Source: Acidiphilium sp. PA (GTDB taxonomy: Bacteria > Pseudomonadota > Alphaproteobacteria > Acetobacterales > Acetobacteraceae). From it: a DNA stretch of 64,000 nucleotides. The notes below the pieces were generated by a model, which was given only the letters and a program-made list of their open reading frames with translations, had not been told where the DNA came from and did not search any database. The number at the start of each line of letters is the position of its first letter. The first letter of the stretch is position 1. The stretch covers positions 62,001-126,000 of the forward strand of contig NZ_JAIMBY010000005.1 of assembly GCF_026191915.1 (NCBI RefSeq), written 5' to 3'. Of this stretch, positions 1-64,000 are shown piece after piece. A program made the position numbers and the translations under genes.

Positions 1-1205
1 TGACGGTCCGGCGCTCGATCCGGCGGTTGCCACTGGTCGTCGGCATCGGCACGCTGGCGGCATCCGCCCTGGTTCTGATGCTGCCGGCGCTGCTGGGCCT
101 TGACCGCCAGAACTGGCCCCGCCCGCTGCCCGATCCGCTATTCGTCGCTGCATCGATCTGCTTTACCGGCTGCGGCGTGGCGACGCGGCTTGCGTTTCTG
201 CGACTGCGCAAATCCGGGCTGCTGAAGCGCCGGTTGCTGGTGATCGGGGCGGGCAAGCGCGCGTGTGATCTGATGTGGATGCTGCATAGCGAAGGTCGCA
301 ACCTTCATTACGAGGTCACCTTCGTGCACGATGCCGGGTTCGGCGTCATCGATCCGCGGCTGGACCACGACCCCAAGGTCCGGGTGATCCAGGCGCCCTC
401 GGGATTTCTGGATGCGGCCCGGCGGATCCGGGCGGATCAGATCGTGATTGCGCCGGACGAGCGGCGAGGCATGGCGCTCGACCGGCTGATCGACTGCAAA
501 ATGGCCGGCTACCCGATCTATCAGTATATGAGCTTTCTGGAGACCGAGATCCGCCGGATCGACATCAAGCGGCTCGATCTGTCCTGGCTGCTGTATTCGG
601 ACGGCTTCACCTACACCATGTTCGACCGCGTGCTGAAACGCGCGCTCGATGTTTCCGTCAGCCTCATCCTGCTTATCTGCGCCGCGCCGTTCCTGCTGCT
701 CGGCATCCTGGCGGTCTGGCTGCAGGATCGCGGGTCACCCTTCTATTCCCAGACAAGGGTGACCAAAGGGATGCGACATTTCAAGATTCTCAAACTGCGA
801 ACCATGCTGCTGAACGCCGAATCGGCGGGCGCGGTCTGGGCGGACGCCAAAGACCCAAGGATCACCCGGGTCGGCAATTTCCTGCGCCGCACCAGGATCG
901 ACGAGATTCCCCAATTATTCAACATTCTCCGGGGCGACATGTCATTCGTCGGGCCGCGGCCGGAACGCCCTGAATTCACCGCCAAATTGGCCGCCCAACT
1001 GCCGCTCTACAACGAACGGCACATCGTCAAGGCCGGGCTGACCGGTTGGGCGCAGATCAATTACCCCTATGGAGCCTCGCTCGACGACGCCCGCTCCAAG
1101 CTGAGCTACGATCTCTATTATGTGAAAAATGCCTCGATCGCGTTCGATCTGTTGATTATCCTCCAGACCCTGCGCGTCGTCCTCTGGCCGTCCGGGGTCC
1201 GCTAG
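1..1205 (+). CDS. Exopolysaccharide polyprenyl glycosylphosphotransferase, 5'-truncated
   Basis: Transfers a sugar-1-phosphate to the undecaprenyl phosphate carrier as the first step of exopolysaccharide repeat assembly, at the inner membrane. The frame is open to the window edge and the family is usually about 460 residues, so the N-terminus is missing; the TTG at 27 is not trusted as a start. Two hydrophobic segments open the fragment, then a nucleotide-binding-like region (VIGAGKRACDLMW), then one membrane helix before the bacterial sugar transferase domain. That domain shows FKILKLRTM, DEIPQLFNILRGDMSFVGPR, GLTGWAQINYPYGAS and YDLYYVKN. The GAVWADAKDPR and NYPYGAS stretches resemble the EpsB_2 subgroup found with PEP-CTERM systems. 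A PEP-CTERM protein lies at 45.3 kb, which supports this subgroup. Function is secure, subgroup is inference. Confidence 0.9.
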   Translation, partial: TVRRSIRRLPLVVGIGTLAASALVLMLPALLGLDRQNWPRPLPDPLFVAASICFTGCGVATRLAFLRLRKSGLLKRRLLVIGAGKRACDLMWMLHSEGRNLHYEVTFVHDAGFGVIDPRLDHDPKVRVIQAPSGFLDAARRIRADQIVIAPDERRGMALDRLIDCKMAGYPIYQYMSFLETEIRRIDIKRLDLSWLLYSDGFTYTMFDRVLKRALDVSVSLILLICAAPFLLLGILAVWLQDRGSPFYSQTRVTKGMRHFKILKLRTMLLNAESAGAVWADAKDPRITRVGNFLRRTRIDEIPQLFNILRGDMSFVGPRPERPEFTAKLAAQLPLYNERHIVKAGLTGWAQINYPYGASLDDARSKLSYDLYYVKNASIAFDLLIILQTLRVVLWPSGVR

Positions 1206-1277
1206 CGCCGCATCAGTACCGTTCGTATTTTGTTCTTGACTTGCGGTGCCGTTCCGATGATATCGTTTGAACATATC

Positions 1278-2375
1278 ATGAACATACGCACCACCATTCC
1301 CCGGCATACCGCATTCGAAAAGCGCGGCACCACGCTTGACCCTGCCAACCGGTTCGAGTCCAGCCGCCGTGATCCATTCGATGACGGGTGGGAAACCCTC
1401 GCCGAAGCGGAACCCGCCGCCCAGACGGTCCTGATCCGTGACGCCACCCGGTCGATCATCAGCCGTAGCGATAGCCCGGATCTCGGTTTCGACCGTGGGC
1501 TCAATCCCTACCGAGGCTGCGAACACGGCTGTATCTATTGCTACGCCAGGCCGACCCACGCCTATCTCGGCTTCTCGCCGGGCCTCGATTTTGAAACCAA
1601 ACTGATTTTCAAGCCGGATGCCGCATCACTCCTGGAACGGGAATTGTCGCGAAAATCCTATATCCCCTCCCCCATCGTGCTCGGCTCCAACACCGACCCG
1701 TATCAACCGGTCGAACGCCAGTTGAAACTGACCCGCGCGGTGCTCGAAGTCCTGGACCGTTTCAATCACCCGGTCAGCGTGATCACCAAATCCGCCGGCG
1801 TGCTGCGCGATGGCGATATTCTGCAACGCATGGCATCGCGCAATCTCGCGCGGGTGCATCTTTCGATCACCACGCTCGATCCGCAACTCGCCCGCGCCAT
1901 GGAACCCCGCGCAGCCAGCCCGGCCCGGCGGCTGGTCGCCGTAGCCGGGTTGGCGAGAGCCGGCATTCCCGTCGGCGTCCTCGCCGCCCCCATGATCCCC
2001 GGGCTGAACGACGCCGAACTCGAAGCCATCCTCGAAGCATCCGCCGCCGCCGGCGCCACCTCCACCAACGCGATCCTGCTGCGCCTGCCCCACGAAGTCG
2101 GCGCGCTGTTCGAACAGTGGCTCAACCGCACCATGCCGGACCGGGCCGCCCGCATCCTGAGCCTGATCCGCCAGACCCGCGGCGGCGCGCTCAATGACCC
2201 CAATTTCAACAGCCGTTTCAAAGGAACCGGCCCCTACGCCGATCTGCTCACCGCACGATTCAAGCGCGCCGCCCGACGGTTCAACCTCAGCGAAACGCCG
2301 CCCGCGCTCGACTGCACGCGCTTCGCCCGTCCCGTCCCCACTCAGGGCCCAGGCACACAGATGTCATTGTTCTGA
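1278..2375 (+). CDS. PA0069-family radical SAM protein
   Basis: Predicted 4Fe-4S, S-adenosylmethionine-dependent radical enzyme of the SplB-like/PA0069 family; its substrate is unknown. The iron-sulfur motif is Cys81-x3-Cys85-x2-Cys88 (GCEHGCIYCYARP), followed by LGSNTDPYQPVE, typical of this family. I chose the ATG at 1278 over the upstream start at 1230 because the family begins close to an RGTTLDPANRFE-like motif and the extra 16 residues look like leader sequence. Length is 365 residues, normal for the family. It is monocistronic, 72 nt after the sugar transferase, and converges on the permease gene. Confidence 0.88.
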   Translation: MNIRTTIPRHTAFEKRGTTLDPANRFESSRRDPFDDGWETLAEAEPAAQTVLIRDATRSIISRSDSPDLGFDRGLNPYRGCEHGCIYCYARPTHAYLGFSPGLDFETKLIFKPDAASLLERELSRKSYIPSPIVLGSNTDPYQPVERQLKLTRAVLEVLDRFNHPVSVITKSAGVLRDGDILQRMASRNLARVHLSITTLDPQLARAMEPRAASPARRLVAVAGLARAGIPVGVLAAPMIPGLNDAELEAILEASAAAGATSTNAILLRLPHEVGALFEQWLNRTMPDRAARILSLIRQTRGGALNDPNFNSRFKGTGPYADLLTARFKRAARRFNLSETPPALDCTRFARPVPTQGPGTQMSLF

Positions 2376-2437
2376 TCGGGCAGACTCACGTCGGTTTCGA
2401 AACGAGCCGGAAGCGTCACGCCCCCGGCTCTGCCCGA
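2376..2437. terminator. Inverted repeat between convergent genes
   Basis: TCGGGCAGA (2376-2384) is perfectly complementary to TCTGCCCGA (2429-2437), with a second overlapping pair GAGCCGG (2404-2410)/CCGGCTC (2424-2430). It fills the 76-bp gap between the convergent radical SAM and permease genes. There is no clear T-tract, so a transcription-ending role is likely only by position. Confidence 0.4.
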
Positions 2438-2451
2438 ACAGCAATACCACG

Positions 2452-3819
2452 TCACGACGCCGTGGCGGGCGCCGCCGTGGCGCGCGCCGGGCGAAAGAAA
2501 ACGATCCCGGCGACCAGCCCGCCAATCCCGACCAGATTGGTCACGAGGTTGAATGTGGTAATGGCATAGAGGCCCATGGCGAACAGAAAAATGGCGCTGA
2601 GCGCCGGAAACAGGCACAGACCGACCCATAGCGCGATCGACTCACGATAAACATCGCGCATCACCCAGGCCGCCACGAGCCCGGCAAGACCATAGTAATA
2701 GGCCACCTGAATTCCGATGGCATTGACCGAGTCGGTAATGATCGCGTTGATCGAGGGCATCAGGGACGAGACCCACAGCACGACGAGGCCGACGCCGATC
2801 AGCAGATACATCGCACGCACCGGCGTTTCCGTGCGTTCGTCGACCATGCCGAAGTGCCGCGCCAGCGCGCCGTCGCGGCCCATGGCAAACAGGGTGCGCG
2901 AGAACTGCAGCATGGTCGTCTCGAGCGTCGCGATGGACGACAGGATCACCGCGATCGAGGCAATCAAGCCGCCGGTCCGCCCCAGGCCCGAGGCGACGGC
3001 AATGTTGTAGATGATATTGTCGCTGTATCCCTGCGCCGCCTTGGTCGTGAACAGCAGCAGCGCGGCGAGGGTGAAGGCCACATAATAGGTGATGGTGACG
3101 AACACGCTACCGAACCCGCCGTTGCCGGCGTTGACCTCGGCATCCTTGGTTTCTTCGGCAAGGTTGGCTGTCACGTCCCACCCCCAATAGAAAAAAACCA
3201 CGACCAGAGCGGTCGCGGCGAACCCGCCGGCAGTATAGTGAAACCCGAACCACGACCACGAAAACGGATTGACCGCGCCGTGGGCCGCAACATGAACGAA
3301 CGCGGCGATCGCCACGACCGCCAGGATAACCAGTTCAATCGTACTCATCACCAGCTGGATCTTGCTGGTCAGCTTGATCCCGGCGATCAACACGACGGCG
3401 ATCAGCAGAAACCACAGCGTTGCGACGCTGGTGGTGGCGAGCACGCTCTTGGTCAGCGCCGGCGCGATGAAGTTCAACGTGGAGGTCGCAATCGGCAGGC
3501 TGCCGGTGACCATGAACACCATCGAAGCGACCAGCAGCGCCCAGCCCGAAAAGAAGCCGAAGAAGCGACCGAACACGCGGGTGGTCCATTCATAGGCGGC
3601 CCCGGCATTGGCCATTCGCCTGGTCAGCGCCTTGTAGGCGACCGCGATGCCCAGCATGGGCACCGCAAAGATGATCAGGCTGCCCGGCGACAAAAATCCG
3701 GCCGTGCCGATCAGCGCCGCGGTGGTCACGGCGATGGTATAGCCCGGCGCGCTGCCGGCGATACCCATGACAATCGACTCGATAAACGACAGTGAATTCG
3801 CTCTCAACTCCGTTCGCAT
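2452..3819 (-). CDS. APC-superfamily amino acid/polyamine permease
   Basis: Secondary transporter of the amino acid-polyamine-organocation superfamily in the inner membrane, 455 residues, with about 12 hydrophobic segments. The first segment carries GIAGSAPGYTIAVTTAAL, the unwound TM1 signature of the superfamily. An AGGAG ribosome binding site precedes the ATG. It sits just downstream of a glutamine synthetase-like ligase and an aminotransferase on the same strand, so putrescine, another amine or an amino acid is the probable substrate (PuuP-like role). The substrate cannot be read from sequence. Confidence 0.85.
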   Translation of the reverse strand: MRTELRANSLSFIESIVMGIAGSAPGYTIAVTTAALIGTAGFLSPGSLIIFAVPMLGIAVAYKALTRRMANAGAAYEWTTRVFGRFFGFFSGWALLVASMVFMVTGSLPIATSTLNFIAPALTKSVLATTSVATLWFLLIAVVLIAGIKLTSKIQLVMSTIELVILAVVAIAAFVHVAAHGAVNPFSWSWFGFHYTAGGFAATALVVVFFYWGWDVTANLAEETKDAEVNAGNGGFGSVFVTITYYVAFTLAALLLFTTKAAQGYSDNIIYNIAVASGLGRTGGLIASIAVILSSIATLETTMLQFSRTLFAMGRDGALARHFGMVDERTETPVRAMYLLIGVGLVVLWVSSLMPSINAIITDSVNAIGIQVAYYYGLAGLVAAWVMRDVYRESIALWVGLCLFPALSAIFLFAMGLYAITTFNLVTNLVGIGGLVAGIVFFRPARATAAPATAS

Positions 3820-3899
3820 CGTTGCTCTCCTGTACGGTTGAAGTCCCTGGCGTCGTTCTGGTTTCTTGTTATGTCATGTCGCGATGATGCCCGGCATCG

Positions 3900-5273
3900 T
3901 CAGGCATTTTTCAGATAGGCATCGTACTCCACGTCCGAAATACGCCGGCGGAACTCATCGATCTCCTGGCGTTTGCAGGCGGCGAAGATGGCCTGGAACG
4001 CGGCACCGAAAATCGCGGCGCTGCGTGCCGATCCGGCAAAGCGATCCGTCGCGGCACTCCAGGCGATCGGCAAGCGCGGCGCCGCCGCGCCGGTCTTGTC
4101 GCCGATCGATTCCGGTCCGGGGTCGGCCCGATCGGCAATGCCATCGAGCATGGCGCCAAGCATCCCGGCGAAGGCGAGATACGGGTTGCAATCGGCACCG
4201 GCAACGCGGTGCTCAATCCGGGCGGCGCGGGGCTCGGCATTGATCACACGAACAGCCGAAAGCCGGTTGTCATGACCCCAATCGCCAAATACGGGCGCGT
4301 GCGTACCCGGCGCGAAGCGGCGGAACGAATTGGCGTGGGGGGCGAGCACCAGCATGGTATCGGGCATCGCCGCCACCAGCCCGCCGAGCGCATGATACAG
4401 TACCTGGCTGGGCTTTTGCGCATCGCCGGTAAAGATATTGACCCCGTTCCGATCGAGCACCGACATATGAACATGCATGCCGCTGCCCGCCCAGTTGCCG
4501 AAGGGTTTCGCCATGAACGTCGCGGCAAGCCCGTGTTTGCGGGCAATCTGCTTGACCGCGCGCTTGAACAGCACCGCATCGTCGGCGATGCGCATGGCAT
4601 CCGGCGCATAGCGCAGTGTAACTTCGAACTGGCCCGGCCCGTTTTCGCTGATCAACGTGTCGAGCGCGATGTCTTGGGCAGCGGCGGCGCGCAGCAGATC
4701 GCGCAGGATGGGCTCATAATCGTGGATCTCCCACAGCCCCATCGTGTCAGTCTGCCAGCCGCGCCACGCACTCTCATCGGCGCCGCGCGGGGCGATGCGC
4801 TGGCCACCGGTGCGGTTGGGATCGACCAGATAGAACTCGAGCTCAACCCCGACCGACGGCGTCAGCCCCTGTGCCGCGTAACGGTCGAGCACCCGGGCCA
4901 GAACACCGCGCGGATCGGCGTAGAACAGCGAGCCATCGGCCTCCCGCATGGTCAGCAGCGCCTGGCTCGCGTGCCCTTCGGCCCATTGCATGCGCGTGAC
5001 GCTGTGCGGCACGGCGACGCAGATACCGTCAGGATCGCCGGTATCGAAAGCGATGCCGCCCTCGACGATGTCACGACCCCAGATGTCGAGCAGATAGGCC
5101 GAGCGCGGGATCGCGATACCCTCGCCTAACAGCGCGGCCGCCTTGTCGCGCTGCAGCCATTTGCCACGCGGCACGCCGTTCACATCGATAATGAAGGCCT
5201 CGATCAACTCGCTCTGCCCCAGCAGCGCGAGCCTGTCTTCACGCGATGACACGGTATCCATGGCGGCCGTCAC
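3900..5273 (-). CDS. Glutamine synthetase-family ligase (gamma-glutamylpolyamine synthetase-like)
   Basis: ATP-dependent ligase of the glutamine synthetase fold, 457 residues. The family members found in polyamine loci join glutamate to putrescine or another amine (PuuA/SpuI type). An N-terminal beta-grasp region (IIDVNGVPRGKWL) is followed by the catalytic domain with GVELEFYLV (metal-binding Glu144/Glu146), GMHVHMSVLD and RIEHRVAGADCNPYLA. The start is a GTG at 5273 that overlaps the aminotransferase stop by 4 nt (GTGA); an ATG at 5261 is an alternative. The overlap shows translational coupling with the aminotransferase. A second paralogue lies at 13.1 kb. Amine specificity is inferred from context. 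Confidence 0.87.
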   Translation of the reverse strand: MTAAMDTVSSREDRLALLGQSELIEAFIIDVNGVPRGKWLQRDKAAALLGEGIAIPRSAYLLDIWGRDIVEGGIAFDTGDPDGICVAVPHSVTRMQWAEGHASQALLTMREADGSLFYADPRGVLARVLDRYAAQGLTPSVGVELEFYLVDPNRTGGQRIAPRGADESAWRGWQTDTMGLWEIHDYEPILRDLLRAAAAQDIALDTLISENGPGQFEVTLRYAPDAMRIADDAVLFKRAVKQIARKHGLAATFMAKPFGNWAGSGMHVHMSVLDRNGVNIFTGDAQKPSQVLYHALGGLVAAMPDTMLVLAPHANSFRRFAPGTHAPVFGDWGHDNRLSAVRVINAEPRAARIEHRVAGADCNPYLAFAGMLGAMLDGIADRADPGPESIGDKTGAAAPRLPIAWSAATDRFAGSARSAAIFGAAFQAIFAACKRQEIDEFRRRISDVEYDAYLKNA

Positions 5274-6661
5274 AGGATTTCGGAACGAACATCGGCCTGG
5301 GTCGCCATGATGGCGGTCGTCGCCCGATCGACCAGATCGTCCATCTCGGCATCCGTGATGGTCAGCGGCGGCGAGAACACCATGGTATCACGCACCGCAC
5401 GCATCACCAGATTGTTGGAAAAACAATGATCGCGGCAAAGCGCGCCCACGCGGCCGCGCTTCTCGAAGAACCGCCGTGTACGCCGATCCGCGGTGAGCTC
5501 GATCGCGCCGATCAGCCCGGTGCCGCGAATTTCACCGACGATCGGCTGCTCACCGAGCGCCGCAGCAAGCTTGGCGCGCAATTTGACGCCGCTGGCTTCG
5601 GCGCGCGCGGCAAGCTGCTCGGACTCCAGAATATCGAGGTTGGCAAGTGCCACCGCGCAGGCAACCGGATGACCCGAATAGGTGAACCCGTGATAGAATT
5701 CGCCCGTCTCATTGATCAGCACATCCGCCACACGGTCCCCCACAAGAACCGCGGAGAGCGGAATGTAACCCGAGGTGATGCCTTTCGCGAGCGTCATGAG
5801 GTCGGGCGCGATGCCGAAGGTTTCGCTGCCGAACATGCGCCCGGTGCGGCCGAAACCGCAGATCACCTCATCGGCGATCAGCAGAATATCATGCGCGCGG
5901 CAGATCCGCTGAACTTCCGGCCAATAGGTCTCGGGCGGGATAATGACGCCCCCAGCCCCCTGGATCGGCTCGCCGATGAACGCGGCGACATTCTCGGCCC
6001 CGATCTCGCGGATCTTGTCCTCCACCTGGCGCGCCGCATACAGACCAAACGCCTCCGGGCTCATCTGGCTGCCATACCCATACCAATAGGGCGGCATGAC
6101 ATGTGCGAAATCCGGCAGCGCCGCACCCTGGCGATGCATGTCGACCATGCCCCCCGCCGCCGCACCCAGCGTGGTCGAACCATGGTAGCCGAATTCGCGG
6201 CCAATGATAACGCGCTTGGACGGCTGTCCCCTGGTGATCCAGAAGGTGCGGGCCATGCGAAGCGCGGTGTCCACCGCCTCCGAACCCGAACAGGCGAAAA
6301 AAGCATGATTGAGATCGCCGGGCGCCATCGCCGTCAGACGTTCGGCCAGGCTGATGACCGGCCGGGTCGCGGTTTTGAAAAACGTATTGTAGAACGGCAG
6401 GGTTTTCATCTGCGCCGCCGCCGCATCGACCAGTTCATGACGGCCGTAGCCGACCGCCACACACCACAGCCCGGCCATGCCATCGAGAATGCGATTGCCC
6501 GCATCATCGGTCAGATAAACGCCCTCGGCGCCGGTGATGATGCGGATTTTGCCCTCATGGAGGGATTTATGGTCGGAAAACGGATGAAGATGATGCGCGG
6601 AATCGGCCGCCTGCCAGTTGAAATCACTGTCCAGAACGGTAGCGACGGGATGATCGAGCAT
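5270..6661 (-). CDS. Class III PLP aminotransferase (putrescine:pyruvate aminotransferase-like)
   Basis: Pyridoxal-phosphate enzyme, 463 residues, of the omega-aminotransferase family that includes putrescine-pyruvate and beta-alanine-pyruvate aminotransferases. Visible signatures are GMAGLWCVAVGYG, ACSGSEAVDTALRMA (phosphate binding), ILLIADEVICGFGRTG (PLP-ring Asp) and LAKGITSGYIPLSAV (Schiff-base Lys). It is the first gene of a minus-strand group with the ligase, its stop overlapping the ligase start. It would deaminate putrescine or a related amine to the aldehyde while forming alanine, which the alanine dehydrogenase encoded at 7.6-8.7 kb could reoxidise; that link is inference. Confidence 0.88.
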   Translation of the reverse strand: MLDHPVATVLDSDFNWQAADSAHHLHPFSDHKSLHEGKIRIITGAEGVYLTDDAGNRILDGMAGLWCVAVGYGRHELVDAAAAQMKTLPFYNTFFKTATRPVISLAERLTAMAPGDLNHAFFACSGSEAVDTALRMARTFWITRGQPSKRVIIGREFGYHGSTTLGAAAGGMVDMHRQGAALPDFAHVMPPYWYGYGSQMSPEAFGLYAARQVEDKIREIGAENVAAFIGEPIQGAGGVIIPPETYWPEVQRICRAHDILLIADEVICGFGRTGRMFGSETFGIAPDLMTLAKGITSGYIPLSAVLVGDRVADVLINETGEFYHGFTYSGHPVACAVALANLDILESEQLAARAEASGVKLRAKLAAALGEQPIVGEIRGTGLIGAIELTADRRTRRFFEKRGRVGALCRDHCFSNNLVMRAVRDTMVFSPPLTITDAEMDDLVDRATTAIMATQADVRSEIL

Positions 6662-6880
6662 GAAATAACTCCGATGTTAGAGCAGAACAAGCGGCATGAC
6701 GGCCGCCGGGCCAAAACGATCAGGAGCGATGCGGGCTGTAGCCGATGCGCGCGCAAAGCCGAAGAAGCTCAGCATGCGCGTTGCGGTCATATTTGTTCGG
6801 AAAACACAGCATTATTACCGTTTTATCAACATATCGGTTCTGGTTCAAGCAATTTCGTATTGAAGGCAAAGCAATCGCTG
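6662..6880. other. Intergenic region upstream of the aminotransferase
   Basis: The gap between the aminotransferase start and the PuuR-like gene is 361 bp. This part is unusually AT-rich for the window between about 6780 and 6870 and probably holds the promoter of the aminotransferase-ligase-permease group. No operator or RNA structure could be defined. The remainder is repeat copy A. Confidence 0.35.
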
Positions 6881-6995
6881 CTTTTTTGAAAAAAAGAAAC
6901 AAAAAACTGTCTCTGAACTGGGGCTCAGGCGTTTGAACCGGCACAGGCACAGATCAACAACGTTTTTTTGCTTCTTTTTTGTTCACAAAAAAGAC
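6881..6995. repeat. AT-rich multi-palindrome repeat, copy A (full length)
   Basis: Two short hairpins flank a larger interrupted palindrome. The left one is CTTTTTT-g-AAAAAAAG at 6881. The right one has a CTTCTTTTTT arm at 6971-6980, loop GTTC, and an A-rich return arm. Between them lie AAAAAACT near 6900 and the partner AACGTTTTTTTG at 6960, enclosing a GC-rich centre with CTGGGGCTCAGGCG. It lies 27 nt beyond the stop codon of the PuuR-like gene. The same unit recurs eight more times in the window. Confidence 0.8.
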
Positions 6996-7022
6996 GTGCT
7001 TGCCGTCTCCACCCCTCGCTTT

Positions 7023-7613
7023 TCAAAAACTGGGCGGCGTATTCGCGCTGATCACTTCGCATAATTCATCGAACGGATTGCGAAACCGGTGCGGAATGCG
7101 GCTTTTGAAGTAATAGGCATCGCCCGCGCCAAGCGCCTGTTCCTGATCCCCCACCGTCACCAGCAGCCGGCCACGCACGATCACGCCCGCTTCCTCGCCA
7201 TCGTGGCGCAGCATCGCTTCGCCGGTATCGGCACCGGGCCGGTAGGTTTCGTGCAGCATCTGCAGCGCGCGTTCCTTGAGCCGGCGCCCGACCATCCGAA
7301 ACGAGATCCGATCCTCGAACGCAATTTCAGTCAGATCCGACGCCCGGAAAAACACGTCCTCCGGCGCCGCCAGATCGATCGTGAAAAATTCGGCAAGCGA
7401 CATCGGGATCCCGTCGAGGATCTTCTTGAGCGACGAAATCGAGGGGCTGACCCGCGCCTGTTCGATCAGCGAAATCGCCCCGTTGGTCACGCCGGCGCGG
7501 CGGGCGAGTTCGCGCTGCGTCAGGCCGAACACCTGACGCATTCGTTTCAGCCGCGCCCCCACCCCAACGTCCTCCGGCCCGCCATCCATCGGACCCTCGC
7601 TGCGAGCGTCCAC
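7023..7613 (-). CDS. puuR: XRE-family regulator with cupin domain (PuuR-like)
   Basis: Transcription factor of 196 residues. An N-terminal helix-turn-helix (LTQRELARRAGVTNGAISLIE, about residues 31-51) is followed by a C-terminal cupin_2 sensor domain with GEEAGVIVRGRLLVTVG and PHRFRNPF. This domain order is that of PuuR, the repressor of putrescine utilisation in enterobacteria. It starts with GTG 7 nt after the alanine dehydrogenase stop, so the two are cotranscribed; an ATG at 7589 is an alternative. Likely targets are the divergent ald/pot region and the aminotransferase promoter. Effector and sites are inferred from family and location. Confidence 0.82.
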   Translation of the reverse strand: MDARSEGPMDGGPEDVGVGARLKRMRQVFGLTQRELARRAGVTNGAISLIEQARVSPSISSLKKILDGIPMSLAEFFTIDLAAPEDVFFRASDLTEIAFEDRISFRMVGRRLKERALQMLHETYRPGADTGEAMLRHDGEEAGVIVRGRLLVTVGDQEQALGAGDAYYFKSRIPHRFRNPFDELCEVISANTPPSF

Positions 7614-7620
7614 GTCCCGA

Positions 7621-8742
7621 TCAGGCCGCCGCGAGCACGAGATCAGCCGTCAGAACCGCTTCGCCCAGCGCGCTCGCCACCGCGGGATGCACGATGCGGC
7701 CCTCGGCGACGTTCAGCCCCGCGCGCAGATGCGGATCGCTGCGCAGCGCCGCCTTCCAGCCATGATCGGCCAGTTTCAGCGTGTACGGCAGCGTCGCCTG
7801 GGCGAGCGCGAAGGTCGAGGTGCGCGGCACCGCACCAGGCATGTTGGCGACGCAGTAATGCACGATGCCATCGACGATATAGGTCGGATCATCATGCGTG
7901 GTGGGCCTGCTGGTCTCGAAACAACCGCCCTGGTCGATCGCGACATCGACCAGCACGGCCCCCCGCCGCATCTGGCCGAGCATCGCGCGCGTCACCAGTT
8001 TCGGCGCGGATGCACCGGGCACGAGCACGGCGCCGATCACGAGATCGGCGTGGAACACCGCCTCCTCGATCGCCTCGGCCGTGGCAAACAGGGTTTTCAG
8101 GTGCGGCCCATACAGATCATCGAGTTGCGCAAGCCGGCCGATCGATTGATCGATGATGGTGACATCCGCCCCCATGCCCAAAGCGATGCGCGCGGCATTG
8201 GTGCCCACCACGCCGCCGCCAAGCACCACGACCCGCGCGGGCGGCACGCCGGGCACGCCGGCCAGCAGCACGCCGAGCCCGCCATTGGCCTTTTGCAACG
8301 AAACCGCGCCCACCTGCACCGCCATGCGCCCGGCAACTTCGCTCATCGGCGCCAGCAGCGGCAGCCGGCCGCGTTCATCGGTGACGGTCTCATAGGCGAT
8401 CGCAACGACCCCGGCCTGCATCAGCAGCCTGGCCTGATCGGGGTCGGGCGCGAGATGAAGATAGGTGAACAGAATCTGGCCCGCGCGCAATTGCTTGCAT
8501 TCGGCCGGCTGCGGCTCCTTGACCTTCACGATCATTTCGGCCCGCGCGAACACGGTGGCGGCATCCGGCACGATCTCGGCACCCGCCCTGCCATAGGCGG
8601 CGTCGTCCATGCCGATGCCCTCGCCCGCGCCGGTTTCGATCAGGATCTGATGACCATGCGTGCGGAGCTCGCGCACCGAGGCAGGCGTCAGGCCGACCCG
8701 GTATTCGTGATTCTTGATTTCCTTCGGAACGCCGATCAACAT
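7621..8742 (-). CDS. ald: Alanine dehydrogenase
   Basis: Catalyses the NAD-dependent interconversion of L-alanine with pyruvate plus ammonia in the cytoplasm. The 373-residue protein is the normal size. It begins with the family signature [18 protein letters not shown], has VKVKEPQ (substrate-binding Lys) and [10 protein letters not shown] (catalytic His), and a Rossmann motif [17 protein letters not shown]. It is first in an operon with the PuuR-like gene and divergent from the Pot transporter operon. Placed in an amine catabolic island, it would recycle the alanine formed by pyruvate-dependent transamination. Confidence 0.95.
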
Positions 8743-9060
8743 GAAACACTCTCCTCCTGGCCAGGACGCCGTTTAGAATAATCAACAGCTTTACTCATGC
8801 CGGCACGACCGCGCAATATCATTTCGTCCATCGGACGGCGTGAGGCGCGCCAGCACGGCGATCACAAAACGATCATTCACACCTCGTTGATTATTCTTGA
8901 CGATGCGAAAAACTTTGGCGATGGTCACGAACAGGGAGCGACCTCAGCACGAGAACAGCGCCACCGGCCGGCGAGGCACGGCGTGTGGCCGGGGAGATTT
9001 GATGCGCGTGCCACTTGACCCGAATCAGCCGGCGCGGATCCGAAACCAGCGCGATCCCGC
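8743..9060. promoter_or_regulatory. Divergent control region between ald and the pot operon
   Basis: This 318-bp non-coding region separates the divergent ald-puuR and pot operons. It contains a perfect 12-bp inverted pair, AGAATAATCAAC (8775-8786) and GTTGATTATTCT (8886-8897), 99 bp apart and in an AT-richer stretch. Paired copies flanking a divergent promoter are what is expected of a shared repressor, and the PuuR-like protein encoded next door is the obvious candidate. CTCCTCC just upstream of ald gives a GGAGGAG ribosome binding site on the minus strand. Confidence 0.5.
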
Positions 9061-10179
9061 GTGACTGAAGCCACCCTGCCGATACGGAACACACAAGGGC
9101 CCGATGGCGCAGCGCCCCGCGGTGCGATCCGCCTGGAGGGGATCAGCCGGGTGTTCGGCGGCGGCATCGTGGCGGTCGATCAGATCGATCTGGACATCCG
9201 CGCCGGCGAATTCTTCACCCTGCTGGGCCCGTCGGGTTGCGGCAAAACCACGCTGCTCCGCATGATCGCCGGGTTCGAGACGCCCGATACCGGACGGATT
9301 CTGATCTCCGGGCGCGAGATGCAGAACGTCCCCCCCCACAAGCGCGCCGTGAATACGGTGTTTCAGTCCTATGCGCTGTTTCCGCATCTCTCGGTCGCCG
9401 AGAATATCGGCTTCGGCCTGCGCATGCGCGGCGTGGCGAAAGCGGAACGCCTCGCCCGCACCGAGCAGATCATGGCCCTCCTGCAGATCGATGCATTCGC
9501 CCGGCGCAACCCCGCGCAACTATCCGGCGGCCAGCGCCAACGCGTGGCCCTGGCGCGGGCGCTGGTGAACGAGCCCGAGGTGGTCCTGCTCGATGAGCCG
9601 CTTTCAGCCCTCGATGCGAAATTGCGCGCCGAATTGCAGGTCGAACTGATGCGCATGCAAAAGCGCCTCGGCATGACGTTCATTTTCGTCACGCACGACC
9701 AGCACGAGGCGCTCGTGATGAGCGACCGGATCGCGGTGATGGAGCGCGGGCGGATGTTGCAGGTCGGCCCGGTGCTCGATGTCTACGAACAGCCGCGCTC
9801 GGTGTTCGTCGCGGAGTTTCTCGGCCTGTCGAACATCTGGAAATTCACGCCGCGGCCCGGCAATGTCGCCGAAACCGCGCTCGGCGCGCTCGCGATCAAC
9901 ACCAGGATCGACACCCAGCGCACCGCGATGATCCGGCCCGAGAAAATCTGGCTCTATCCCGAAGCCGATGCGCCGCGCGACCGGCCCAATACCTTCCCCG
10001 GCGTCGTGCGCGAGGCGATCTACATGGGCGCTTCGACGCAATACAACGTCGAACTGCCCGGCGGCGCCATCGTTCTTGCGCTCGATACCAATAACCAGGC
10101 GGCCGAGCGCAGCTGGGGGCCGGGCGAGCGTGTGGTGCTGGAACTCAAACCCGGCAACATCATGCTGATCGACGGATGA
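9061..10179 (+). CDS. potA: Polyamine ABC transporter, ATP-binding subunit
   Basis: ATPase that powers import of spermidine/putrescine-type substrates, 372 residues. Walker A is GPSGCGKT (56-63), the Q-loop is TVFQSYALFPHLSV, the signature LSGGQ lies at 154-158, Walker B is EVVLLDEPLSALD and the His switch is FVTHDQHEA. A C-terminal TOBE-like domain follows (MIRPEKIWLYP), typical of the Pot/Cys/Mal importers. The start is a GTG. Its gene leads a four-gene transporter operon: 13 nt to the first permease, then 4-nt overlaps or short gaps. PotA and PotG cannot be told apart by sequence alone. Confidence 0.92.
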   Translation: MTEATLPIRNTQGPDGAAPRGAIRLEGISRVFGGGIVAVDQIDLDIRAGEFFTLLGPSGCGKTTLLRMIAGFETPDTGRILISGREMQNVPPHKRAVNTVFQSYALFPHLSVAENIGFGLRMRGVAKAERLARTEQIMALLQIDAFARRNPAQLSGGQRQRVALARALVNEPEVVLLDEPLSALDAKLRAELQVELMRMQKRLGMTFIFVTHDQHEALVMSDRIAVMERGRMLQVGPVLDVYEQPRSVFVAEFLGLSNIWKFTPRPGNVAETALGALAINTRIDTQRTAMIRPEKIWLYPEADAPRDRPNTFPGVVREAIYMGASTQYNVELPGGAIVLALDTNNQAAERSWGPGERVVLELKPGNIMLIDG

Positions 10180-10192
10180 AACCGGCCCAGCC

Positions 10193-11128
10193 ATGTCCAC
10201 GGTAACCGGGAGCGCATCCATGCAGGGACGGGCCGAGCGGACGGAACGGCTCGCGCGTGCCTGGCGCCTCTGGATGACGGCCGGCCCCGGATTGTTCTGG
10301 ATCGTGATCTTTCTGTTGCTGCCGAGCCTGATCCTGCTCGGGATCGGTTTCTTCTCGATCGGCAATTACGGCAATCCCCATCTGCCGCTCTCGCTCGAGC
10401 CGTTCCGCGAAGTCGCCGGCTATTCGATCCTCGGCTGGAGCCCCGATAACATCGCCACCATCCTGCGCTCGCTGTTGCAGGCGGTGTCGGCGGCCGGTCT
10501 GACCATCCTGCTCGCCTATCCGGTGGTGTTCTTCATCGTCACGCAGCCGCCGGCGCTCCGCCCGCTGCTGCTGCTGTTCGTCATCCTGCCGTCCTGGACA
10601 AATCAGGTCGTGCGCACCTATGCGTGGATGGAACTGCTCGGGCCAGGCTCCGCCCTGTCGCATCTCGCGCAGAATGCCGGACTGATTCCGCCTCATCTCG
10701 GCCTGATGCCGGGCATTCTGGCGATGCAGATCGGCCTGACCTACAATTACCTGCCCTACATGGTCGTCCCGCTCTATGCCGCGGCGGAAAAACTCGACTG
10801 GAGCCTGGTCGAGGCCGGGCGCGATCTCTACGCCTCGGGGCGGCGGTTGTTCTGGAGTGCCGTCTTCCCGCAGACCATCCCCGGTCTGCTCTCGGGCATC
10901 ATCCTGGTCGCGATTCCCGCGTTCGGCGATTACGTGGTGCCGACGCTCCTGGGCGGCGGCAAATCGATGATGATCGGCTCATTGATCGCCTCGCAATTTC
11001 TTGACACACCGAATTGGCCCTACGGCGCGGCGCTGACGATCTTCATGCTGATTTTCACCTGCGCCGGCCTGATCGTGTTCCGCGTCATGAGCAAGCGCCT
11101 CGGCAGTTCCGAAGGTAGCATGATATGA
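10193..11128 (+). CDS. potB: Polyamine ABC transporter permease (PotB/PotH type)
   Basis: Inner-membrane permease of 311 residues with six predicted helices. The coupling EAA motif reads EAGRDLYASGRRLFWSAVFP and precedes IPGLLSGIILVAIPAFGDYVVP, a pattern characteristic of PotB/PotH. Its stop overlaps the next permease start by 4 nt (ATGA at 11125-11128), so the two halves of the channel are translationally coupled. It works with the ATPase at 9.1 kb and the binding protein at 12.0 kb. Confidence 0.92.
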   Translation: MSTVTGSASMQGRAERTERLARAWRLWMTAGPGLFWIVIFLLLPSLILLGIGFFSIGNYGNPHLPLSLEPFREVAGYSILGWSPDNIATILRSLLQAVSAAGLTILLAYPVVFFIVTQPPALRPLLLLFVILPSWTNQVVRTYAWMELLGPGSALSHLAQNAGLIPPHLGLMPGILAMQIGLTYNYLPYMVVPLYAAAEKLDWSLVEAGRDLYASGRRLFWSAVFPQTIPGLLSGIILVAIPAFGDYVVPTLLGGGKSMMIGSLIASQFLDTPNWPYGAALTIFMLIFTCAGLIVFRVMSKRLGSSEGSMI

Positions 11129-11964
11129 GCCAGCACCTGACACCGCCGATCCGCCGCGCGCTGCTGCTGACCAGCCTGCCCGTATACATCCTGTTGTACG
11201 CGCCGCTCGCGCTGATCGCGGTGTTTTCATTCGCCCCGGCGCCGGGCGGCACGGCGGCGGGCCTGCACTGGTACGACGCCCTGCTGCACGCGCCGAATGT
11301 GCTGGCCGCCCTGCGCCGGTCACTGACACTCGCGTTAGGATCATCGATCCTCGGCACCGTGCTGGGAACCTTGATGGGGTTCGGCCTCAGCCGCTTCCGC
11401 AGCCGCGCCCGATCGGGGTTCGCCGCCGCCTTGCCGAGCCTGATCATCTACACGCCGATCATCATGCCCAGCCTGGTATTCGGCATCTCCGAGCTGATCT
11501 TTTTCAATCTGATGCACAATGCGACCGGGCTGTTCGCGGCAGGGCTGCTGACCATGGGCATCGCCCATGTGACGTTCCAGGCCCCCTATGTCGCACTCGT
11601 CGTCTTCGCGCGCATGGCGGGGCTGGATCCGAATTTGTTCGAGGCCTCGCACGATCTCTACGCCAACGGGCGTCAGTCCTTCCTGCATCTGACGGTGCCG
11701 GTGATCCGCCCCGCGATCATCGGCGGCTTCCTGCTCGCCTTCACATTGTCGATCGATGATTTCACCATCAGCTACTTCACCGCGGGGCCGGGCAGCACGA
11801 CGCTGCCGATCTATATCTACAGCGCCGTGGCGCGCAAAGGCATCTCGCCCGACATCAATGCGCTCGCCACACTCATGATTGCCACGGTGATCGGCATCGG
11901 CCTATTGCAATACGGTTTCACCCGGCAAAAAGACCGGCTGGCCGTGCCACGCACCGGCGATTGA
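11125..11964 (+). CDS. potC: Polyamine ABC transporter permease (PotC/PotI type)
   Basis: Second inner-membrane permease, 279 residues, about six helices. The EAA loop reads EASHDLYANGRQSFLHLTVP, followed by the PotC/PotI-type stretch AFTLSIDDFTISYFTAGPGS. It overlaps the preceding permease gene by 4 nt and is followed after 26 nt by the binding-protein gene. Pairing of a PotB-type and a PotC-type subunit gives the complete heterodimeric channel. Confidence 0.92.
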   Translation: MSQHLTPPIRRALLLTSLPVYILLYAPLALIAVFSFAPAPGGTAAGLHWYDALLHAPNVLAALRRSLTLALGSSILGTVLGTLMGFGLSRFRSRARSGFAAALPSLIIYTPIIMPSLVFGISELIFFNLMHNATGLFAAGLLTMGIAHVTFQAPYVALVVFARMAGLDPNLFEASHDLYANGRQSFLHLTVPVIRPAIIGGFLLAFTLSIDDFTISYFTAGPGSTTLPIYIYSAVARKGISPDINALATLMIATVIGIGLLQYGFTRQKDRLAVPRTGD

Positions 11965-11990
11965 ACAACCAGATCAACAGGAGGCTAACA

Positions 11991-13085
11991 ATGAAATACC
12001 GTAGCGACATCATCAAAACAATCGTAGGGTCGGCGGCCCTGATCGGCAGTGTGATCGCCGGCACCATGGCCATGGCCCCGCCGGCACAGGCGGCGGGCAA
12101 GACGCTCTACCTGTTCAACTGGCAGGACTATATCGGCAAGGGGCTGATCAAGAAATACGAGGCCCATTGCGGCTGCACCGTGGTGCAGACCTATTACGAT
12201 TCAAATTCGGCGCTGGCGGCGAAGCTGAAGGCGGGTGGCGATTCGCAATACGATGTCATCGTGCCGTCGAGCTATTACGTGCCGCAGCTGATCCATGAAG
12301 GTCTGATCGCCAAACTCGACAAGAAGGACATCCCGAACTTCCGCAATCTAGCCGCCAAGTTCCAGAACCCTTCCTATGACCCGCACGATGATTACACCAT
12401 GCCCTATCAATGGGGCACGACCGGCATCGGCTATCTGAAAACCAAGGTGACCTCACTGCCCGAAAGCTGGGCGGTGCTGTTCAATCCGAAGCTGAACCCG
12501 AGCTATCCCTTCGCCCTGATGGGCGGGTCCGGGCGCGATACCATCGGCGCCGCCTGCGCCTACCTCGGCTACGGATTTACCTGCAACAGGAAAAGCCAGT
12601 GGATCAAGGCGGCCAAGCTGATCGAAAAGACCGAGAAGCGCAAGAATTTCACGGGCTTCGTCGATGGCGACCCCGCCATGGGCCAGATCAAGAAGGGCAC
12701 GATCGCAATCGGCATGACGTTCAATGGCGCGGTCGCCGAATGCTACGATGACAAATCGTGCCTGAATTCGGGCTATCTGCTGCCGAAACAGGGCAGCGAA
12801 ATCTGGGTCGATACCATGGCGATCCCCAAAAATGCGCCGGACCCGAAACTCGCTTATGATTTCATCAACTTCATCCTCTCGGCCAAGGCGGGCGCCGAAC
12901 TTTCCAACTATAATCTCTATGGCAGTCCGAACGCCGCGGCCGGGCCGATGCTGAGCGCCGAACTCAAGAAACCGCTGATCAAGCCGGACGCCATGGAAAT
13001 GAAATACCTGCATTTCCTGCCGGCCCTGGCGGGAACCAAACTGCAGACCTTCAACGCGATCTGGACCGCGGTGCGCCAACACTGA
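11991..13085 (+). CDS. potD: Polyamine ABC transporter periplasmic binding protein
   Basis: Extracellular solute-binding protein family 1, 364 residues, resembling PotD/PotF. An N-terminal signal peptide runs to about residue 34 (GTMAMAPPAQAAG), then the mature domain starts with LYLFNWQDYIGKGLIKKYE, the hallmark of polyamine-binding proteins. The ATG at 11991 is chosen because AGGAGG lies directly upstream; a longer frame from 11961 lacks such a site and would bury the signal peptide. It delivers substrate to the two permeases encoded just before it. Putrescine versus spermidine preference is not resolvable here. Confidence 0.92.
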   Translation: MKYRSDIIKTIVGSAALIGSVIAGTMAMAPPAQAAGKTLYLFNWQDYIGKGLIKKYEAHCGCTVVQTYYDSNSALAAKLKAGGDSQYDVIVPSSYYVPQLIHEGLIAKLDKKDIPNFRNLAAKFQNPSYDPHDDYTMPYQWGTTGIGYLKTKVTSLPESWAVLFNPKLNPSYPFALMGGSGRDTIGAACAYLGYGFTCNRKSQWIKAAKLIEKTEKRKNFTGFVDGDPAMGQIKKGTIAIGMTFNGAVAECYDDKSCLNSGYLLPKQGSEIWVDTMAIPKNAPDPKLAYDFINFILSAKAGAELSNYNLYGSPNAAAGPMLSAELKKPLIKPDAMEMKYLHFLPALAGTKLQTFNAIWTAVRQH

Positions 13086-13100
13086 CACCGATTACGACGG

Positions 13101-13119
13101 CGCGCCCATTCCGGGCGCG
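13101..13119 (+). terminator. GC-rich hairpin between potD and the second glutamine synthetase-like gene
   Basis: CGCGCCC (13101-13107) pairs perfectly with GGGCGCG (13113-13119) across ATTCC, followed by TCGCTTCTCT. It may reduce read-through from the highly expressed transporter genes into the downstream ligase gene. The T-tract is weak, so complete termination is unlikely. Confidence 0.45.
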
Positions 13120-13140
13120 TCGCTTCTCTCCGAGGCTGAC

Positions 13141-14481
13141 ATGATCGATCTGATCGAATGGTTCAACGAACATCGCATTACCGAGGTCGAGTGCCTGGTG
13201 CCCGATATAACCGGCATTCCGCGTGGCAAGATCATGCCGGCGCAGAAGTTTCACCAGGGCGGCGCACCGCGCCTGCCGGAGAGCATTTTCATCCAGTCGG
13301 TCACCGGCGAATATCCCGACGATCCGGATGATATTCTGAGCGATCCCGCGATCATCGACATCAAACTGATCGCCGATCCCTCGACCGTCCGCCTGGTGCC
13401 CTGGGCGCATGAACCGACCGCGCAGATCATCCATGATTGCCATTATGCCAACGGCAAACCGGTGCCGATCGCGCCGCGCCAGGTCCTGCGTCAAGTGATG
13501 TCGCTCTATGCCGAGCGCGGCTGGAAGCCGGTCCTGGCACCGGAGCTTGAGTTCTATCTGGTCGGGCGCAACACCGACCCCGACTATCCGTTGGTGCCAC
13601 CGATCGGGCGATCCGGCCGCCAGGAAACCGGCCGGCAGGCCTATTCGATCGATGCGGTCAACGAATTCGATCCGCTGTTCGAAGAGATGTACGATTTCTG
13701 CGAGATCCAGGAACTCGATCTCGACACGCTGATCCACGAGGAAGGTGCAGCACAGGTCGAGATCAATTTTCTGCACGGCGATCCATTGAACCGCGCCGAT
13801 CAGGTATTCCTGTTCAAGCGCACGGTGCGCGAAGTGGCGCTGCGCCACGATATCTACGCGACCTTCATGGCCAAGCCGATGGGCCAGGAGCCCGGCAGCG
13901 CCATGCATGTGCATCAAAGCGTGATCGATGCCGAAACCGGTGAAAATCTGTTCGCCGACCGCGATGGCAAACCGAGCGCGCTCTTCCTGTCCTTCATCGG
14001 CGGACTGCAGAAATACATCCCGGCGATCATGCCGATCTTTGCGCCCAACGTGAATTCCTACCGCCGGCTCACGCGGTTCTCCAACGCACCGATCAACCTG
14101 CAATGGGGCCACGACAACCGCACCTGCGGCCTGCGCGTGCCGTTCGGCGATCCTTCGGCCATGCGGGTCGAAAACCGGGTGCCCGGGGCCGATGCCAATC
14201 CCTATCTCGCATTCGCCGCCTCGCTCGCCTGCGGCTTCCTGGGCATGACGGAGGGGTTGAACGCAACCCCGCCGTTCAAGGGTTCGGCCTATTCGCAACC
14301 GTACAGCCTGCCCCGCGAGCTCTCTCACGCGCTCGAAATGATGGAGCAATCCCGGCCGCTGAACGATATCCTCGGCGAAAAGCTGGTGCAGGTGTTCGTT
14401 GCGGTTAAACGTCTCGAATACGAAACATATTTGCGGGTCATCAGCTCGTGGGAGCGTGAACATCTGCTGCTGAACGTCTGA
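13141..14481 (+). CDS. puuA: Glutamine synthetase-family ligase (PuuA-like, second paralogue)
   Basis: Second ATP-dependent glutamate-amine ligase-like enzyme, 446 residues. An N-terminal domain with CLVPDITGIPRGKI precedes the catalytic core: APELEFYL (Glu135/Glu137), AMHVHQSVID and RVENRVPGADANPYLAFA. It clearly diverges from the copy at 3.9 kb and is therefore not a recent duplicate. It sits between the polyamine importer and a PuuB-like oxidase, 5 nt before the latter. This is the order expected for the first two steps of gamma-glutamylated putrescine degradation: ligation, then oxidation. Confidence 0.88.
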   Translation: MIDLIEWFNEHRITEVECLVPDITGIPRGKIMPAQKFHQGGAPRLPESIFIQSVTGEYPDDPDDILSDPAIIDIKLIADPSTVRLVPWAHEPTAQIIHDCHYANGKPVPIAPRQVLRQVMSLYAERGWKPVLAPELEFYLVGRNTDPDYPLVPPIGRSGRQETGRQAYSIDAVNEFDPLFEEMYDFCEIQELDLDTLIHEEGAAQVEINFLHGDPLNRADQVFLFKRTVREVALRHDIYATFMAKPMGQEPGSAMHVHQSVIDAETGENLFADRDGKPSALFLSFIGGLQKYIPAIMPIFAPNVNSYRRLTRFSNAPINLQWGHDNRTCGLRVPFGDPSAMRVENRVPGADANPYLAFAASLACGFLGMTEGLNATPPFKGSAYSQPYSLPRELSHALEMMEQSRPLNDILGEKLVQVFVAVKRLEYETYLRVISSWEREHLLLNV

Positions 14482-14486
14482 ACACC

Positions 14487-15746
14487 ATGGCGCTGGCGAA
14501 TTACTACGAGGCCACGGCTCGCTTTCCAACCACGACCGCACCACTCACCGGCGATCTGAGCTGCGATGTCGCGATCATCGGTGCCGGCATGACCGGATGC
14601 TCGGCGGCACTCCACCTCGCCGAACGCGGCTACCGCGTCGCGCTGCTCGAAGCGCAGCACATCGGATTCGGCGCCTCCGGGCGCAACGGCGGCCAGGCGC
14701 TGCCCGGCTTCGCCGCCAGCCAGACCATCGTGCGCCGGCTGATGGGCGCGGCTGCCGCACGATCTCTATGGGACATGAGCGTGGAGGCGGTCGATCTGCT
14801 GCACACGCAGATCGACCGCTTCGCCATCCCCTGCGATCCCCAACGCGGCTATCTGCACGCCGCCGTCAAGCAACGCCAGGTGCGCGAACTTCAAGAGTGG
14901 CAGCAGGAACTTCACGAACTCGGTGCCACCGGTTTCACCCTGCTGCAAGGGTCAGCGTTGCAGGCCCGGCTCGCCAGCCCGCGCTACCAGGCCGCGTTGT
15001 ACGACCCGCTCGCCGGACATATCCATCCGCTGAACTACACGCTCGGGCTCGGCCATGCGGCGATCGCCGCAGGCGCGCAAATCTTCACCGGCACCCGCGT
15101 CAGCGAGATCCACGAAGACAGGCGCGTGACGCTGACGACGCCACAGGGCGCGGTCACCGCCGACTACCTGCTCCTGTGCGGCAATGCCTATCTCGGCACG
15201 CTCTCGCGCCCGATTGCAGGCTACGTGATGCCGGTCGGCACCTACATCATTGCCACCGAATCCCGGCCGGACGTGACGTCGCTGATCCCGAACAACGAGG
15301 CGGTGGCGGATCTGAATTTCGTGCTCGATTATTTTCGCCGCAGCCCCGACGACCGGATGCTGTTCGGCGGCCGCGTATCGTATTCGACGCTGCCACCACC
15401 CAATCTCGCCGCCTCGATGCTGCGCCGCGCCAGACGGGCATTTCCCCAACTCGCCGATGCGCGGGTCGATTACGTGTGGGGCGGCAATGTCGCCATCACC
15501 CGCAACCGTCTGCCCCATTTCGGGCGGCTCGGCCGGAACACTCTCTTTGCGCAAGGATTTTCCGGCCATGGCGTCGCCTTGACCGGGCTGGCCGGCAAGC
15601 TGCTTGCCGAGGCCGTGGCCGGCCAGGCCGAGCGGTTCGATTTGTTCGCCCAAATCCCCCACGCGCGGTTTCCCGGCGGCCCGATGCTGCGCATGCCGAG
15701 CCTGGTGCTCGCCACCAGCTGGTTTCGCCTGCGCGACATGCTGTGA
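14487..15746 (+). CDS. puuB: FAD-dependent oxidoreductase (gamma-glutamylputrescine oxidase-like)
   Basis: DAO-family flavoenzyme of 419 residues. The FAD-binding dinucleotide fold is GAGMTGCSAAL (32-42), followed by GFGASGRNGGQALPGF, a signature of the PuuB/OrdL group. The C-terminal FAD motif is FAQGFSGHGVALTGLAGKLLAEA. It would oxidise gamma-glutamylputrescine to the aldehyde with release of ammonia and peroxide. It is 5 nt after the second ligase and its stop overlaps the next gene start by 4 nt. No aldehyde dehydrogenase (PuuC) or gamma-glutamyl-GABA hydrolase (PuuD) is visible in the window. Confidence 0.88.
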   Translation: MALANYYEATARFPTTTAPLTGDLSCDVAIIGAGMTGCSAALHLAERGYRVALLEAQHIGFGASGRNGGQALPGFAASQTIVRRLMGAAAARSLWDMSVEAVDLLHTQIDRFAIPCDPQRGYLHAAVKQRQVRELQEWQQELHELGATGFTLLQGSALQARLASPRYQAALYDPLAGHIHPLNYTLGLGHAAIAAGAQIFTGTRVSEIHEDRRVTLTTPQGAVTADYLLLCGNAYLGTLSRPIAGYVMPVGTYIIATESRPDVTSLIPNNEAVADLNFVLDYFRRSPDDRMLFGGRVSYSTLPPPNLAASMLRRARRAFPQLADARVDYVWGGNVAITRNRLPHFGRLGRNTLFAQGFSGHGVALTGLAGKLLAEAVAGQAERFDLFAQIPHARFPGGPMLRMPSLVLATSWFRLRDML

Positions 15747-17245
15747 GCGCCACGTCGCCCCGCGCGCGGATACGAATTGCCGCGGCACTAGGCAGCGCCG
15801 CCCTCATTCTGCTGATCATCGCCTGGTGCCGTGGCGGCGAATACGACGAATATTACAGCATCTTTCTGATCGCGGGCGATCCCAGGCCCCACTGGCCGGT
15901 CGTACCGGTCCGCGTGATGGCTCTGCGCGGATTATATCACGGGCACGCCGGCCTGCTCGAGATCGTCCGCGCCCTGCGCCGTGGTGACGTCCATCCACCG
16001 CTCTACTTCTGGCTGTTGTCCGTCTGGCGCGACCTGGTCGGGATGACTCTGTTCCGACTTCGTATGTTATCAATCATCCTGACGCTGCTGGCCCTGGCCA
16101 CTCTGGCGCGGATCGCGCGCCGCCTCGGCGTCGCCCCCGCCCGCACAATCGTTCTGACCGTGCTTTGCTACGGGTTTGCCTACACCGGCGTCGTCGCACG
16201 CAATTTCGCGCTGGCTGATCTGCTGTCACTCACCGGGGTCGTGCTGTTGCTGAAAGCCACAGCACCGCCAAATCGCCCGATCGCCCTGCTCGGCGGCTTC
16301 GCACTCGGCGCCGCCTGTTTCTCGAATTATCTCGCGAGTTTCACAACGATCGCAGCGCTCGGCTGGTTTGCCATCATCAACCGGCGCCATCCCCTCACGG
16401 CGCTGCTGCCCGCCCTCGGCGCCGCATCGCTCATCCCCGCCGGCGCCTGGTTCTTTCTGGCGCAGGCCGAAAGTCGCAAGGGTCAGTTCCACGCCTTCAA
16501 ACCATTCCGCGCGCTGATCGAGCTCGGCCGCGATCAGGCAGGCGCCGTCCTCGGTGCGCTCCCACGCTATGCACCACCACCCGTCTCGATCGCACTCGCA
16601 GCGGCGCTCGGCGCCTTGGCCGTGCTGCTCGCGGCGCTGGTGATCCGCGATGGCCTGCCACGCCTGGCACCGCACCACCGTGGCCTGGTGGGCAGCCTGA
16701 TCCTGGCGCCGCCTCTGGGTCTCCTCGCACTCGGCGCCGCCTTCGATAACACGCCGATCGAGGTGCGCTACGTCTGGCTCGGCCTGCCGTATATCGGCCT
16801 CGCCCTGGCGGCGGCCGTGCACAACCGGCCCCGGCTCGCCGCGCTGTTGATCACGGTCCAGGCCGCCGCGATCGCAGGCCTCGCGATCGCGCCGCAGACC
16901 ATGCAGCCGGCCAGGCGCACCGCACGCACCGCCGCGGCGCTCGCGGGTGCCGATGCGCTGGTCCTGGTGCCGTTCGGCAACGACGGGGTCGGCATTCCCG
17001 GCCCGTTCATCGCCGCTGCCCCGTCGCACCTCCTGGTGCAGATCGTGCGCGCGGCAACCCCTGCCCTGCCCGCCGCCACCGCGCGTTTCCATCGCATCGT
17101 CATCGCCAATATCCAGGTCGATACCGCCAGCCGCACCCTCATCCCACAATTGGTCGCGTTATTCTCCGCCGACCCCTGCCGCACGTTGCAGCGCTCACCG
17201 GCCGATGTCATCGTGTTCGACAATCACTGCCAGGAGCCGCAATGA
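15743..17245 (+). CDS. GT-C membrane glycosyltransferase (PMT_2/GT39-like)
   Basis: Predicted polytopic membrane glycosyltransferase, 500 residues. The start is a GTG at 15743 overlapping the puuB stop (GTGA). The same frame is open far upstream, inside puuB, but that part has puuB antiframe composition and is not coding. An N-terminal helix is followed by an acidic loop GGEYDEYYS and, further on, RRGDVHPPLYFWLLSVW, which matches the periplasmic loop of dolichyl-phosphate-mannose/ArnT-type transferases. About ten hydrophobic helices follow and a soluble C-terminal part of about 110 residues. The acceptor is unknown. Its coupling to puuB and to the downstream hydrolase is odd for a glycosyltransferase. 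Confidence 0.75.
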   Translation: MSATSPRARIRIAAALGSAALILLIIAWCRGGEYDEYYSIFLIAGDPRPHWPVVPVRVMALRGLYHGHAGLLEIVRALRRGDVHPPLYFWLLSVWRDLVGMTLFRLRMLSIILTLLALATLARIARRLGVAPARTIVLTVLCYGFAYTGVVARNFALADLLSLTGVVLLLKATAPPNRPIALLGGFALGAACFSNYLASFTTIAALGWFAIINRRHPLTALLPALGAASLIPAGAWFFLAQAESRKGQFHAFKPFRALIELGRDQAGAVLGALPRYAPPPVSIALAAALGALAVLLAALVIRDGLPRLAPHHRGLVGSLILAPPLGLLALGAAFDNTPIEVRYVWLGLPYIGLALAAAVHNRPRLAALLITVQAAAIAGLAIAPQTMQPARRTARTAAALAGADALVLVPFGNDGVGIPGPFIAAAPSHLLVQIVRAATPALPAATARFHRIVIANIQVDTASRTLIPQLVALFSADPCRTLQRSPADVIVFDNHCQEPQ

Positions 17246-18138
17246 CCGATCCGTTCGAGGCCTTCACCCGCCGCCACGTCACGCTCGATGATGGCCGAAC
17301 CTTCCGCCTGCGCACCCACGGCAGCGGCCCGGCGCTGGTCATGCTGCACGGCATGCCGCAGACCCATTATATCTGGCACAAGATCGCCCCGGCCCTCGCC
17401 CAGCACTTCACCGTGATCTGCCCGGACATCACCGGCTACGGCGAAACCTTCAAGCCACCCGCCAGCACCGATCACGCGCCCTACGCGAAACGGGCGATGG
17501 CCGGCGATATCATCGCCCTGCTCGATCATCTGGCGATCGGCGATTTCGCGCTGGTCGGGCACGATCGCGGCGCACGCGTCGCACACCGGCTCGCGCTCGA
17601 CCACCCCTCCCGCGTCCGGCAACTCGCCATGCTCGACATCATTCCGACCATCGAACATTTCGAGCGCACCGACATGCGATTCGCGATGGGGTATTATCAC
17701 TGGTTCTTTCTCGCCCAGCCCCATCCGTTCCCCGAGACGCTGATCAACCTCGATGCCGGTGCCTGGCTCCTCGCCCAAAGCGCCCGGCACAAGACGGCAG
17801 GGTCGGTGTTCGCCGCACCCGCCATGGCCGATTACCAGCGCTGCATCGCCAACCCGGCAACCGTGGTGGCGATCTGCGAGGATTACCGCGCCGCCGCCAC
17901 CATCGATCTCGAACACGACCGCGCGAGCCGCGCGCATGGTTTGAAAATCGCCTGCCCCACCCTGGTTCTCTGGGGCGCGCACGGACTGGTCGGTACCCTG
18001 TACGAGCCGCTGACGATCTGGCGCGACTACTGCGCCGGCCCCCTCAGCGGCGCGGCACTGCCCGCCGGACACTACCTCGCCGAAGAAGCGCCGGCGGAAA
18101 CATTGGCCGCGCTGAGCGCGTTTCTCTCAGGCGGATAG
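17242..18138 (+). CDS. Alpha/beta hydrolase, haloacetate dehalogenase-like
   Basis: Soluble alpha/beta hydrolase of 298 residues. The nucleophile elbow is VGHDRGAR with Asp108 in place of the usual Ser, as in fluoroacetate/haloacetate dehalogenases. Arg109 and Arg112 match the carboxylate-binding arginines of that family and YYHWFFLAQPHPFPE matches its halide-binding His-Trp segment. HGMPQ forms the oxyanion region, and GHYLAEEAP near the C-terminus supplies the catalytic His. The start overlaps the glycosyltransferase stop by 4 nt. The 3' end overlaps the convergent leuA by 12 bp. Activity on haloacetates is inferred from these residues; another ester or epoxide substrate is possible. Confidence 0.82.
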   Translation: MTDPFEAFTRRHVTLDDGRTFRLRTHGSGPALVMLHGMPQTHYIWHKIAPALAQHFTVICPDITGYGETFKPPASTDHAPYAKRAMAGDIIALLDHLAIGDFALVGHDRGARVAHRLALDHPSRVRQLAMLDIIPTIEHFERTDMRFAMGYYHWFFLAQPHPFPETLINLDAGAWLLAQSARHKTAGSVFAAPAMADYQRCIANPATVVAICEDYRAAATIDLEHDRASRAHGLKIACPTLVLWGAHGLVGTLYEPLTIWRDYCAGPLSGAALPAGHYLAEEAPAETLAALSAFLSGG

Positions 18139-19701
18139 CGCGGCGGGCTCGGTCCGGGCGCGCTTGACCATGAGTTTGTTCAACGCATGGATATAGGCGC
18201 GCGCGGCCGCCACGATCGTGTCGGTATCCGCACCCTGCCCATCAACCAGCTTGCCCGCCTCTTCGAGCCGCACACCGCAGCGCGCCTGCGCATCGGTACC
18301 CTCGGTCACCGCGCCCACCGTGAACAGGCGCAACTCCGCCTCGTGCGGCGCAATCGCGCGGATCGCGTTGAACGTGGCATCGACCGGCCCATCCCCCACC
18401 GATTCCTGTTCATGCAGCACGCCATCGACCTCGAGTTCAAGCACCGCGCGCGGCTGGGCCTTCGAGCCCGACCACACCTGCAACGAAATGAATTTGATCC
18501 GGCTGTGCTCGCGCACCACGGTCTCATCGAACAGCGCCGTGATATCCTCGTCGTACACCAGTTTCTTGCGATCAGCGAGATCCTTGAAGCGCCGGAACGC
18601 ATCGTTCAGCGCATTGTCACCGACTTCGCCATACCCAAGGCTGCGCAGCTTGTCGCGGAACGCCGCCCGGCCCGAGTGTTTGCCGAGCACCAGGCTGGTT
18701 TTCTGCCAACCCACCGATTCCGGCGTCATGATCTCATACGTCGCGGCGTTCTTCAGCACGCCATCCTGATGAATGCCGCTCTCATGCGCAAAAGCGTTGC
18801 GCCCGACGATCGCCTTGTTCGGCTGCACATCGAACCCGGTAATCGCCGCGAGCAGTTTGGACGTCCGCAGAATCCGGGTGCTGTCGATATTGTTGCTGAA
18901 CGGCACGGCGTCATGCCGCGTGCGGATCGCCATCACCACTTCCTCGAGCGCGGCATTGCCCGCCCGCTCGCCAATCCCGTTGATCGTGCATTCGATCTGC
19001 CGCGCACCGGCACCCACCGCCGCCAGCGTGTTCGCAACGGCAAGACCAAGATCGTTATGATTATGCGTCGAAAAAATCACACCATCCGCCCCCGGCACGC
19101 GCGTGCGCAGCATGGTGAAAATCCGCGCGATATCCTCGGGCACCGAATACCCGACCGTGTCGGGAATATTGATGGTGGTTGCCCCGGCCTTGATCGCCGC
19201 CTCCACACAGCGGCACAGAAAATCGGGCTCGGTGCGGCTGCCATCCTCGGCCGACCATTCCACATCATCGGTAAAGTCCCGCGCCAGCGCAACCGATCGG
19301 CCGACCGCTTCGAGCACGGCGTCCGGCTCCATCCGCAGCTTGTACTTCATGTGCAGCGGCGAGGTGGAAATGAAGGTATGGATGCGCTTGCGCTCCGCCG
19401 GCTTCACGGCCTCGGCCGCGCGCAGAATGTCATCCCGCCCCGAACGCGCGAGGCCGGTAATCACCGGGCCACGAATGCTCTGCGCAATGCGCTGGACACT
19501 CTCGAAATCGCCGGTGCTCGCAATCGGAAACCCGGCTTCGATCACATCGACCCCAAGCTCCGCCAAAGCTTCGGCCATGCGCAGCTTCTCGTCGAGATTC
19601 ATCGAAAAACCCGGCGATTGCTCGCCGTCACGCAAAGTCGTGTCGAATATGATCACGCGATCTTCGGCAATCATGCCGAAATTAGGATGGTTGATGCTCA
19701 T
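18127..19701 (-). CDS. leuA: 2-isopropylmalate synthase
   Basis: First committed enzyme of leucine synthesis: condenses acetyl-CoA with 2-oxoisovalerate. The 524-residue protein has the catalytic TIM barrel starting with IIFDTTLRDGEQSPGFSM, the metal site FSTHNHNDLGLAVANTLA, GIGERAGNAALEEVVMA, and a C-terminal LeuA regulatory domain that gives leucine feedback inhibition. The upstream 230 bp encode a candidate Leu-rich leader peptide, so control by attenuation is likely as well. It converges on the dehalogenase-like gene with a 12-bp overlap. Confidence 0.97.
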   Translation of the reverse strand: MSINHPNFGMIAEDRVIIFDTTLRDGEQSPGFSMNLDEKLRMAEALAELGVDVIEAGFPIASTGDFESVQRIAQSIRGPVITGLARSGRDDILRAAEAVKPAERKRIHTFISTSPLHMKYKLRMEPDAVLEAVGRSVALARDFTDDVEWSAEDGSRTEPDFLCRCVEAAIKAGATTINIPDTVGYSVPEDIARIFTMLRTRVPGADGVIFSTHNHNDLGLAVANTLAAVGAGARQIECTINGIGERAGNAALEEVVMAIRTRHDAVPFSNNIDSTRILRTSKLLAAITGFDVQPNKAIVGRNAFAHESGIHQDGVLKNAATYEIMTPESVGWQKTSLVLGKHSGRAAFRDKLRSLGYGEVGDNALNDAFRRFKDLADRKKLVYDEDITALFDETVVREHSRIKFISLQVWSGSKAQPRAVLELEVDGVLHEQESVGDGPVDATFNAIRAIAPHEAELRLFTVGAVTEGTDAQARCGVRLEEAGKLVDGQGADTDTIVAAARAYIHALNKLMVKRARTEPAALSA

Positions 19702-19748
19702 GGCAGGTCTCGCTTCGGTTCAGGATTTCAGACGCTCGAACTCTGGCT

Positions 19749-19791
19749 CCCCTGTGCGCGCCGGCATACCGCCCGGCGTTACGCCCAGGGG
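19749..19791 (-). promoter_or_regulatory. Leader hairpin containing the stop codon of the leuA leader peptide
   Basis: Plus-strand arms CCCCTG (19749-19754)/CAGGGG (19786-19791), GCG (19756-19758)/CGC (19782-19784) and CGCCGG (19759-19764)/CCGGCG (19773-19778) stack into one long hairpin in the leuA leader RNA. The bulged TTA on the plus strand (19779-19781) is the UAA stop of the leader peptide. A ribosome finishing the peptide would melt the hairpin, one stalled at the Leu codons would not. No U-tract follows, so the outcome may be Rho- or translation-dependent. Confidence 0.5.
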
Positions 19792-19877
19792 TGAATAAGT
19801 CGAAGCGCGAGCGCGGCACGCAGCGACAAGGCGGCGTGGCGGATGCAAATCTCGGAACGGAAGACCGTTTCGCTCAT
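19779..19877 (-). CDS. Candidate leuA leader peptide, 32 residues
   Basis: A short frame upstream of leuA, ATG at 19877 and TAA at 19779-19781, encodes 32 residues. Its second half is ALSLRAALALRLIHPWA: five Leu and one Ile within 17 residues. The Leu codons include TTG and two CTT, which are scarce in this GC-rich genome. The stop codon lies in the 5' arm of a strong hairpin and the leuA ATG is 77 nt further on. These traits fit a ribosome-stalling leader that senses charged tRNA-Leu. The ribosome binding site is weak, and no typical intrinsic terminator follows, so the mechanism is unproven. Confidence 0.55.
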   Translation of the reverse strand: MSETVFRSEICIRHAALSLRAALALRLIHPWA

Positions 19878-19941
19878 GATCCAGCGATAACACCGTTACC
19901 GGGCGGGTGCAACCTGGGGGTTGGGGAGTAGGAAGGAAGTC

Positions 19942-20060
19942 CTTCTTTTTTGAAAAAAAGAAGCAAAAAACTTCTTTACTCTGGGGCAAGGGCGTTTCAG
20001 CCGGCACGGGCCCAGATCAACAAAGTTTTTTTTGCTTCTTTTTTGTTCACAAAAAAGAAG
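19942..20060. repeat. AT-rich multi-palindrome repeat, copy B (full length)
   Basis: Left short hairpin from 19942 (CTTCTTTTTT-gaa-AAAAAGAAG type), central interrupted palindrome with CTGGGGCAAGGGCG on one side and CGGCACGGGCCCAG on the other, and right short hairpin 20035-20060 with a CTTCTTTTTT arm and an AAAAAAGAAG arm around TTGTTCAC. It ends 8 nt from the stop codon of the methyltransferase gene. Confidence 0.85.
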
Positions 20061-20068
20061 ACTCTTCC

Positions 20069-21160
20069 TCACACCAGCGCAAACACCACCACCGCCTCCA
20101 GATGCACCGATCCCGCAAACTGATCGATCGGGCTGGCCGCCACCACCCCATAGCCCGCCTGGCGCAGCCATTTCGCCTCGCGCGCCAGCGCTTCGGGATT
20201 GCAACTGACATAGATGATCCGCGGCACTTTGGCTTCGATGATCGCCCGCATCTGCGGCCCCGCGCCATCGAACGGCGGGTCGAGCACAATCGCGGCCGCG
20301 CCGGCGAGTTCCCTGGCCGTCACCGGCCGCCGCGCCAGATCGCGGGTCTCGACCGTAATTTTACCGCTCAACCCGGCAATGCGCGCCCCCGCTTCAAGCG
20401 CCGCGCACGCCGGCTTGCTGCCCTCCACCGCATGAACCCGCGCATGCGCCGCAAGCGCACCGGTCAGCGTCCCGATCCCGGCATAAAGTTCCACTATGCG
20501 GGATTTACGGGTCAACCGGCCGGGCAGACCCGCAATCACGGCGGCGCGGATCGCAGCCTCGCCCTCGCTGGTCGGTTGCAGAAACGCCCCCGGCGGCGGC
20601 GCCACGGTCAACCCGCCGAGATCGAGCGTGATCGCACGCGCAACCAGCACGGGCTCATCGCCCAGGCTGATGCGCGGCAGGCCATGCGTGCGCGCGAATG
20701 CCACCAGCCACGAGCGATCCGCCGCCGTCGCCTCGCCATCGACCACCACCGACACATCGAGCCCGGTATCGATCGCGTTGATCAACACACTGCCGGTCTT
20801 GCGAAACCCCGCAAGCCTGCCCAGCAAGTCGCGCAGCGGGCCGATCAGCGCCGCAATATCCGCCCGGGCCAGCGGACATTCGGTGATATCGACCACATCG
20901 CGCGAGCGGGCCGCGTGAAACCCGAGGCGAACCGCCCCGCCCACCCGCATGGCCGCGAAATCGACGCGCCGGCGCGTACCCATCGGGATGAGCAGGAGCG
21001 GTGCGATCGGCGCATCGGAATAGCCGGCCTGAGCCAGCGCCTCGGCCAGCGTCGCAAGCTTCGCCTCGGCGTAGCGCGGGGCTGGCACGTCCTGCTCGGT
21101 ACAACCGCCACAAACGTCGAAATGCCGGCAAACCGCCGGCACCGTTTCAAACTCGATCAT
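20069..21160 (-). CDS. RumA/TrmA-family RNA uracil-C5 methyltransferase-like
   Basis: SAM-dependent RNA m5U methyltransferase family, 363 residues. An N-terminal iron-sulfur motif is visible: Cys11, Cys17, Cys20 (CRHFDVCGGC) and Cys95 (ITECPLA), as in RlmD. The SAM site is VELYAGIGTLTGALA, the catalytic Asp-Pro motif VLDPPFDGA, and the catalytic Cys region YVSCNPEALARE. The TRAM RNA-binding domain present at the N-terminus of RlmD is absent, which is common in alphaproteobacterial homologues. It starts 4 nt after acpS and ends that operon. Target rRNA or tRNA position is not assigned. Confidence 0.87.
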   Translation of the reverse strand: MIEFETVPAVCRHFDVCGGCTEQDVPAPRYAEAKLATLAEALAQAGYSDAPIAPLLLIPMGTRRRVDFAAMRVGGAVRLGFHAARSRDVVDITECPLARADIAALIGPLRDLLGRLAGFRKTGSVLINAIDTGLDVSVVVDGEATAADRSWLVAFARTHGLPRISLGDEPVLVARAITLDLGGLTVAPPPGAFLQPTSEGEAAIRAAVIAGLPGRLTRKSRIVELYAGIGTLTGALAAHARVHAVEGSKPACAALEAGARIAGLSGKITVETRDLARRPVTARELAGAAAIVLDPPFDGAGPQMRAIIEAKVPRIIYVSCNPEALAREAKWLRQAGYGVVAASPIDQFAGSVHLEAVVVFALV

Positions 21161-21164
21161 GGAT

Positions 21165-21569
21165 TCAGGTACCTTCCCGTGCCTCGATGATCACATGCGC
21201 ATAGGCGTAGGGATACTCATCGGTCAGCGACACATGGATAAACGGCGTCTTTCCGGGCAAAATCAAGCGCGCCAGCTGCACCGCAGCCCCGCCGGTCAGC
21301 GCCATGGTGGGTTGGCCGGACGGCAGATTGATCACGCCGAGGTCGGAGAAAAACACGCCGCGCCGAAACCCGGTGCCAAGCGCCTTCGCGCAGGCTTCCT
21401 TGGCGGCAAACCGCTTGGCATAGCTCGATGCGCGCTGATGCGGCCGGCGCTCGGCACGGCGCTGCTCGATTGCGGTGAAGATACGGCCGGTGAACCGATC
21501 GCCGAAGCGGGCCAGCGTCTCCTCGATCCGCCGGATATCACAAAGGTCGGAACCAATGCCGACAATCAT
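21165..21569 (-). CDS. acpS: Holo-[acyl-carrier-protein] synthase
   Basis: Transfers 4'-phosphopantetheine from CoA to acyl carrier protein. The ATG at 21569 is chosen because the family begins [12 protein letters not shown]; a longer frame adds 11 unrelated residues. The protein has 134 residues with the metal-binding Asp in GIGSDL and Glu in [13 protein letters not shown]. Its neighbours are rel upstream and the RNA methyltransferase 4 nt downstream. In many alphaproteobacteria rel-acpS is followed by lepB-rnc-era; those genes are not here. Confidence 0.95.
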
Positions 21570-21603
21570 GGCAACAACGCCGCAAAGCCCGACGCCAAAC
21601 AAA

Positions 21604-21638
21604 CAAAAGTTTTTGGCGTCTTTTTTACAAAAAAGATG
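21604..21638. repeat. AT-rich palindrome repeat, copy C (short form)
   Basis: Short form with one arm of the central palindrome (AAAGTTTTTGGCGTC) joined to the hairpin TTTTTTacAAAAAA. It lies in the 85-bp gap between rel and acpS, 16 nt beyond the rel stop codon. It is more diverged than the long copies. Confidence 0.6.
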
Positions 21639-21654
21639 TCTTCCTGCCGTCCCT

Positions 21655-23928
21655 TCACGTCCGCGCCCGATCCACCTGCGCCACCCCGCCCGCCGCCCGC
21701 AACCCGGCGATCACCTGCGACAAATGCCGCAGATCGCGCACTTCGACATCCATGAGGCATTCGAAAAAATCCTGCTGGCGATGCACGATCTTCAAATTGG
21801 CAATGGCGCCGTCCTGCTTGGAGACGGCATTGGCGAGGTTGGCGACCGCATTGGCCGCATTGGCCGCAATCACGCTGATGCGCCCGGTAAACGGCCGATC
21901 CCGGCCCGCGCCGTCCTTGCCGCCGTCCCTCGCCTGGCCGAGCTGCGCATAATCCCAATCGACGTCGATGAACCGTTCCGGCGTATTGGCAAAGGTCTCG
22001 AGCGTCATGCAATCGCGGGTATGAATGGTCACACCCTTGCCGGTCGCGATGATCCCGACAATCTTGTCCCCCGGCAGCGGGTGGCAGCAGCCCGCGTAGT
22101 GAACCTCCATGCCCGAGATCAAGCCGGTCAACGGCAGATCGCTGGAACGCGCCGGCGGGCGGGCCGGCCGCGCGAGCATCCCGGGGATGATGCGCGAAGG
22201 CCGGGTTTCGCGCAGTTCCGGGTAGACCGCCTGCACCACGTCCTTCGCACCCAGATTACCGGTGCCGACCGCGACATAAAGGTCATCGAGACTGGGTTGT
22301 TTCAGCGCCTTCAGCGCGCCTTCCAGCACTTTTTCCGAACCGTCCACCCCGTCCTGGCGGAACGCCTTGGCCAGCGCCGCCTTGCCCTGGTCGCGATTCT
22401 GGTCCCGCACCTGGCTGGCCAGAAAACGGCGAATGCGCGCCCGCGCCTTGCCGGTGACGACGAACCGCTCCCACGATGGCGAAGGCGTGCCGCCGCGCGC
22501 GGTCAGAATCTCGACCTGATCGCCGTTTTGCAGCTCGTAGCGCAGCGGCATCAGCCGGCCGTTGATCCGCGCGCCGACGCAGGTATCGCCGATCTGCGAG
22601 TGAACCGCATAAGCGAAATCGACCGCCGTGGCCCCCCGCGGCAACTGGATCAGCTGCCCCTTCGGCGTGAAGCAGAAAACCTGGTCCTGATAGAGTTCGA
22701 GCTTGGTGTTTTCCAGAAACTCGTCAGGCGCCGTCGAGTTCTCCAGAATTTCGAGCAGATCCTGCACCCAGCGGAATTGCTTGACATCGGCGGGCGATGC
22801 GTCCGCCTGCTTGTAGACCCAATGCGCGGCAACCCCGTTTTCCGCGACGGCATGCATCTCCGGCGTGCGGATCTGCAATTCGATCTTCTGATTGCGCGGG
22901 TGGCGCAGGGTGACGCCGGTATGCAGCGACTGGTAATGGTTGGCCTTGGGCGTCGAGATATAATCCTTGAACCGGCCCGCAATCACCGGAAACGCCGCAT
23001 GGATCGCACCGAGCGCCACATAACATTGCTCGCGCGTCGGCACCAGGATGCGGAACGCCATGATGTCGGATAACTGCTCGAACGCCACATTGCGCCGCTG
23101 CATCTTTTCCCAGATCGAAAAGATCGATTTCTCCCGGCCGGAAATATCGATCACCTCGACACCGGCCACCGCGAAAATCCGCAGCAATTCGGCGCGCACC
23201 TCATCGATCACGTCGGCACCCTGGCCGCGGAGAAAGTTCATCCGCGCCTGGATCGAATCATAGGCCTCCGGGTCGAGCACGGCGAACGACAGGTTCTGAA
23301 GTTCGGTCTTCACCCGGTCCATGCCGATGCGCTCGGCGAGCGGCGCATAGATCTCCATGGTCTCGCGCGCAATCCGCGCCCGGCGTTCGGGCTCGCGCAT
23401 GAAATGGATCGTGCGCATATTATGCAGCCGATCGGCCAGCTTCACGAGCAGGACCCTGATGTCCTTGCTCATCGCGAGCACCAGCTTGCGGAAGTTTTCC
23501 GCCTGCTTCGTGCGATCCGATTGCAGCTCGAGGCGGGTCAGCTTGGTCACCCCATCGACCAGCCCGGCCACCTCCGCGCCGAAGCGCGATTGCAGCGCGG
23601 GCAGCGTAACCTTGGTATCCTCGATCACATCATGCAGCAGCGCGGTGATGATGCTGTCACCATCGAGCCGGTAGCCCGCGAGAATATCGGCAACCGCAAG
23701 CGGATGGGTAATGTAAGGATCGCCGTTTTCGCGGGTCTGCGCGGCGTGCGCCTCCGCCGCGATCGTATAGGCCTGATCGATCAGGCCGGGGTCGATCTTG
23801 GAATCATAGCCGCCAATGCGGCTCAGCAGCGGCAGGATCGCTTCGTTGAACACGCCGCTCCCGGCGGCCACACCGTCCGGCGCGGCGGCGGGCTGGTTCA
23901 ATCCCATCCCGGCGCGCCGCACGACCAT
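21655..23928 (-). CDS. rel: Bifunctional (p)ppGpp synthetase/hydrolase
   Basis: Makes and degrades the stringent-response alarmone. About 757 residues in the order HD hydrolase ([21 protein letters not shown]), synthetase domain ([29 protein letters not shown]), TGS ([17 protein letters not shown]) and a C-terminal ACT-like region. GREKS in the synthetase loop is of the RxK type typical of bifunctional Rel/SpoT enzymes. The ATG at 23928 is preferred over 23994 because the longer form would overlap rpoZ by 50 nt; 16 nt separate it from the rpoZ stop. It is in the usual alphaproteobacterial order rpoZ-rel-acpS. Confidence 0.95.
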
Positions 23929-23944
23929 TGCGTTCCGGCTCGGA

Positions 23945-24355
23945 TCAGCGGCGCGGACGCCCGCCGCCAAGCTCCGCCTCGATGGCGGCCGCAATATCCT
24001 CGGAGGTCATTTCCTCGGACTCGGCAGCCAGCGCCGCCGCTTCTTCCTCGGCGGAAACATCCTGCAGACCGAAAATATTCTGATCGGTCGGAATCAGATC
24101 CTGCACTTCCTCGTCGATCGGCTCCGGATCGGGCACGCGCGAGAGCGACTTGATCAGATCCTGCTCCAGCCCGCCGAAATCGACCGAGACATCGGCAATC
24201 TCGCGCAGCGCGACCACGGGGTTCTTGTCGTTGTCACGATCGATCGTAATGGCGGCGCCCCGCGCCAGGTTACGGGCCCGCTGGGCGGCCAGCAAAACCA
24301 GCTCGAACCGGTTGGGGATCTGTTCGATGCAATCTTCAACGGTAACGCGTGCCAT
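23945..24355 (-). CDS. rpoZ: RNA polymerase omega subunit
   Basis: Small subunit that aids assembly of the beta-prime subunit and, with DksA-like factors, ppGpp response. It has 136 residues beginning [24 protein letters not shown], the family signature, with [17 protein letters not shown] next. The start at 24355 is chosen over one five codons upstream. The C-terminal half is an acidic extension ([19 protein letters not shown]) common in alphaproteobacteria. It is 16 nt before rel. Confidence 0.95.
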
Positions 24356-24466
24356 GACAACCCACTCCATTTATCATGCGCTCAGCGGCGCATAACCCAG
24401 AACTTCAATCTGAACAGCTAGCAGACGGCACACCGCAGCGCAACCGAACCAAACGCGCGACAGCGC

Positions 24467-24970
24467 TCACCACGGCGTCATGGGTACCGTGGCGGACCCG
24501 GGCAGCGCCTCCAGCAGCGCCGCAGCGGTCATTCCTGAGACAGGATGCACCCAATCGGGCGCGATATCAAGAATGGGCTGCAACACGAAAGCCCGCAGGT
24601 GAGCGCGCGGGTGCGGCAACACCAGGGACGCATCGGTGCATACCCTGCCATTGCAGTCGATCAGATCGAGATCAAGCGTCCGCGCCGCATTGGCAACCCC
24701 GCGCGTGCGGCCGAACGTCGCCTCGATCGCATGCAGCGCCGCCAGCAGCCCGCCGGGCTCGGCCTCACCCTCGAACCGGGCGACACCGTTGCAGTAATCG
24801 GGTTGCGCGTCATCGCGCGGCACCGGCACGCTGCGGTACCACCGCGAGACTTTGGTGAACCGAATGCCCGGAAGGTTTCGCAGCGCCCGCACGGCCAGGT
24901 CGCAGGTCACGCGCGGCGATACACCCGCAGCGCCCGGCAGGTTTGCGCCTATGGCGATCAACAGCATCAA
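24467..24970 (-). CDS. folK: 6-hydroxymethyl-7,8-dihydropterin pyrophosphokinase
   Basis: Transfers pyrophosphate from ATP to 6-hydroxymethyl-dihydropterin in folate synthesis. The 167-residue protein opens LLIAIGANLPGAAG, has VSRWYRSVPVPRDDAQPDYCNGV and the signature RTLDLDLIDCNG followed by LPHPRAHLRAFVLQPILDI. It lies 111 nt upstream of rpoZ on the same strand, the common alphaproteobacterial arrangement, and is divergent from the NYN gene. Confidence 0.95.
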   Translation of the reverse strand: MMLLIAIGANLPGAAGVSPRVTCDLAVRALRNLPGIRFTKVSRWYRSVPVPRDDAQPDYCNGVARFEGEAEPGGLLAALHAIEATFGRTRGVANAARTLDLDLIDCNGRVCTDASLVLPHPRAHLRAFVLQPILDIAPDWVHPVSGMTAAALLEALPGSATVPMTPW

Positions 24971-25072
24971 TTCAACCCTATACGTTCGAGATAGTTTCGC
25001 GTAAACGAATAACTGCGTTATCGATATTCAACTTGAATATTTAAATTTCTTGCGATTCGGAAGGTTCCGCCC

Positions 25073-25645
25073 ATGCGTTTACTCCCTCACGAAAAGACCG
25101 CGCTATTTATCGATGGCGCTAATCTTTACGCCGCCTCTCGCGCTGTGGGATTTGACGTCGATTACCGCCGCCTTCTCGATTTTTTCGGTAGCGTCAACCT
25201 GATCCGCGCGTATTACTATTCGGCACTGCTCGATACTGAAGAATACTCGCCCCTCAAGCCGCTCACCGATTGGCTGGCCTACAACGGCTACACGCTCGTC
25301 ACCAAGCCCGCCAAGGAATTCACCGATGGTGCCGGCCGCCGCCGGGTCAAAGGCAATATGGATATCGAACTCGCGATCGACATGCTCGAAATGGCGCCGC
25401 ACATCGACCACGCGATCCTGTTTTCCGGCGATTCGGACTTCCGCCGGCTGGTCGAAGCCGTGCAACGGCGCGGCGTCCGGGTCTCGGTGGTCTCCACCAT
25501 CAAGACCGCCCCGCCGATGATCGCCGATGAACTGCGCCGCCAGGCCGATCAATTCGTCGAATTGTCGGATATCGCCGCCGATTTCACCCGCCGCCAGACC
25601 GAACCGCGCCAGCGCCCGCAACGCGCCGAGGTCGACGCCGAATAA
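25073..25645 (+). CDS. NYN-domain (LabA/DUF88-type) predicted RNase
   Basis: Predicted PIN-like ribonuclease of 190 residues. Acidic residues typical of the NYN fold are in FIDGANLY, GNMDIELAIDML and LFSGDSDFRRLVEAV, close to the LabA-like subgroup. The C-terminal 20 residues are basic and Gln/Arg-rich (RRQTEPRQRPQRAE). It is divergent from folK and followed after 7 nt by the uracil-DNA glycosylase gene, so the two are probably cotranscribed. The RNA target is unknown. Confidence 0.85.
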   Translation: MRLLPHEKTALFIDGANLYAASRAVGFDVDYRRLLDFFGSVNLIRAYYYSALLDTEEYSPLKPLTDWLAYNGYTLVTKPAKEFTDGAGRRRVKGNMDIELAIDMLEMAPHIDHAILFSGDSDFRRLVEAVQRRGVRVSVVSTIKTAPPMIADELRRQADQFVELSDIAADFTRRQTEPRQRPQRAEVDAE

Positions 25646-25652
25646 CCCGACC

Positions 25653-26288
25653 ATGCCGGATACAATCGGGACCGAGCCGGCAAAAAACTGTCCGCTCTGC
25701 CCCCGCCTCGCCGCGTTTCGCGCGGAAAACCGCCAAAAATTCCCCGATTGGCACAATGCCCCGGTGCCATGCTTCGGCCCGACGGATGCACACCTGCTCA
25801 TCGTCGGCCTCGCACCCGGCCTGCGCGGCGCCAACCGCACCGGCCGGCCCTTCACCGGCGATTTCGCCGGCAAACTCCTCTACCAATCCCTCCTGAAATA
25901 CCGCTTCGCCACCGGCCAGTATCACGAGCGGCCCGATGACGGATTAACCCTGCACGACTGCCGCATCATCAACGCGGTCCGCTGCGTGCCACCGGAAAAC
26001 AAGCCGCTGCCCGCCGAAATCGCCACCTGCAACCAATTCCTCCGCGCCGAAATCAGCCGGATGCCCAACCTGCGCGCCATCCTCGCCCTCGGCGGCATCG
26101 CACACCAGGCCAGCCTGCGCGCCTTCGGCCTCAAACCAGGATTCGCGAAATTCGCCCACGGCACCACGACAACCCTGCCAAACGGCATCACCCTGACCGA
26201 CAGCTTCCACGTCTCACGGCTGAACACCAACACCGGCAGACTGACCACACCCATGTTCGAAGCCATCATCGCCACACTGCACCCCTGA
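25653..26288 (+). CDS. Family 5 (UDGb-type) uracil-DNA glycosylase
   Basis: DNA-repair glycosylase that removes uracil and other deaminated bases. The ATG at 25653 follows the NYN stop by 7 nt; an upstream start at 25527 lies inside the NYN gene in another frame and is rejected. The 211-residue protein has CPLCPRL (two iron-sulfur Cys), LIVGLAPGLRGANRTGRPFTGDFAG (active-site motif region), NAVRCVPPENKPLPAEIATC (two more Cys) and SFHVSRLNTNTGRLT. GLAPG without the catalytic Asp of family 4 points to family 5. Confidence 0.85.
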   Translation: MPDTIGTEPAKNCPLCPRLAAFRAENRQKFPDWHNAPVPCFGPTDAHLLIVGLAPGLRGANRTGRPFTGDFAGKLLYQSLLKYRFATGQYHERPDDGLTLHDCRIINAVRCVPPENKPLPAEIATCNQFLRAEISRMPNLRAILALGGIAHQASLRAFGLKPGFAKFAHGTTTTLPNGITLTDSFHVSRLNTNTGRLTTPMFEAIIATLHP

Positions 26289-26341
26289 CCCCCACGCCCT
26301 AATCAGAACCGGGCTTACGCCAACCCGTGAGCGGTGATGCA

Positions 26342-26645
26342 GGGAAGCAAGCAAGGCCAGGGGCTCTCCCTCCGGAGCCATTCCAGCGATGAAGAGCATC
26401 GCTGGAACCTTCGGCTCCTCCGCCCCTGGACCCCGTTAAAGGCGGAGCCTTTAAAATCCATCAGTTTTAGGCAAGGGGAGGGCGCTGCCTCGGTGGCGCC
26501 ATCGATCTGGCCCGTGTCGCCCTCCCCTTGCCTAAAACTAGCGGGTTCTAAGGGATCGAGGCGACCGTGGCCGAAGGCCGCGTAAGCGCCGAGATGCCCT
26601 TAGTGGGGGTCGAGGGGGCAAAGCCCCCCGCCTTGCTTGCTTCCC
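26342..26645. mobile_element. 304-bp non-coding element with 16-bp perfect terminal inverted repeats
   Basis: The ends are GGGAAGCAAGCAAGGC (26342-26357) and its exact complement (26630-26645). Inside are nested perfect stems: CCAGGGG (26357-26363)/CCCCTGG (26423-26429), GGAGCC (26374-26379)/GGCTCC (26413-26418), an 11-bp stem 26381-26391/26397-26407, a 22-bp stem 26463-26484/26518-26539, CTAAGGG (26548-26554)/CCCTTAG (26597-26603) and GGGGGC (26614-26619)/GCCCCC (26623-26628). No coding frame is convincing. It resembles a MITE or composite REP element; no target duplication is evident. It occupies most of the 411-bp gap before the helicase gene. Confidence 0.7.
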
Positions 26646-26699
26646 CGCGTCGCCCCTCACCGGTTGGTATTATGGCTCGGGGCCGCTAAACCCGGGGGT

Positions 26700-29465
26700 A
26701 TGAACGCCCTGCCGCGATTGTTGCTGCCTGACGCGCCATCGCTGGTGACGGCGCATGGCCGTGCGGCCATTCTGACGGTCGAGGGCGAGTTGCTGACGCT
26801 CGGGGTCGAGGCGGCGCGCGCTGCGTTGCGGGGCTTGCCGCCGCCCATCGTGATCCATGCGCCCGCCACGCTCAAGCGGCTCGGCACCACGCTGCGAACT
26901 TTGGACCTGCTCGAATTATTCGCCTTTGTGATGCCGGCGCAGCCCTTGGCGCCGACGCCTGCGGCCCTCGCGCGCGCGCTCGACATGGAGCCGCCCGCAA
27001 CCATCGAGGCGGCGGCGGCGATGCTGCCCGATTTCGCGCGTGCCTTACTGACCAGGCTCTCCCAGGCCAAAACGCTCCGCATGAACCGCCACGCCGCCGG
27101 GCTTGCGGCGCTGATGGGCGGTGCCGGCTGGCCCTGGGCCAAAGCGGTGGCCGCGGCGCTCGACGATGCGGCGGCCCGGCCCGACCGGGCGCCGTTGCGC
27201 CTGTGGTCGATCCTGCCGGAGTGGGATGACGAGGCCCCGCGCCCCCCGCCATCCTCCTTCGCGGTAGCGCCGGATGCGGCCCGCGCCCGGCTGGCCGACC
27301 TCCTCGGCGATCAGGCGGAGCCGCGCCCGGCGCAATCGGATTATGCCTCCGCCGCGACCGCCGCGTTCGCCCCGGCCGCAATCGAGGGTGCGCCGCATTG
27401 CGTGCTGGCCGAGGCGGGCACCGGCACCGGCAAGACTCTCGGCTACCTCGCGCCGGCCTCGCTCTGGGCCGAGCGCAACCAGGGTCCGGTCTGGATTTCG
27501 ACCTACACGCGCCATCTGCAACGCCAGATCGAGCAGGAACTGGCGCGCTTGGAGCCGGACCCGGCCAGGCGGCGCAACCGGGTGGTCCTGCGCAAGGGGC
27601 GCGAGAATTACCTTTGCCTGCTCAATTACGAGGAGGCGGTGAACAACGTCGGGGCGAATCTCGTGGCCCTCGGCCTGATCGCCCGCTGGGCGCTGGTTTC
27701 GAGCGATCACGATGTGGCGGGCGGCGACCTGCCGGGCTGGTTCGCCGAATTGTTCGGCACCACCCTCCTGCCCCAGATCGCCGACCGGCGCGGCGAATGC
27801 ATTCACGGCGCCTGCCCGCATTTCAAGCGCTGTACGATCGAACACATCATCCGCCGGGCGCGCGGGGCCGATCTGGTGATCGCGAACCACGCGCTCGTCA
27901 TGGCGCAGGCGGTGTGGGGCGGGCTCGACGACAACAACGTACCGACCCGCTACGTGTTCGATGAAGGGCATCATCTGTTCGATGCCGCCGATTCAGCGTT
28001 TTCGGCCGAATTGTCCGGCATCGCGATGGCGGAGTTGCGGCGCTGGCTGCTCGGCGCCGAGGGCGGCCGCTCGCGCGCGCGCGGCATCGCCCTGCGGATC
28101 GCCGACCTGGTCGAGGCCGATGAAACCCTGGCCGCACCGCTCGAAGCCGCGCTCATCGCGGCGCGCGTACTGCCCGGATCGGCGTTTTTCGCCCGCCTCG
28201 GCGCGGCCGGCGGTGTCGAACTCGACAGTATCGGCACCGGCACGGCGGAGGCGTTTCTCGCCGCGCTGGTCACCCAGGCGCGCGCGCGCGCGAAACCCGC
28301 CGATCGCGAATCGAACCTCGATTTCGAGGTCGATCTCCACCCGGTCGAACCCGCCCTCGCCGAAGCGGCGGCCGCGCTGGAACGCGCCCTCACCCGCCTC
28401 GAAACCCCGCTCAAGGCAATCCGCGAGCGCCTGCTCACCCGTCTCGACGAGGAAGCCGCCACCATCGAAGAGCGCGACCGCCAGCGGATCGAGGCGATGG
28501 CGCGCAGCCTGCGCCGGCGCGCGCTCGATCAACTGGCCGCCTGGCGGCGCATGCTGGCGGCGGCCAGCGCGGCGCCCCCGGCGGCGGGCGAGCGGCCGCG
28601 CAGCGTCCTGTTCATCCGCCTCGGGCGCGATGCGGCGCTACTCTCGCATCTGCTCGATCCCACCGAAGCCTTCGCCGAAATCGTCGCCGCCCCGTCCCAT
28701 GGCCTGCTGATCACCTCCGCCACCCTGCGCGACCATGCCGGCCCGGCCGATCCCGAGTCCGGCTGGCGCGGCGCCGAAGCGCGCAGCGGCGCGCGGTATC
28801 TGCCAACCCCCGCGATCCGCGCCGGCTTCGCCTCGCCGTTCGACTATGCAGCACAGACTCGGATCTTCGTGGTGCGCGACGCCCCGCGCGACAATATCGA
28901 CGGTCTCGCCGCCGCCTTCCGCGCCCTGTTCCTGGCATCGGGCGGCGGCGCGCTGGGGCTGTTCACCGCGATCGCGCGCCTGCGCGCCGTCCAGTCGCGC
29001 ATCGCGCCGGCGCTGGAGGCGGAAAACATTCCGCTCTATGCGCAGCACGTCGACGTGATGAACAATGCCACCCTGGTCGATGTGTTCCGCGCCGAACAGA
29101 ATGCCTGCCTGCTGGGCACCGATGCGATGCGCGATGGCGTCGATGTCCCCGGCAACGCCCTGCGCCTCGTGGTGTTCGAGCGCACACCCTGGCCACGGCC
29201 GGACATCCTGCACCGGGTGCGCCGCGCCCATCTCGCGGATGGCGATGCCAAAGCCTATGACGATGCCATCGTCCGCCTCCGCCTGCGCCAGGGCTTCGGC
29301 CGCCTGATCCGCCGCGCGAGCGACCGCGGCGTGTTCGTCCTGCTCGACCGGGCGTTCCCCTCCCGCCTGGAATCCGCCTTTCCGCCGGACGTGATCGTGC
29401 AGAGGATCGGCCTCGCCGAAACGGTGGCCTCGGTCGCGGCGTTCTTCGCGCCCCCGAATTTGTAG
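26700..29465 (+). CDS. DinG/XPD-like superfamily 2 DNA helicase
   Basis: Predicted ATP-dependent 5'-3' DNA helicase, 921 residues. The ATG at 26700 is used because an upstream extension runs into the inverted-repeat element. After a variable N-terminal region of about 230 residues come Walker A AEAGTGTGKTLGYL, ISTYTRHLQRQIEQEL, a four-Cys segment (YLCLLNYEE and RGECIHGACPHFKRC) that probably holds an iron-sulfur cluster, the DEGH box VFDEGHHLFDAAD, and C-terminal motifs GLFTAIARLRAV and RLRQGFGRLIRR. Role in replication-fork or DNA-damage repair is inferred from the family. Confidence 0.88.
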   Translation: MNALPRLLLPDAPSLVTAHGRAAILTVEGELLTLGVEAARAALRGLPPPIVIHAPATLKRLGTTLRTLDLLELFAFVMPAQPLAPTPAALARALDMEPPATIEAAAAMLPDFARALLTRLSQAKTLRMNRHAAGLAALMGGAGWPWAKAVAAALDDAAARPDRAPLRLWSILPEWDDEAPRPPPSSFAVAPDAARARLADLLGDQAEPRPAQSDYASAATAAFAPAAIEGAPHCVLAEAGTGTGKTLGYLAPASLWAERNQGPVWISTYTRHLQRQIEQELARLEPDPARRRNRVVLRKGRENYLCLLNYEEAVNNVGANLVALGLIARWALVSSDHDVAGGDLPGWFAELFGTTLLPQIADRRGECIHGACPHFKRCTIEHIIRRARGADLVIANHALVMAQAVWGGLDDNNVPTRYVFDEGHHLFDAADSAFSAELSGIAMAELRRWLLGAEGGRSRARGIALRIADLVEADETLAAPLEAALIAARVLPGSAFFARLGAAGGVELDSIGTGTAEAFLAALVTQARARAKPADRESNLDFEVDLHPVEPALAEAAAALERALTRLETPLKAIRERLLTRLDEEAATIEERDRQRIEAMARSLRRRALDQLAAWRRMLAAASAAPPAAGERPRSVLFIRLGRDAALLSHLLDPTEAFAEIVAAPSHGLLITSATLRDHAGPADPESGWRGAEARSGARYLPTPAIRAGFASPFDYAAQTRIFVVRDAPRDNIDGLAAAFRALFLASGGGALGLFTAIARLRAVQSRIAPALEAENIPLYAQHVDVMNNATLVDVFRAEQNACLLGTDAMRDGVDVPGNALRLVVFERTPWPRPDILHRVRRAHLADGDAKAYDDAIVRLRLRQGFGRLIRRASDRGVFVLLDRAFPSRLESAFPPDVIVQRIGLAETVASVAAFFAPPNL

Positions 29466-29529
29466 CAAAACTGCAACAGCCCGCGTCAATTGCTCATTTT
29501 ACGCCATGCTGCGGCTGCACATGTCGCTT

Positions 29530-29546
29530 TTGGCATATAGTTTGCT
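29530..29546 (+). promoter_or_regulatory. Sigma-54 (-24/-12) promoter upstream of the porin gene
   Basis: TTGGCATATAGTTTGCT has GG and GC exactly 10 nt apart, with the TTGGCA and TTGC halves intact. It lies 110 nt upstream of the porin ATG in the right orientation, in an AT-rich 190-bp gap. An activator of the NtrC type is required for such promoters and none is encoded in the window. Confidence 0.65.
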
Positions 29547-29655
29547 GAGATGCGACGGCGACATGTCGGAACGTCGCGACACTTCGACAGGGTTTCATCG
29601 TTCCGTGATGAAAATTTAGGCGTCTGGCGCAATAAAAGATCAAATAGGAGCTACT

Positions 29656-30897
29656 ATGTTTGCTGAAATCACAACTGGGCCGCGAAAGTCGAAACGTGCC
29701 GCGTGGCTGGGCCTCGGCTTCGGCGCGGCAGCATCATTGCTGGCGCTGCAATCCGCCCAGGCGTTCAACGGCCCGACCGCGATCAACATCGACGGCGGCC
29801 CCCTCGGCCCCCTCGCGCTGACCGGCGGGGCGGATGGGTATCTCTATGGCCTGTCGGGCACCGGCAATTCCGCGAATTACGGCCTGCTCGGCACCGACAA
29901 GGCAACCGGCGCCGAATTCCTCAACGGGCTGGTCCAGATCCAGAAGAGCAGCGGGCTGGTGCAATTCACCATCGAGGTCGGCGCCACCAACTCGCTGATT
30001 CTGGGTGGCCGGCCGACCTCCACCTCGGTCCAGACCTTCTCGACCGGCCCGCTCTACGCCGGCTACCTCACCCTCGCCCCAACCAAGAGCCTGTCGATCT
30101 CGGCGGGGCAGCTCGGCTCGCAGGAAGGCTATGAGTCAGGCATCGATTGGAACAACGCCAATCTGCTGACCACCGATATCTTCGCGGTCGAAAACTCGCA
30201 GAGCCGCGGCATCGAAGCCACCTACACGGTCGGCCCGGTCGCCGCGACCATCGAGTACGGCGACGGGTTCGATACCGGCGTGTGGAATTTCGTGCAGGCG
30301 CTCGCGACCTACACAATCAACAGCAACAACGTGCTCAACGTGTTCGGCGCCACCAATCTGGGCCGCACCGGGCCGAACGCGCATATCTATGGCTCGGCGG
30401 CGACGCCGTACAACCAGTCCTTCGTCGGCGCATACGGACCATATTACGTCAATTCAACCATGCTTGGCGCCTATTACAGCTACACCGTGGGCAATCTGAA
30501 CCTCGTGCCCGAGGTGCAATATGTCTACGCCAAGCCGGATGCGATTCTCGCGCGGGCTTCAGGCGATCTGCCCGGTAAGGGTCTTTACAAATTCTCCAGC
30601 AACTTCGGCGCGGCGGTGTTCGCCGACTACCAGTTCGGCAAGTCGGACTATTCGCTGGCCGGCTGGGGCGAATATTTCACCAGCAACGGCTCTGATAATT
30701 GGTTCATCAACCAGGGCGCGCAGGGCGTGGGCCTCTCGGTCTCGCCCACATGGCAGAGCAAGAACCTGTTCGTGCGGGGCGATGTCGGCCTGATGCACCT
30801 GACCAAGTTCAGCAACAACGGATCGCGCGGCTACGGCAACGACGGCGGCAGCCGCAACCAGGCCGATTTCCTGGTCGAAGCCGGCGTGCTCTTCTGA
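29656..30897 (+). CDS. Outer-membrane beta-barrel porin (BBP2/OmpL-like)
   Basis: Predicted outer-membrane porin, 413 residues. A signal peptide ends near residue 36 (LLALQSAQAFNGP). The mature part alternates short amphipathic strands and Gly/Asn/Tyr-rich turns and ends in the outer-membrane signature VEAGVLF with terminal Phe. The pattern GLVQFTIEVGATNS and YAGYLTLAPTKSLSISAGQLGS fits the BBP2 porin family abundant in Acetobacteraceae. TAGGAG precedes the ATG. A sigma-54-type promoter lies upstream, so expression probably depends on a nutrient-linked activator. The solute is unknown. Confidence 0.85.
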   Translation: MFAEITTGPRKSKRAAWLGLGFGAAASLLALQSAQAFNGPTAINIDGGPLGPLALTGGADGYLYGLSGTGNSANYGLLGTDKATGAEFLNGLVQIQKSSGLVQFTIEVGATNSLILGGRPTSTSVQTFSTGPLYAGYLTLAPTKSLSISAGQLGSQEGYESGIDWNNANLLTTDIFAVENSQSRGIEATYTVGPVAATIEYGDGFDTGVWNFVQALATYTINSNNVLNVFGATNLGRTGPNAHIYGSAATPYNQSFVGAYGPYYVNSTMLGAYYSYTVGNLNLVPEVQYVYAKPDAILARASGDLPGKGLYKFSSNFGAAVFADYQFGKSDYSLAGWGEYFTSNGSDNWFINQGAQGVGLSVSPTWQSKNLFVRGDVGLMHLTKFSNNGSRGYGNDGGSRNQADFLVEAGVLF

Positions 30898-30916
30898 TCA
30901 GTCTCATAGGGAAAGG

Positions 30917-30961
30917 CCAGGAGCGCCGCTCCTGGACCTCGCTGGGGCCATTGGCCCCAGC
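30917..30961. terminator. Tandem hairpins between the convergent porin and Mrr genes
   Basis: CCAGGAGC (30917-30924)/GCTCCTGG (30928-30935) and GCTGGGGCC (30941-30949)/GGCCCCAGC (30953-30961) form two adjacent perfect stems in the 79-bp gap between convergent genes. The first resembles the AGGCCAGGGG...CCCCTGGACC hairpin inside the 26.3-kb element. A two-way termination or insulation role is likely. Confidence 0.6.
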
Positions 30962-30976
30962 CCCCGGTCGCTGGAC

Positions 30977-31894
30977 CTATTCAAAGAATTCCTCGTCGAT
31001 CCGCTTCACGCTGAGCGTCTCCTCAACCCGGCAGCCGACATCGTGGCGGATCATCAGCCGAGCCAATTGTGCGCCGTCGATCAACACAATCCGCTTGCCC
31101 AGACGATCCGCCGTTTCCGTCGCCTGAGCCGAAAAAGCCGATGCGGTGACGAACACCCCTTTCGAAGCCTTGCGCATATCGAGGCTACCGTAGAAATCGC
31201 GAATGGCGCCCGAACCAACCACATTGCCATCGGCATAGCGTTTCGCCTGAACATAAATCCGATCCAGCCCAAGAATATCCTGGTCGATCACGCCGTCGAT
31301 GCCACCGTCCCCACTGCCACCGACCAGCGCACGATCCAGATCGGTCGCGGAGCCGCCGCCATATCCCATGCTCAGAAGCAACCGCACGACCAGCTTCTCA
31401 AAGAAACCGGGCGAGCCCGTTCTGATCCTGTCGAGAAGTTCAGTTGCAAGCGCCGCCTCGAGTTGCCGATGGGCCGCACGCATCATCTCGTCCGGCGTCA
31501 ATGCCTGATCAGCCGCGGTCACCGGAAGCGGTTCCTGCACATCCGGTTCCGACGCTGCGCGAAACGTCTGAAATGCGGGAAACCGGCCCAGAAACCTGAT
31601 GTCGATCCGATCTGGCGGATGCCGCAACACAGCCCGGCCCGCGTCCGTGATCTTGAAATGGGCGCGCCGCGTCAGCTCGACCAGTCCCGCCTTGGCCAGA
31701 TATGCCTTCGCCCAATGCACCCGGTTGGCGAACGTCGCCTGACGTCCCGAGGGCAGCAATTGTGCGCGTTCTGCATCCGTCAGCGAAAATGCGGTGGCCA
31801 GATGATCGACCACGTCGCCGATCCGCCGTTCGCCGGTCGAGGCAAGCTGCAAAACGGGCAACATCAACGTCTGGAAGTCGGGTATCGCCATCAA
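30977..31894 (-). CDS. mrr: Mrr-family type IV restriction endonuclease
   Basis: Predicted endonuclease of 305 residues that cuts modified DNA. An N-terminal winged-helix Mrr_N domain (VLQLASTGERRIGDVVDHLA, LLPSGRQATFANRVHWAKAYL, HFKITDAGR) is followed by a restriction-like catalytic domain: FFEKLVVRLLLSMGYGG, GGIDGVIDQD and IYVQAKRY, giving the D-(Q)xK catalytic signature. The first two residues are both Met, so the start may be one codon later. It is a solitary gene without a methyltransferase, as expected for type IV systems. Confidence 0.88.
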   Translation of the reverse strand: MMAIPDFQTLMLPVLQLASTGERRIGDVVDHLATAFSLTDAERAQLLPSGRQATFANRVHWAKAYLAKAGLVELTRRAHFKITDAGRAVLRHPPDRIDIRFLGRFPAFQTFRAASEPDVQEPLPVTAADQALTPDEMMRAAHRQLEAALATELLDRIRTGSPGFFEKLVVRLLLSMGYGGGSATDLDRALVGGSGDGGIDGVIDQDILGLDRIYVQAKRYADGNVVGSGAIRDFYGSLDMRKASKGVFVTASAFSAQATETADRLGKRIVLIDGAQLARLMIRHDVGCRVEETLSVKRIDEEFFE

Positions 31895-31909
31895 ATCACC
31901 ACCCGGATA

Positions 31910-31944
31910 AAAGTTTTTTGGTTCTTTTTTTCAAAAAAGAACGT
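31910..31944. repeat. AT-rich palindrome repeat, copy D (short form)
   Basis: AAAGTTTTTTGG followed by TTCTTTTTTTCAAAAAAGAA, i.e. one central-palindrome arm plus one terminal hairpin. It ends 4 nt from the stop codon of the ABC-F gene and occupies most of the gap to mrr. Confidence 0.7.
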
Positions 31945-31948
31945 CTTC

Positions 31949-33817
31949 CTACCCCACCGCCTCCAGCGCCGCCTCAACCTCCAGCCACACCGCCTCCGCC
32001 GCCTCGATCTCGCCGGCGATCACGCCCAGCCGCTGCTGGACCGCGGTAATCTCGTCGGATTTCGCCCGCGCGTAGAAATCGGCATCCGCGAGTTTCGCCT
32101 CCAGCTTGCGCTTCTCCGCCTCCAGCGTGCGGATCGTCTTCTCCGCATCGCGGCCCCGCTTGCGCAGCGGTGCCGTGGCTTCGCGCGCTTCGGCGCGGGC
32201 CTTGCGGTCTTCCTTGGTCTGAGGAGCGGGTTTCCGATCCTGTGCGGCCCCCGCCGATTTCTGCGTGATCAGGCGCCGGTACGCCTCAAGATCATCGTCA
32301 TATGCCTCGACCTTGCCGCCCGAAACCAGCATCAGCCGGTCCGCCACCAGATCGATCAGATGCGTGTCATGCGTCACCAGAATCACCGCGCCGGGAAAAT
32401 CGGTCAGCGCGCGCACCAGCGCCTCGCGCGCGTCGATGTCGAGGTGGTTGGTCGGTTCATCGAGAATGAGCACCTGCGGTGCATCGCGCGTCGCCAGCGC
32501 CAGCAGCAGCCGGGCCTTCTCACCGCCCGAAAGCTGACCCACCCTGGTCTCCACCCGCGCCGCATCCAGCCCGAACCGCGCCGCCTGCGCGCGCAACTGG
32601 GTGGGGGTCGCGTTCGGCAGCGCGCGCGACAGATGCAGCAGCGGCGTGTCTTCCAGGTGCAGATCATCCTCCTGATGCTGCGCGAAATACCCCACCGTGA
32701 TGCCACGGGTGCGAAAACTGCTGCCGCTCATCGGCTCGAGCCGTCCGGCCAGCGCCTTGGCCAGGGTGGACTTGCCGTTGCCATTCGCCCCCAGCAGCGC
32801 GATGCGGTCCTCCATATCGATCCGCAGCGACACCCCCGAGAGCACGGTCCGCGCACCATACCCGAGCGAAACCCGGTCGAGCGAGAGCAGCGGCGGGGCC
32901 AGTTCGCGCGGCGCGGGAAAACTGAACCGCGTCGGGCTGTCTTCCACGATGGTATCGATCATCGGCATTTTCTGCAGCGCCTTCAGGCGCGACTGCGCCT
33001 GCCGCGCCTTGCTCGCCTTGGCGCGGAACCGGTCGACATAGCTCTGCATATGCGCCCGCTGCTCCGCAATCTTGGCGGCCGCCCGGTTCTGCTGCTCGGC
33101 CCGCTCGGTGCGAATGCGCACGAACTCCGCAAACCCGCCGGGCGTGAGCGTGATCTTGCCGCGATCGAGATGGGCGATGCTGTCAACCGCGCGATCGAGC
33201 AGGTCACGGTCATGCGACACCATCAACACGGCACCGGTAAACCGGGCGAGCCAGTTTTCCAGCCACAGCGTCGCTTCGAGGTCGAGATGATTGGTCGGCT
33301 CGTCGAGCAGCAACAGGTCGGGGGCCGCAAACAGCGCGGCCGCAAGGGCCACACGCATGCGCCAGCCGCCGGAAAAACTCGACATCGCACGATTCTGCGC
33401 GGCATCGTCGAACCCGAGACCCGCCAGGATCGCCCCCGCCCGCGCGCCGGCGCTGTCGGCATCGATGGTGATCAACCGGTCATGGATTTCGCCCAGCCGC
33501 TCCGGGGCCGCGTGTTCGGCCTCGCCGAGCAGCGCCGCCCGCTCGACATCCGCGGCCAGCACCACCTCGATCGGCGTGACCGGCCCGGCCGGCGCTTCCT
33601 GCGCGACCGCGCCCAGTCTGGCGCGGTTGGCCAGGCGGATGGTGCCGCCATCGGGCGCATGAATGCCCTGGATCAGCTTGAGCAGGGTCGATTTGCCCGC
33701 CCCGTTCCGCCCGATCAGCCCGATCTTGCGGCCAGGATCGACCGTGAGTGCCGCAGTTTCGAGCAACGCGCGCCCGGCGATGCTGAAGGAGAGGTTTTCG
33801 ATGCGAAGAAGGCTCAT
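31949..33817 (-). CDS. ABC-F family ATPase
   Basis: Soluble tandem ATPase of 622 residues without membrane domains; ABC-F proteins act on the ribosome. The first nucleotide-binding domain has GRNGAGKSTLL and FSGGWRMRVALAAALFA with LLLDEPTNHLDL. A linker rich in charged residues follows (P-site tRNA interaction motif region). The second domain has GANGNGKSTLAKALAG and LSGGEKARLLLALA with LILDEPTNHLDI. A C-terminal coiled coil (about residues 540-622, AEKRKLEAKLADADFYARAK) is present. The pattern is closest to the YheS/Uup group. It is divergent from ndk. Confidence 0.92.
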   Translation of the reverse strand: MSLLRIENLSFSIAGRALLETAALTVDPGRKIGLIGRNGAGKSTLLKLIQGIHAPDGGTIRLANRARLGAVAQEAPAGPVTPIEVVLAADVERAALLGEAEHAAPERLGEIHDRLITIDADSAGARAGAILAGLGFDDAAQNRAMSSFSGGWRMRVALAAALFAAPDLLLLDEPTNHLDLEATLWLENWLARFTGAVLMVSHDRDLLDRAVDSIAHLDRGKITLTPGGFAEFVRIRTERAEQQNRAAAKIAEQRAHMQSYVDRFRAKASKARQAQSRLKALQKMPMIDTIVEDSPTRFSFPAPRELAPPLLSLDRVSLGYGARTVLSGVSLRIDMEDRIALLGANGNGKSTLAKALAGRLEPMSGSSFRTRGITVGYFAQHQEDDLHLEDTPLLHLSRALPNATPTQLRAQAARFGLDAARVETRVGQLSGGEKARLLLALATRDAPQVLILDEPTNHLDIDAREALVRALTDFPGAVILVTHDTHLIDLVADRLMLVSGGKVEAYDDDLEAYRRLITQKSAGAAQDRKPAPQTKEDRKARAEAREATAPLRKRGRDAEKTIRTLEAEKRKLEAKLADADFYARAKSDEITAVQQRLGVIAGEIEAAEAVWLEVEAALEAVG

Positions 33818-33922
33818 GCCCGCTAGCTAACCCAGCGCGCGGGGCTTGCCCATACCGGACAGGGCGGCTATGGCCGCCCCGACTCTCGAAGCTTCCGACC
33901 AAAACCCTGAAAAGAGACCCCA

Positions 33923-34345
33923 ATGGCCCTCGAACACACGCTCTCGATCATCAAACCCGACGCGACCCGCCGCAACCTCACCGGCGCCATCAACGCCAAA
34001 TTCGAGGCCGCCGGCCTGCGCATCGTCGCCCAGAAGCGCATCCACCTCACCAAAGCACAGGCCGAGGCGTTCTACGGTGTCCACAAGGAACGCCCGTTCT
34101 TCGCCGGCCTGGTCACATTCATGACCTCCGGCCCGGTCGTCGCACAGGTGCTCGAAGGTGAAGGCGCGGTCGCCAAAAACCGCGAGATCATGGGCGCAAC
34201 CGACCCGAAGAAGGCCGCCGCCGGCACCATCCGCGCCGAATTCGCCGAAGACATCGAAGCCAATTCCGTGCATGGCTCCGATGCGGCGGACACCGCGGCG
34301 CAGGAGATCGCCTTCTTCTTCGCCGGCATCGAAATCGTCGGCTGA
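33923..34345 (+). CDS. ndk: Nucleoside diphosphate kinase
   Basis: Balances nucleoside triphosphate pools by gamma-phosphate transfer through a phosphohistidine. The 140-residue protein starts with [21 protein letters not shown] and carries the catalytic His117 in NSVHGSDA. Length and spacing match typical bacterial Ndk. It is monocistronic, with a hairpin 12 nt after the stop. Confidence 0.97.
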
Positions 34346-34354
34346 CCGCATCGA

Positions 34355-34376
34355 AAAGGGGGCGCCCGCCCCCTTT
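34355..34376. terminator. Hairpin after ndk
   Basis: AAAGGGGGC (34355-34363) pairs with GCCCCCTTT (34368-34376) around GCCC. It lies between the convergent ndk and SLC13-type genes; the A- and T-flanked stem would work in both directions. Confidence 0.7.
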
Positions 34377-34422
34377 GCTCGCATCGCCCCCTCGCTCGCA
34401 TCGCTCTCTTGCTCGCCCCGGT

Positions 34423-36207
34423 TCAGCCCGGATGCAGCGGCCAGACCAGCATGATCAGCGGCACCGCGACCACCAGACAGACCACGCTCAGCGGCAGGCC
34501 CAGCCGCCAATAGTCGCCGGCCCGGTAACCGCCCGGCCCCATCACCAATATGTTGCATTGATGTCCGGTCGGCACCACCATCGGCAGCGCCGCCCCGACC
34601 GCGACGGCCATCAGCAGCGGGTCGATCCCGACATGCAGCCCATGCGCCACACCCACCGCGACCGGCGCCATCAGCACCGCCGTCGCGGCATGATTGATGA
34701 CGTTCGATAAAATCATCGTCACCAGCAGCATCAACGCGACCACGCCGAAGCTCGGCAGATGATGCGCCAGATCAATGAACAGCGCCGCGATGGTCTTCGC
34801 CCCGCCGGTCTGCTGCAACGCCTGCCCCACCGGAATGATCGCGCCGAGCAGCACGATGACCGGCCACTCCACCGCATCATACAGCGCGCGCGTCGGGATC
34901 AGGCGCGCCAGCACCATCGCCAGCGCCCCGCTCGCGAACGCCACGTCCGAGGGCAGCGCCCGCGTCGCGGCCAGCGTGATCGCGACGGCGAAAATCCCCA
35001 GCGCGGTGGCAATCCGCGCCGGCTTGCCCACGCGGATCGCCCGCTCTGCCAGCGGCAGGCACCCCAGCTGGGTCATCACCTCGTCCAGGGTTTCGGCATC
35101 GCCCTGCAGCAACAGAATATCGCTCGCCTGCAGCGGAATCGCCGAGTGCCGCCCCTTGATCCGCTCGCCCTGCCGCGCCACCGCGAGCAGGTTGACCCCA
35201 TACCATTTGCGCAGACCGAGCGACGCCGCCGATTTGCCGATCAACCGCGATTCCGGCTGAATGACGCATTCGATGATGTCGATGTCGTTCGATTTCAGAA
35301 AATCGTCCCCGATATCCTTGTCCGACGCCAGGGTGAGCTTCGCGGTGTCGAGCACGATCGTCAGATTATCGGCATCCGCCTCGATCACCAGATGATCGCC
35401 CCCCTGCATCCGATGATACCGGCGCGGCGCCACCCGCCGGTCCGCGCCATGCACCAGCCCGATGATCGCGAAACTCGCATCGATGCCTTCCTCCAGTTCA
35501 CCGATCGTCCGGCCGTCGAACGGACTGCCCTGTGGAATTTCCGCCTCGGTCAGATATTTCGCCATGCCGTAATGCTCGTCCTGACCCTTCGCACTCTGGC
35601 GCTCCGGCACCAGGAACCGGCTGAAGGCGGCCATGAACACCAGCCCCGCGACCGCGACCCCGGCGCCCACCGGCGTGAACGAGAACATGGTGAAGCCGCC
35701 ATGCCCCAGCTGACCCCGATACGCCGCGATGATGATGTTCGGCGACGTGCCGATCAACGTGGTCATGCCCCCCAGAAACGCGCTGAACCCGAGCGGCATC
35801 AGAAACCGCGACACGCTGGTGCCGCTGCGCCGGGCGAGCTGGATCGCCACCGGCATGAACACGCCGATCGATCCGGTGTCGTTGATCAGTGCGGAGCTGA
35901 CCGCCTCCGAGCCGGTCAGCGCCACCAGCTGGCCGGACGGTGTCTTCGCCGCGCGCCCCAGCCATTTGGCCAGCAGATCGACCACACCGGACTGCCACAT
36001 CGCATGTCCCATGATCAGCACTGAGGCGACCGTGATCACCGCCGGGTTGGCAAACCCCGCGAACACCGCATCGGGCTTGAGCACATGCGTGATCGCCAGA
36101 ACCATCAGCGCCGCCACGGCGACCAGATCGTAACGGATGATATTGGTCAGGAACAGCACCAGCGTGGCACCGATCACCGCGAAGACGATCATCTGGGCAG
36201 GCGGCAT
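34423..36207 (-). CDS. SLC13-family permease with TrkA-C domains
   Basis: Predicted anion or dicarboxylate/sulfate symporter, 594 residues. The ATG at 36207 has GGAG 7 nt upstream and is preferred over the frame start at 36249. Membrane segments flank the family motifs [18 protein letters not shown] and [15 protein letters not shown] in the N-terminal half and [17 protein letters not shown] and [16 protein letters not shown] in the C-terminal half. Between them lie two RCK_C/TrkA-C regulatory domains ([31 protein letters not shown]). The substrate is not assigned; sulfate is possible given the cys genes in the window, though these are not adjacent. Confidence 0.85.
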
Positions 36208-36274
36208 CAAATCTCCAATTCCTGGCGCCATCGCGCCTGTGCGGCTCACCCGGGCTGGGTCGGGGGATCAAGAA

Positions 36275-36298
36275 AAAGGGGAGCCGAAGCTCCCCTTT
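36275..36298 (-). terminator. Intrinsic terminator of the Gly-zipper lipoprotein gene
   Basis: On the minus strand AAAGGGGAGC-TTCG-GCTCCCCTTT is followed by TTCTTG: a 10-bp stem with a UUCG tetraloop and a U-run. It begins 24 nt past the stop codon at 36323. Confidence 0.8.
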
Positions 36299-36322
36299 CA
36301 AGCGAGAGTGATGCGCCGCAGC

Positions 36323-36592
36323 TTACGGTGCATGACCCAGGTTGACGGTGTTCGGGTTGGTGACCGCACCGCCGATCGCCCCGATCCCGCCGCCGATCAA
36401 GGCGCCGGTCGCGGCCGAACCGCCGGTGGCCGCACCGATGATCGCACCGGTGCCGGCGCCGATGGCACCGCCCGAGAGTGCGCGCGAGCCGGGCGTATAG
36501 CCGCAGGCGGCCAGGCTGAGCGCCAACGCCGCAAGCAGCGCCGGCGTCGCAAAATGCCGGACCGTGAGGCGCCGGGTGGTTGACTGGGTCAT
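36323..36592 (-). CDS. Small Gly-zipper lipoprotein
   Basis: An 89-residue envelope protein. The N-terminal helix ends in a lipobox (LALSLAAC, Cys30), so it should be acylated and attached to the outer or inner membrane. The rest is a glycine zipper, GAIGAGTGAIIGAATGG and GALIGGGIGAIGG, as in YMGG/OsmB-like proteins. It is followed by a strong terminator and divergent from mreB. Function is unknown; stress-related envelope roles are known for the family. Confidence 0.75.
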   Translation of the reverse strand: MTQSTTRRLTVRHFATPALLAALALSLAACGYTPGSRALSGGAIGAGTGAIIGAATGGSAATGALIGGGIGAIGGAVTNPNTVNLGHAP

Positions 36593-36653
36593 GGTTGGTC
36601 TCCTTGTTTATCGATCGGAATGAGTTGAGCAGATAACGTCTCATTCTTTGCAA

Positions 36654-37865
<1,212 letters not shown>

Positions 37866-37897
37866 TACGCCACCCATCCCGCTCGGAGGACTGACGC

Positions 37898-38776
37898 ATG
37901 GCGATCCGTAAAATTCTGCTCCCGCTGGCCGGTATCGCCTCCGCCCGGGGCGCGCTGTCCACCGCCCTGATGCTGTCGCAACGCTGGCGCGCCCATCTGC
38001 ACGCGCTGCACGTCCGCACCGACACCCGCGACGTCGCACCCTTGGCCGGCGAAGGCCTGTCCGGCGCGATGATCGAGGAAATGATGGCGAGCACCGAAAA
38101 GGAGGGCAACACCGAAGCCACCGCCCTCGCCGCCCTGTTCACCCAGGAAACCACCGCGCGCGGCATCACCGTCGGCGCGCCGGTCCGCGCGACCGATGGC
38201 GCGGTCCGCGCCGCCTCCGCCCGGTTCTCCTCGGTGGTCGGGCGCGAGGAGGAACTGGTCGCCGGCGAAGCAAGGCTGTCGGACCTGATCGTGGTGCCGC
38301 ACCCGAAATCGGCCGAGGAAGTCGCCTCCGCCGATGCGCTGCACGCCGTCCTGTTCGATTCCGGCCGCCCCGCGCTGATCGCCCCGGTGGGCGTCCCCAC
38401 CACCATCGGCACCCGCATCGCAATCGCCTGGAACGGCACCGCCGAAAGCGCCTCCGCCGTCGCCTCCGTGCTGCCCTGGCTGGCCGATGCCACGGCGGTG
38501 CGCATCTTCCACTCGCCCGACTATCAGCGCCAGGGCCCCGGCGCCGACAAACTCGCGTCCTTCCTCGAACTGCACGGCATCACCGCCGATGCCACCGAAT
38601 TCCGCGCGATCGACCGCAACGCCGGCACCGGCCTGCTCGCCGCGGTCGAGGCCTATGGCGCGGATCTCCTGGCGATGGGTGCCTATTCCCACTCGCGCCT
38701 GCGCCAGCTCATCCTCGGCGGCGTCACCCGCCACGTGCTGGAGCACGCCAAACTCGCCGTGCTGATGAACCGGTGA
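37898..38776 (+). CDS. Universal stress protein family, tandem domain
   Basis: Cytoplasmic protein of 292 residues with two Usp-like halves. The first begins IRKILLPLAGIASARGALSTAL, the second GTRIAIAWNGTAESASAV. The second ends with DLLAMGAYSHSRLRQLILGGVTRHVL, the G-x2-G-x9-G ATP-binding pattern in slightly altered form. It lies between mreB and a MarR regulator, overlapping the latter start by 4 nt. Stress role is inferred from the family. Confidence 0.82.
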   Translation: MAIRKILLPLAGIASARGALSTALMLSQRWRAHLHALHVRTDTRDVAPLAGEGLSGAMIEEMMASTEKEGNTEATALAALFTQETTARGITVGAPVRATDGAVRAASARFSSVVGREEELVAGEARLSDLIVVPHPKSAEEVASADALHAVLFDSGRPALIAPVGVPTTIGTRIAIAWNGTAESASAVASVLPWLADATAVRIFHSPDYQRQGPGADKLASFLELHGITADATEFRAIDRNAGTGLLAAVEAYGADLLAMGAYSHSRLRQLILGGVTRHVLEHAKLAVLMNR

Positions 38777-39228
38777 CCATGTTCGGCGTCGAGGACGCGG
38801 AAACCGAAGCCGCGATCCGCGCCTACGTGAAACTGATGCGGGCGAGCCATGCGGTCAGCGCCCGCACCGCCCCGCGCCTGATCGCCGCCGGCCTCACCCA
38901 CACCCAGCTCGGCGTGCTCGAAGCCCTCCTGCATCTCGGCCCCCTCACCCAGCGCGACCTGTCGCGCAAAATCCTGACCAGCCCCGGCAACCTCACCGAT
39001 GTGATCGACAAACTCGCCAAACGCGATCTGGTCGCCCGCCTCGCCTGCAAGGAAGACCGCCGCAGCGTCCGCGTCGTCCTGACCGAGCCCGGCCGCGCCT
39101 TCATCGAATCCCTGTTCCCCGGCCACGCCGCCGATATCGGCGCCGCCATGGCCGGCGTGACGGGCGAAGATCTCGCCACGCTCGACCGTCTGCTGCGCCG
39201 CCTCGGCACCGCGGTCAGCGATGATTGA
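38773..39228 (+). CDS. MarR-family transcriptional regulator
   Basis: Winged-helix repressor of 151 residues. The DNA-binding part includes LTHTQLGVLEALLHLGPLTQRDLSRKILTSPG-like core (helix-turn-helix about residues 50-85) and the wing DRRSVRVVLTEPGRAFIE. A GTG at 38773 overlaps the Usp stop (GTGA); an ATG two codons on is possible. A pirin gene follows after 73 nt and a perfect 12-bp palindrome lies between them, so the regulator probably controls the pirin gene. No sensing Cys is evident. Confidence 0.85.
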   Translation: MTMFGVEDAETEAAIRAYVKLMRASHAVSARTAPRLIAAGLTHTQLGVLEALLHLGPLTQRDLSRKILTSPGNLTDVIDKLAKRDLVARLACKEDRRSVRVVLTEPGRAFIESLFPGHAADIGAAMAGVTGEDLATLDRLLRRLGTAVSDD

Positions 39229-39253
39229 CCTTCGCCGCCGCCCGCCTATATCA

Positions 39254-39265
39254 TTCGATATCGAA
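39254..39265. promoter_or_regulatory. Palindromic operator candidate before the pirin gene
   Basis: TTCGATATCGAA is a perfect 12-bp palindrome flanked by TATA on each side, located 37 nt before the pirin ATG and 25 nt after the MarR gene. Size and symmetry match MarR-family sites. AGGAG follows at 39291 as ribosome binding site. Confidence 0.5.
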
Positions 39266-39301
39266 CTATAACATGCGCCCCGCCGCATCAGGAGATCATC
39301 G

Positions 39302-40009
39302 ATGATCGAGCTACGCCCCTTCGACAGCATCGGCCGCTTCCGCAACGAGTGGCTCAACGCCCACCATCATTTCAGCTTCGGCGGCTATCACGACCGCGCG
39401 CGCATGGGCTGGGGTGCCCTGCGCGTCTGGAACGATGACGAGGTCGCCCCCCGTTCCGGCTTCGATCCGCACCCGCACCGCGACATGGAAATCATCACCT
39501 TCATCCGCCAGGGCGCCATCACCCACAAGGACAATCTCGGCAACGAAGGCGTCACCCGCGCGGGCGATGTCCAGGTGATGCACGCCGGCACCGGCATCAC
39601 CCATGCCGAATACAACCAGGAAGACGAGCCCACCCGCCTGTTTCAAATCTGGGTGATGCCGGACCGCACCGGCGTCGCCCCCGGCTGGGCGACGCGCGAA
39701 TTCCCCCGCGCCACCGGCACCGGCCTTCACGTCCTGGCCGGCGGCCGCCCCGGCGATGCCGCAAGCGGCGCCCTGCCCCTCTACGCCGATGCCGCGGTCC
39801 TCGCCGGCCGGCTCGCCCCCGGCGAGCGCACCACCTACACCATCGCACCCGGCCGGGCGGCCTATCTCGTCGCCCCGCAGGGTCACTTCACCGTCAACGG
39901 CGTCGCCGCATCGGCACGCGACGGTGTCGCCATCAGCGATGAGCGCGCGATCGTGATCGAAGCGGGCGCTACGGAAACCGAACTGGTCCTTGTCGATGTA
40001 CGCTCATGA
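39302..40009 (+). CDS. Pirin-family protein
   Basis: Cupin-fold protein of 235 residues, YhhW-like. The metal-binding signature is visible as FDPHPHRDMEIITFI (His-x-His), HKDNLGNEGVTRAGDVQVMHAGTGITHAEYN (second His and Glu). Bacterial pirins of this type can have quercetinase activity or bind regulators of central metabolism. The MarR gene upstream and the palindrome between suggest inducible expression under electrophile or redox stress, which is inference. Confidence 0.9.
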   Translation: MIELRPFDSIGRFRNEWLNAHHHFSFGGYHDRARMGWGALRVWNDDEVAPRSGFDPHPHRDMEIITFIRQGAITHKDNLGNEGVTRAGDVQVMHAGTGITHAEYNQEDEPTRLFQIWVMPDRTGVAPGWATREFPRATGTGLHVLAGGRPGDAASGALPLYADAAVLAGRLAPGERTTYTIAPGRAAYLVAPQGHFTVNGVAASARDGVAISDERAIVIEAGATETELVLVDVRS

Positions 40010-40222
40010 AACGAGTTTCATCTGAACAACCTGCCCACGTTTAGAATCGTGCCTATATCGCAGCGCAGGGTCATCGATCCGTTACGCGAATAGTGTAGGA
40101 CCACGAAACGAATGACGCGACCGATCGCCCGCCGCATTGTTTCGCTTCGTTCTTTCGTACCGCATTTTCGTCTCGTCCTCCTGCGGCCAATCAACGGCCG
40201 GCCAACCATAAGGATAGCTTGC

Positions 40223-41746
40223 ATGACATCGTTCCTCGCACGACGCCGGCCGTACCGGATTGCGGCACTCTCGGCCGTGCTGCTCGCCGGAACCTCCCTC
40301 GCCGTCGTGACACTCCGCCCCGCGATCGCAGGCGACCAGTCCCTCAACGCCACCGCCAAGGTCCAGCAGGACTACAAGCCGCTGCCGAGCTTCGCGCCGC
40401 TGGTAAAGGACGTCAGCCCCGCCGTCGTCTCGGTGACGGTTCACCTGAAAGTGCAGAACGCGGACTCGATGGGCGGCGGCGCGCCGCACGGCATGCCCAT
40501 GCCGTTTCCCTTCCCGTTCCCGCAGCCCCAGCAGCCCCAGGCGGTCGAAGCCAAGGGCTCGGGCTTCTTCATCAGCTCCTCGGGCTACCTGATCACCAAC
40601 AACCACGTGGTGAAAAACGCCAAATCGGTCTTCGTCACCCTGCTCGACGGGCAGCGCCTGGTCGCCCACATCGTCGGCACCGACCCCGGCACCGATCTCG
40701 CCGTGCTGAAAGTGTCGCGCTCCAAGCCGTTCCCCTATCTCGAACTCGGTGATTCCGCGAAGGTCACCCCCGGCCAGTGGGTCATCGCGATCGGCAATCC
40801 CTTCGGCCTCGCCGAAACCGTCACCACCGGCGTGGTCTCCGCCCTCGGCCGCGACATCGGCGATGGCGAGTACGACAGTTTCATCCAGGTCGACGCCCCG
40901 ATCAACGAAGGCAATTCCGGCGGCCCGCTGCTCAACCAGAAAGGCGAGGTGATCGGCGTCAACACCGCCATCCTCACCCCCACCGGCGGCTCGGTCGGCA
41001 TCGGCTTCTCGATCCCCTCCGACATGGTCAAGCGCATCAGCACCGAGCTGATCAAGCAGGGCCACATCACCCGCGGCTTCATCGGCGTGCAGGTCCAGCT
41101 GATCAGCCCTGAAATGGCCACCGCCATGGGTCTGAAGAGCGAAGACGGCAAATCCGCCGGCGCGCTCGTCGCCGAAACCGTGCCGAACGGCCCCGCCGCC
41201 AAAGCCGGTCTCAAGCCGGGCGACGTGATCACGCAGGTCGATGGCAAACCCGTCACCAACCCGCGCGATCTTGCGGTCGCCATCTCCGAGATCAAACCCG
41301 GCGATGACGCGCACGTGACCTACATCCGCGACGGCAAAGACCAAACCGCCTCCATCACCGTCGAAAAAATGCCCGCCAACGCCCAGGCCGCCTTCAACGG
41401 CGGCCCCACCAGCAACGGCCATCCCGCCGCCAACAAGCCCGAACTCGGGCTGACCCTGGCACCCCTGACCGAATCCGACCGCCAGCAGCTCGACCTGCCG
41501 ATGTCGAGCAAGGGCGCCGTGGTCGCGGGCGTCATGCCGAACTCGCCCGCCGATGAGGCCGGGCTGCGTTCGGGCGATGTCGTGGTCGGCGTCGGCAGCA
41601 CGCCGGTCGAAAATCCGGCCGATGCCGTCCGCGCCATCCACAAGGCCGAGGCTCAGAAGGCCAAGGCGATCGCGCTGCGCGTCATGCGCGGCAATCAGGC
41701 GATTTTCGTCGCCGTGCCGCTGCCGAAGGCGGGTGCCAAAAAATAA
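40223..41746 (+). CDS. degP: DegP/HtrA-type periplasmic serine protease
   Basis: Periplasmic protease/chaperone of the Do family, 507 residues. The ATG at 40223 follows AAGGA; a longer frame from 40112 is rejected. A signal peptide (ALSAVLLAGTSLAVVTLRPAIAG) leads into a trypsin-like domain with His128 (NNHVV), Asp158 (GTDLAVL) and Ser232 (NEGNSGGPLL), then two PDZ domains (AKAGLKPGDVITQVDGKPV and ADEAGLRSGDVVVGVGSTPV). A short Pro/Phe-rich insert (MPFPFPFPQPQQPQ) sits before the catalytic domain. A strong terminator follows the gene. Confidence 0.93.
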   Translation: MTSFLARRRPYRIAALSAVLLAGTSLAVVTLRPAIAGDQSLNATAKVQQDYKPLPSFAPLVKDVSPAVVSVTVHLKVQNADSMGGGAPHGMPMPFPFPFPQPQQPQAVEAKGSGFFISSSGYLITNNHVVKNAKSVFVTLLDGQRLVAHIVGTDPGTDLAVLKVSRSKPFPYLELGDSAKVTPGQWVIAIGNPFGLAETVTTGVVSALGRDIGDGEYDSFIQVDAPINEGNSGGPLLNQKGEVIGVNTAILTPTGGSVGIGFSIPSDMVKRISTELIKQGHITRGFIGVQVQLISPEMATAMGLKSEDGKSAGALVAETVPNGPAAKAGLKPGDVITQVDGKPVTNPRDLAVAISEIKPGDDAHVTYIRDGKDQTASITVEKMPANAQAAFNGGPTSNGHPAANKPELGLTLAPLTESDRQQLDLPMSSKGAVVAGVMPNSPADEAGLRSGDVVVGVGSTPVENPADAVRAIHKAEAQKAKAIALRVMRGNQAIFVAVPLPKAGAKK

Positions 41747-41830
41747 CGGGGCGCACCGTTCTCCCACCGCCGGGCGGGATGGAATATCCGACTACCGGAC
41801 GCCGCCCGCTCAACCGGATCATAGCAAACA

Positions 41831-41862
41831 CGCCTCCGGCCCTTGCAGGCCGGAGGCGTTTC
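41831..41862 (+). terminator. Intrinsic terminator after degP
   Basis: CGCCTCCGGCC (41831-41841) pairs perfectly with GGCCGGAGGCG (41848-41858) over a 6-nt loop and is followed by TTTCT. It separates degP from cysD. Confidence 0.85.
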
Positions 41863-41907
41863 TGATCTGACCATCCGGCAACCGCCCGTTTCCTTGAGGT
41901 CCGCCGC

Positions 41908-42864
41908 ATGCGCATCACGCCGTCCGCCCCATCGTCCACCGCCGCATCCTCCGCCGCCCCCGGCCCGAACGCCACCGATCTCGCCGCCCTCGAGGCCGAA
42001 AGCATCGAGATCATCCGCGAAGCCGCGGCCGGCTTTCGCAACCCGGTGATGCTCTATTCGATCGGCAAGGACAGCTCGGTGATGCTGCACCTCGCCATGA
42101 AGGCGTTCTTCCCCGGCAAGCCGCCGTTCCCGCTGCTGCATGTCGATACCGGCTGGAAATTCCGCGAAATGATCAGCTTTCGCGACGAGACCGCCCGCCG
42201 CCTCGGGCTCGAGCTGATCGTGCGCACCAATGCCGAGGCTGCCGCCCGCGGCATCAACCCGTTCGACCAGACCGCCTCGACCTATACCACCATCATGAAG
42301 ACCGAAACGCTCAAGGCCGCGCTCGATGAATTCGGCTTCGATGCCGCCTTCGGCGGCGCGCGGCGCGATGAGGAAAAATCCCGCGCCAAGGAGCGCATCT
42401 TCTCGGTCCGCACCGCCGCCCATGGCTGGGACCCCAAAGCCCAGCGGCCCGAATTATGGACCCTGTTCAACACCCGCCTCGCCCCCGGCCAGTCGATGCG
42501 GGTGTTCCCCCTGTCGAACTGGACCGAGGCCGATATCTGGAACTACATCGCCGCCGAGGCGATCCCGGTGGTGCCGCTCTATTTCGCCAAACCCCGCCCG
42601 GTGGTGCAGCGCGGCACCCAGTGGATCATGGTCGATGACGACCGCCTGCCGCTCCGCCCCGGCGAGGTGCCCGAACTGCGCAGCGTGCGCTTTCGCACCC
42701 TCGGCTGCTACCCGCTCACCGCCGCGGTCGAATCCACCGCGGCCACGCTCGATGCGGTCATCGCCGAAATGGGCGCATCGCGCCTCTCCGAGCGGCAGGG
42801 CCGCCTGATCGATCACGACGATTCCGCCGCCATGGAAAAAAAGAAGCGGGAGGGATATTTCTGA
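41908..42864 (+). CDS. cysD: Sulfate adenylyltransferase subunit 2
   Basis: Catalytic subunit that adenylates sulfate to APS in assimilation. The 318-residue protein has the PP-loop [29 protein letters not shown] and [19 protein letters not shown], all typical of CysD. GAGGT precedes the ATG. The N-terminal 25 residues are a low-complexity Ala/Ser/Pro extension. Its stop overlaps the cysNC start by one base, so the two subunits are translated together. Confidence 0.96.
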
Positions 42865-44729
42865 TGCACGACATGACCGCGCTCGAACCCCGCACCCTGC
42901 TGCGCCTGCTCACCTGCGGCTCGGTCGATGACGGCAAATCCACCCTGATCGGCCGCCTGCTGTTCGATACCGACAACATCCCCGACGATCAGCGCGCCAG
43001 CCTCGAACGCGACTCCCGCAAATTCGGCACCGATGGCGCGAATATCGACTACGCCCTGCTGGTCGATGGGCTGGAGGCCGAGCGCGAACAGGGCATCACC
43101 ATCGATGTCGCCTACCGCTTCATGGCAACCCCCCGCCGCAAATTCATCATCGCCGACACACCCGGCCACGAGCAATACACCCGCAACATGGCCACCGGCG
43201 CCTCGACCGCGCAGCTCGCCATCCTGCTGGTCGATGCCAGCCAGGGCCTGCTGACCCAAACCCGCCGCCACGCCTTCATCGCCGATCTGCTGGGCATCCG
43301 CCACGTGGTGCTCGCGGTCAACAAGATCGACCTGATCGGCCACGACCAGGCCCGGTTCGAGGCGATCGCGCGTGATTTCGCAACCCTCGCGACCCGTTTC
43401 CACTTCCAGACCATCACCGCGATTCCCCTCTCGGCCCGCCATGGCGACAATGTGGTCCACCGCAGCGAAGCGATGCCCTGGTACCAGGGCCCGACCCTGC
43501 TCGACCATCTCGAGGCGATCGAACCCGCCACCGCGCAGACCGGCCCGTTCCGCTTTCCGGTGCAATGGGTCAGCCGGCCGGATGCCGATTTCCGCGGCTA
43601 TGCCGGCACCGTCGCCGGCGGCGTCATCCGCCCCGGCGATGCCGTCGTCGTCGCGGCATCGGGCCGCACCAGCACCATCGCCCGCATCGTGACCGCCGAT
43701 GGCGACCGCGAAGTCGCCAATGCCGGCGACGCCATCACGCTCACCCTCGCCGATGAGCTCGACATCTCGCGCGGCGACGTGCTCGCCACCCCCGATACCC
43801 GGCCGGACGTCGCGGCCCAGTTCGCCGCCGATCTGGTCTGGATGAGCGCGGCCCCGTTGCTGCCCGGCCGGCCCTATGTCGTGCGGATCGGCACGGCCAG
43901 CGTCTCCGGCGTGGTCTCGAAAATCCGCCATAAGGTGAATGTCAATAATTTCGACGAGCTGGCAGCCGACCAGCTCACCCTGAACGAGGTCGCCCTGGTC
44001 AACCTCGCCCTCGCCGCCCCGGTCGCCTTCGATGCCTATCAGGACAACCGCCGCACCGGTGCCTTCATCCTGATCGACCGCGTCACCAACGAAACCGTCG
44101 CCGCCGGCATGATCCGCCACGCACTGCGCCGCGCCAGCAACATCCACACCCAGGCCCTGACGATCGACCGCGCCGCCCGCGAGGCGCGCAACGGCCACCG
44201 CCCGGCCATCCTGTGGTTCACCGGCCTGTCCGGCTCGGGCAAATCGACCATCGCCAATCTGCTGGAAACCAGGCTGCACCTGCTCGGCGCGCACACCTAC
44301 CTGCTCGATGGCGACAACATCCGCCACGGCCTGAACCGCGATCTCGGCTTCACCGATGCGGACCGGGTGGAAAACATCCGCCGGGTGGGCGAGGTCGCCA
44401 AATTATTCGCCGATGCCGGCACGATCGTGCTGGTCAGCTTCATCTCGCCGTTCCGCGCCGAACGGCAGATGGCGCGCGAACTGGTCGAACCCGGCCTGTT
44501 CCACGAAGTCTTCGTCGACACCCCGATCGAGATCTGCCGCCAGCGCGACCCGAAAGGCCTGTACCGCAAGGCGGACGCCGGCCAGATCCGCAATTTCACC
44601 GGCATCGACAGCCCCTACGAACCTCCCGAAGCACCGGAGTTCCACCTGAAAACCGACACGACGGACGCCGAAACCCTGGCGGACCACCTCCTCGCCTCGC
44701 TCCGCCCGGCCCTCGGCCTGCAAACCTGA
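42864..44729 (+). CDS. cysNC: Bifunctional sulfate adenylyltransferase GTPase subunit / APS kinase
   Basis: Fusion of the GTPase that drives APS formation with the kinase that turns APS into PAPS, 621 residues. The CysN half (about residues 1-435) has G1 [16 protein letters not shown]3 [15 protein letters not shown] and G4 NKIDL, then beta-barrel domains. The CysC half (from about 445) has the P-loop [34 protein letters not shown] and GLYRKADAG. The fusion is common in alphaproteobacteria and nodulation NodQ proteins. It directly follows cysD. Confidence 0.96.
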
Positions 44730-44797
44730 TCCACGCCCCGATCGCGGTGACGCGGCAGCGGCACCATGATCGCATCCGGCCGGTCGATGAAATCGCG

Positions 44798-44830
44798 CGC
44801 GCGTGCCGGGCCGAAACCCCGGCACGCGCG
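44798..44830. terminator. Strong GC hairpin after cysNC
   Basis: A 13-bp perfect stem, CGCGCGTGCCGGG (44798-44810) with its complement (44818-44830) around CCGAAAC. It lies 68 nt after the cysNC stop. No U-run follows, so it may protect the 3' end or assist Rho rather than terminate by itself. Confidence 0.55.
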
Positions 44831-45215
44831 TCACGCGATCCCGCCCGCCCGACCATGGCGCCCCGCACCGGTCAAAAATCGCCCTTCATCATGCGGCGCG
44901 TGGACGAAATCCGTTCACTGATTTTTCATCAAAATCGGGTACGAGCAATACTCACTACAGTGAAAAACGCGCCCAAAACCGGTGTGGCCGCCTTTATTTC
45001 AGATCAATCGCATAATTGACAGATCGCAACGATATTTCAGTTGACGACACGTTATCATAGATCGACATGGTCCGGCGCCCGCGCGCCGGGCAGCGACGTG
45101 GTTGACAGCCGCGCTGACGCGCTGTGCAGCCGGGATTTGTCAGAAAATTTTACACATTGATCGCGCTCTTGACGTACACGCCGCCTAACCATCTGAAATA
45201 TATAGGTTTCAAAAT
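44831..45215. other. Long non-coding region upstream of the PEP-CTERM gene
   Basis: The gap from cysNC to the PEP-CTERM gene is 586 bp, the longest in the window. After the cysNC hairpin the sequence turns AT-rich (about 44920-45060), then has a GC-rich inverted segment near 45071-45090 (CCGGCGC...GCGCCGG) and returns to AT-rich. This is the place where enhancer sites of the sigma-54 activator should lie. No coding frame is supported. Confidence 0.4.
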
Positions 45216-45232
45216 TTGGCATGACAATTGCT
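45216..45232 (+). promoter_or_regulatory. Sigma-54 (-24/-12) promoter upstream of the PEP-CTERM gene
   Basis: TTGGCATGACAATTGCT matches the RpoN consensus at all but one conserved base, with GG and GC exactly 10 nt apart, 84 nt before the PEP-CTERM ATG. PEP-CTERM substrates in other bacteria are known to be driven by RpoN with the PrsK/PrsR two-component system. A TCGAGAC-CC-GTCTCGA repeat (45242-45257) lies around the expected start point. Confidence 0.72.
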
Positions 45233-45315
45233 TAAATGTTGTCGAGACCCGTCTCGAACCGTGACTTGTTCCAAATATGGAACGCCCTTCATTTTCGGAT
45301 TTTGTGGAGTTACCT

Positions 45316-45981
45316 ATGCTGAATAAAACAACCCTGCTCGCCGGCGCCGCAATTCTGGCGTCCTTCTTTGGTGCCGTCACCGCCCACGCCGACCCGTCGC
45401 TGACGTTCGGCGTCACGGTCTGGACCGCCGCAACACCCGGCGCCCAAATCGGCGACGCCAACCAGCAGGCCCTGCCGAACAACCCGATCATCATGACATC
45501 AAATCTGATGGCGACCGCGACCTACACCGGTATTCCGAACTGGTCCGACGGCACGCAGTCCAGCAATACCTTCGCCGGCTTTACCAACAACGGCGCCGGA
45601 TTTTCCAACATCAAATATTTCAACAATGGTTCGGCAAACACGGTTCTCAGCACATCGAATTTCGGCAGCGTCGCGCTGTTCGAGCTGAGCTTCACGACCA
45701 ACCACACGTTCTCCGGCACCGTCACCCATGACGACGGGTTCAGCCTCTACAACGCCGCCACCAACACCCAGCTGGTGAACAGCGCCTACCCGACCAACGC
45801 AACCCCGACCAATTTCAATGTCGGTCCGGGCACCTATGACATCTGGTACCTCGAGGCGAACGGTGCGCCGGCAGACTTTCAATTCAGCAACGTGAACGTG
45901 CCGGAACCCGGTTCGCTCGCCGTCCTCGGCACCGCCCTGGTCGGTCTCGGCCTGGTTCTGCGCCGCCGCAAGCGCGCCTGA
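45316..45981 (+). CDS. PEP-CTERM sorting domain protein
   Basis: Secreted protein of 221 residues. Signal peptide MLNKTTLLAGAAILASFFGA to about residue 25, then a Ser/Thr/Asn-rich beta-type ectodomain (FSGTVTHDDGFSLYN), and a C-terminal sorting signal: VPEPGS at 195-200, a hydrophobic helix LAVLGTALVGLGLVL and RRRKRA. Such proteins are processed by an exosortase and linked to exopolysaccharide. The ATG at 45316 after TGGAG is preferred over a frame start at 45277. No exosortase is in the window; an EpsB_2-like transferase is at its left edge. An intrinsic terminator follows. Confidence 0.9.
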   Translation: MLNKTTLLAGAAILASFFGAVTAHADPSLTFGVTVWTAATPGAQIGDANQQALPNNPIIMTSNLMATATYTGIPNWSDGTQSSNTFAGFTNNGAGFSNIKYFNNGSANTVLSTSNFGSVALFELSFTTNHTFSGTVTHDDGFSLYNAATNTQLVNSAYPTNATPTNFNVGPGTYDIWYLEANGAPADFQFSNVNVPEPGSLAVLGTALVGLGLVLRRRKRA

Positions 45982-46010
45982 CACCGAGACGCCAAACGTC
46001 GATCCGAACC

Positions 46011-46036
46011 CGCCCCGTCACAGGGGCGCGTTTTTT
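46011..46036 (+). terminator. Intrinsic terminator of the PEP-CTERM gene
   Basis: CGCCCC (46011-46016) pairs with GGGGCG (46023-46028), followed by CG and TTTTTTGTT. It lies 30 nt past the stop codon. Confidence 0.8.
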
Positions 46037-46041
46037 GTTAA

Positions 46042-46196
46042 ACCCGAAGCGATCGCCCGGCGCCATCCGCCCGTCAGCACCAATCGAGCACCCATCCCCC
46101 AAATCCCGTCCTCCCAAATCCCCAAACCAAAAAACTAACAAAACCCCCTAACATTTCCCTTTCTCACCCCCCACCGATCATGGTCTAACCCTACCC
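46042..46196 (+). other. C-rich, G-poor intergenic strand
   Basis: The plus strand here, mainly 46078-46180, is made almost only of C, A and T with runs such as ACCCATCCCCCAAATCCC and very few G. The RNA would be unstructured and C-rich, the composition of a Rho loading site. It lies between the PEP-CTERM terminator and the uncharacterised gene at 46.2 kb. Confidence 0.4.
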
Positions 46197-46916
46197 ATGA
46201 TTGCGAACGCGCCGTTCATGCCTGCCGACCCGACCGAGCGCTTCACGGTGATCTTCCGTGCCCTGCAGCGCGCGGTCGCCGACAACGGCTACCGCCTCAA
46301 AATCCACGGCCCGCTCATCGTCCTGATCTGGAACTACCTCGCCCGCCAGATCGCTCGCTTCGCCAAAATCGCATCCCGCCCACCCCAATCCCCGCGCACC
46401 CGTACCCGCGCTCCCAAACCGGTCGAGCGCGAACCCGCCACCCCCAATCCCAAACCACCCCTAACCCTGCCCCGCGGCTTCGCCTGGCTCATCCGCCTGC
46501 TCCCCAACGGCCCCGCCACCGTCGTCGCCGGTGCCGCCGCCCGCGCCGATCTCCAGCTTTTCATGGAAGACCCCATCGTGCTGGACCTGCTCGCCACCCA
46601 CCCCAGCCTCGGCCGCATCCTCCGCCCCCTCCACACCATGCTCGGCCTGCGTCCACCCCAAATCATCAAACGCCCGAGAAAACCCCGGAGCGAACCCACC
46701 AACCCCGCCAACCCCCGCCCCAAACGCCCCCGCCCCAAGCGCCAGCCCGACTTCATGGCCCAATACAAAGTCAACCCCGACGGCAGCATCGACTTCACCC
46801 CCGAACAACTCCGCGACATCCTCGGCCCACCCCCACCACCCGTCCCGCCCTGGCACCACCCCTTCGTGCCCTCGTTCGATGCCAAAAAAATGTGGCGCAA
46901 AGGCCCGCGAGGCTGA
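46197..46916 (+). CDS. Uncharacterised Pro-rich protein
   Basis: Not recognised. 239 residues with no signal peptide or membrane helix. An N-terminal helical region (residues 1-60, ERFTVIFRALQRAVADNGYRL, LIWNYLARQIARFAKIA) is followed by a Pro/Arg/Lys-rich linker (about 61-85), a middle helical block (LTLPRGFAWLIRLLPNG, LQLFMEDPIVLDLLATHPSLGRIL), a second basic Pro-rich linker (about 155-185) and a tail with IDFTPEQLRDILGPPPPPVPPWHHPF. The coding strand is strongly C-rich. Codon third positions and helix spacing support a real gene. It could be a DNA- or membrane-associated protein; nothing more can be said. Confidence 0.65.
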   Translation: MIANAPFMPADPTERFTVIFRALQRAVADNGYRLKIHGPLIVLIWNYLARQIARFAKIASRPPQSPRTRTRAPKPVEREPATPNPKPPLTLPRGFAWLIRLLPNGPATVVAGAAARADLQLFMEDPIVLDLLATHPSLGRILRPLHTMLGLRPPQIIKRPRKPRSEPTNPANPRPKRPRPKRQPDFMAQYKVNPDGSIDFTPEQLRDILGPPPPPVPPWHHPFVPSFDAKKMWRKGPRG

Positions 46917-46930
46917 TGCACGCCTAATTC

Positions 46931-46946
46931 GTTACGATATCGTAAC
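46931..46946. promoter_or_regulatory. Perfect 16-bp palindrome upstream of the malonyl-CoA decarboxylase gene
   Basis: GTTACGATATCGTAAC is fully self-complementary, 15 nt after the preceding stop codon and 298 nt before the decarboxylase ATG, just outside repeat copy E. It looks like a dimeric regulator site, although the repeat lies between it and the gene. Confidence 0.4.
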
Positions 46947-46971
46947 CAAACAGGCAAAGAAGCAAGGGAAG

Positions 46972-47148
46972 TTCTTCTTTTTTGTGAACAAAAAAGAAGC
47001 AAAAAAAACTTTGTTGATTTGGGTCCGTGCCGGCTGAAACGCCCGTGCCCCAGATTAAAAAACTTTGTTAATCTGGGTCCGTGCCGGTGAAAACGCCCGT
47101 GACCCAGATTAAAGAAAGTTTTTTGCTTCTTTTTTTCAAAAAAGAAGC
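46972..47148. repeat. AT-rich multi-palindrome repeat, copy E (extended by an internal tandem duplication)
   Basis: Left hairpin TTCTTCTTTTTT-gtgaac-AAAAAAGAAG type from 46972, right hairpin near 47124-47147. The central part is present twice: ACTTTGTT starts at 47008 and again at 47062, a 54-bp tandem repeat including GGGTCCGTGCCGG and CGCCCGTG. It fills most of the 327-bp gap before the decarboxylase gene, starting 55 nt after the preceding stop. Confidence 0.85.
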
Positions 47149-47243
47149 CTTCCCCTTCCTTCCATACCGCACCGCAGCAACCCGGTTTAAGACCCGCTCA
47201 AAATGCATTATATCCGTGCTCTGCTCGATGAGGGACCACAGCA

Positions 47244-48740
47244 ATGCCCGACCAACCGCCGATCGTACCCGACCATCCCACCCGTTCCTGGCTTGACCGC
47301 CTCTGGTCCTCGATCGCCGATCATGGCCGCAAATTCGTCACCCTGCCCAATGACAATCTCCCCTCGCGCCAGCGTGCCGAGCTTCTGGCCGATGCCCTGC
47401 TGAGCGGCCGTGGCGAGGCCTCAGGCGCCGCCCTCGCCGCCGCCTTGCTCGGCGCGTTGCGTGGCCTCACCCCGGCCGACCGCACAGGGTTCCTCGAGTT
47501 CCTCGCCAACAGCTTCGAACCGGACCCCGCCAGACTTGCCGAAGCCGCGCGCGCCTATCTCGCCGACCCCGGCGCCGCCACCGCGACCGCCCTGGCCGAT
47601 GCGGCGGAACCGCCGCGTCAGGAATTGCTCCGCCGCATGAACATGGCCCCCGGTGGCACCGCCGCTTTGATCGAACTGCGCATGGCCGTGCTCGCCGAAC
47701 TGCGCAACGCGCCTCACCTCGCCCCGCTCGATTCCGACCTGCGCCACCTGTTCGCCTCCTGGTTCAACCGAGGCTTCCTCGAACTCCGGCGGATCGACTG
47801 GCGCACCCCCGCCTTCGTGCTCGAAAAATTGATCGCCTACGAAGCGGTCCACGAAATCGCCGGCTGGGACGATCTGCGCCGCCGCCTCGCCCCGGACCGC
47901 CGCTGCTTCGCCTTCTTCCATCCCGCGTTGCCCGATGAACCGCTCATCTTCGTCGAAGTCGCCCTGGTCCGCGGCCTCGCCGAAGCGATCGGCCCGCTCC
48001 TCGCCCCCTCGCCCGATGAATTATCCGGCGATGGCACCCTGCACGATGCCGCCGCCGGCGCCGATACCGCGATTTTTTACTCAATCAGCAACTGCCAGGA
48101 AGGTCTGCGCGGCATCTCCTTCGGCAATTTCCTGATCAAGCAGGTGGTCGCCGAACTCCAGGCCGAACTGCCGCGCCTGAAACGCTTCTCCACCCTCTCG
48201 CCCGTCCCCGGCCTGCGCCGCGCCATCCTCACCTGGCTCGACCTGCCCCAGACCACACCCCTGCTCACCGCCGAAGAACGCGAAACCCTCCACCGCGCCA
48301 CCGCAACCACCCCGCCCGACGATGCCACGCTGCTCAAAACCGCCCTCGAATCCGCCCCCTGGTGGACCGAACCCGCCCTCGCCACCGCACTCCGCCCGCC
48401 ACTCCTCCGCCTCGCCGCGCAATACCTCACCGGTGCCTTCCGCGCCGCGCCCGGCACCGCATCGATCCGCCAGGACCCGGTCGCGCGCTTCCACCTCGGC
48501 AACGGCGCCCGTCTTGAACGCATCAACTGGCTCGGCAACACCGCCAAACGCGGCATGACGGAATCCTTCGGCATCATGGTCAACTACCTCTACGATCCCG
48601 AAGCGATCGAAGCCCGCCACGAGGCCTTCCTGCGCGATGGCACCGTTGCCCGCTCCGCCGCGGTCGATCAACTGATGGCCATGCCCAGCCAGGGCTGGCT
48701 GACCCGGCGCAAAAAAGCACCGATTGCCGCCGATAGCTGA
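47244..48740 (+). CDS. mcd: Malonyl-CoA decarboxylase
   Basis: Decarboxylates malonyl-CoA to acetyl-CoA. The 498-residue protein has the N-terminal helical domain (residues to about 115) and a GNAT-like catalytic domain. FYSISNCQEGLRGISFGNFLIK (around 278-299) contains the catalytic Ser region, and His417 in FHLGNGARLERINWLGN is the catalytic His. GMTESFGIMVNYLY is a further family signature. Followed after 53 nt by an MFS transporter gene on the same strand, which suggests use of external malonate or a similar acid. No malonyl-CoA synthetase is nearby. Confidence 0.93.
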   Translation: MPDQPPIVPDHPTRSWLDRLWSSIADHGRKFVTLPNDNLPSRQRAELLADALLSGRGEASGAALAAALLGALRGLTPADRTGFLEFLANSFEPDPARLAEAARAYLADPGAATATALADAAEPPRQELLRRMNMAPGGTAALIELRMAVLAELRNAPHLAPLDSDLRHLFASWFNRGFLELRRIDWRTPAFVLEKLIAYEAVHEIAGWDDLRRRLAPDRRCFAFFHPALPDEPLIFVEVALVRGLAEAIGPLLAPSPDELSGDGTLHDAAAGADTAIFYSISNCQEGLRGISFGNFLIKQVVAELQAELPRLKRFSTLSPVPGLRRAILTWLDLPQTTPLLTAEERETLHRATATTPPDDATLLKTALESAPWWTEPALATALRPPLLRLAAQYLTGAFRAAPGTASIRQDPVARFHLGNGARLERINWLGNTAKRGMTESFGIMVNYLYDPEAIEARHEAFLRDGTVARSAAVDQLMAMPSQGWLTRRKKAPIAADS

Positions 48741-48793
48741 TTGCCCCATATCAACGGCAGCAATCCAGACCAATCGAGCGGGGGGAAAGACAC

Positions 48794-50098
48794 ATGAACG
48801 ATTTCGGTATCGCCGGCCGCGGCGCATCCGGCGCGCGCACGCGGTTGAACGGTCAGCAGATCGCAGGCTTCTGGGGTGCCTGGTTCGGCTGGATGCTCGA
48901 TGGCATGGACAGCGTGATCTACGCCCTCGTGCTCGCCCCCGCCCTGACGCAGTTGCTGCCCCGCTCCGGCATCAAACCCACCCCCGCCAACATCGGCGAA
49001 ATCGGCTCGATCCTGTTCGCCGTCTTCCTGATCGGCTGGGGGTTCTCGTTCATCTGGGGTCCGATCGCCGACCGCTTCGGCCGCAAGAAATCCCTCGCCG
49101 CCACCATCCTGCTCTATGCGGTCTTCACCGGTGCCGCCGCCCTGTCGCAGAATATCTATGAACTCGGCATCTTCCGCCTGATCGCCGGCATCGGCATCGG
49201 CGGAGAATGGGCCATGGCCGGTACCTACGTCGCCGAAGCCTGGCCGGAAGACCGCCGCAAGATGGGCGCCGGCCTGCTTCAGACCGGCTATTATTTCGGC
49301 TTCTTCGTCGCAGCGGCTCTGAACTTCACCGTCGGCGCCGATTTCGGCTGGCGCGCCATGTTCCTGTGCGGCCTCGCCCCCGTCGTCATCTCGGTGCTGA
49401 TCATGCTCGGTGTCAAGGAAACCGGCAAATGGCAGCGTCACCGGGCGACCGGCACCACCCATCCGCTTGCCGCCATCTTCGCCCCCGCCCACCGCCGCCA
49501 GACCATCCTGATGTCGGTCCTGCTCACGGTCGCGATCATCGGCCTCTGGGCGGGCGCCGTCTACGAACCCAGCGCCATCATCATCCTTGCGAAAAAATCC
49601 GGCATGGCCCTGCCGGCGGCGATCCACATGGTCTCGTTCGGCACCGCCATCCTTTCGCTCGGCACCATCCTCGGGTGCATCGCCCTGCCCGTTCTCGCCG
49701 AACGGTTCGGCCGGCGCAGCACGCTGGCATTTTATTTCGTGATCATGTTCATCACCATCATCGCCGCATTCGGCTGGGCGTTCTACCTGCCGCCCGCCCA
49801 TGCGCTCACCACGTTCCTGATCATCCTTTTCTTCCTCGGTTTCGGCGGCGGCAATTTCGCGATGTTCAGCCTCTGGCTGCCCGAACTCTACCCCACGGAA
49901 ATCCGGGCGACCGCCTTCGCCTTCTGCACATCCATCGGTCGCTTCGCCGGGGCTGCGGTCAATTTCGTCCTGGCCGCCGCGGTGAAAGGCATGGGCACGC
50001 TCGGCACACCGGTCGCCATCACCGCCGTCGCCTTCGCCATCGGCCTGCTGATCATCCCGTTCGGCCGCGATACCACCGGCCAGACGCTCCCCGAGTAG
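48794..50098 (+). CDS. MFS transporter (carboxylate:H+ symporter-like)
   Basis: Major facilitator of 434 residues with 12 predicted helices. GFWGAWFGWMLDGMDSVIYALVLAP in TM1 resembles the aromatic-acid/lactate/sialate symporter group, and the loop 2-3 motif is GPIADRFGRKKS. GIGIGGEWAMAGTYVAEAWPEDRRKMGAG and FSLWLPELYPTEIRATAFAF are conserved in that group. A GGGGGAAAG ribosome site precedes the ATG. Its place after malonyl-CoA decarboxylase suggests a mono- or dicarboxylate substrate; this is inference. Confidence 0.88.
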   Translation: MNDFGIAGRGASGARTRLNGQQIAGFWGAWFGWMLDGMDSVIYALVLAPALTQLLPRSGIKPTPANIGEIGSILFAVFLIGWGFSFIWGPIADRFGRKKSLAATILLYAVFTGAAALSQNIYELGIFRLIAGIGIGGEWAMAGTYVAEAWPEDRRKMGAGLLQTGYYFGFFVAAALNFTVGADFGWRAMFLCGLAPVVISVLIMLGVKETGKWQRHRATGTTHPLAAIFAPAHRRQTILMSVLLTVAIIGLWAGAVYEPSAIIILAKKSGMALPAAIHMVSFGTAILSLGTILGCIALPVLAERFGRRSTLAFYFVIMFITIIAAFGWAFYLPPAHALTTFLIILFFLGFGGGNFAMFSLWLPELYPTEIRATAFAFCTSIGRFAGAAVNFVLAAAVKGMGTLGTPVAITAVAFAIGLLIIPFGRDTTGQTLPE

Positions 50099-50145
50099 CT
50101 GCGTCAACCACGGCGCTATAGGCGAAACGTAACAAAACCGACTAT

Positions 50146-52104
50146 ATGGGTCATATGCTAAACAGCTTATCAACCGATCTTCATGAACTCGACGAGGCAA
50201 TTGCCCGCGCGCACGCGAGCCTTGCCGCAGAGCAGCGTGACGATGGTCATTATGTCTATGAGCTCGAGGCCGATGCCACCATCCCGGCCGAATACGTCCT
50301 GCTCGAACATTTCCTCGACCGGATCGACCCTGCCCTGCAGGCCCGGATCGGCATCTTCCTCCGCGCCATCCAGGGCGATTCCCCGCACAACCCCGGCGGC
50401 TGGCCGCTGTTCCATGATGGCGCGATGGATCTTTCGGCCAGCGTCAAAGCCTATTTCGCCCTGAAAGCGATCGGCGACGACCCGGACGCCCCGCACATGC
50501 GCCGCGCCCGCGAAGCCATCCTCGCGCGCGGGGGCGCCGCCCGCACCAACGTGTTCACCCGCATCCAGCTCGCCCTGTTCGGCGCCCTGCCCTGGCGCGC
50601 CTGCCCGGTCATGCCGGTCGAGATCATGCTCCTGCCGGACTGGTTCCCGATCACGCTCTGGAAAATCAGCTACTGGTCGCGCACCGTCATCGCACCGCTG
50701 CTGGTCCTGATGACCGAGCGCCCGTTGGCGCGAAACCCGCACAACATCCGCATCGACGAATTATTCGTCACCCCGCCCGCTCAGGTGCGCGACTATATCC
50801 GCGGCCCGTATCGCTCGGCCTGGGGTCACGCCTTCAAGGCGCTCGACTCCGCGCTCCGCCCGCTTGAACGGCATTTTCCCAGCCGCTCGCGCCGCCGTGC
50901 GATCCAGGCGGCGATCGACTTCATCACCCCTCGCCTCAACGGCGAAGACGGGCTCGGCGCCATTTATCCCGCCATGGCCAACACCGTGATGATGTACCAC
51001 ACCCTCGGCTACGCCCCCGACCACCCGGACTACGCGACCGCCTGGGCCGCGGTGCGCAAGCTGATCACCGACGCATCCGATCGGTTCGCCGGCGCCGCCT
51101 ATGTCCAACCCTGTCTGTCGCCGATCTGGGATACCTCGCTCGCCGCCCACGCCCTCGCCGAAGCCGCCGGTGCCGGCGATGCCCGCGTCGCCGCCGCGTG
51201 CGACTGGCTGATCCCGCGCCAGATCCTCGATGTCAAAGGTGACTGGGCCCACCGCAAACCCGATGCGCCGCCGGGCGGCTGGGCTTTCCAGTACAACAAC
51301 GCCCATTACCCCGATGTCGATGATACCGCCGTGGTCGGCATGATCCTCGACCGCAACGGCGACCCGGCGCATCACGAAGCGGTCGAACGCGCCCGCCTCT
51401 GGGTGCTCGGCATGCAGAGCCAGTCCGGCGGATGGGGCGCTTTCGATTCCGACAACGAATTCACCTATCTCAACCACATCCCCTTCGCCGATCATGGCGC
51501 CCTGCTCGACCCGCCGACCGCCGATGTCACCGCGCGTTGCGTCTCCTTCCTCGGCCAGTTGAACCACCCAGAGGATCGCATCGCGATCGATCGCGGCGTC
51601 GCCTATCTGCGGCGCGATCAGGAAGCCGATGGCTCATGGTTCGGCCGCTGGGGCACCAACTACATCTACGGCACCTGGTCGGTGCTCTGCGCGCTGAACG
51701 CCGCCGGCCTAGATCACGACGATCCCACCATCACCCGCGCCGCCAACTGGCTGATCAGCAAGCAGCGCGCCGATGGCGGCTGGGGTGAGGATTGCGAAAG
51801 CTACGCGGACGCGCCGCACGGCGAATACCACCAAAGCCTGCCCTCCCAGACCGCCTGGGCCCTGCTCGGTCTGATGGCCGCCGGCCGCCACGATCATCCT
51901 GCCGTCGCGCGCGGTATCGCCTGGCTGCAATCGGTGCAGGAGGCTGACGGGTCCTGGACCGAGCAGCCCTATAACGCGGTGGGCTTTCCCCGCGTGTTCT
52001 ATCTGCGCTATCACGGCTACCCGCGGTTCTTTCCGTTAATGGCAATGGCGCGGTATCGGAATCTGTCGTTGGGGAATAGCGGGCGGGTGAGTTACGGGTT
52101 TTAG
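50146..52104 (+). CDS. shc: Squalene-hopene cyclase
   Basis: Cyclises squalene to hopene/diplopterol, the hopanoid membrane lipids typical of acetic acid and acidophilic alphaproteobacteria. 652 residues. The catalytic acid motif DVDD is at 390-393. QW repeats include QSQSGGWGAFDS, QEADGSWFGRWG, QRADGGWGEDCESY and QEADGSWTEQPYNAVGFPRVFY. An ATG three codons downstream is an alternative start. No squalene synthase (hpnCDE) genes are adjacent. A short AT-rich hairpin follows 2 nt after the stop. Confidence 0.97.
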   Translation: MGHMLNSLSTDLHELDEAIARAHASLAAEQRDDGHYVYELEADATIPAEYVLLEHFLDRIDPALQARIGIFLRAIQGDSPHNPGGWPLFHDGAMDLSASVKAYFALKAIGDDPDAPHMRRAREAILARGGAARTNVFTRIQLALFGALPWRACPVMPVEIMLLPDWFPITLWKISYWSRTVIAPLLVLMTERPLARNPHNIRIDELFVTPPAQVRDYIRGPYRSAWGHAFKALDSALRPLERHFPSRSRRRAIQAAIDFITPRLNGEDGLGAIYPAMANTVMMYHTLGYAPDHPDYATAWAAVRKLITDASDRFAGAAYVQPCLSPIWDTSLAAHALAEAAGAGDARVAAACDWLIPRQILDVKGDWAHRKPDAPPGGWAFQYNNAHYPDVDDTAVVGMILDRNGDPAHHEAVERARLWVLGMQSQSGGWGAFDSDNEFTYLNHIPFADHGALLDPPTADVTARCVSFLGQLNHPEDRIAIDRGVAYLRRDQEADGSWFGRWGTNYIYGTWSVLCALNAAGLDHDDPTITRAANWLISKQRADGGWGEDCESYADAPHGEYHQSLPSQTAWALLGLMAAGRHDHPAVARGIAWLQSVQEADGSWTEQPYNAVGFPRVFYLRYHGYPRFFPLMAMARYRNLSLGNSGRVSYGF

Positions 52105-52106
52105 GT

Positions 52107-52138
52107 GAGAAGAAGCAGTTCTTTTTTGTAAAAAAGAA
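52107..52138. repeat. AT-rich palindrome repeat, copy F (short form)
   Basis: GAAGAAGCAG followed by the perfect hairpin TTCTTTTTTGTAAAAAAGAA (52117-52136). It begins 2 nt after the squalene-hopene cyclase stop and ends 18 nt before tRNA-Leu. Confidence 0.75.
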
Positions 52139-52156
52139 GCCTTACCCTTACCCTAT

Positions 52157-52242
52157 GTGGATGTGGCGGAATGGTAGACGCTGCAGACTTAAAATCTGTT
52201 GCCCGTCAGGGCGTGCGGGTTCGAGTCCCGCCATCCGCACCA
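52157..52242 (+). tRNA. tRNA-Leu, anticodon UAA
   Basis: 86 nt with encoded CCA (52240-52242). Acceptor arms GTGGATG (52157-52163) and CATCCGC (52232-52238), one G-U pair, discriminator A. Anticodon stem GCAGA/TCTGT with loop CTTAAAA; anticodon TAA at 52190-52192. A long variable arm (GCCCGTCAGGGCG) marks it as class II. T-arm GCGGGTTCGAGTCCCGC. The convergent CbbO-like gene ends one base after the CCA. Confidence 0.95.
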
Positions 52243-53952
52243 TCACGCCGTCAGCCGCAGATAAATCAGCGGCAGCAGCTCCGGCAGTCGTTCGATCCGG
52301 TCGATCAGCGCAATCCGGTGCCGCCCGAAAATCCGCCCGAAATATCGATCGCCCCCGGCATCCAGCCCGACGCAGAACACATCGATCCCGCCCAGTGATA
52401 ATTCCTGCACCGCGTGCCGCGCATCCTCGACCAGATAGCGCCGATCTCCCACATCGATGTCCGAAGGCTCGCCATCCGAGATCACCAGCAGCAACCGCCG
52501 ATACGCCGCCTGCTGCCCAAGCGCGCGGCTGGCGTGGCGCAGGGCCGCCCCCAGCCTGGTCGAAAGGCTGCCGGTCAACCCGGCGAGACGCCGCTTCGCC
52601 GCGCCATCGAACGACCCGTCGAACGCCTTGATCACGCTGTAGCGCACATCATGCCGCCCGTTCGAACAGAACGCGCCCATCGCAAACCGATCCCCCAGCC
52701 CCGCCATCGCATCGCCGAGCAGGGCCGCCGCCGCGCGCTCCAGCGCGAGCACGCTGGTGGCTGATCCCGGCAGGCGGTCATTGGTCGAATGCGACACATC
52801 GAGCAGCACCAGCGTCGCCAGATCGCGATGCCGCCGCTCCATCCGGCTATAAATCCGCGGATCGGGCAGTAATCCGGCCCGCAGGTCGATCGCGGCTTCA
52901 ATGCTGGCATCGAGATCGAGCGTGTCCCCCTCCGCCTGACGGCGCAGCCGGCGTGGCCGGCTGACCCGCGCGTGTTCGATCAGCGCGGCCAGCCGATGCG
53001 CCAGCGGTGCATGTGAAGCGATGATCTCATCGATCACCTCCTGCCGCCCGGCGCGCGCCGGATAGGCCCGGATCGTCGCCCAATGCGGCCGTGCCTGACG
53101 GATCAGATGATCCCATTCGGGATAGGACGCGAGCGGCGGTGAACCATCTTCGGTCGCGGCGGCGGGTCGGGCTGCATTGGCCGGCTGATTGTCCGCCTCA
53201 TCGGGCGGGCCGCGCGGCGGTTCGGTCTCGGCCGGGGTGATTGTCGCGGCTTGCAGCCAGGTCTCGGACGCCGCGTCCGGCGGCGGCGGCTCGGTCGCGA
53301 TCCAGATCCCGGCATTGTCATCGCGATAGGCCGGTTCGACCACATAGGTCCTGGCGTTGAACGACACCCGCATCTGGCCGAGATCATTGCCGAGCAACCC
53401 GCCGATGCTGCGCGAAACCGCGGGACTGCACCAATCATCGGCGGCGGCGAGAAACATCGCGCGGCCCTTTTCGACCCATGCGTCGCCATCGACATAATCG
53501 GGGTCGATCAGCGCCCGCGCCAGCCGCGCGAATAGCGCCGGCGCCATGCCGCCGCTGCCCGGCGAGGCGACGTGAAACGGCAGAAACAACCGCCGCAGTC
53601 CCGGATACCGTCGCATCGCCAGATGCTCGACCCGGGCATCCTCGATCAGCGAGATCAGCGCCACCTGCACGGGCTTCAGACTGCCCTGGGTAAAGCGCGT
53701 CTCCGTGAAGCGAATATGCGACCCGGCATGCGCGATCGCGGCGTGATACAGCCGCGTCGCCTGCGCCGGCGTAAAGCCGCGAAACCGCTCGGGCAGCCGC
53801 ACCACGCCATGGCCGAAACTCGCCCGACCCGGCGGCGCCAGCGGCTCCACCGGCATTGATTGCAGCCTCGGATTGGTATCCCACAGCGCGGTGACGAAGC
53901 CGCCGAGCCGCCGCTCCAGGCTTGCGAACTGCCCGGTCTGTTCCGCGCTCAC
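52243..53952 (-). CDS. cbbO: CbbO/NorD-like von Willebrand A domain protein
   Basis: Partner of a MoxR-type AAA+ ATPase that remodels a client enzyme (Rubisco for CbbO, nitric oxide reductase for NorD). 569 residues. The N-terminal part has [24 protein letters not shown] and [24 protein letters not shown], conserved in this family. A variable acidic/Pro linker follows (about 225-280). The C-terminal VWA domain has the MIDAS motif [12 protein letters not shown] near residue 384 and [16 protein letters not shown]. It overlaps the ATPase stop by 4 nt (53949-53952). No Rubisco or Nor genes are in the window, so the client is unknown. Confidence 0.85.
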
Positions 53953-54761
53953 CGCAGACAGGCATCCACCGTCGCGGTCAGCGCGTCGCGCAGATCCGGA
54001 TCGTCGGTAAGCGGCAGGATCAGCGCCACCTGGCAGGCTGCAGCCGGTGCGACGCCGCGCGCGATCAACTGCCCGGCGTGGATCAACATCCGCGTCGATG
54101 CGCCCTCATCGAGCCCGTGACCTTTCAGGTGCCGCGCCGCCTCGCCGACCAGCACCAGCCGCATCGCATCGTCTTCACTGAGTCCTGCCTCATGCGCGAC
54201 GATTGCGGTTTCCAGCGCCCGATCGGGGTAGAGAAACTGAATCGCGGCAAATCGCTGCTTGGTCGATTCCTTCAGATCCTTCAAGACGCTCTGATAACCG
54301 GGGTTATAGGAAATCACGAGATGGAAATCGGGATGCGCCGTGATCAGCTCACCGGTTTTCTCGAGCGGCAGTACCCGCCGGTCGTCCGCCAGCGGATGGA
54401 TGACCACCGTGGTATCCTGCCGTGCCTCGACGATTTCATCGAGATAACAGATGGCGCCGTGCCGGACCGCCCGGGTCAGCGGCCCATCGTGCCAGACGGT
54501 GCCGTTCGCATCGAGCAGAAACCGCCCGACCAGATCCGATGCCGTCATGTCCTCATGGCAGGCGACCGTGATCAGCGGTTTGCCCAGACGCCAGGCCATG
54601 TATTCGATGAACCGCGTCTTGCCGCAGCCCGTCGGGCCCTTCAGCATCATCGGCATCCGCGCCGCATAGGCCGCGGCGAAGAGCGCGATCTCGTCGCCCG
54701 CGGCACAGTAATAGGGCTCGGTGGTGATGCGGTGGGAGTCCAGGATCATAGAGCTAGCCAA
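53949..54761 (-). CDS. cbbQ: CbbQ/NirQ/NorQ-family AAA+ ATPase
   Basis: MoxR-group ATPase of 270 residues. Walker A GPTGCGKT (42-49), Walker [15 protein letters not shown], sensor-1 [10 protein letters not shown], and [16 protein letters not shown] with the Arg finger region. The C-terminal CbbQ_C part ([24 protein letters not shown]) is complete. It would form a ring that, with the VWA partner, uses ATP to reactivate a metal or sugar-phosphate inhibited enzyme. An ATG four codons downstream is also possible. Coupled to the VWA gene by a 4-nt overlap. Confidence 0.9.
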
Positions 54762-54777
54762 TCAACGGAAGGTAAGA

Positions 54778-54894
54778 CTTCTTTTTTGTAAAAAAGAAGC
54801 AAAAAACTTTTGTTAATCTGGGCTACGCGCGGTTTCAGCGGCACCGGCACAGATGAATGAAGTTTTTTTGCTTCTTTTTTCTCAAAAAAGGAAG
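54778..54894. repeat. AT-rich multi-palindrome repeat, copy G (full length)
   Basis: Left hairpin ACTTCTTTTTTGTAAAAAAG (54777-54796 plus AAG), central palindrome with ACTTTTGTTAATCTGGG on the left and CAGATGAATGAAGTTTTTTT on the right, right hairpin 54871-54894 with CTTCTTTTTT and AAAAAAGGAAG. It ends 20 nt from the amidase stop codon. Confidence 0.85.
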
Positions 54895-54914
54895 TGTTCC
54901 TGCCTGCCTTCACT

Positions 54915-55955
54915 TCACCGATGTCCAGCGTTCCCCTCGTTCGGCAGCCCATCGATCGGGCATTCCTCGACGCCGACCGTCGTGCGGGTCATTGCTTCGA
55001 CCATTTCGCGCGTGCCTTCCGGATCGCTGATCCATTTCTGATAGAAATCGTAAGGGCATTCCGCAACACCGGTGACACCCTCGCGCGAGTTGATCTTGCC
55101 GGTATATCCACGATGCAGCAGCTTGAAGAGATGGTTCTCGCTCTGCATGGTCCGCCGCGCATCGCGGATCAGCGAAATCGATAACTGGGCGTAATTGATC
55201 CCATATTCCTCGGTGCCGCATTCGCCCAGCGTCCGCCCGTCGAACCCGACGATCGAGGAATGGCCGAAATACGAATAGACGCCGTCGAAGCCGGTTGCAT
55301 TGGCCACTGCGACATAGACGTTGTTGGCCCAGGCCATCGCCTTGGCCATGATGATCTGCTGTTCCTTGGCCGGATACATGTAGCCCTGGCAACGCACGAT
55401 CAGCTCCGCTCCCTTCATTGCGCAGTCGCGCCAGATTTCCGGGTAGTTGCCATCGTCGCAGATGATCAGGCTGATCTTCAGGCCTTTCGGACCGGTCGAC
55501 ACATAGGTGCAATTGCCCGGATACCAGCCTTCGATTGGCACCCACGGCATGATCTTGCGGTATTTCTGCACGATCTCGCCCTGGTCGTTCATCAGGATCA
55601 GCGTGTTGTAAGGCGCCTTGTGCGGATGTTCCTCGTGGCGCTCGCCGGTCAGTGAAAAGACGCCCCACACCTTGGCTTTTTTGCAGGCGGCGGCGAATAT
55701 GTCGGTCTCCTCGCCGGGACAGGACGATGCGGTTTCGTACATTTCGGCGCTGTCGTACATGATGCCGTGCGTCGAATATTCTGGAAATATAACGAGATCC
55801 ATGCCGGGCAATCCTGTCTTCATGCCCACCACCATGTCCGCGATTTTCCGCGCGTTTTCCAACACCTCGGCCCGGGTGTGCAGGCGGGGCATTTTGTAGT
55901 TGACCACGGCGACGCCCACCGTGTCCTTGCTGCTCGAAATGTCACCGTGAAGCAT
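54915..55955 (-). CDS. amiE: Aliphatic amidase
   Basis: Hydrolyses short aliphatic amides to acid plus ammonia. The 346-residue protein closely follows the Pseudomonas AmiE pattern from its start, [20 protein letters not shown]. The nitrilase-type triad is Glu59 (FPEYS), Lys134 (KYRKIMPW) and Cys166 ([10 protein letters not shown]). The ATG at 55955 has GGAG upstream; a longer frame to 56036 would run into the leader and is rejected. It is preceded by a terminator and tandem hairpins, then by amiR, so expression probably depends on AmiR antitermination. Confidence 0.97.
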
Positions 55956-56009
55956 GGGTCCGTTCTCCAGAAATGATGGCCGGTTCACAAAAAACGCTGG
56001 CGAACGCCG

Positions 56010-56057
56010 AACAACAAAAACCCTCGTGTCGTCCACCTGGGGTGGCCGCTACGAGGG
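56010..56057 (-). terminator. Leader terminator (attenuator) before amiE
   Basis: On the minus strand CCCTCGT pairs with ACGAGGG (plus-strand arms 56051-56057 and 56021-56027), with an inner CCACC/GGTGG stem, followed by TTTTTGTTGTT. It lies between amiR and amiE, about 55 nt before the amiE ATG. It is the element that AmiR should override. Confidence 0.82.
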
Positions 56058-56079
56058 CGATGTCGCCGTTCAATTTTCC

Positions 56080-56110
56080 ACGGCGCTGTTGCCGTTCGTC
56101 TGTCGTAACG
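56080..56110 (-). ncRNA. Tandem hexaloop hairpins, candidate ANTAR RNA target
   Basis: On the minus strand CGTT-ACGACA-GACG (56097-56110) and ACGGC-AACAGC-GCCGT (56080-56095) are adjacent stems, each with a six-base loop starting with A, one base apart. Tandem hexaloop stems before a terminator are the known binding site of ANTAR proteins such as AmiR. The fourth loop base is A here, whereas I recall a G as consensus. A second ACGGC (plus 56065-56069 complement) could compete for GCCGT. Confidence 0.5.
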
Positions 56111-56152
56111 CTTAGGCCGACCTTGCAATCGACCCGCGTTGCTTCGACAAAT

Positions 56153-56764
56153 CTATCCGAGCAGCTCGTGCGAGTCAATAATTGCCGCAGCGACCGCGTT
56201 GATTGTCACGCGGCGGTCCATCGCCTGGCGGCGGATGAAATGATACGCATCATCCGCGCCGATGCCGCGCGTCTCCACCAGGATCGCCTTGGCGCGCTCG
56301 ATCGTGCGCATGCCCCGCAATGTTTCATCGAGCTTGTCGATCCGCGCGCGCAGGCGCTGTTCATAGGCGAATCTGACATGGGCATGCAGCACAATGGCGG
56401 CCACCACGCCTTGCGTGAACGGGCGTGGCAGCAGCGCATCCGCCGCGACATCGTGCAATTGATCGAGCGCGAGCGGGCCGGCGGGGAGCACCACCACCAG
56501 CGCTGCCTTCGCCTGGCCCGGCACCCAGGGCAGCCGATGGGCGAGGCGCGGCACCCATTCGCTCACGATCACATCCGCCTCGACCGGATAGGTTTCGGGC
56601 GCCGGCCAGCAATGGCGCACACTGGCGCGGGTGCGCTGCAATTCGCGGATCAGCAGTTCGCCGTCCGCGCTGCGGGGCGTCATCACCACGATATCGAGCG
56701 CCGCCAACGCCGCTTCCTGCCGTGCGCGCGCTGCTGGTTCGCGCCCGGTTTGTTCACGGATCAT
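56153..56764 (-). CDS. amiR: AmiR-like ANTAR antitermination regulator
   Basis: Transcription antiterminator of 203 residues. A pseudo-receiver domain (residues about 22-125, LDIVVMTPRSADGELLIREL) lacks the phospho-acceptor context of true receivers. A coiled-coil (YEQRLRARIDKLDETLRGMRTIERAK) leads to the ANTAR domain with ERAKAILVETRGIGADDAYHFIRRQA and VTINAVAAAII. The ATG at 56764 overlaps the amiC stop (ATGA), so a longer frame to 57037 is rejected. AmiC is expected to silence it until amide binds. Confidence 0.9.
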   Translation of the reverse strand: MIREQTGREPAARARQEAALAALDIVVMTPRSADGELLIRELQRTRASVRHCWPAPETYPVEADVIVSEWVPRLAHRLPWVPGQAKAALVVVLPAGPLALDQLHDVAADALLPRPFTQGVVAAIVLHAHVRFAYEQRLRARIDKLDETLRGMRTIERAKAILVETRGIGADDAYHFIRRQAMDRRVTINAVAAAIIDSHELLG

Positions 56765-57900
56765 GCGACGTGCGCTCCATAGCCGACCAGATACGGATCC
56801 GCGTCGACCGGCATGCGGGACTGCCAGAAGATGTCGAATTTGCCATCCCCGTTGGCCCGGCCCAGGCGCGTCCATAAATCCGTGTGGCCGCAGAGCGGGT
56901 TGATCGTGATCTGGCCTTGCGGTGCATCGAATGCGGCACCCAGCACCATCGGGCGCAGGCAATCGGTCTCGATCGAATTGGTCATCGCCAGCGCGCGGGC
57001 GAAGATGTGGATCTGAAAATACGCGGCCTCGACGCACATGTTCGTCGTCTGATCGGACCCGAAGCGTTTTTTGTAACGCCGGACGAACGCGCGGTTCACA
57101 TCGGAATCGATCGCCTCGAAATAGGGTGCGGCGGTGATGTGACCGCAGCCGACATCCGGCCCCATCGCGCCGATTTCCGCCTCAGTCGTGGTCAGGCTCG
57201 CGATCGGCATGATGCGCGGATCGAACCCGGCATCGGCATAGGCCTGATACAGATGCGTCGTCGCTTCGCCGACCACGGTGGAGAAAATCACGCTCGGTTG
57301 CACCTGCCGGCATTCACGCATCAGCGGCAGAAAATCGCGCCGCTGCGCCCGCAGGCCGACATAACGCTCACCCACCACGGCACCACCCGCCATGCGCACC
57401 AGCTCGCCCACCACCCGGTTCGACTCGCGCGGATAGATGTAATCAGACCCGATGAGAAAGAAACGGGTACCGTAGGTCTTCAGCAGATACTGTGACAAGA
57501 CCACGCTGTTCTGATTGGGTGCGGCACCGGTATAGATGATGTTGGGCGAATACTCGAACCCTTCGTACAATGTCGGGTACCAGAGCAGCCCGTTCAGCCG
57601 TTCCACCACCGGCAGCACCGCCTTGCGGCTGCTCGAGGTATAGCACCCGAAAATCGTGGTCACCCCGTCATCGATCATCAGGCGCTTGGCGTGCTGGGCA
57701 AACGCCGTCGTGCTCGAACCCGGATCGTAGTGGATCGCCTGCAATTCGCGCCCATTGATGCCGCCGGCCGCGTTGATCTCCTCGATCGCCAGGATCGATG
57801 CCTGCAACTGGGTCTGCTCGATGACCGAGGTGATGCCGGTTTTCGAGAACAATAAACCAACCCGCCATGGCGCGCCGGTTTCTGCCGTGGGATTACCCAT
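56761..57900 (-). CDS. amiC: AmiC-like amide-sensing binding protein
   Basis: Type I periplasmic-binding-fold sensor of 379 residues, without a signal peptide, so it acts in the cytoplasm as in the Pseudomonas amidase operon. It opens WRVGLLFSKTGITSVIEQTQ and has EEINAAGGINGRELQAI, IFGCYTSSSRKAVLPVVE and GSDYIYPRESNRVVGEL. It should bind AmiR without ligand and release it when an amide is present. The order on this strand is amiC, amiR, leader, amiE; in Pseudomonas amiE comes first. A urea or short amide transporter role is less likely given the missing export signal. Confidence 0.88.
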   Translation of the reverse strand: MGNPTAETGAPWRVGLLFSKTGITSVIEQTQLQASILAIEEINAAGGINGRELQAIHYDPGSSTTAFAQHAKRLMIDDGVTTIFGCYTSSSRKAVLPVVERLNGLLWYPTLYEGFEYSPNIIYTGAAPNQNSVVLSQYLLKTYGTRFFLIGSDYIYPRESNRVVGELVRMAGGAVVGERYVGLRAQRRDFLPLMRECRQVQPSVIFSTVVGEATTHLYQAYADAGFDPRIMPIASLTTTEAEIGAMGPDVGCGHITAAPYFEAIDSDVNRAFVRRYKKRFGSDQTTNMCVEAAYFQIHIFARALAMTNSIETDCLRPMVLGAAFDAPQGQITINPLCGHTDLWTRLGRANGDGKFDIFWQSRMPVDADPYLVGYGAHVA

Positions 57901-58022
57901 GCCTGCAACCTTCCGATGCCAAGAAAATTAAATTTTTATTTTGCCGCAGACCCCCAGAACATTGCATGAAAGCGCAAACGCCCGCAAGGATTTTTCGCTA
58001 TGCGCGGACCGGACAAGGAAGC
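57901..58022. other. Upstream region of amiC
   Basis: First part of the 311-bp divergent gap between amiC and the nickel/cobalt permease. An AT-rich block (AAAATTAAATTTTTATTTTG, near 57924-57943) probably belongs to the amiC promoter. No gene or clear operator seen. Confidence 0.35.
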
Positions 58023-58071
58023 GCTTCTTTTTTGAAAAAAGCAGCAAAAAACTTTGTGGGTTTGGGGTACG
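58023..58071. repeat. AT-rich palindrome repeat, copy H (half element)
   Basis: Hairpin CTTCTTTTTTGAAAAAAGCAG followed by CAAAAAACTTTGTGGGTTTG: one terminal hairpin and one arm of the central palindrome; the second half is missing or decayed after 58071. Unlike all other copies it lies in a divergent gap, not after a stop codon. Confidence 0.65.
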
Positions 58072-58211
58072 GGCATTTGGGGCGGTACGGGCATAATATC
58101 GAGATTTTTGTACTGCATAGTTGTTTGCAAACCACGACACCTTGCCTCCAAACCTGTGCGCCGTCTACCGTGATCCCGCGATGGCAATCACCCCACCACA
58201 GGAGCGATCCG

Positions 58212-59276
58212 ATGCTGCGTGCCTTGAAGGCGGTGTTCGATGATCGGAGCGACAACATCCGCGGCAAGATCATCGCGAGCTACGCGTTCCTGATCGCGCT
58301 GAACATCTGCGCCTGGGCCGGCGCGCTGCTCGCGTTCCGCCACAACATCGTCCTGCTCGGTTTTTCCGCCCTCGCCTACGCTTTCGGGCTGCGCCATGCC
58401 GTCGATGCCGATCATATCGCGGCGATCGATTCCGTCACCCGCAAGCTGATGCAGGATAAACAACGGCCCGCCATGGTCGGCTTTTTTTTCTCGATGGGCC
58501 ATTCGATGGTTCTCGTGATTGCCACCGCCGCCATCGCGCTCACCGCCATGACCGTCGACCATCGCTTCACCATGCTCAACAGCGCCGCCGGCATCGTCGG
58601 CACGCTGATCTCGGCGGTCTTTCTGTTCTCGATGGCCGCAATGAATCTGGTGATCGCGCGCTCGGTCTACGCAACATACCGCGCCGCGCGCCGCACCGGG
58701 CGGTACGCCGATGATGATTTCGATATCCTGTTGAACAAGCGGGGCTTCATGTCGCGCCTGCTGCGGCCGCTGTTCCGCCTGGTGACGCGTAGTTGGCAGA
58801 TGCTGCTGGTCGGTCTGCTGTTCGGCCTTGGGTTCGACACGGCGACCGAGGTCAGCCTGCTCGGGATGGGCGGTGCGGAGGCGGTCAAGGGCGTGTCGGT
58901 CTGGGCGATCATGATGCTGCCGATGCTGTTCGCCGCCGGCATGTCGCTGGTCGACACGACCGATGGTATTCTGATGCTCGGCGCCTATGGCTGGGCCTTC
59001 GTCAAACCGATCCGCAAGCTTTACTACAACCTGACCATCACGATCGTTTCGGTCATTGTCGCCGTCATTGTCGGGAGCGTCGAAACGCTCGGCCTGATCG
59101 CCAACGAATTCAGCCTGCATGGCCTGTTCTGGCGCACCATCGGTGCCGCGAACGACCGGTATTTCGGCATGATCGGCTTTCTGATCATCGGAATTTTTGT
59201 CGCGAGCTGGCTCGTCTCCACCCTGGTGTATCGACTTAAGCGGCTCGATGAGGTCGAAATCGCGCCGGTCGAATGA
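58212..59276 (+). CDS. NiCoT-family nickel/cobalt permease
   Basis: Imports Ni2+ or Co2+ across the inner membrane. 354 residues with about eight helices. The signature GLRHAVDADHIAAIDSVTRK contains the metal-binding HAVDADH motif; FFSMGHSMVLV and GLLFGLGFDTATEVSLL are the other family motifs. The ATG at 58212 follows GGAG; an in-frame extension to 57867 crosses repeat copy H and is rejected. Divergent from amiC. No urease, hydrogenase or cobalamin genes are in the window to show which metal enzyme it serves. Confidence 0.92.
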   Translation: MLRALKAVFDDRSDNIRGKIIASYAFLIALNICAWAGALLAFRHNIVLLGFSALAYAFGLRHAVDADHIAAIDSVTRKLMQDKQRPAMVGFFFSMGHSMVLVIATAAIALTAMTVDHRFTMLNSAAGIVGTLISAVFLFSMAAMNLVIARSVYATYRAARRTGRYADDDFDILLNKRGFMSRLLRPLFRLVTRSWQMLLVGLLFGLGFDTATEVSLLGMGGAEAVKGVSVWAIMMLPMLFAAGMSLVDTTDGILMLGAYGWAFVKPIRKLYYNLTITIVSVIVAVIVGSVETLGLIANEFSLHGLFWRTIGAANDRYFGMIGFLIIGIFVASWLVSTLVYRLKRLDEVEIAPVE

Positions 59277-59409
59277 TCCTGAGAACGGCCCAACGTTCTG
59301 GCTTGACAATCAGCAATGCGCGGCGACGACCGCGCGGTCGCGCACATTGTCATTTAATCATCACGCGCGGGCTAACGGTTGCGTGCTTTAATCTCGTGAC
59401 GCAATTCGC

Positions 59410-60660
59410 ATGCGATTGTCTGTTCAAAGCCAGCCGGGTGATGCCATCGACATGACTGAACTGACGATACCGGTCGATCGGCGCGCACCGCCGATCGCTC
59501 CGTCGGCGTGCTGTCCGTCCGTCCAGTTCATCTATTTCGATGCCGGCGGCGGCCACCGGAGTGCGGCGGTTGCGCTGCATCAGATCATCGGGCAGCGCTA
59601 CCCTGGCTGGCGGGTGGAGTTGGTCAATCTGCAGGAATTGCTGCGCCCGGTCGACCCCGTGGTGCGCCTGACGCGCCGGCGCGCCTCGTCCGAGGCGGTC
59701 TATAATGGCATGCTCAAACGCGGCTGGACCTATGGCTCGCTGCCGCTGCTGCGGGGGCTGCAGGCGGGCATCCGCCTGCGCGCCGCACCGATCGAGGCGG
59801 TGCTCGAAGCCCATTGGCGGCGGCGGCCGGCCGACCTCGTGGTTTCGCTGATTCCGAACTTCAACGGTGTGCTGTTCCGTTCACTCCGCCGCGTGCACGC
59901 CGAGGTGCCCTACGTCACGATCATGACCGATATTGCGGATCAGCCGCCGCGGTTCTGGCAAGAGGATCAGGATCAATTCATCATCTGCGGCAGCGACAAG
60001 GCGGCCGCACAGGCGCGCGCGCGGCATTACCGGCCCGAACGTATCATGCAGGTTTCGGGCATGGTGCTCAGCCCGCGCTTCTATCAGACCGCCCCGATCG
60101 ATCGAAGCGCGGCGCGGCGCGAACTCAGCCTCGATCCGGATCGGCCGACCGCGTTGATCATGTTCGGCGGCAATGGGTCGAAACGCGCCCTCACCATCGT
60201 GGAACGCCTCGCGCGCCTGCCTTTCGCGGTGCAATCGATCGTGATGTGCGGCCATAACCGCGTGCTCGCCGCGCAACTTGCGGCGACCGACCGGTGCCGG
60301 GCGATCGGCTTCACCGACCAGGTGCCGCATTACATGCGTCTCGCTGATTTTTTCATCGGCAAACCCGGGCCGGGCAGCATCAGCGAGGCGCTGCATCTTG
60401 GTCTGCCGGTGATCATCGAGCGCAACCGGCGCACCATGCCGCAGGAACGCTATAACGCTGAATGGGTTGCCCAGCACGACGTTGGCCTGGTGATCCGCGA
60501 TCTGCGCCATGTCGGCGAGGCCGTTACGTCGCTCTATCGCGATGACCGGCTGCAACGGTTCCGGCGGAACGCGCTTGGGCTGCGCAATCAGGCACTGTTC
60601 GAAATTCCGGACCGGTTGGCCGCGATCATGGATCGGTCGTTGAGGCCGTTGCAGGGGTAG
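59410..60660 (+). CDS. GT28-family glycosyltransferase (MGDG synthase/UgtP-like)
   Basis: Predicted membrane-associated GT-B glycosyltransferase of 416 residues, resembling diacylglycerol glycosyltransferases. The N-terminal acceptor domain has FIYFDAGGGHRSAAVALHQII and DLVVSLIPNFNGV; the C-terminal donor domain has TALIMFGGNGSKRAL, GFTDQVPHYMRLADFFIGKPGPGS-type motif and ISEALHLGLPVIIE. An ATG at 59452 is an alternative start. Such enzymes make glycolipids that can replace phospholipids. It stands alone; acceptor and donor are inferred from family only. Confidence 0.8.
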   Translation: MRLSVQSQPGDAIDMTELTIPVDRRAPPIAPSACCPSVQFIYFDAGGGHRSAAVALHQIIGQRYPGWRVELVNLQELLRPVDPVVRLTRRRASSEAVYNGMLKRGWTYGSLPLLRGLQAGIRLRAAPIEAVLEAHWRRRPADLVVSLIPNFNGVLFRSLRRVHAEVPYVTIMTDIADQPPRFWQEDQDQFIICGSDKAAAQARARHYRPERIMQVSGMVLSPRFYQTAPIDRSAARRELSLDPDRPTALIMFGGNGSKRALTIVERLARLPFAVQSIVMCGHNRVLAAQLAATDRCRAIGFTDQVPHYMRLADFFIGKPGPGSISEALHLGLPVIIERNRRTMPQERYNAEWVAQHDVGLVIRDLRHVGEAVTSLYRDDRLQRFRRNALGLRNQALFEIPDRLAAIMDRSLRPLQG

Positions 60661-60671
60661 GGTCTGATCGG

Positions 60672-60793
60672 AGCTTTTTTTGTGAAAAAGAAGCAAAGAG
60701 CTTTCCGACATCGGGATACCGAAAGTTTCAAACGGCACGGACCCAAATTAACAAAGTTTTTTTTGCTTCTTTTTTGTTCACAAAAAAAAAGAT
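60672..60793. repeat. AT-rich multi-palindrome repeat, copy I (full length)
   Basis: Left hairpin GCTTTTTTTGTGAAAAAGAAGC type from 60672, diverged centre with CGGGATACCGAAAGTTTCAA and CGGCACGGACCCAAATTAAC, then CAAAGTTTTTTTTGCTTC and a right hairpin with loop GTTCAC (to 60793). It starts 11 nt after the glycosyltransferase stop and lies 125 nt before soxY. Confidence 0.8.
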
Positions 60794-60917
60794 CTTCCTC
60801 TGCCTTACCATTATGGCTACTGCGAACGCCAGCTTGCATCGAAAACCGCGGTAGCGCATCCTCGTCCGAGCCGTTCATGCCTGCCACGATCAGGAAACGC
60901 CAAGGAAGCGAGGAAAC

Positions 60918-61418
60918 ATGGACTCCATGGGTCAGCCTATCCCCACCGGGCCGAAACGGCGCGATGTTTTGCGCGCCGTCGCTGCCGGCGCCGCGGCCGG
61001 CATTGCTCTGCCGTCTTTGGCATCGGCCGAAATCGCGCCACCGGCGGTTTCGAGCTACCCTGCCAAGGCGTTCCGCCAGACCGAGAAAGATCCGGCCTTG
61101 CAGGCCATGTTCGGCACCGCGACGCTGACCGACACCGCCGATGTCAGGATGGAAGCACCTGATATCGCGGAGAATGGCGCGGTCGTGCCCGTCACCTTCG
61201 ATGCCAATTTGCCCGGGATCACGGCGGCCGGCGTACTCGCGCTCGATAATCCGTTCATTCTGGCCTGTGCTTATAAAATCCCGCCCGGCACCAGCCCTGC
61301 AATCTCGAGCCGGATCAAACTGGCGAAGACGACGCAGGTTATCAGCGTCATCCAGTCCAACGGCAAACTGATGAGCACCGCCAAACAGGTCAAAGTCACC
61401 CTCGGCGGCTGCGGCTGA
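60918..61418 (+). CDS. soxY: SoxY-like sulfur carrier subunit
   Basis: Periplasmic carrier on which thiosulfate-derived sulfur is held covalently. 166 residues. A Tat-type signal (KRRDVLRAVAAGAAAGIALP, Arg14-Arg15) is cleaved near residue 37. The C-terminus is VTLGGCG with the carrier Cys165; the classical swinging arm is GGCGG, so the last Gly is missing here. Forms a heterodimer with SoxZ, encoded 12 nt downstream. No soxA, soxX, soxB, soxC or soxD is visible. Confidence 0.85.
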   Translation: MDSMGQPIPTGPKRRDVLRAVAAGAAAGIALPSLASAEIAPPAVSSYPAKAFRQTEKDPALQAMFGTATLTDTADVRMEAPDIAENGAVVPVTFDANLPGITAAGVLALDNPFILACAYKIPPGTSPAISSRIKLAKTTQVISVIQSNGKLMSTAKQVKVTLGGCG

Positions 61419-61430
61419 AGGAGATTGGAG

Positions 61431-61742
61431 ATGGTTCATCAAATTCTGGTCCATGCCACGACGACGGGCGATACCACCACGGTCGAAGCTTTGATCAAGC
61501 ACCCGATGGACAGCGGCTTCGTGCGGGACAAGAGCGGCAGGATCATCCCGCCCCACTACATCGAGGTGATTGAATTCACCTGCCAGGGCAAGACGGTGCT
61601 CACGGGCTATTGGGGGCCGGCGGTGTCGAAAAATCCGTTCATCAAATTCTCTTTCAAGGGCGGCAAACCTGGCCAGCCGATCGGGATCGCCTGGGTCGAC
61701 AATAAAGGCGAATCCGCCGTCAGCACCGCCAAGATCGTCTGA
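61431..61742 (+). CDS. soxZ: SoxZ-like sulfur carrier subunit
   Basis: Partner of SoxY, 103 residues with an immunoglobulin-like fold and no signal peptide; it is exported with SoxY. Recognisable stretches are VEALIKHPMDSGFVRDKSG, PPHYIEVIEFTCQGKTVL and FIKFSFKGGKPGQPIGIAWVDNKGE. The ATG at 61431 is preferred to a TTG two codons upstream because AAGGAGA precedes it at a usable distance. Followed after 11 nt by the DsrE-like gene. Confidence 0.88.
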   Translation: MVHQILVHATTTGDTTTVEALIKHPMDSGFVRDKSGRIIPPHYIEVIEFTCQGKTVLTGYWGPAVSKNPFIKFSFKGGKPGQPIGIAWVDNKGESAVSTAKIV

Positions 61743-61753
61743 CGCCGGGCCGC

Positions 61754-62203
61754 ATGGACCGCCGCACCGCGCTGATCGCCGCCGCCGCGATCACGACAGG
61801 ATGGGCAACGCGCAGCCGCGCCGCCACGCCGCCGGACAATGCTAATCCATTCGCCACGCATAAGCTCGTGCTGCAGTTGTCCGATGGTTCGATGGCCAAA
61901 CAGAACACCATCATCAGCGCCGCCAACTCGGTGCTGAAAGATTATCCCGACACCGTTTCGATCGTGGTTGTCGCGTTCGGACCCGGCGTGCGGATCCTTT
62001 ATGCCAATGCTGTGCTGCGCGAGGCGGTGGACAGTCTGGTGGCGCAAGGGGTCGAATTCGACGTGTGCATGAATACGATCGACACCATCGCGCGTAAAAC
62101 CGGCCACGCGCCGAAACTCAACCCGCACGCCGTTCCGGTGCCGTACGGCATTCCGCGCATCATGGCGCTGGTGGCCAAGGGCTATATCCTGGTGCGCCCG
62201 TAA
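61754..62203 (+). CDS. Exported DsrE-family protein
   Basis: 149 residues. An N-terminal Tat-like signal (DRRTALIAAAAITTGW, cleaved near residue 24) leads to a DsrE/DsrF-like fold with KLVLQLSDGSMAKQNTIIS, VVAFGPGVRILYA and VEFDVCMNTIDTIARKTG, where Cys105 is in the position of the sulfur-carrying Cys of Sox-linked DsrE proteins. Third gene of the soxY-soxZ operon. It likely passes sulfane sulfur in the periplasm, which is inference. Confidence 0.8.
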   Translation: MDRRTALIAAAAITTGWATRSRAATPPDNANPFATHKLVLQLSDGSMAKQNTIISAANSVLKDYPDTVSIVVVAFGPGVRILYANAVLREAVDSLVAQGVEFDVCMNTIDTIARKTGHAPKLNPHAVPVPYGIPRIMALVAKGYILVRP

Positions 62204-62268
62204 GAATGGCGGGCATGGAGGGGATGGGTGGTCGGGATCGCGCGGAGCGATGTGATCCATCCCGATAC

Positions 62269-62293
62269 GGACCGCCGCGGGGTGCGGCGGTCC
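62269..62293. terminator. Hairpin between the convergent DsrE-like and MetA-like genes
   Basis: GGACCGCCGC (62269-62278) pairs perfectly with GCGGCGGTCC (62284-62293) around GGGGT. A second looser pair, TCGGGAT/ATCCCGA, lies just before it (62232-62265). Both fall in the 99-bp convergent gap. Confidence 0.6.
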
Positions 62294-62302
62294 CGGGTCG
62301 GA

Positions 62303-63262
62303 TCAGAAGATTTTTGCAACCTGGGCGAGGAAGATCACGTTGTTTCTGACGCCGCCGCGTACGCGGACATCGGTGGTGAGCGAGACCTGCGCGGCGATGG
62401 TGGGAGCGAGGAAGGTACCCGCGTTGACGCCGATGGTGGTGACGTCGTTACGATTGCCGGTATCGAAATTGCCGATCGGCGAGGAGAGATAGGCCTTGCC
62501 GCCGATGGTCTGCTCGAAGCTCAGACCGACGTAGCCGGCGGTCTGCGGGTGGAAATAATACGGCAGATAGACGATGACCTGACCGGCCGCTTCGGTGTGG
62601 ACGGTGGATTTGAAGGGGCCGATCGGCGGACCATCGCTGTTGTTGCCGTACAGATACCCATCGAGCCAGACTTCGAAGTCGAGGCGTTTGCCCTTCGGCT
62701 GGCCGAACAGACGATGGCCAAAGCCGATTTCGAAATTATTGACGACCGAATTGCTGCTGGCGTTCAGGGAAACGTTGCGGTTGTACGCACCGATGGCGGG
62801 GCTGAAGAAATAGGTGAAGTTCAGATAGGCGTCCTGCGTCGGGTTGCTGTAGGGGTAGATGAAGGCCGATAGCTGCGGCTCGGCAAAGCCGCCGTTATTG
62901 GACAGGCTTTGGCCGCCGACCTTGGTGTTGCCGATGAAATTGACATCCGGCGCGATGATCTGCACGCCCCATTGCGCACCGAATACCTGGCCGAACGTGT
63001 GGACGAAGCGCAGGATCGGCACATCGGTGACGACACTGGTGTTTCCCACCTTGGTGCCGCCGGCGGTGTAGAAACTGTCGCCGGAGGTGATTTCGTTATA
63101 CATGATCGCGATATTGACGTTCGGCGGCGGCGTGATCAGGTCGTAGGGCAATGGGCCACCGGCCTGCGCGGGCATGACAGCAGCACTCAGCGCGAGCAGC
63201 GCGCCAGCGGCACCGACGGTGCAGATCGCACGGCTCGCCAGGTTTTTGCGGGTTGGTGTCAT
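62303..63262 (-). CDS. Outer-membrane MetA/SphA-type (phenol degradation family) protein
   Basis: Predicted outer-membrane channel of 319 residues, Phenol_MetA_deg family. A signal peptide ends near residue 34 (AAVMPAQAGG). The mature part consists of beta-strand hairpins with aromatic girdles (YLNFTYFFSPAIGAYN, FEIGFGHRLFGQPKGKRLDFEVWLDGY is the core) and ends VIFLAQVAKIF with terminal Phe. An AAGGGAGA ribosome site precedes the ATG. Family members import hydrophobic or aromatic compounds; the substrate here is unknown. Convergent with the soxYZ group. Confidence 0.82.
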   Translation of the reverse strand: MTPTRKNLASRAICTVGAAGALLALSAAVMPAQAGGPLPYDLITPPPNVNIAIMYNEITSGDSFYTAGGTKVGNTSVVTDVPILRFVHTFGQVFGAQWGVQIIAPDVNFIGNTKVGGQSLSNNGGFAEPQLSAFIYPYSNPTQDAYLNFTYFFSPAIGAYNRNVSLNASSNSVVNNFEIGFGHRLFGQPKGKRLDFEVWLDGYLYGNNSDGPPIGPFKSTVHTEAAGQVIVYLPYYFHPQTAGYVGLSFEQTIGGKAYLSSPIGNFDTGNRNDVTTIGVNAGTFLAPTIAAQVSLTTDVRVRGGVRNNVIFLAQVAKIF

Positions 63263-63429
63263 TGGACGAAGTCTCCCTTGAACTGGAAATTGTTGCAGCT
63301 TTATTTAACGGGATTGTGCGGCCATAAACCCCATCAGATCAACACGCTGCATCGTTGAACTGTAATTCGGCGCCTGTTTTGTGTCGCGAAGTGTCGTTTC
63401 TGCCACATGCAGTTTTTGCTTTGGGTTCA

Positions 63430-64000
63430 TCATAAATAACCGGCACCGGCTTCTTCGGCGAAGCGGGCGGGACTGCCCTGCCAGACCATGCGGGCGTGTT
63501 CGAGGACATACACACGATCGGCGTGGGGCAGCGCGAAGGTGACGTTTTGTTCGCCGAGCAGCACGGTGATATCGGTGGTTTCGCGCAAGCGTGTGAGTGC
63601 CTCGGATAACTGGCCGAGGATGACCGGCGCCAGACCTAGCGTCGGCTCGTCAAGGATCAGTAAACGCGGCTTGAGCATCAGCGAACGGGCGATCGCCAGC
63701 ATTTGTTGTTCGCCGCCCGACAGGGTGCGCGCGTGCTGTTCGCCGCGCGCCTTGAGGATGGGGAACAGGCCGAACAACCAGGCGAGGCGTTCGGCCCGCT
63801 CCTGGTCGGGCAGGCGCTGGCCGGCAAGGGCGAGGTTGTCGGCGACGCTCATGGCGCCGAACAATTCGCGGGTCTCCGGGCATTGGACGATGCCGGCGCG
63901 CGCAATGGCGGCAGCGCTCTCGCGGCCGCGCACGGCACCGTTCCAGGCGATCGCGCCACGAAACGGCACCAGGCCGGAAATGGCGTTGAACAGCGAGGTC
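63430..64000 (-). CDS. livF: LivF-type branched-chain amino acid/amide ABC ATPase, N-terminus cut by the window
   Basis: ATP-binding subunit of a HAAT-family importer. The visible part covers the C-terminal 190 residues; the frame continues past 63969 with TSLFNAISGLVPFRG, so the Walker A just before this Thr lies outside the window. The Q-loop region is GIVQCPETRELFGAMSV, the signature LSGGEQQMLAIARSLM, Walker B LLILDEPTLGLAPV and the switch region VLLGEQNVTFAL, all LivF-like. Substrate could be branched-chain amino acids, amides or urea; the rest of the operon lies beyond the right edge. Confidence 0.9.
   Translation of the reverse strand, partial: TSLFNAISGLVPFRGAIAWNGAVRGRESAAAIARAGIVQCPETRELFGAMSVADNLALAGQRLPDQERAERLAWLFGLFPILKARGEQHARTLSGGEQQMLAIARSLMLKPRLLILDEPTLGLAPVILGQLSEALTRLRETTDITVLLGEQNVTFALPHADRVYVLEHARMVWQGSPARFAEEAGAGYL

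Follow-up and report, generated by a model that had tools for sequence, protein, structure and literature searches.

A probable REPIN-like family of AT-rich, hairpin-ended repeats with a tendency to lie just past stop codons in Acidiphilium sp. PA and other Acetobacteraceae

The window analyzed here, a 64,000-nucleotide stretch of the Acidiphilium sp. PA genome (G000), holds nine copies of an AT-rich palindromic element and a multi-copy gene cassette (Table 1). All nine copies reported by an initial annotation of this DNA were present in the sequence, and genes called by our own codon-usage script confirmed that eight of them lie 2–55 nt past a stop codon, with the strand matching; the copy at 58023 was the only one without a stop codon before it. 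At the Rfam gathering score no element in the window was matched, the sole match being a tRNA at 52157-52239, and in searches of open PMC papers no listed title or abstract named an AT-rich hairpin family of this kind and no paper matched any of four element sequence strings. The window also carries a second, GC-rich family at 26300-26667, likewise with purine-run termini and a 3′ habit.

Table 1. Element copies and gene cassette in the window, with the state of the same site in related genomes (G numbers denote individual genomes).
Feature	Positions	Strand	Details	Same site in relatives
Doublet	6881..6995	+	A-end hairpin left, B end (GTTCAC loop) right; 27 nt from stop of gene 7023-7589 (-)	Filled in A. 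rubrum; empty in G011, G007, G005, G010, G012
Doublet	19942..20060	+	B end 8 nt from stop of gene 20069-21160 (-)	Region aligns unbroken to A. rubrum; empty in G011, G007, G005, G012
Short copy	21604..21638	-	16 nt from stop codon	Full doublet in G011, G012, G005; short copy in A. rubrum; empty in G007, G010
Singlet (A end and arm)	31910..31944	-	4 nt from stop of gene 31949-33817 (-)	A. rubrum alignment ends at 31909
Multi-copy gene cassette	46120..46958	+	239-aa protein without Pfam, NCBIfam or PHROG match; often adjoins palindrome	
Doublet, centre duplicated	46972..47148	-	55 nt beyond stop of multi-copy gene 46197-46916	Single-centre version at orthologous A. rubrum site
Collapsed copy, one chimeric hairpin	52107..52138	+	2 nt from stop codon	Full doublet in A. 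rubrum; nothing in G011, G012, G007, G010, G005, G003
Doublet	54778..54894	+	20 nt from stop of gene 54915-55955 (-)	Filled in A. rubrum; empty in G010
Singlet and part of central region	58023..58092	+	Between divergent starts 57900- and 58212+	Similar truncation in A. rubrum
Doublet	60672..60793	+	A end 11 nt beyond stop of gene 59452-60660 (+)	

The unit of the family is a half-element with three parts, a terminal run of purines (roughly GGAAGGAAG), a short hairpin of the form (C/G)TTCTTTTTT-loop-AAAAAAGAA(G/C), and an arm, CAAAAAACTTT, and it occurs either as a singlet or as an inverted doublet. Doublets usually combine an A end, with a loop of 1–2 nt, and an inverted B end, with a 6-nt loop of the GTTCAC type. 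Either end can face the gene, contrary to the earlier suggestion that the same hairpin always does so: the B end is gene-facing at 6881, 19942, and 46972, and the short-loop A end at 21604, 31910, and 60672. The purine-run motif, which was defined after inspection of element ends, adjoined 58 of 96 ends. Full copies also carry T-runs behind their central arms, a feature that the initial annotation did not weigh. For at least two short copies (52107 and 21604), other species have a full doublet at the site, and the chimeric hairpin at 52107 looks as if it had been left by a deletion between two T6 tracts.

Position counts refer to 0.86 Mb of the 4.54-Mb G000 genome, the 64-kb window included, in which a plain mismatch count of the hairpin pattern yielded 64 elements (33 doublets and 31 singles), all nine window copies among them. 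In this sequence the hairpin TTCTTTTTT-N1-7-AAAAAAGAA had 65 exact matches and 93 matches with up to two mismatches, and because the reversed sequence gave none at either stringency, a chance origin of the copies is excluded; at three mismatches the figures were 99 and 14, respectively. The G000 genome as a whole contained 184 hairpins, compared with none for a reversed-pattern control. Of 299 genomes from the GTDB family Acetobacteraceae, 90 had the A-end pattern, 45 of them with at least 20 matches by hand count, and 209 lacked it; none of 380 genomes from other families of Alphaproteobacteria had it. The largest count, 623 + 631 (1,254) end matches, came from a single 4.2-Mb genome. Plasmids were considered as carriers and rejected, as the lone match, to an Acidiphilium multivorum plasmid, had 72% identity and the cassette gene had no plasmid match.

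Sites occupied in one lineage can be empty in others. Empty sites in relatives, which the initial annotation had advised looking for, were found at several positions: five sites were comparable beyond A. rubrum, of which four had no copy in any relative compared and the fifth, 21604, was filled in three of five. In 132 kb compared between G000 and A. rubrum, 22 of 22 element positions of the former and 22 of 24 of the latter were shared, so that recent mobility looks weak. One block made up of a palindrome and the cassette, purine run included, was present in A. rubrum and missing from G000. Flanking direct repeats were in slight excess (z 3.0; at least 7 nt in 7 of 115 cases, with 3.3 expected), and no clear target-site duplication was found. 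Site-specific hairpin targets were not apparent either, as the flanks of 19 doublets, drawn from an older 51-element list lacking some inexact hairpins, paired no better with their own partners than when swapped. No single-gene interval lay between strict terminal motifs, as an autonomous transposon with the same ends would have, in the 0.86 Mb (about one-fifth of the genome). Average pairwise identity was 0.856 among singlets and 0.871 among doublets, with 109 of 500 shuffles as high, so that the greater divergence of singlets that is a hallmark of REPINs was not clearly seen.

The part of the element that keeps its base pairing was sought by comparing own with swapped arms in 116 unique doublets, all with the conserved hairpin unit inverted around a variable spacer. 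Each of the two terminal hairpins covaried on its own (z -13.8 and -13.9), whereas long-range pairings reached only z -1.6 each and neither the central arms (z +2.0) nor the outer flanks (z +0.8) covaried. Where the two hairpins of a doublet differed at a basal position (53 cases, from an end finder that kept the better-paired of overlapping candidates), both local pairs were intact in 36, one in 17, and neither in none. In an alignment of 55 copies, the local-hairpin structure scored above every one of 500 shuffles for covariation and for the percentage of paired bases, although the B-helix score is inflated because seven B-hairpin rows with T5/A5 stems are shifted by one column. Two sturdier measures were less striking: 72 of 500 shuffles were as high in the number of pairs with a change in both partners, and 23 of 500 in pair types. 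The long-range structure did not rise above shuffles (424 and 441 of 500 as high). The invariance of the B end is itself partly built in, since the loci set, mostly from A. rubrum, was chosen by exact B-end match. Across genera, central arms did lose pairing when their partners were swapped (z -2.7, 36 rows). Arms swapped within one genome, however, on average paired even better than the original partners, so that common descent of the two halves seems to lie behind the difference. The described "three-hairpin palindrome" is an inverted doublet with two small terminal hairpins that covary, and its large palindrome does not; a single giant hairpin as the conserved fold was set aside for want of covariation. 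Whatever the enzyme, it is the pair of small hairpins, not the long stem, that appears to be maintained, although the same covariation can also arise by templated repair of imperfect palindromes.

Of the 64 elements, 44 lay in codirectional gaps, 14 in convergent gaps, and 4 in divergent gaps, with 1 inside a called ORF and 1 at a contig end. The codirectional elements had a median distance of 20 nt to the stop codon, compared with 42.6 nt if they were scattered evenly over those gaps (none of 5000 draws gave so low a value), and 37 of the 44 were closer to the stop than to the start. In convergent gaps, many of which are short, 11 of 14 elements were 5–18 nt from a stop. Loci from eight genomes gave a corresponding result for A ends: single A ends, a class that includes those with a partner too divergent for the pattern to match, faced the stop of their outer neighboring gene in 42 cases and its start in 18 (p 0.0027), or 28 and 5 within 40 nt, and for paired A ends the counts were 33 and 20, or 29 and 9 within 40 nt. 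Paired B ends at these loci had no preference (10 stop, 11 start). Copy counts, distribution, and stop-codon distances therefore bear out the earlier description of a dispersed, REP-like family that prefers 3′ ends, whereas the "strict" habit claimed for it was too strong, given that 4 of 62 elements lie between divergent genes and 1 of 64 in a called ORF; the placement is a tendency and no rule.

Such placement raises the possibility that selection keeps the A-end hairpin as an mRNA 3′ element, one that slows translation termination or blocks 3′ exonucleases, like Escherichia coli REPs near stop codons. The stop-side preference of A ends, the closeness of codirectional elements to stops, and the covarying hairpin all favor this explanation, and an excerpt of one survey reports ribosome stalling by REPs that lie no more than 15 nt from a stop codon (PMC12306157). 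However, the second, unrelated palindromic family of G000 has the same 3′ habit (11 copies, none divergent), as a general avoidance of genes and promoters would predict, paired B ends favor neither stop nor start, and four of the five comparable sites are empty in all relatives beyond A. rubrum. The elements may plausibly affect mRNA 3′ ends, but selection for such effects as the explanation of the family is doubtful. Less likely still is that the elements are bidirectional intrinsic terminators, in which the central arms would fold, polymerase would be released at the T-runs, and selection would spread and keep the copies at gene ends. The distribution over gap types suits such a role, as do the T-runs behind the central arms of doublets on both strands, the 291 of 387 T6+ runs outside called genes (0.86 Mb) that fall within elements, and several copies in G098 that by eye show a strong GC hairpin followed by T-runs. 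A hairpin of -6 kcal/mol or lower nevertheless abutted just 19 of the 291 element runs within 45 nt and 38 within 90 nt, compared with 25 and 26 of the 96 intergenic runs outside elements and 34 and 47 of the 153 runs in called genes; moreover, the central cores had little stability beyond that of mononucleotide shuffles (median z -0.6), their arms did not covary, and in singlets the central stem is missing, as is the distal T-run.

A RAYT-like transposase (PF01797), which the initial annotation had proposed as a check, had no match in G000. That a RAYT (Y1 transposase) moves the elements as in classical REPINs, its gene since lost or missed, is very improbable: the doublet and singlet anatomy fits, and 6 of 25 element-rich genomes searched had a Y1 match, but PF01797 was without a match in the other 19, likewise in G000, G011, G012, G005, G032, and the richest genomes G116, G212, and G163, and GTAG/CTAC stood beside just 2 of 96 ends. 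The least credible candidate is the 239-aa cassette protein, as a counterpart of RAYT, which is disfavored by its phyletic pattern (in a seven-sequence profile search, 9 of 20 element-rich and 2 of 20 element-free genomes among 40 further, hand-chosen ones; missing from G116, G212, G163, and G098; cassette abundant in three genomes with 1–4 hairpins, G007, G001, and G009) and whose predicted structure is helical and of low confidence (mean pLDDT 62), despite its proximity to palindromes (4 of 6 cassettes within 200 nt, compared with 80 of 625 other genes in 760 kb), the single block with a palindrome at an A. rubrum site described above, a palindrome or half-palindrome directly upstream of 6 of 10 fetched G011 copies (by eye), its presence in 7 of 7 genomes with at least 20 hairpins and 9 of 53 others in a 60-genome set, and its purifying selection (146, 87, and 485 differences at the three codon positions). 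The cassette is a neighbor of the palindromes and probably not their mobilizer.

We consider it most likely, with a probability of roughly 0.58, that the AT-rich copies form a family of mobile but non-autonomous repeats similar to REPINs. Against this explanation stand the search for a mobilizing enzyme that found none, the weak recent mobility, the slightness of the direct-repeat excess, the failure of singlets to be clearly more diverged, the lack of a GTAG tag, and the lean toward stop codons. The doublet would be the form that is copied, and short copies would result when a doublet collapsed between its T6 tracts or lost one half. The terminal hairpins are the part that stays base-paired, as would be expected if the unit either folds in RNA or is recognized as DNA single strands whose hairpins form a "clover" fold. 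Copies would persist mostly just past stop codons because they do least harm there, and would in that position place a hairpin soon after the stop, with T-runs behind it. As no enzyme known to move REPINs was found in G000, something else may copy the elements. More speculatively, a RAYT-independent machinery across Acetobacteraceae might copy hairpin-ended elements by their purine run and hairpin and not by their interior, and hence might move two sequence-unrelated families, the AT-rich one and the GC-rich one, both ending past stop codons; if so, the richest genome, with its 1,254 end matches in 4.2 Mb, would draw a large share of its 3′-UTR hairpins from the AT-rich element. A REPIN-like population with hundreds to >1,000 ends per genome, present in one bacterial family but in none of 380 genomes from other families of its class, and mostly without RAYT, implies either that another enzyme does the job or that the repeats persist without one, and the division of Acetobacteraceae into 90 genomes with and 209 without the pattern is a ready phyletic profile for finding such an enzyme.

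Several known repeat classes share features with the family. As short elements with terminal inverted repeats and many dispersed copies, its members resemble MITEs, among which ERIC/RU-1 and YPAL/RU-2 are described as intergenic, MITE-like palindromes of 127 and about 168 bp, with both occupied and unoccupied sites for YPAL and target duplications that vary in length (PMC2229807, excerpts); compared by these descriptions, the present half-element also occurs alone and has no clear target duplication. GTAG- and CGTC-tagged REPs are likewise short dispersed palindromes, and the CGTC class is said, in the part of the source available, to have no dedicated transposase (PMC3733652). Here CGTC/GACG occurred at 11 of 96 ends and GTAG/CTAC at 2. 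Lichenicola cladoniae is a relative of this group. The RepRanger survey lists 1,369 REPs for that species in its text and 6,569 in a table, so members of the AT-rich family may be counted there, although the survey counts single hairpins by thermodynamics and its available sections do not describe the AT-rich family (PMC12306157). The closest comparison is with REPs and with REPINs, which are REP doublets that form hairpins; REPINs are described, in excerpts, as repeats copied by RAYT (PMC8049555), and their doublets as randomly placed in extragenic space (PMC3116915). The present family differs in its AT-rich hairpin within a GC-rich genome, its two distinguishable ends, its stop-codon preference, the lack of a GTAG tag and of a RAYT match in G000, and singlets that are not clearly more diverged than doublets. 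It agrees with them in having a conserved hairpin unit that occurs singly or as an inverted doublet around a spacer that varies, and in its hundreds of intergenic copies, and its covariation favors local hairpins over one long hairpin, as in the "clover" fold named for REP doublets in a supplement legend (PMC3116915).

All nine AT-rich palindromes reported in the initial annotation were found in the window, which lies on contig C45 of the 4.54-Mb Acidiphilium sp. PA genome, and eight of them indeed begin 2-55 nt past a called stop codon; the ninth, 58023 (copies are named by window start), lies between divergent genes. The hairpin pattern, with one mismatch allowed, occurred at 184 places genome-wide (reversed-pattern control, 0), and the 0.86-Mb portion of the genome used for position counts contained 65 exact hairpins and 93 with ≤2 mismatches, whereas neither class occurred in the reversed sequence. 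An Rfam search of the window matched a tRNA only, and none of the palindromes. The basic unit is a half-element comprising a purine run, a hairpin, an arm (CAAAAAACTTT), and a variable stretch after it; full copies consist of two half-units in inverted orientation, and 81 of 116 doublets combine one end with a 1-2-nt loop (A end) and one with a 6-nt loop of GTTCAC type (B end). Short copies are collapsed doublets or single ends: a mismatch scan of the 0.86 Mb gave 33 doublets and 31 singles, and a second end was recognizable by eye in 12 of 32 copies first listed as single.

Window features discussed in the text
Feature	Window position	Description
PEP-CTERM signal protein gene	45316-45981	PF07589; adjoins the cassette
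Cassette gene (multi-copy)	46120-46958	239-aa protein; adjoins copy 46972
GC-rich palindromic repeat	26300-26667	11 copies in 0.86 Mb
Restriction gene	30977-31891	Presumably Mrr-like, judged from translation

The large palindrome described initially is present, but covariation favors conservation of the terminal hairpins and does not support that of its long-range and central pairing. When own-arm pairing energies were compared with those of arms swapped between copies in 116 doublets, located with an end finder that favored the better-paired of overlapping candidates, terminal hairpins strongly favored their own partner arm (z -13.8 and -13.9); no such preference was seen for the central arms (z +2.0), the outer flanks (z +0.8), or the long-range pairing of one hairpin with the other (z -1.6, p 0.07). 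At 53 positions differing between the hairpins of one doublet, both local pairs were intact in 36, one in 17, and none in 0; the long-range pair was intact in 6 of the 23 positions with a broken local pair. Among 55 aligned copies, in which seven T5/A5 rows of the B hairpin were off by one column, 39 cells in the local structure carried changes on both sides vs. 15.7 in shuffles, and 11 vs. 13.4 in the long-range structure; local pairs changed on both sides (72/500 shuffles as high) and local pair types (23/500) were less striking. Also weighing against conservation of the hairpins, one set of loci was selected by exact B-end match. Templated palindrome repair could also produce such hairpin covariation. 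In our view, the large palindrome arises incidentally, from two related half-units placed head to head.

The 64 elements in the 0.86 Mb lay mostly between codirectional genes (44), with 14 between convergent genes, 4 between divergent genes, 1 inside a called ORF, and 1 at a contig end; the corresponding intergenic base shares were 0.58, 0.19, and 0.23 for codirectional, convergent, and divergent gaps. Elements in codirectional gaps lay a median of 20 nt from the stop codon vs. 42.6 under uniform placement, and none of 5,000 draws gave a median that low; for 37 of the 44, the stop was closer than the start. Thus, the 3′-end habit originally described as strict stands as a preference, but the four divergent copies speak against strictness. 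Among loci from eight genomes, A ends ≤40 nt from the outer-side gene faced stops rather than starts, both when single (28 vs. 5) and when paired (29 vs. 9); paired B ends had no overall preference (10 vs. 11). The elements contain 291 of the 387 T6+ runs outside called genes, and a stable hairpin abuts only 19 of these at ≤45 nt and 38 at ≤90 nt, a lower share than for other T-runs, which argues against a simple terminator. By eye, several copies in another family genome (G098, L227-L234) have a different B-end hairpin of GCTTCTTTTTCTTCAGAAAAAGAAG type, and T-runs come after a strong GC hairpin in their center; of the versions seen, these most resemble terminators.

The stop-side habit is partly general, because the second, GC-rich family behaves alike, with 0 of 11 copies between divergent genes. 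Its window site was empty in all five relatives with both flanks aligned, and its flanks are site-peculiar inverted repeats (own -56.2 vs. swapped -43.1 kcal/mol, z -4.0), not seen in 19 AT-rich doublets. Both families carry the same kind of terminal purine run, and the motif adjoins 58 of 96 AT-rich ends vs. 3.3% of random intergenic 25-mers. A stricter motif occurred at 38 intergenic places, 20 belonging to AT-rich elements and 9 to the GC-rich family; by eye, the other 9 include four that resemble missed AT-rich copies and one that resembles the GC-rich family. At one insertion in A. rubrum (ATCC 35905), the purine run is part of the element, since the empty Acidiphilium sp. PA site also lacks it.

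Empty sites in relatives, a check suggested at the outset, were found at 6881, 19942, 21604, 52107, and 54778. Copies 6881 and 19942 were missing from G011, G012, G005, and G007. G010 lacked 6881 as well as 54778. Site 21604 held full doublets in G011, G012, and G005, short copies in A. rubrum and Acidiphilium sp. PA, and none in G007 and G010; site 52107 held a doublet in A. rubrum, one chimeric hairpin in Acidiphilium sp. PA, and nothing in G011, G012, G007, G010, G005, and G003. At the other four sites, only A. rubrum had both flanks. Turnover between Acidiphilium sp. PA and A. rubrum is slow: across 132 kb, 22 of 22 positions of the former and 22 of 24 of the latter were common, the two unshared being a palindrome-plus-cassette block and a copy with a decayed trace kept in Acidiphilium sp. 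PA. Where the window has the restriction gene, A. rubrum has other sequence, and the border of this difference coincides with singlet 31910.

The A-end pattern (two mismatches) occurred in 90 of 299 genomes and 38 of 102 genera of the searched family (f1 of the GTDB-based search, which we take to be Acetobacteraceae; NCBI taxonomy places A. rubrum in Acidocellaceae, Acetobacterales), and the reversed control had no match among the family genomes listed. At least 20 matches were present in 45 family genomes (hand count), G212 being richest (623 forward, 631 reverse), and hairpin counts within the genus ranged from 0 to 229. In a class-wide sample of 380 genomes outside the family, the pattern matched none and the reversed control one (G468).

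The cassette gene evolves under purifying selection, matches at 38 places in Acidiphilium sp. PA and 49 in A. rubrum, and has recurring flanks in several genomes (left, CTTTCTCACCCCCC; right, GTTACGATATCGTAAC-like); searches of Pfam, NCBIfam, and PHROGs assigned its protein to no family. Cassettes are enriched beside palindromes (4/6 vs. 80/625 genes) and, among 60 relatives, were carried by 7/7 hairpin-rich vs. 9/53 other genomes. Nevertheless, the cassette is disfavored as an explanation of the palindromes because 11 of 20 further element-rich genomes, including the richest among them, lack the cassette. At the place of the neighboring PEP-CTERM gene, relatives have a different gene, presumably atpC-like, upstream of the malonyl-CoA decarboxylase gene.

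Excerpts of the published descriptions define REPINs as REP doublets in inverted orientation that a RAYT mobilizes, and treat singlets as diverged remnants (PMC3116915, PMC8049555). Singlets and doublets of the AT-rich element had identities of 0.856 vs. 0.871 (109/500 shuffles as high), which does not show singlets to be the more diverged. The RAYT-like transposase whose search was suggested at the outset was not found, as the RAYT family PF01797 had no match in Acidiphilium sp. PA (it matched in 6 of 25 element-rich genomes searched), and the GTAG tag occurred at only 2 of 96 ends; the doublet anatomy, however, is of REPIN type. The AT-rich element therefore looks like a REPIN, although we do not assign it to the REPINs.
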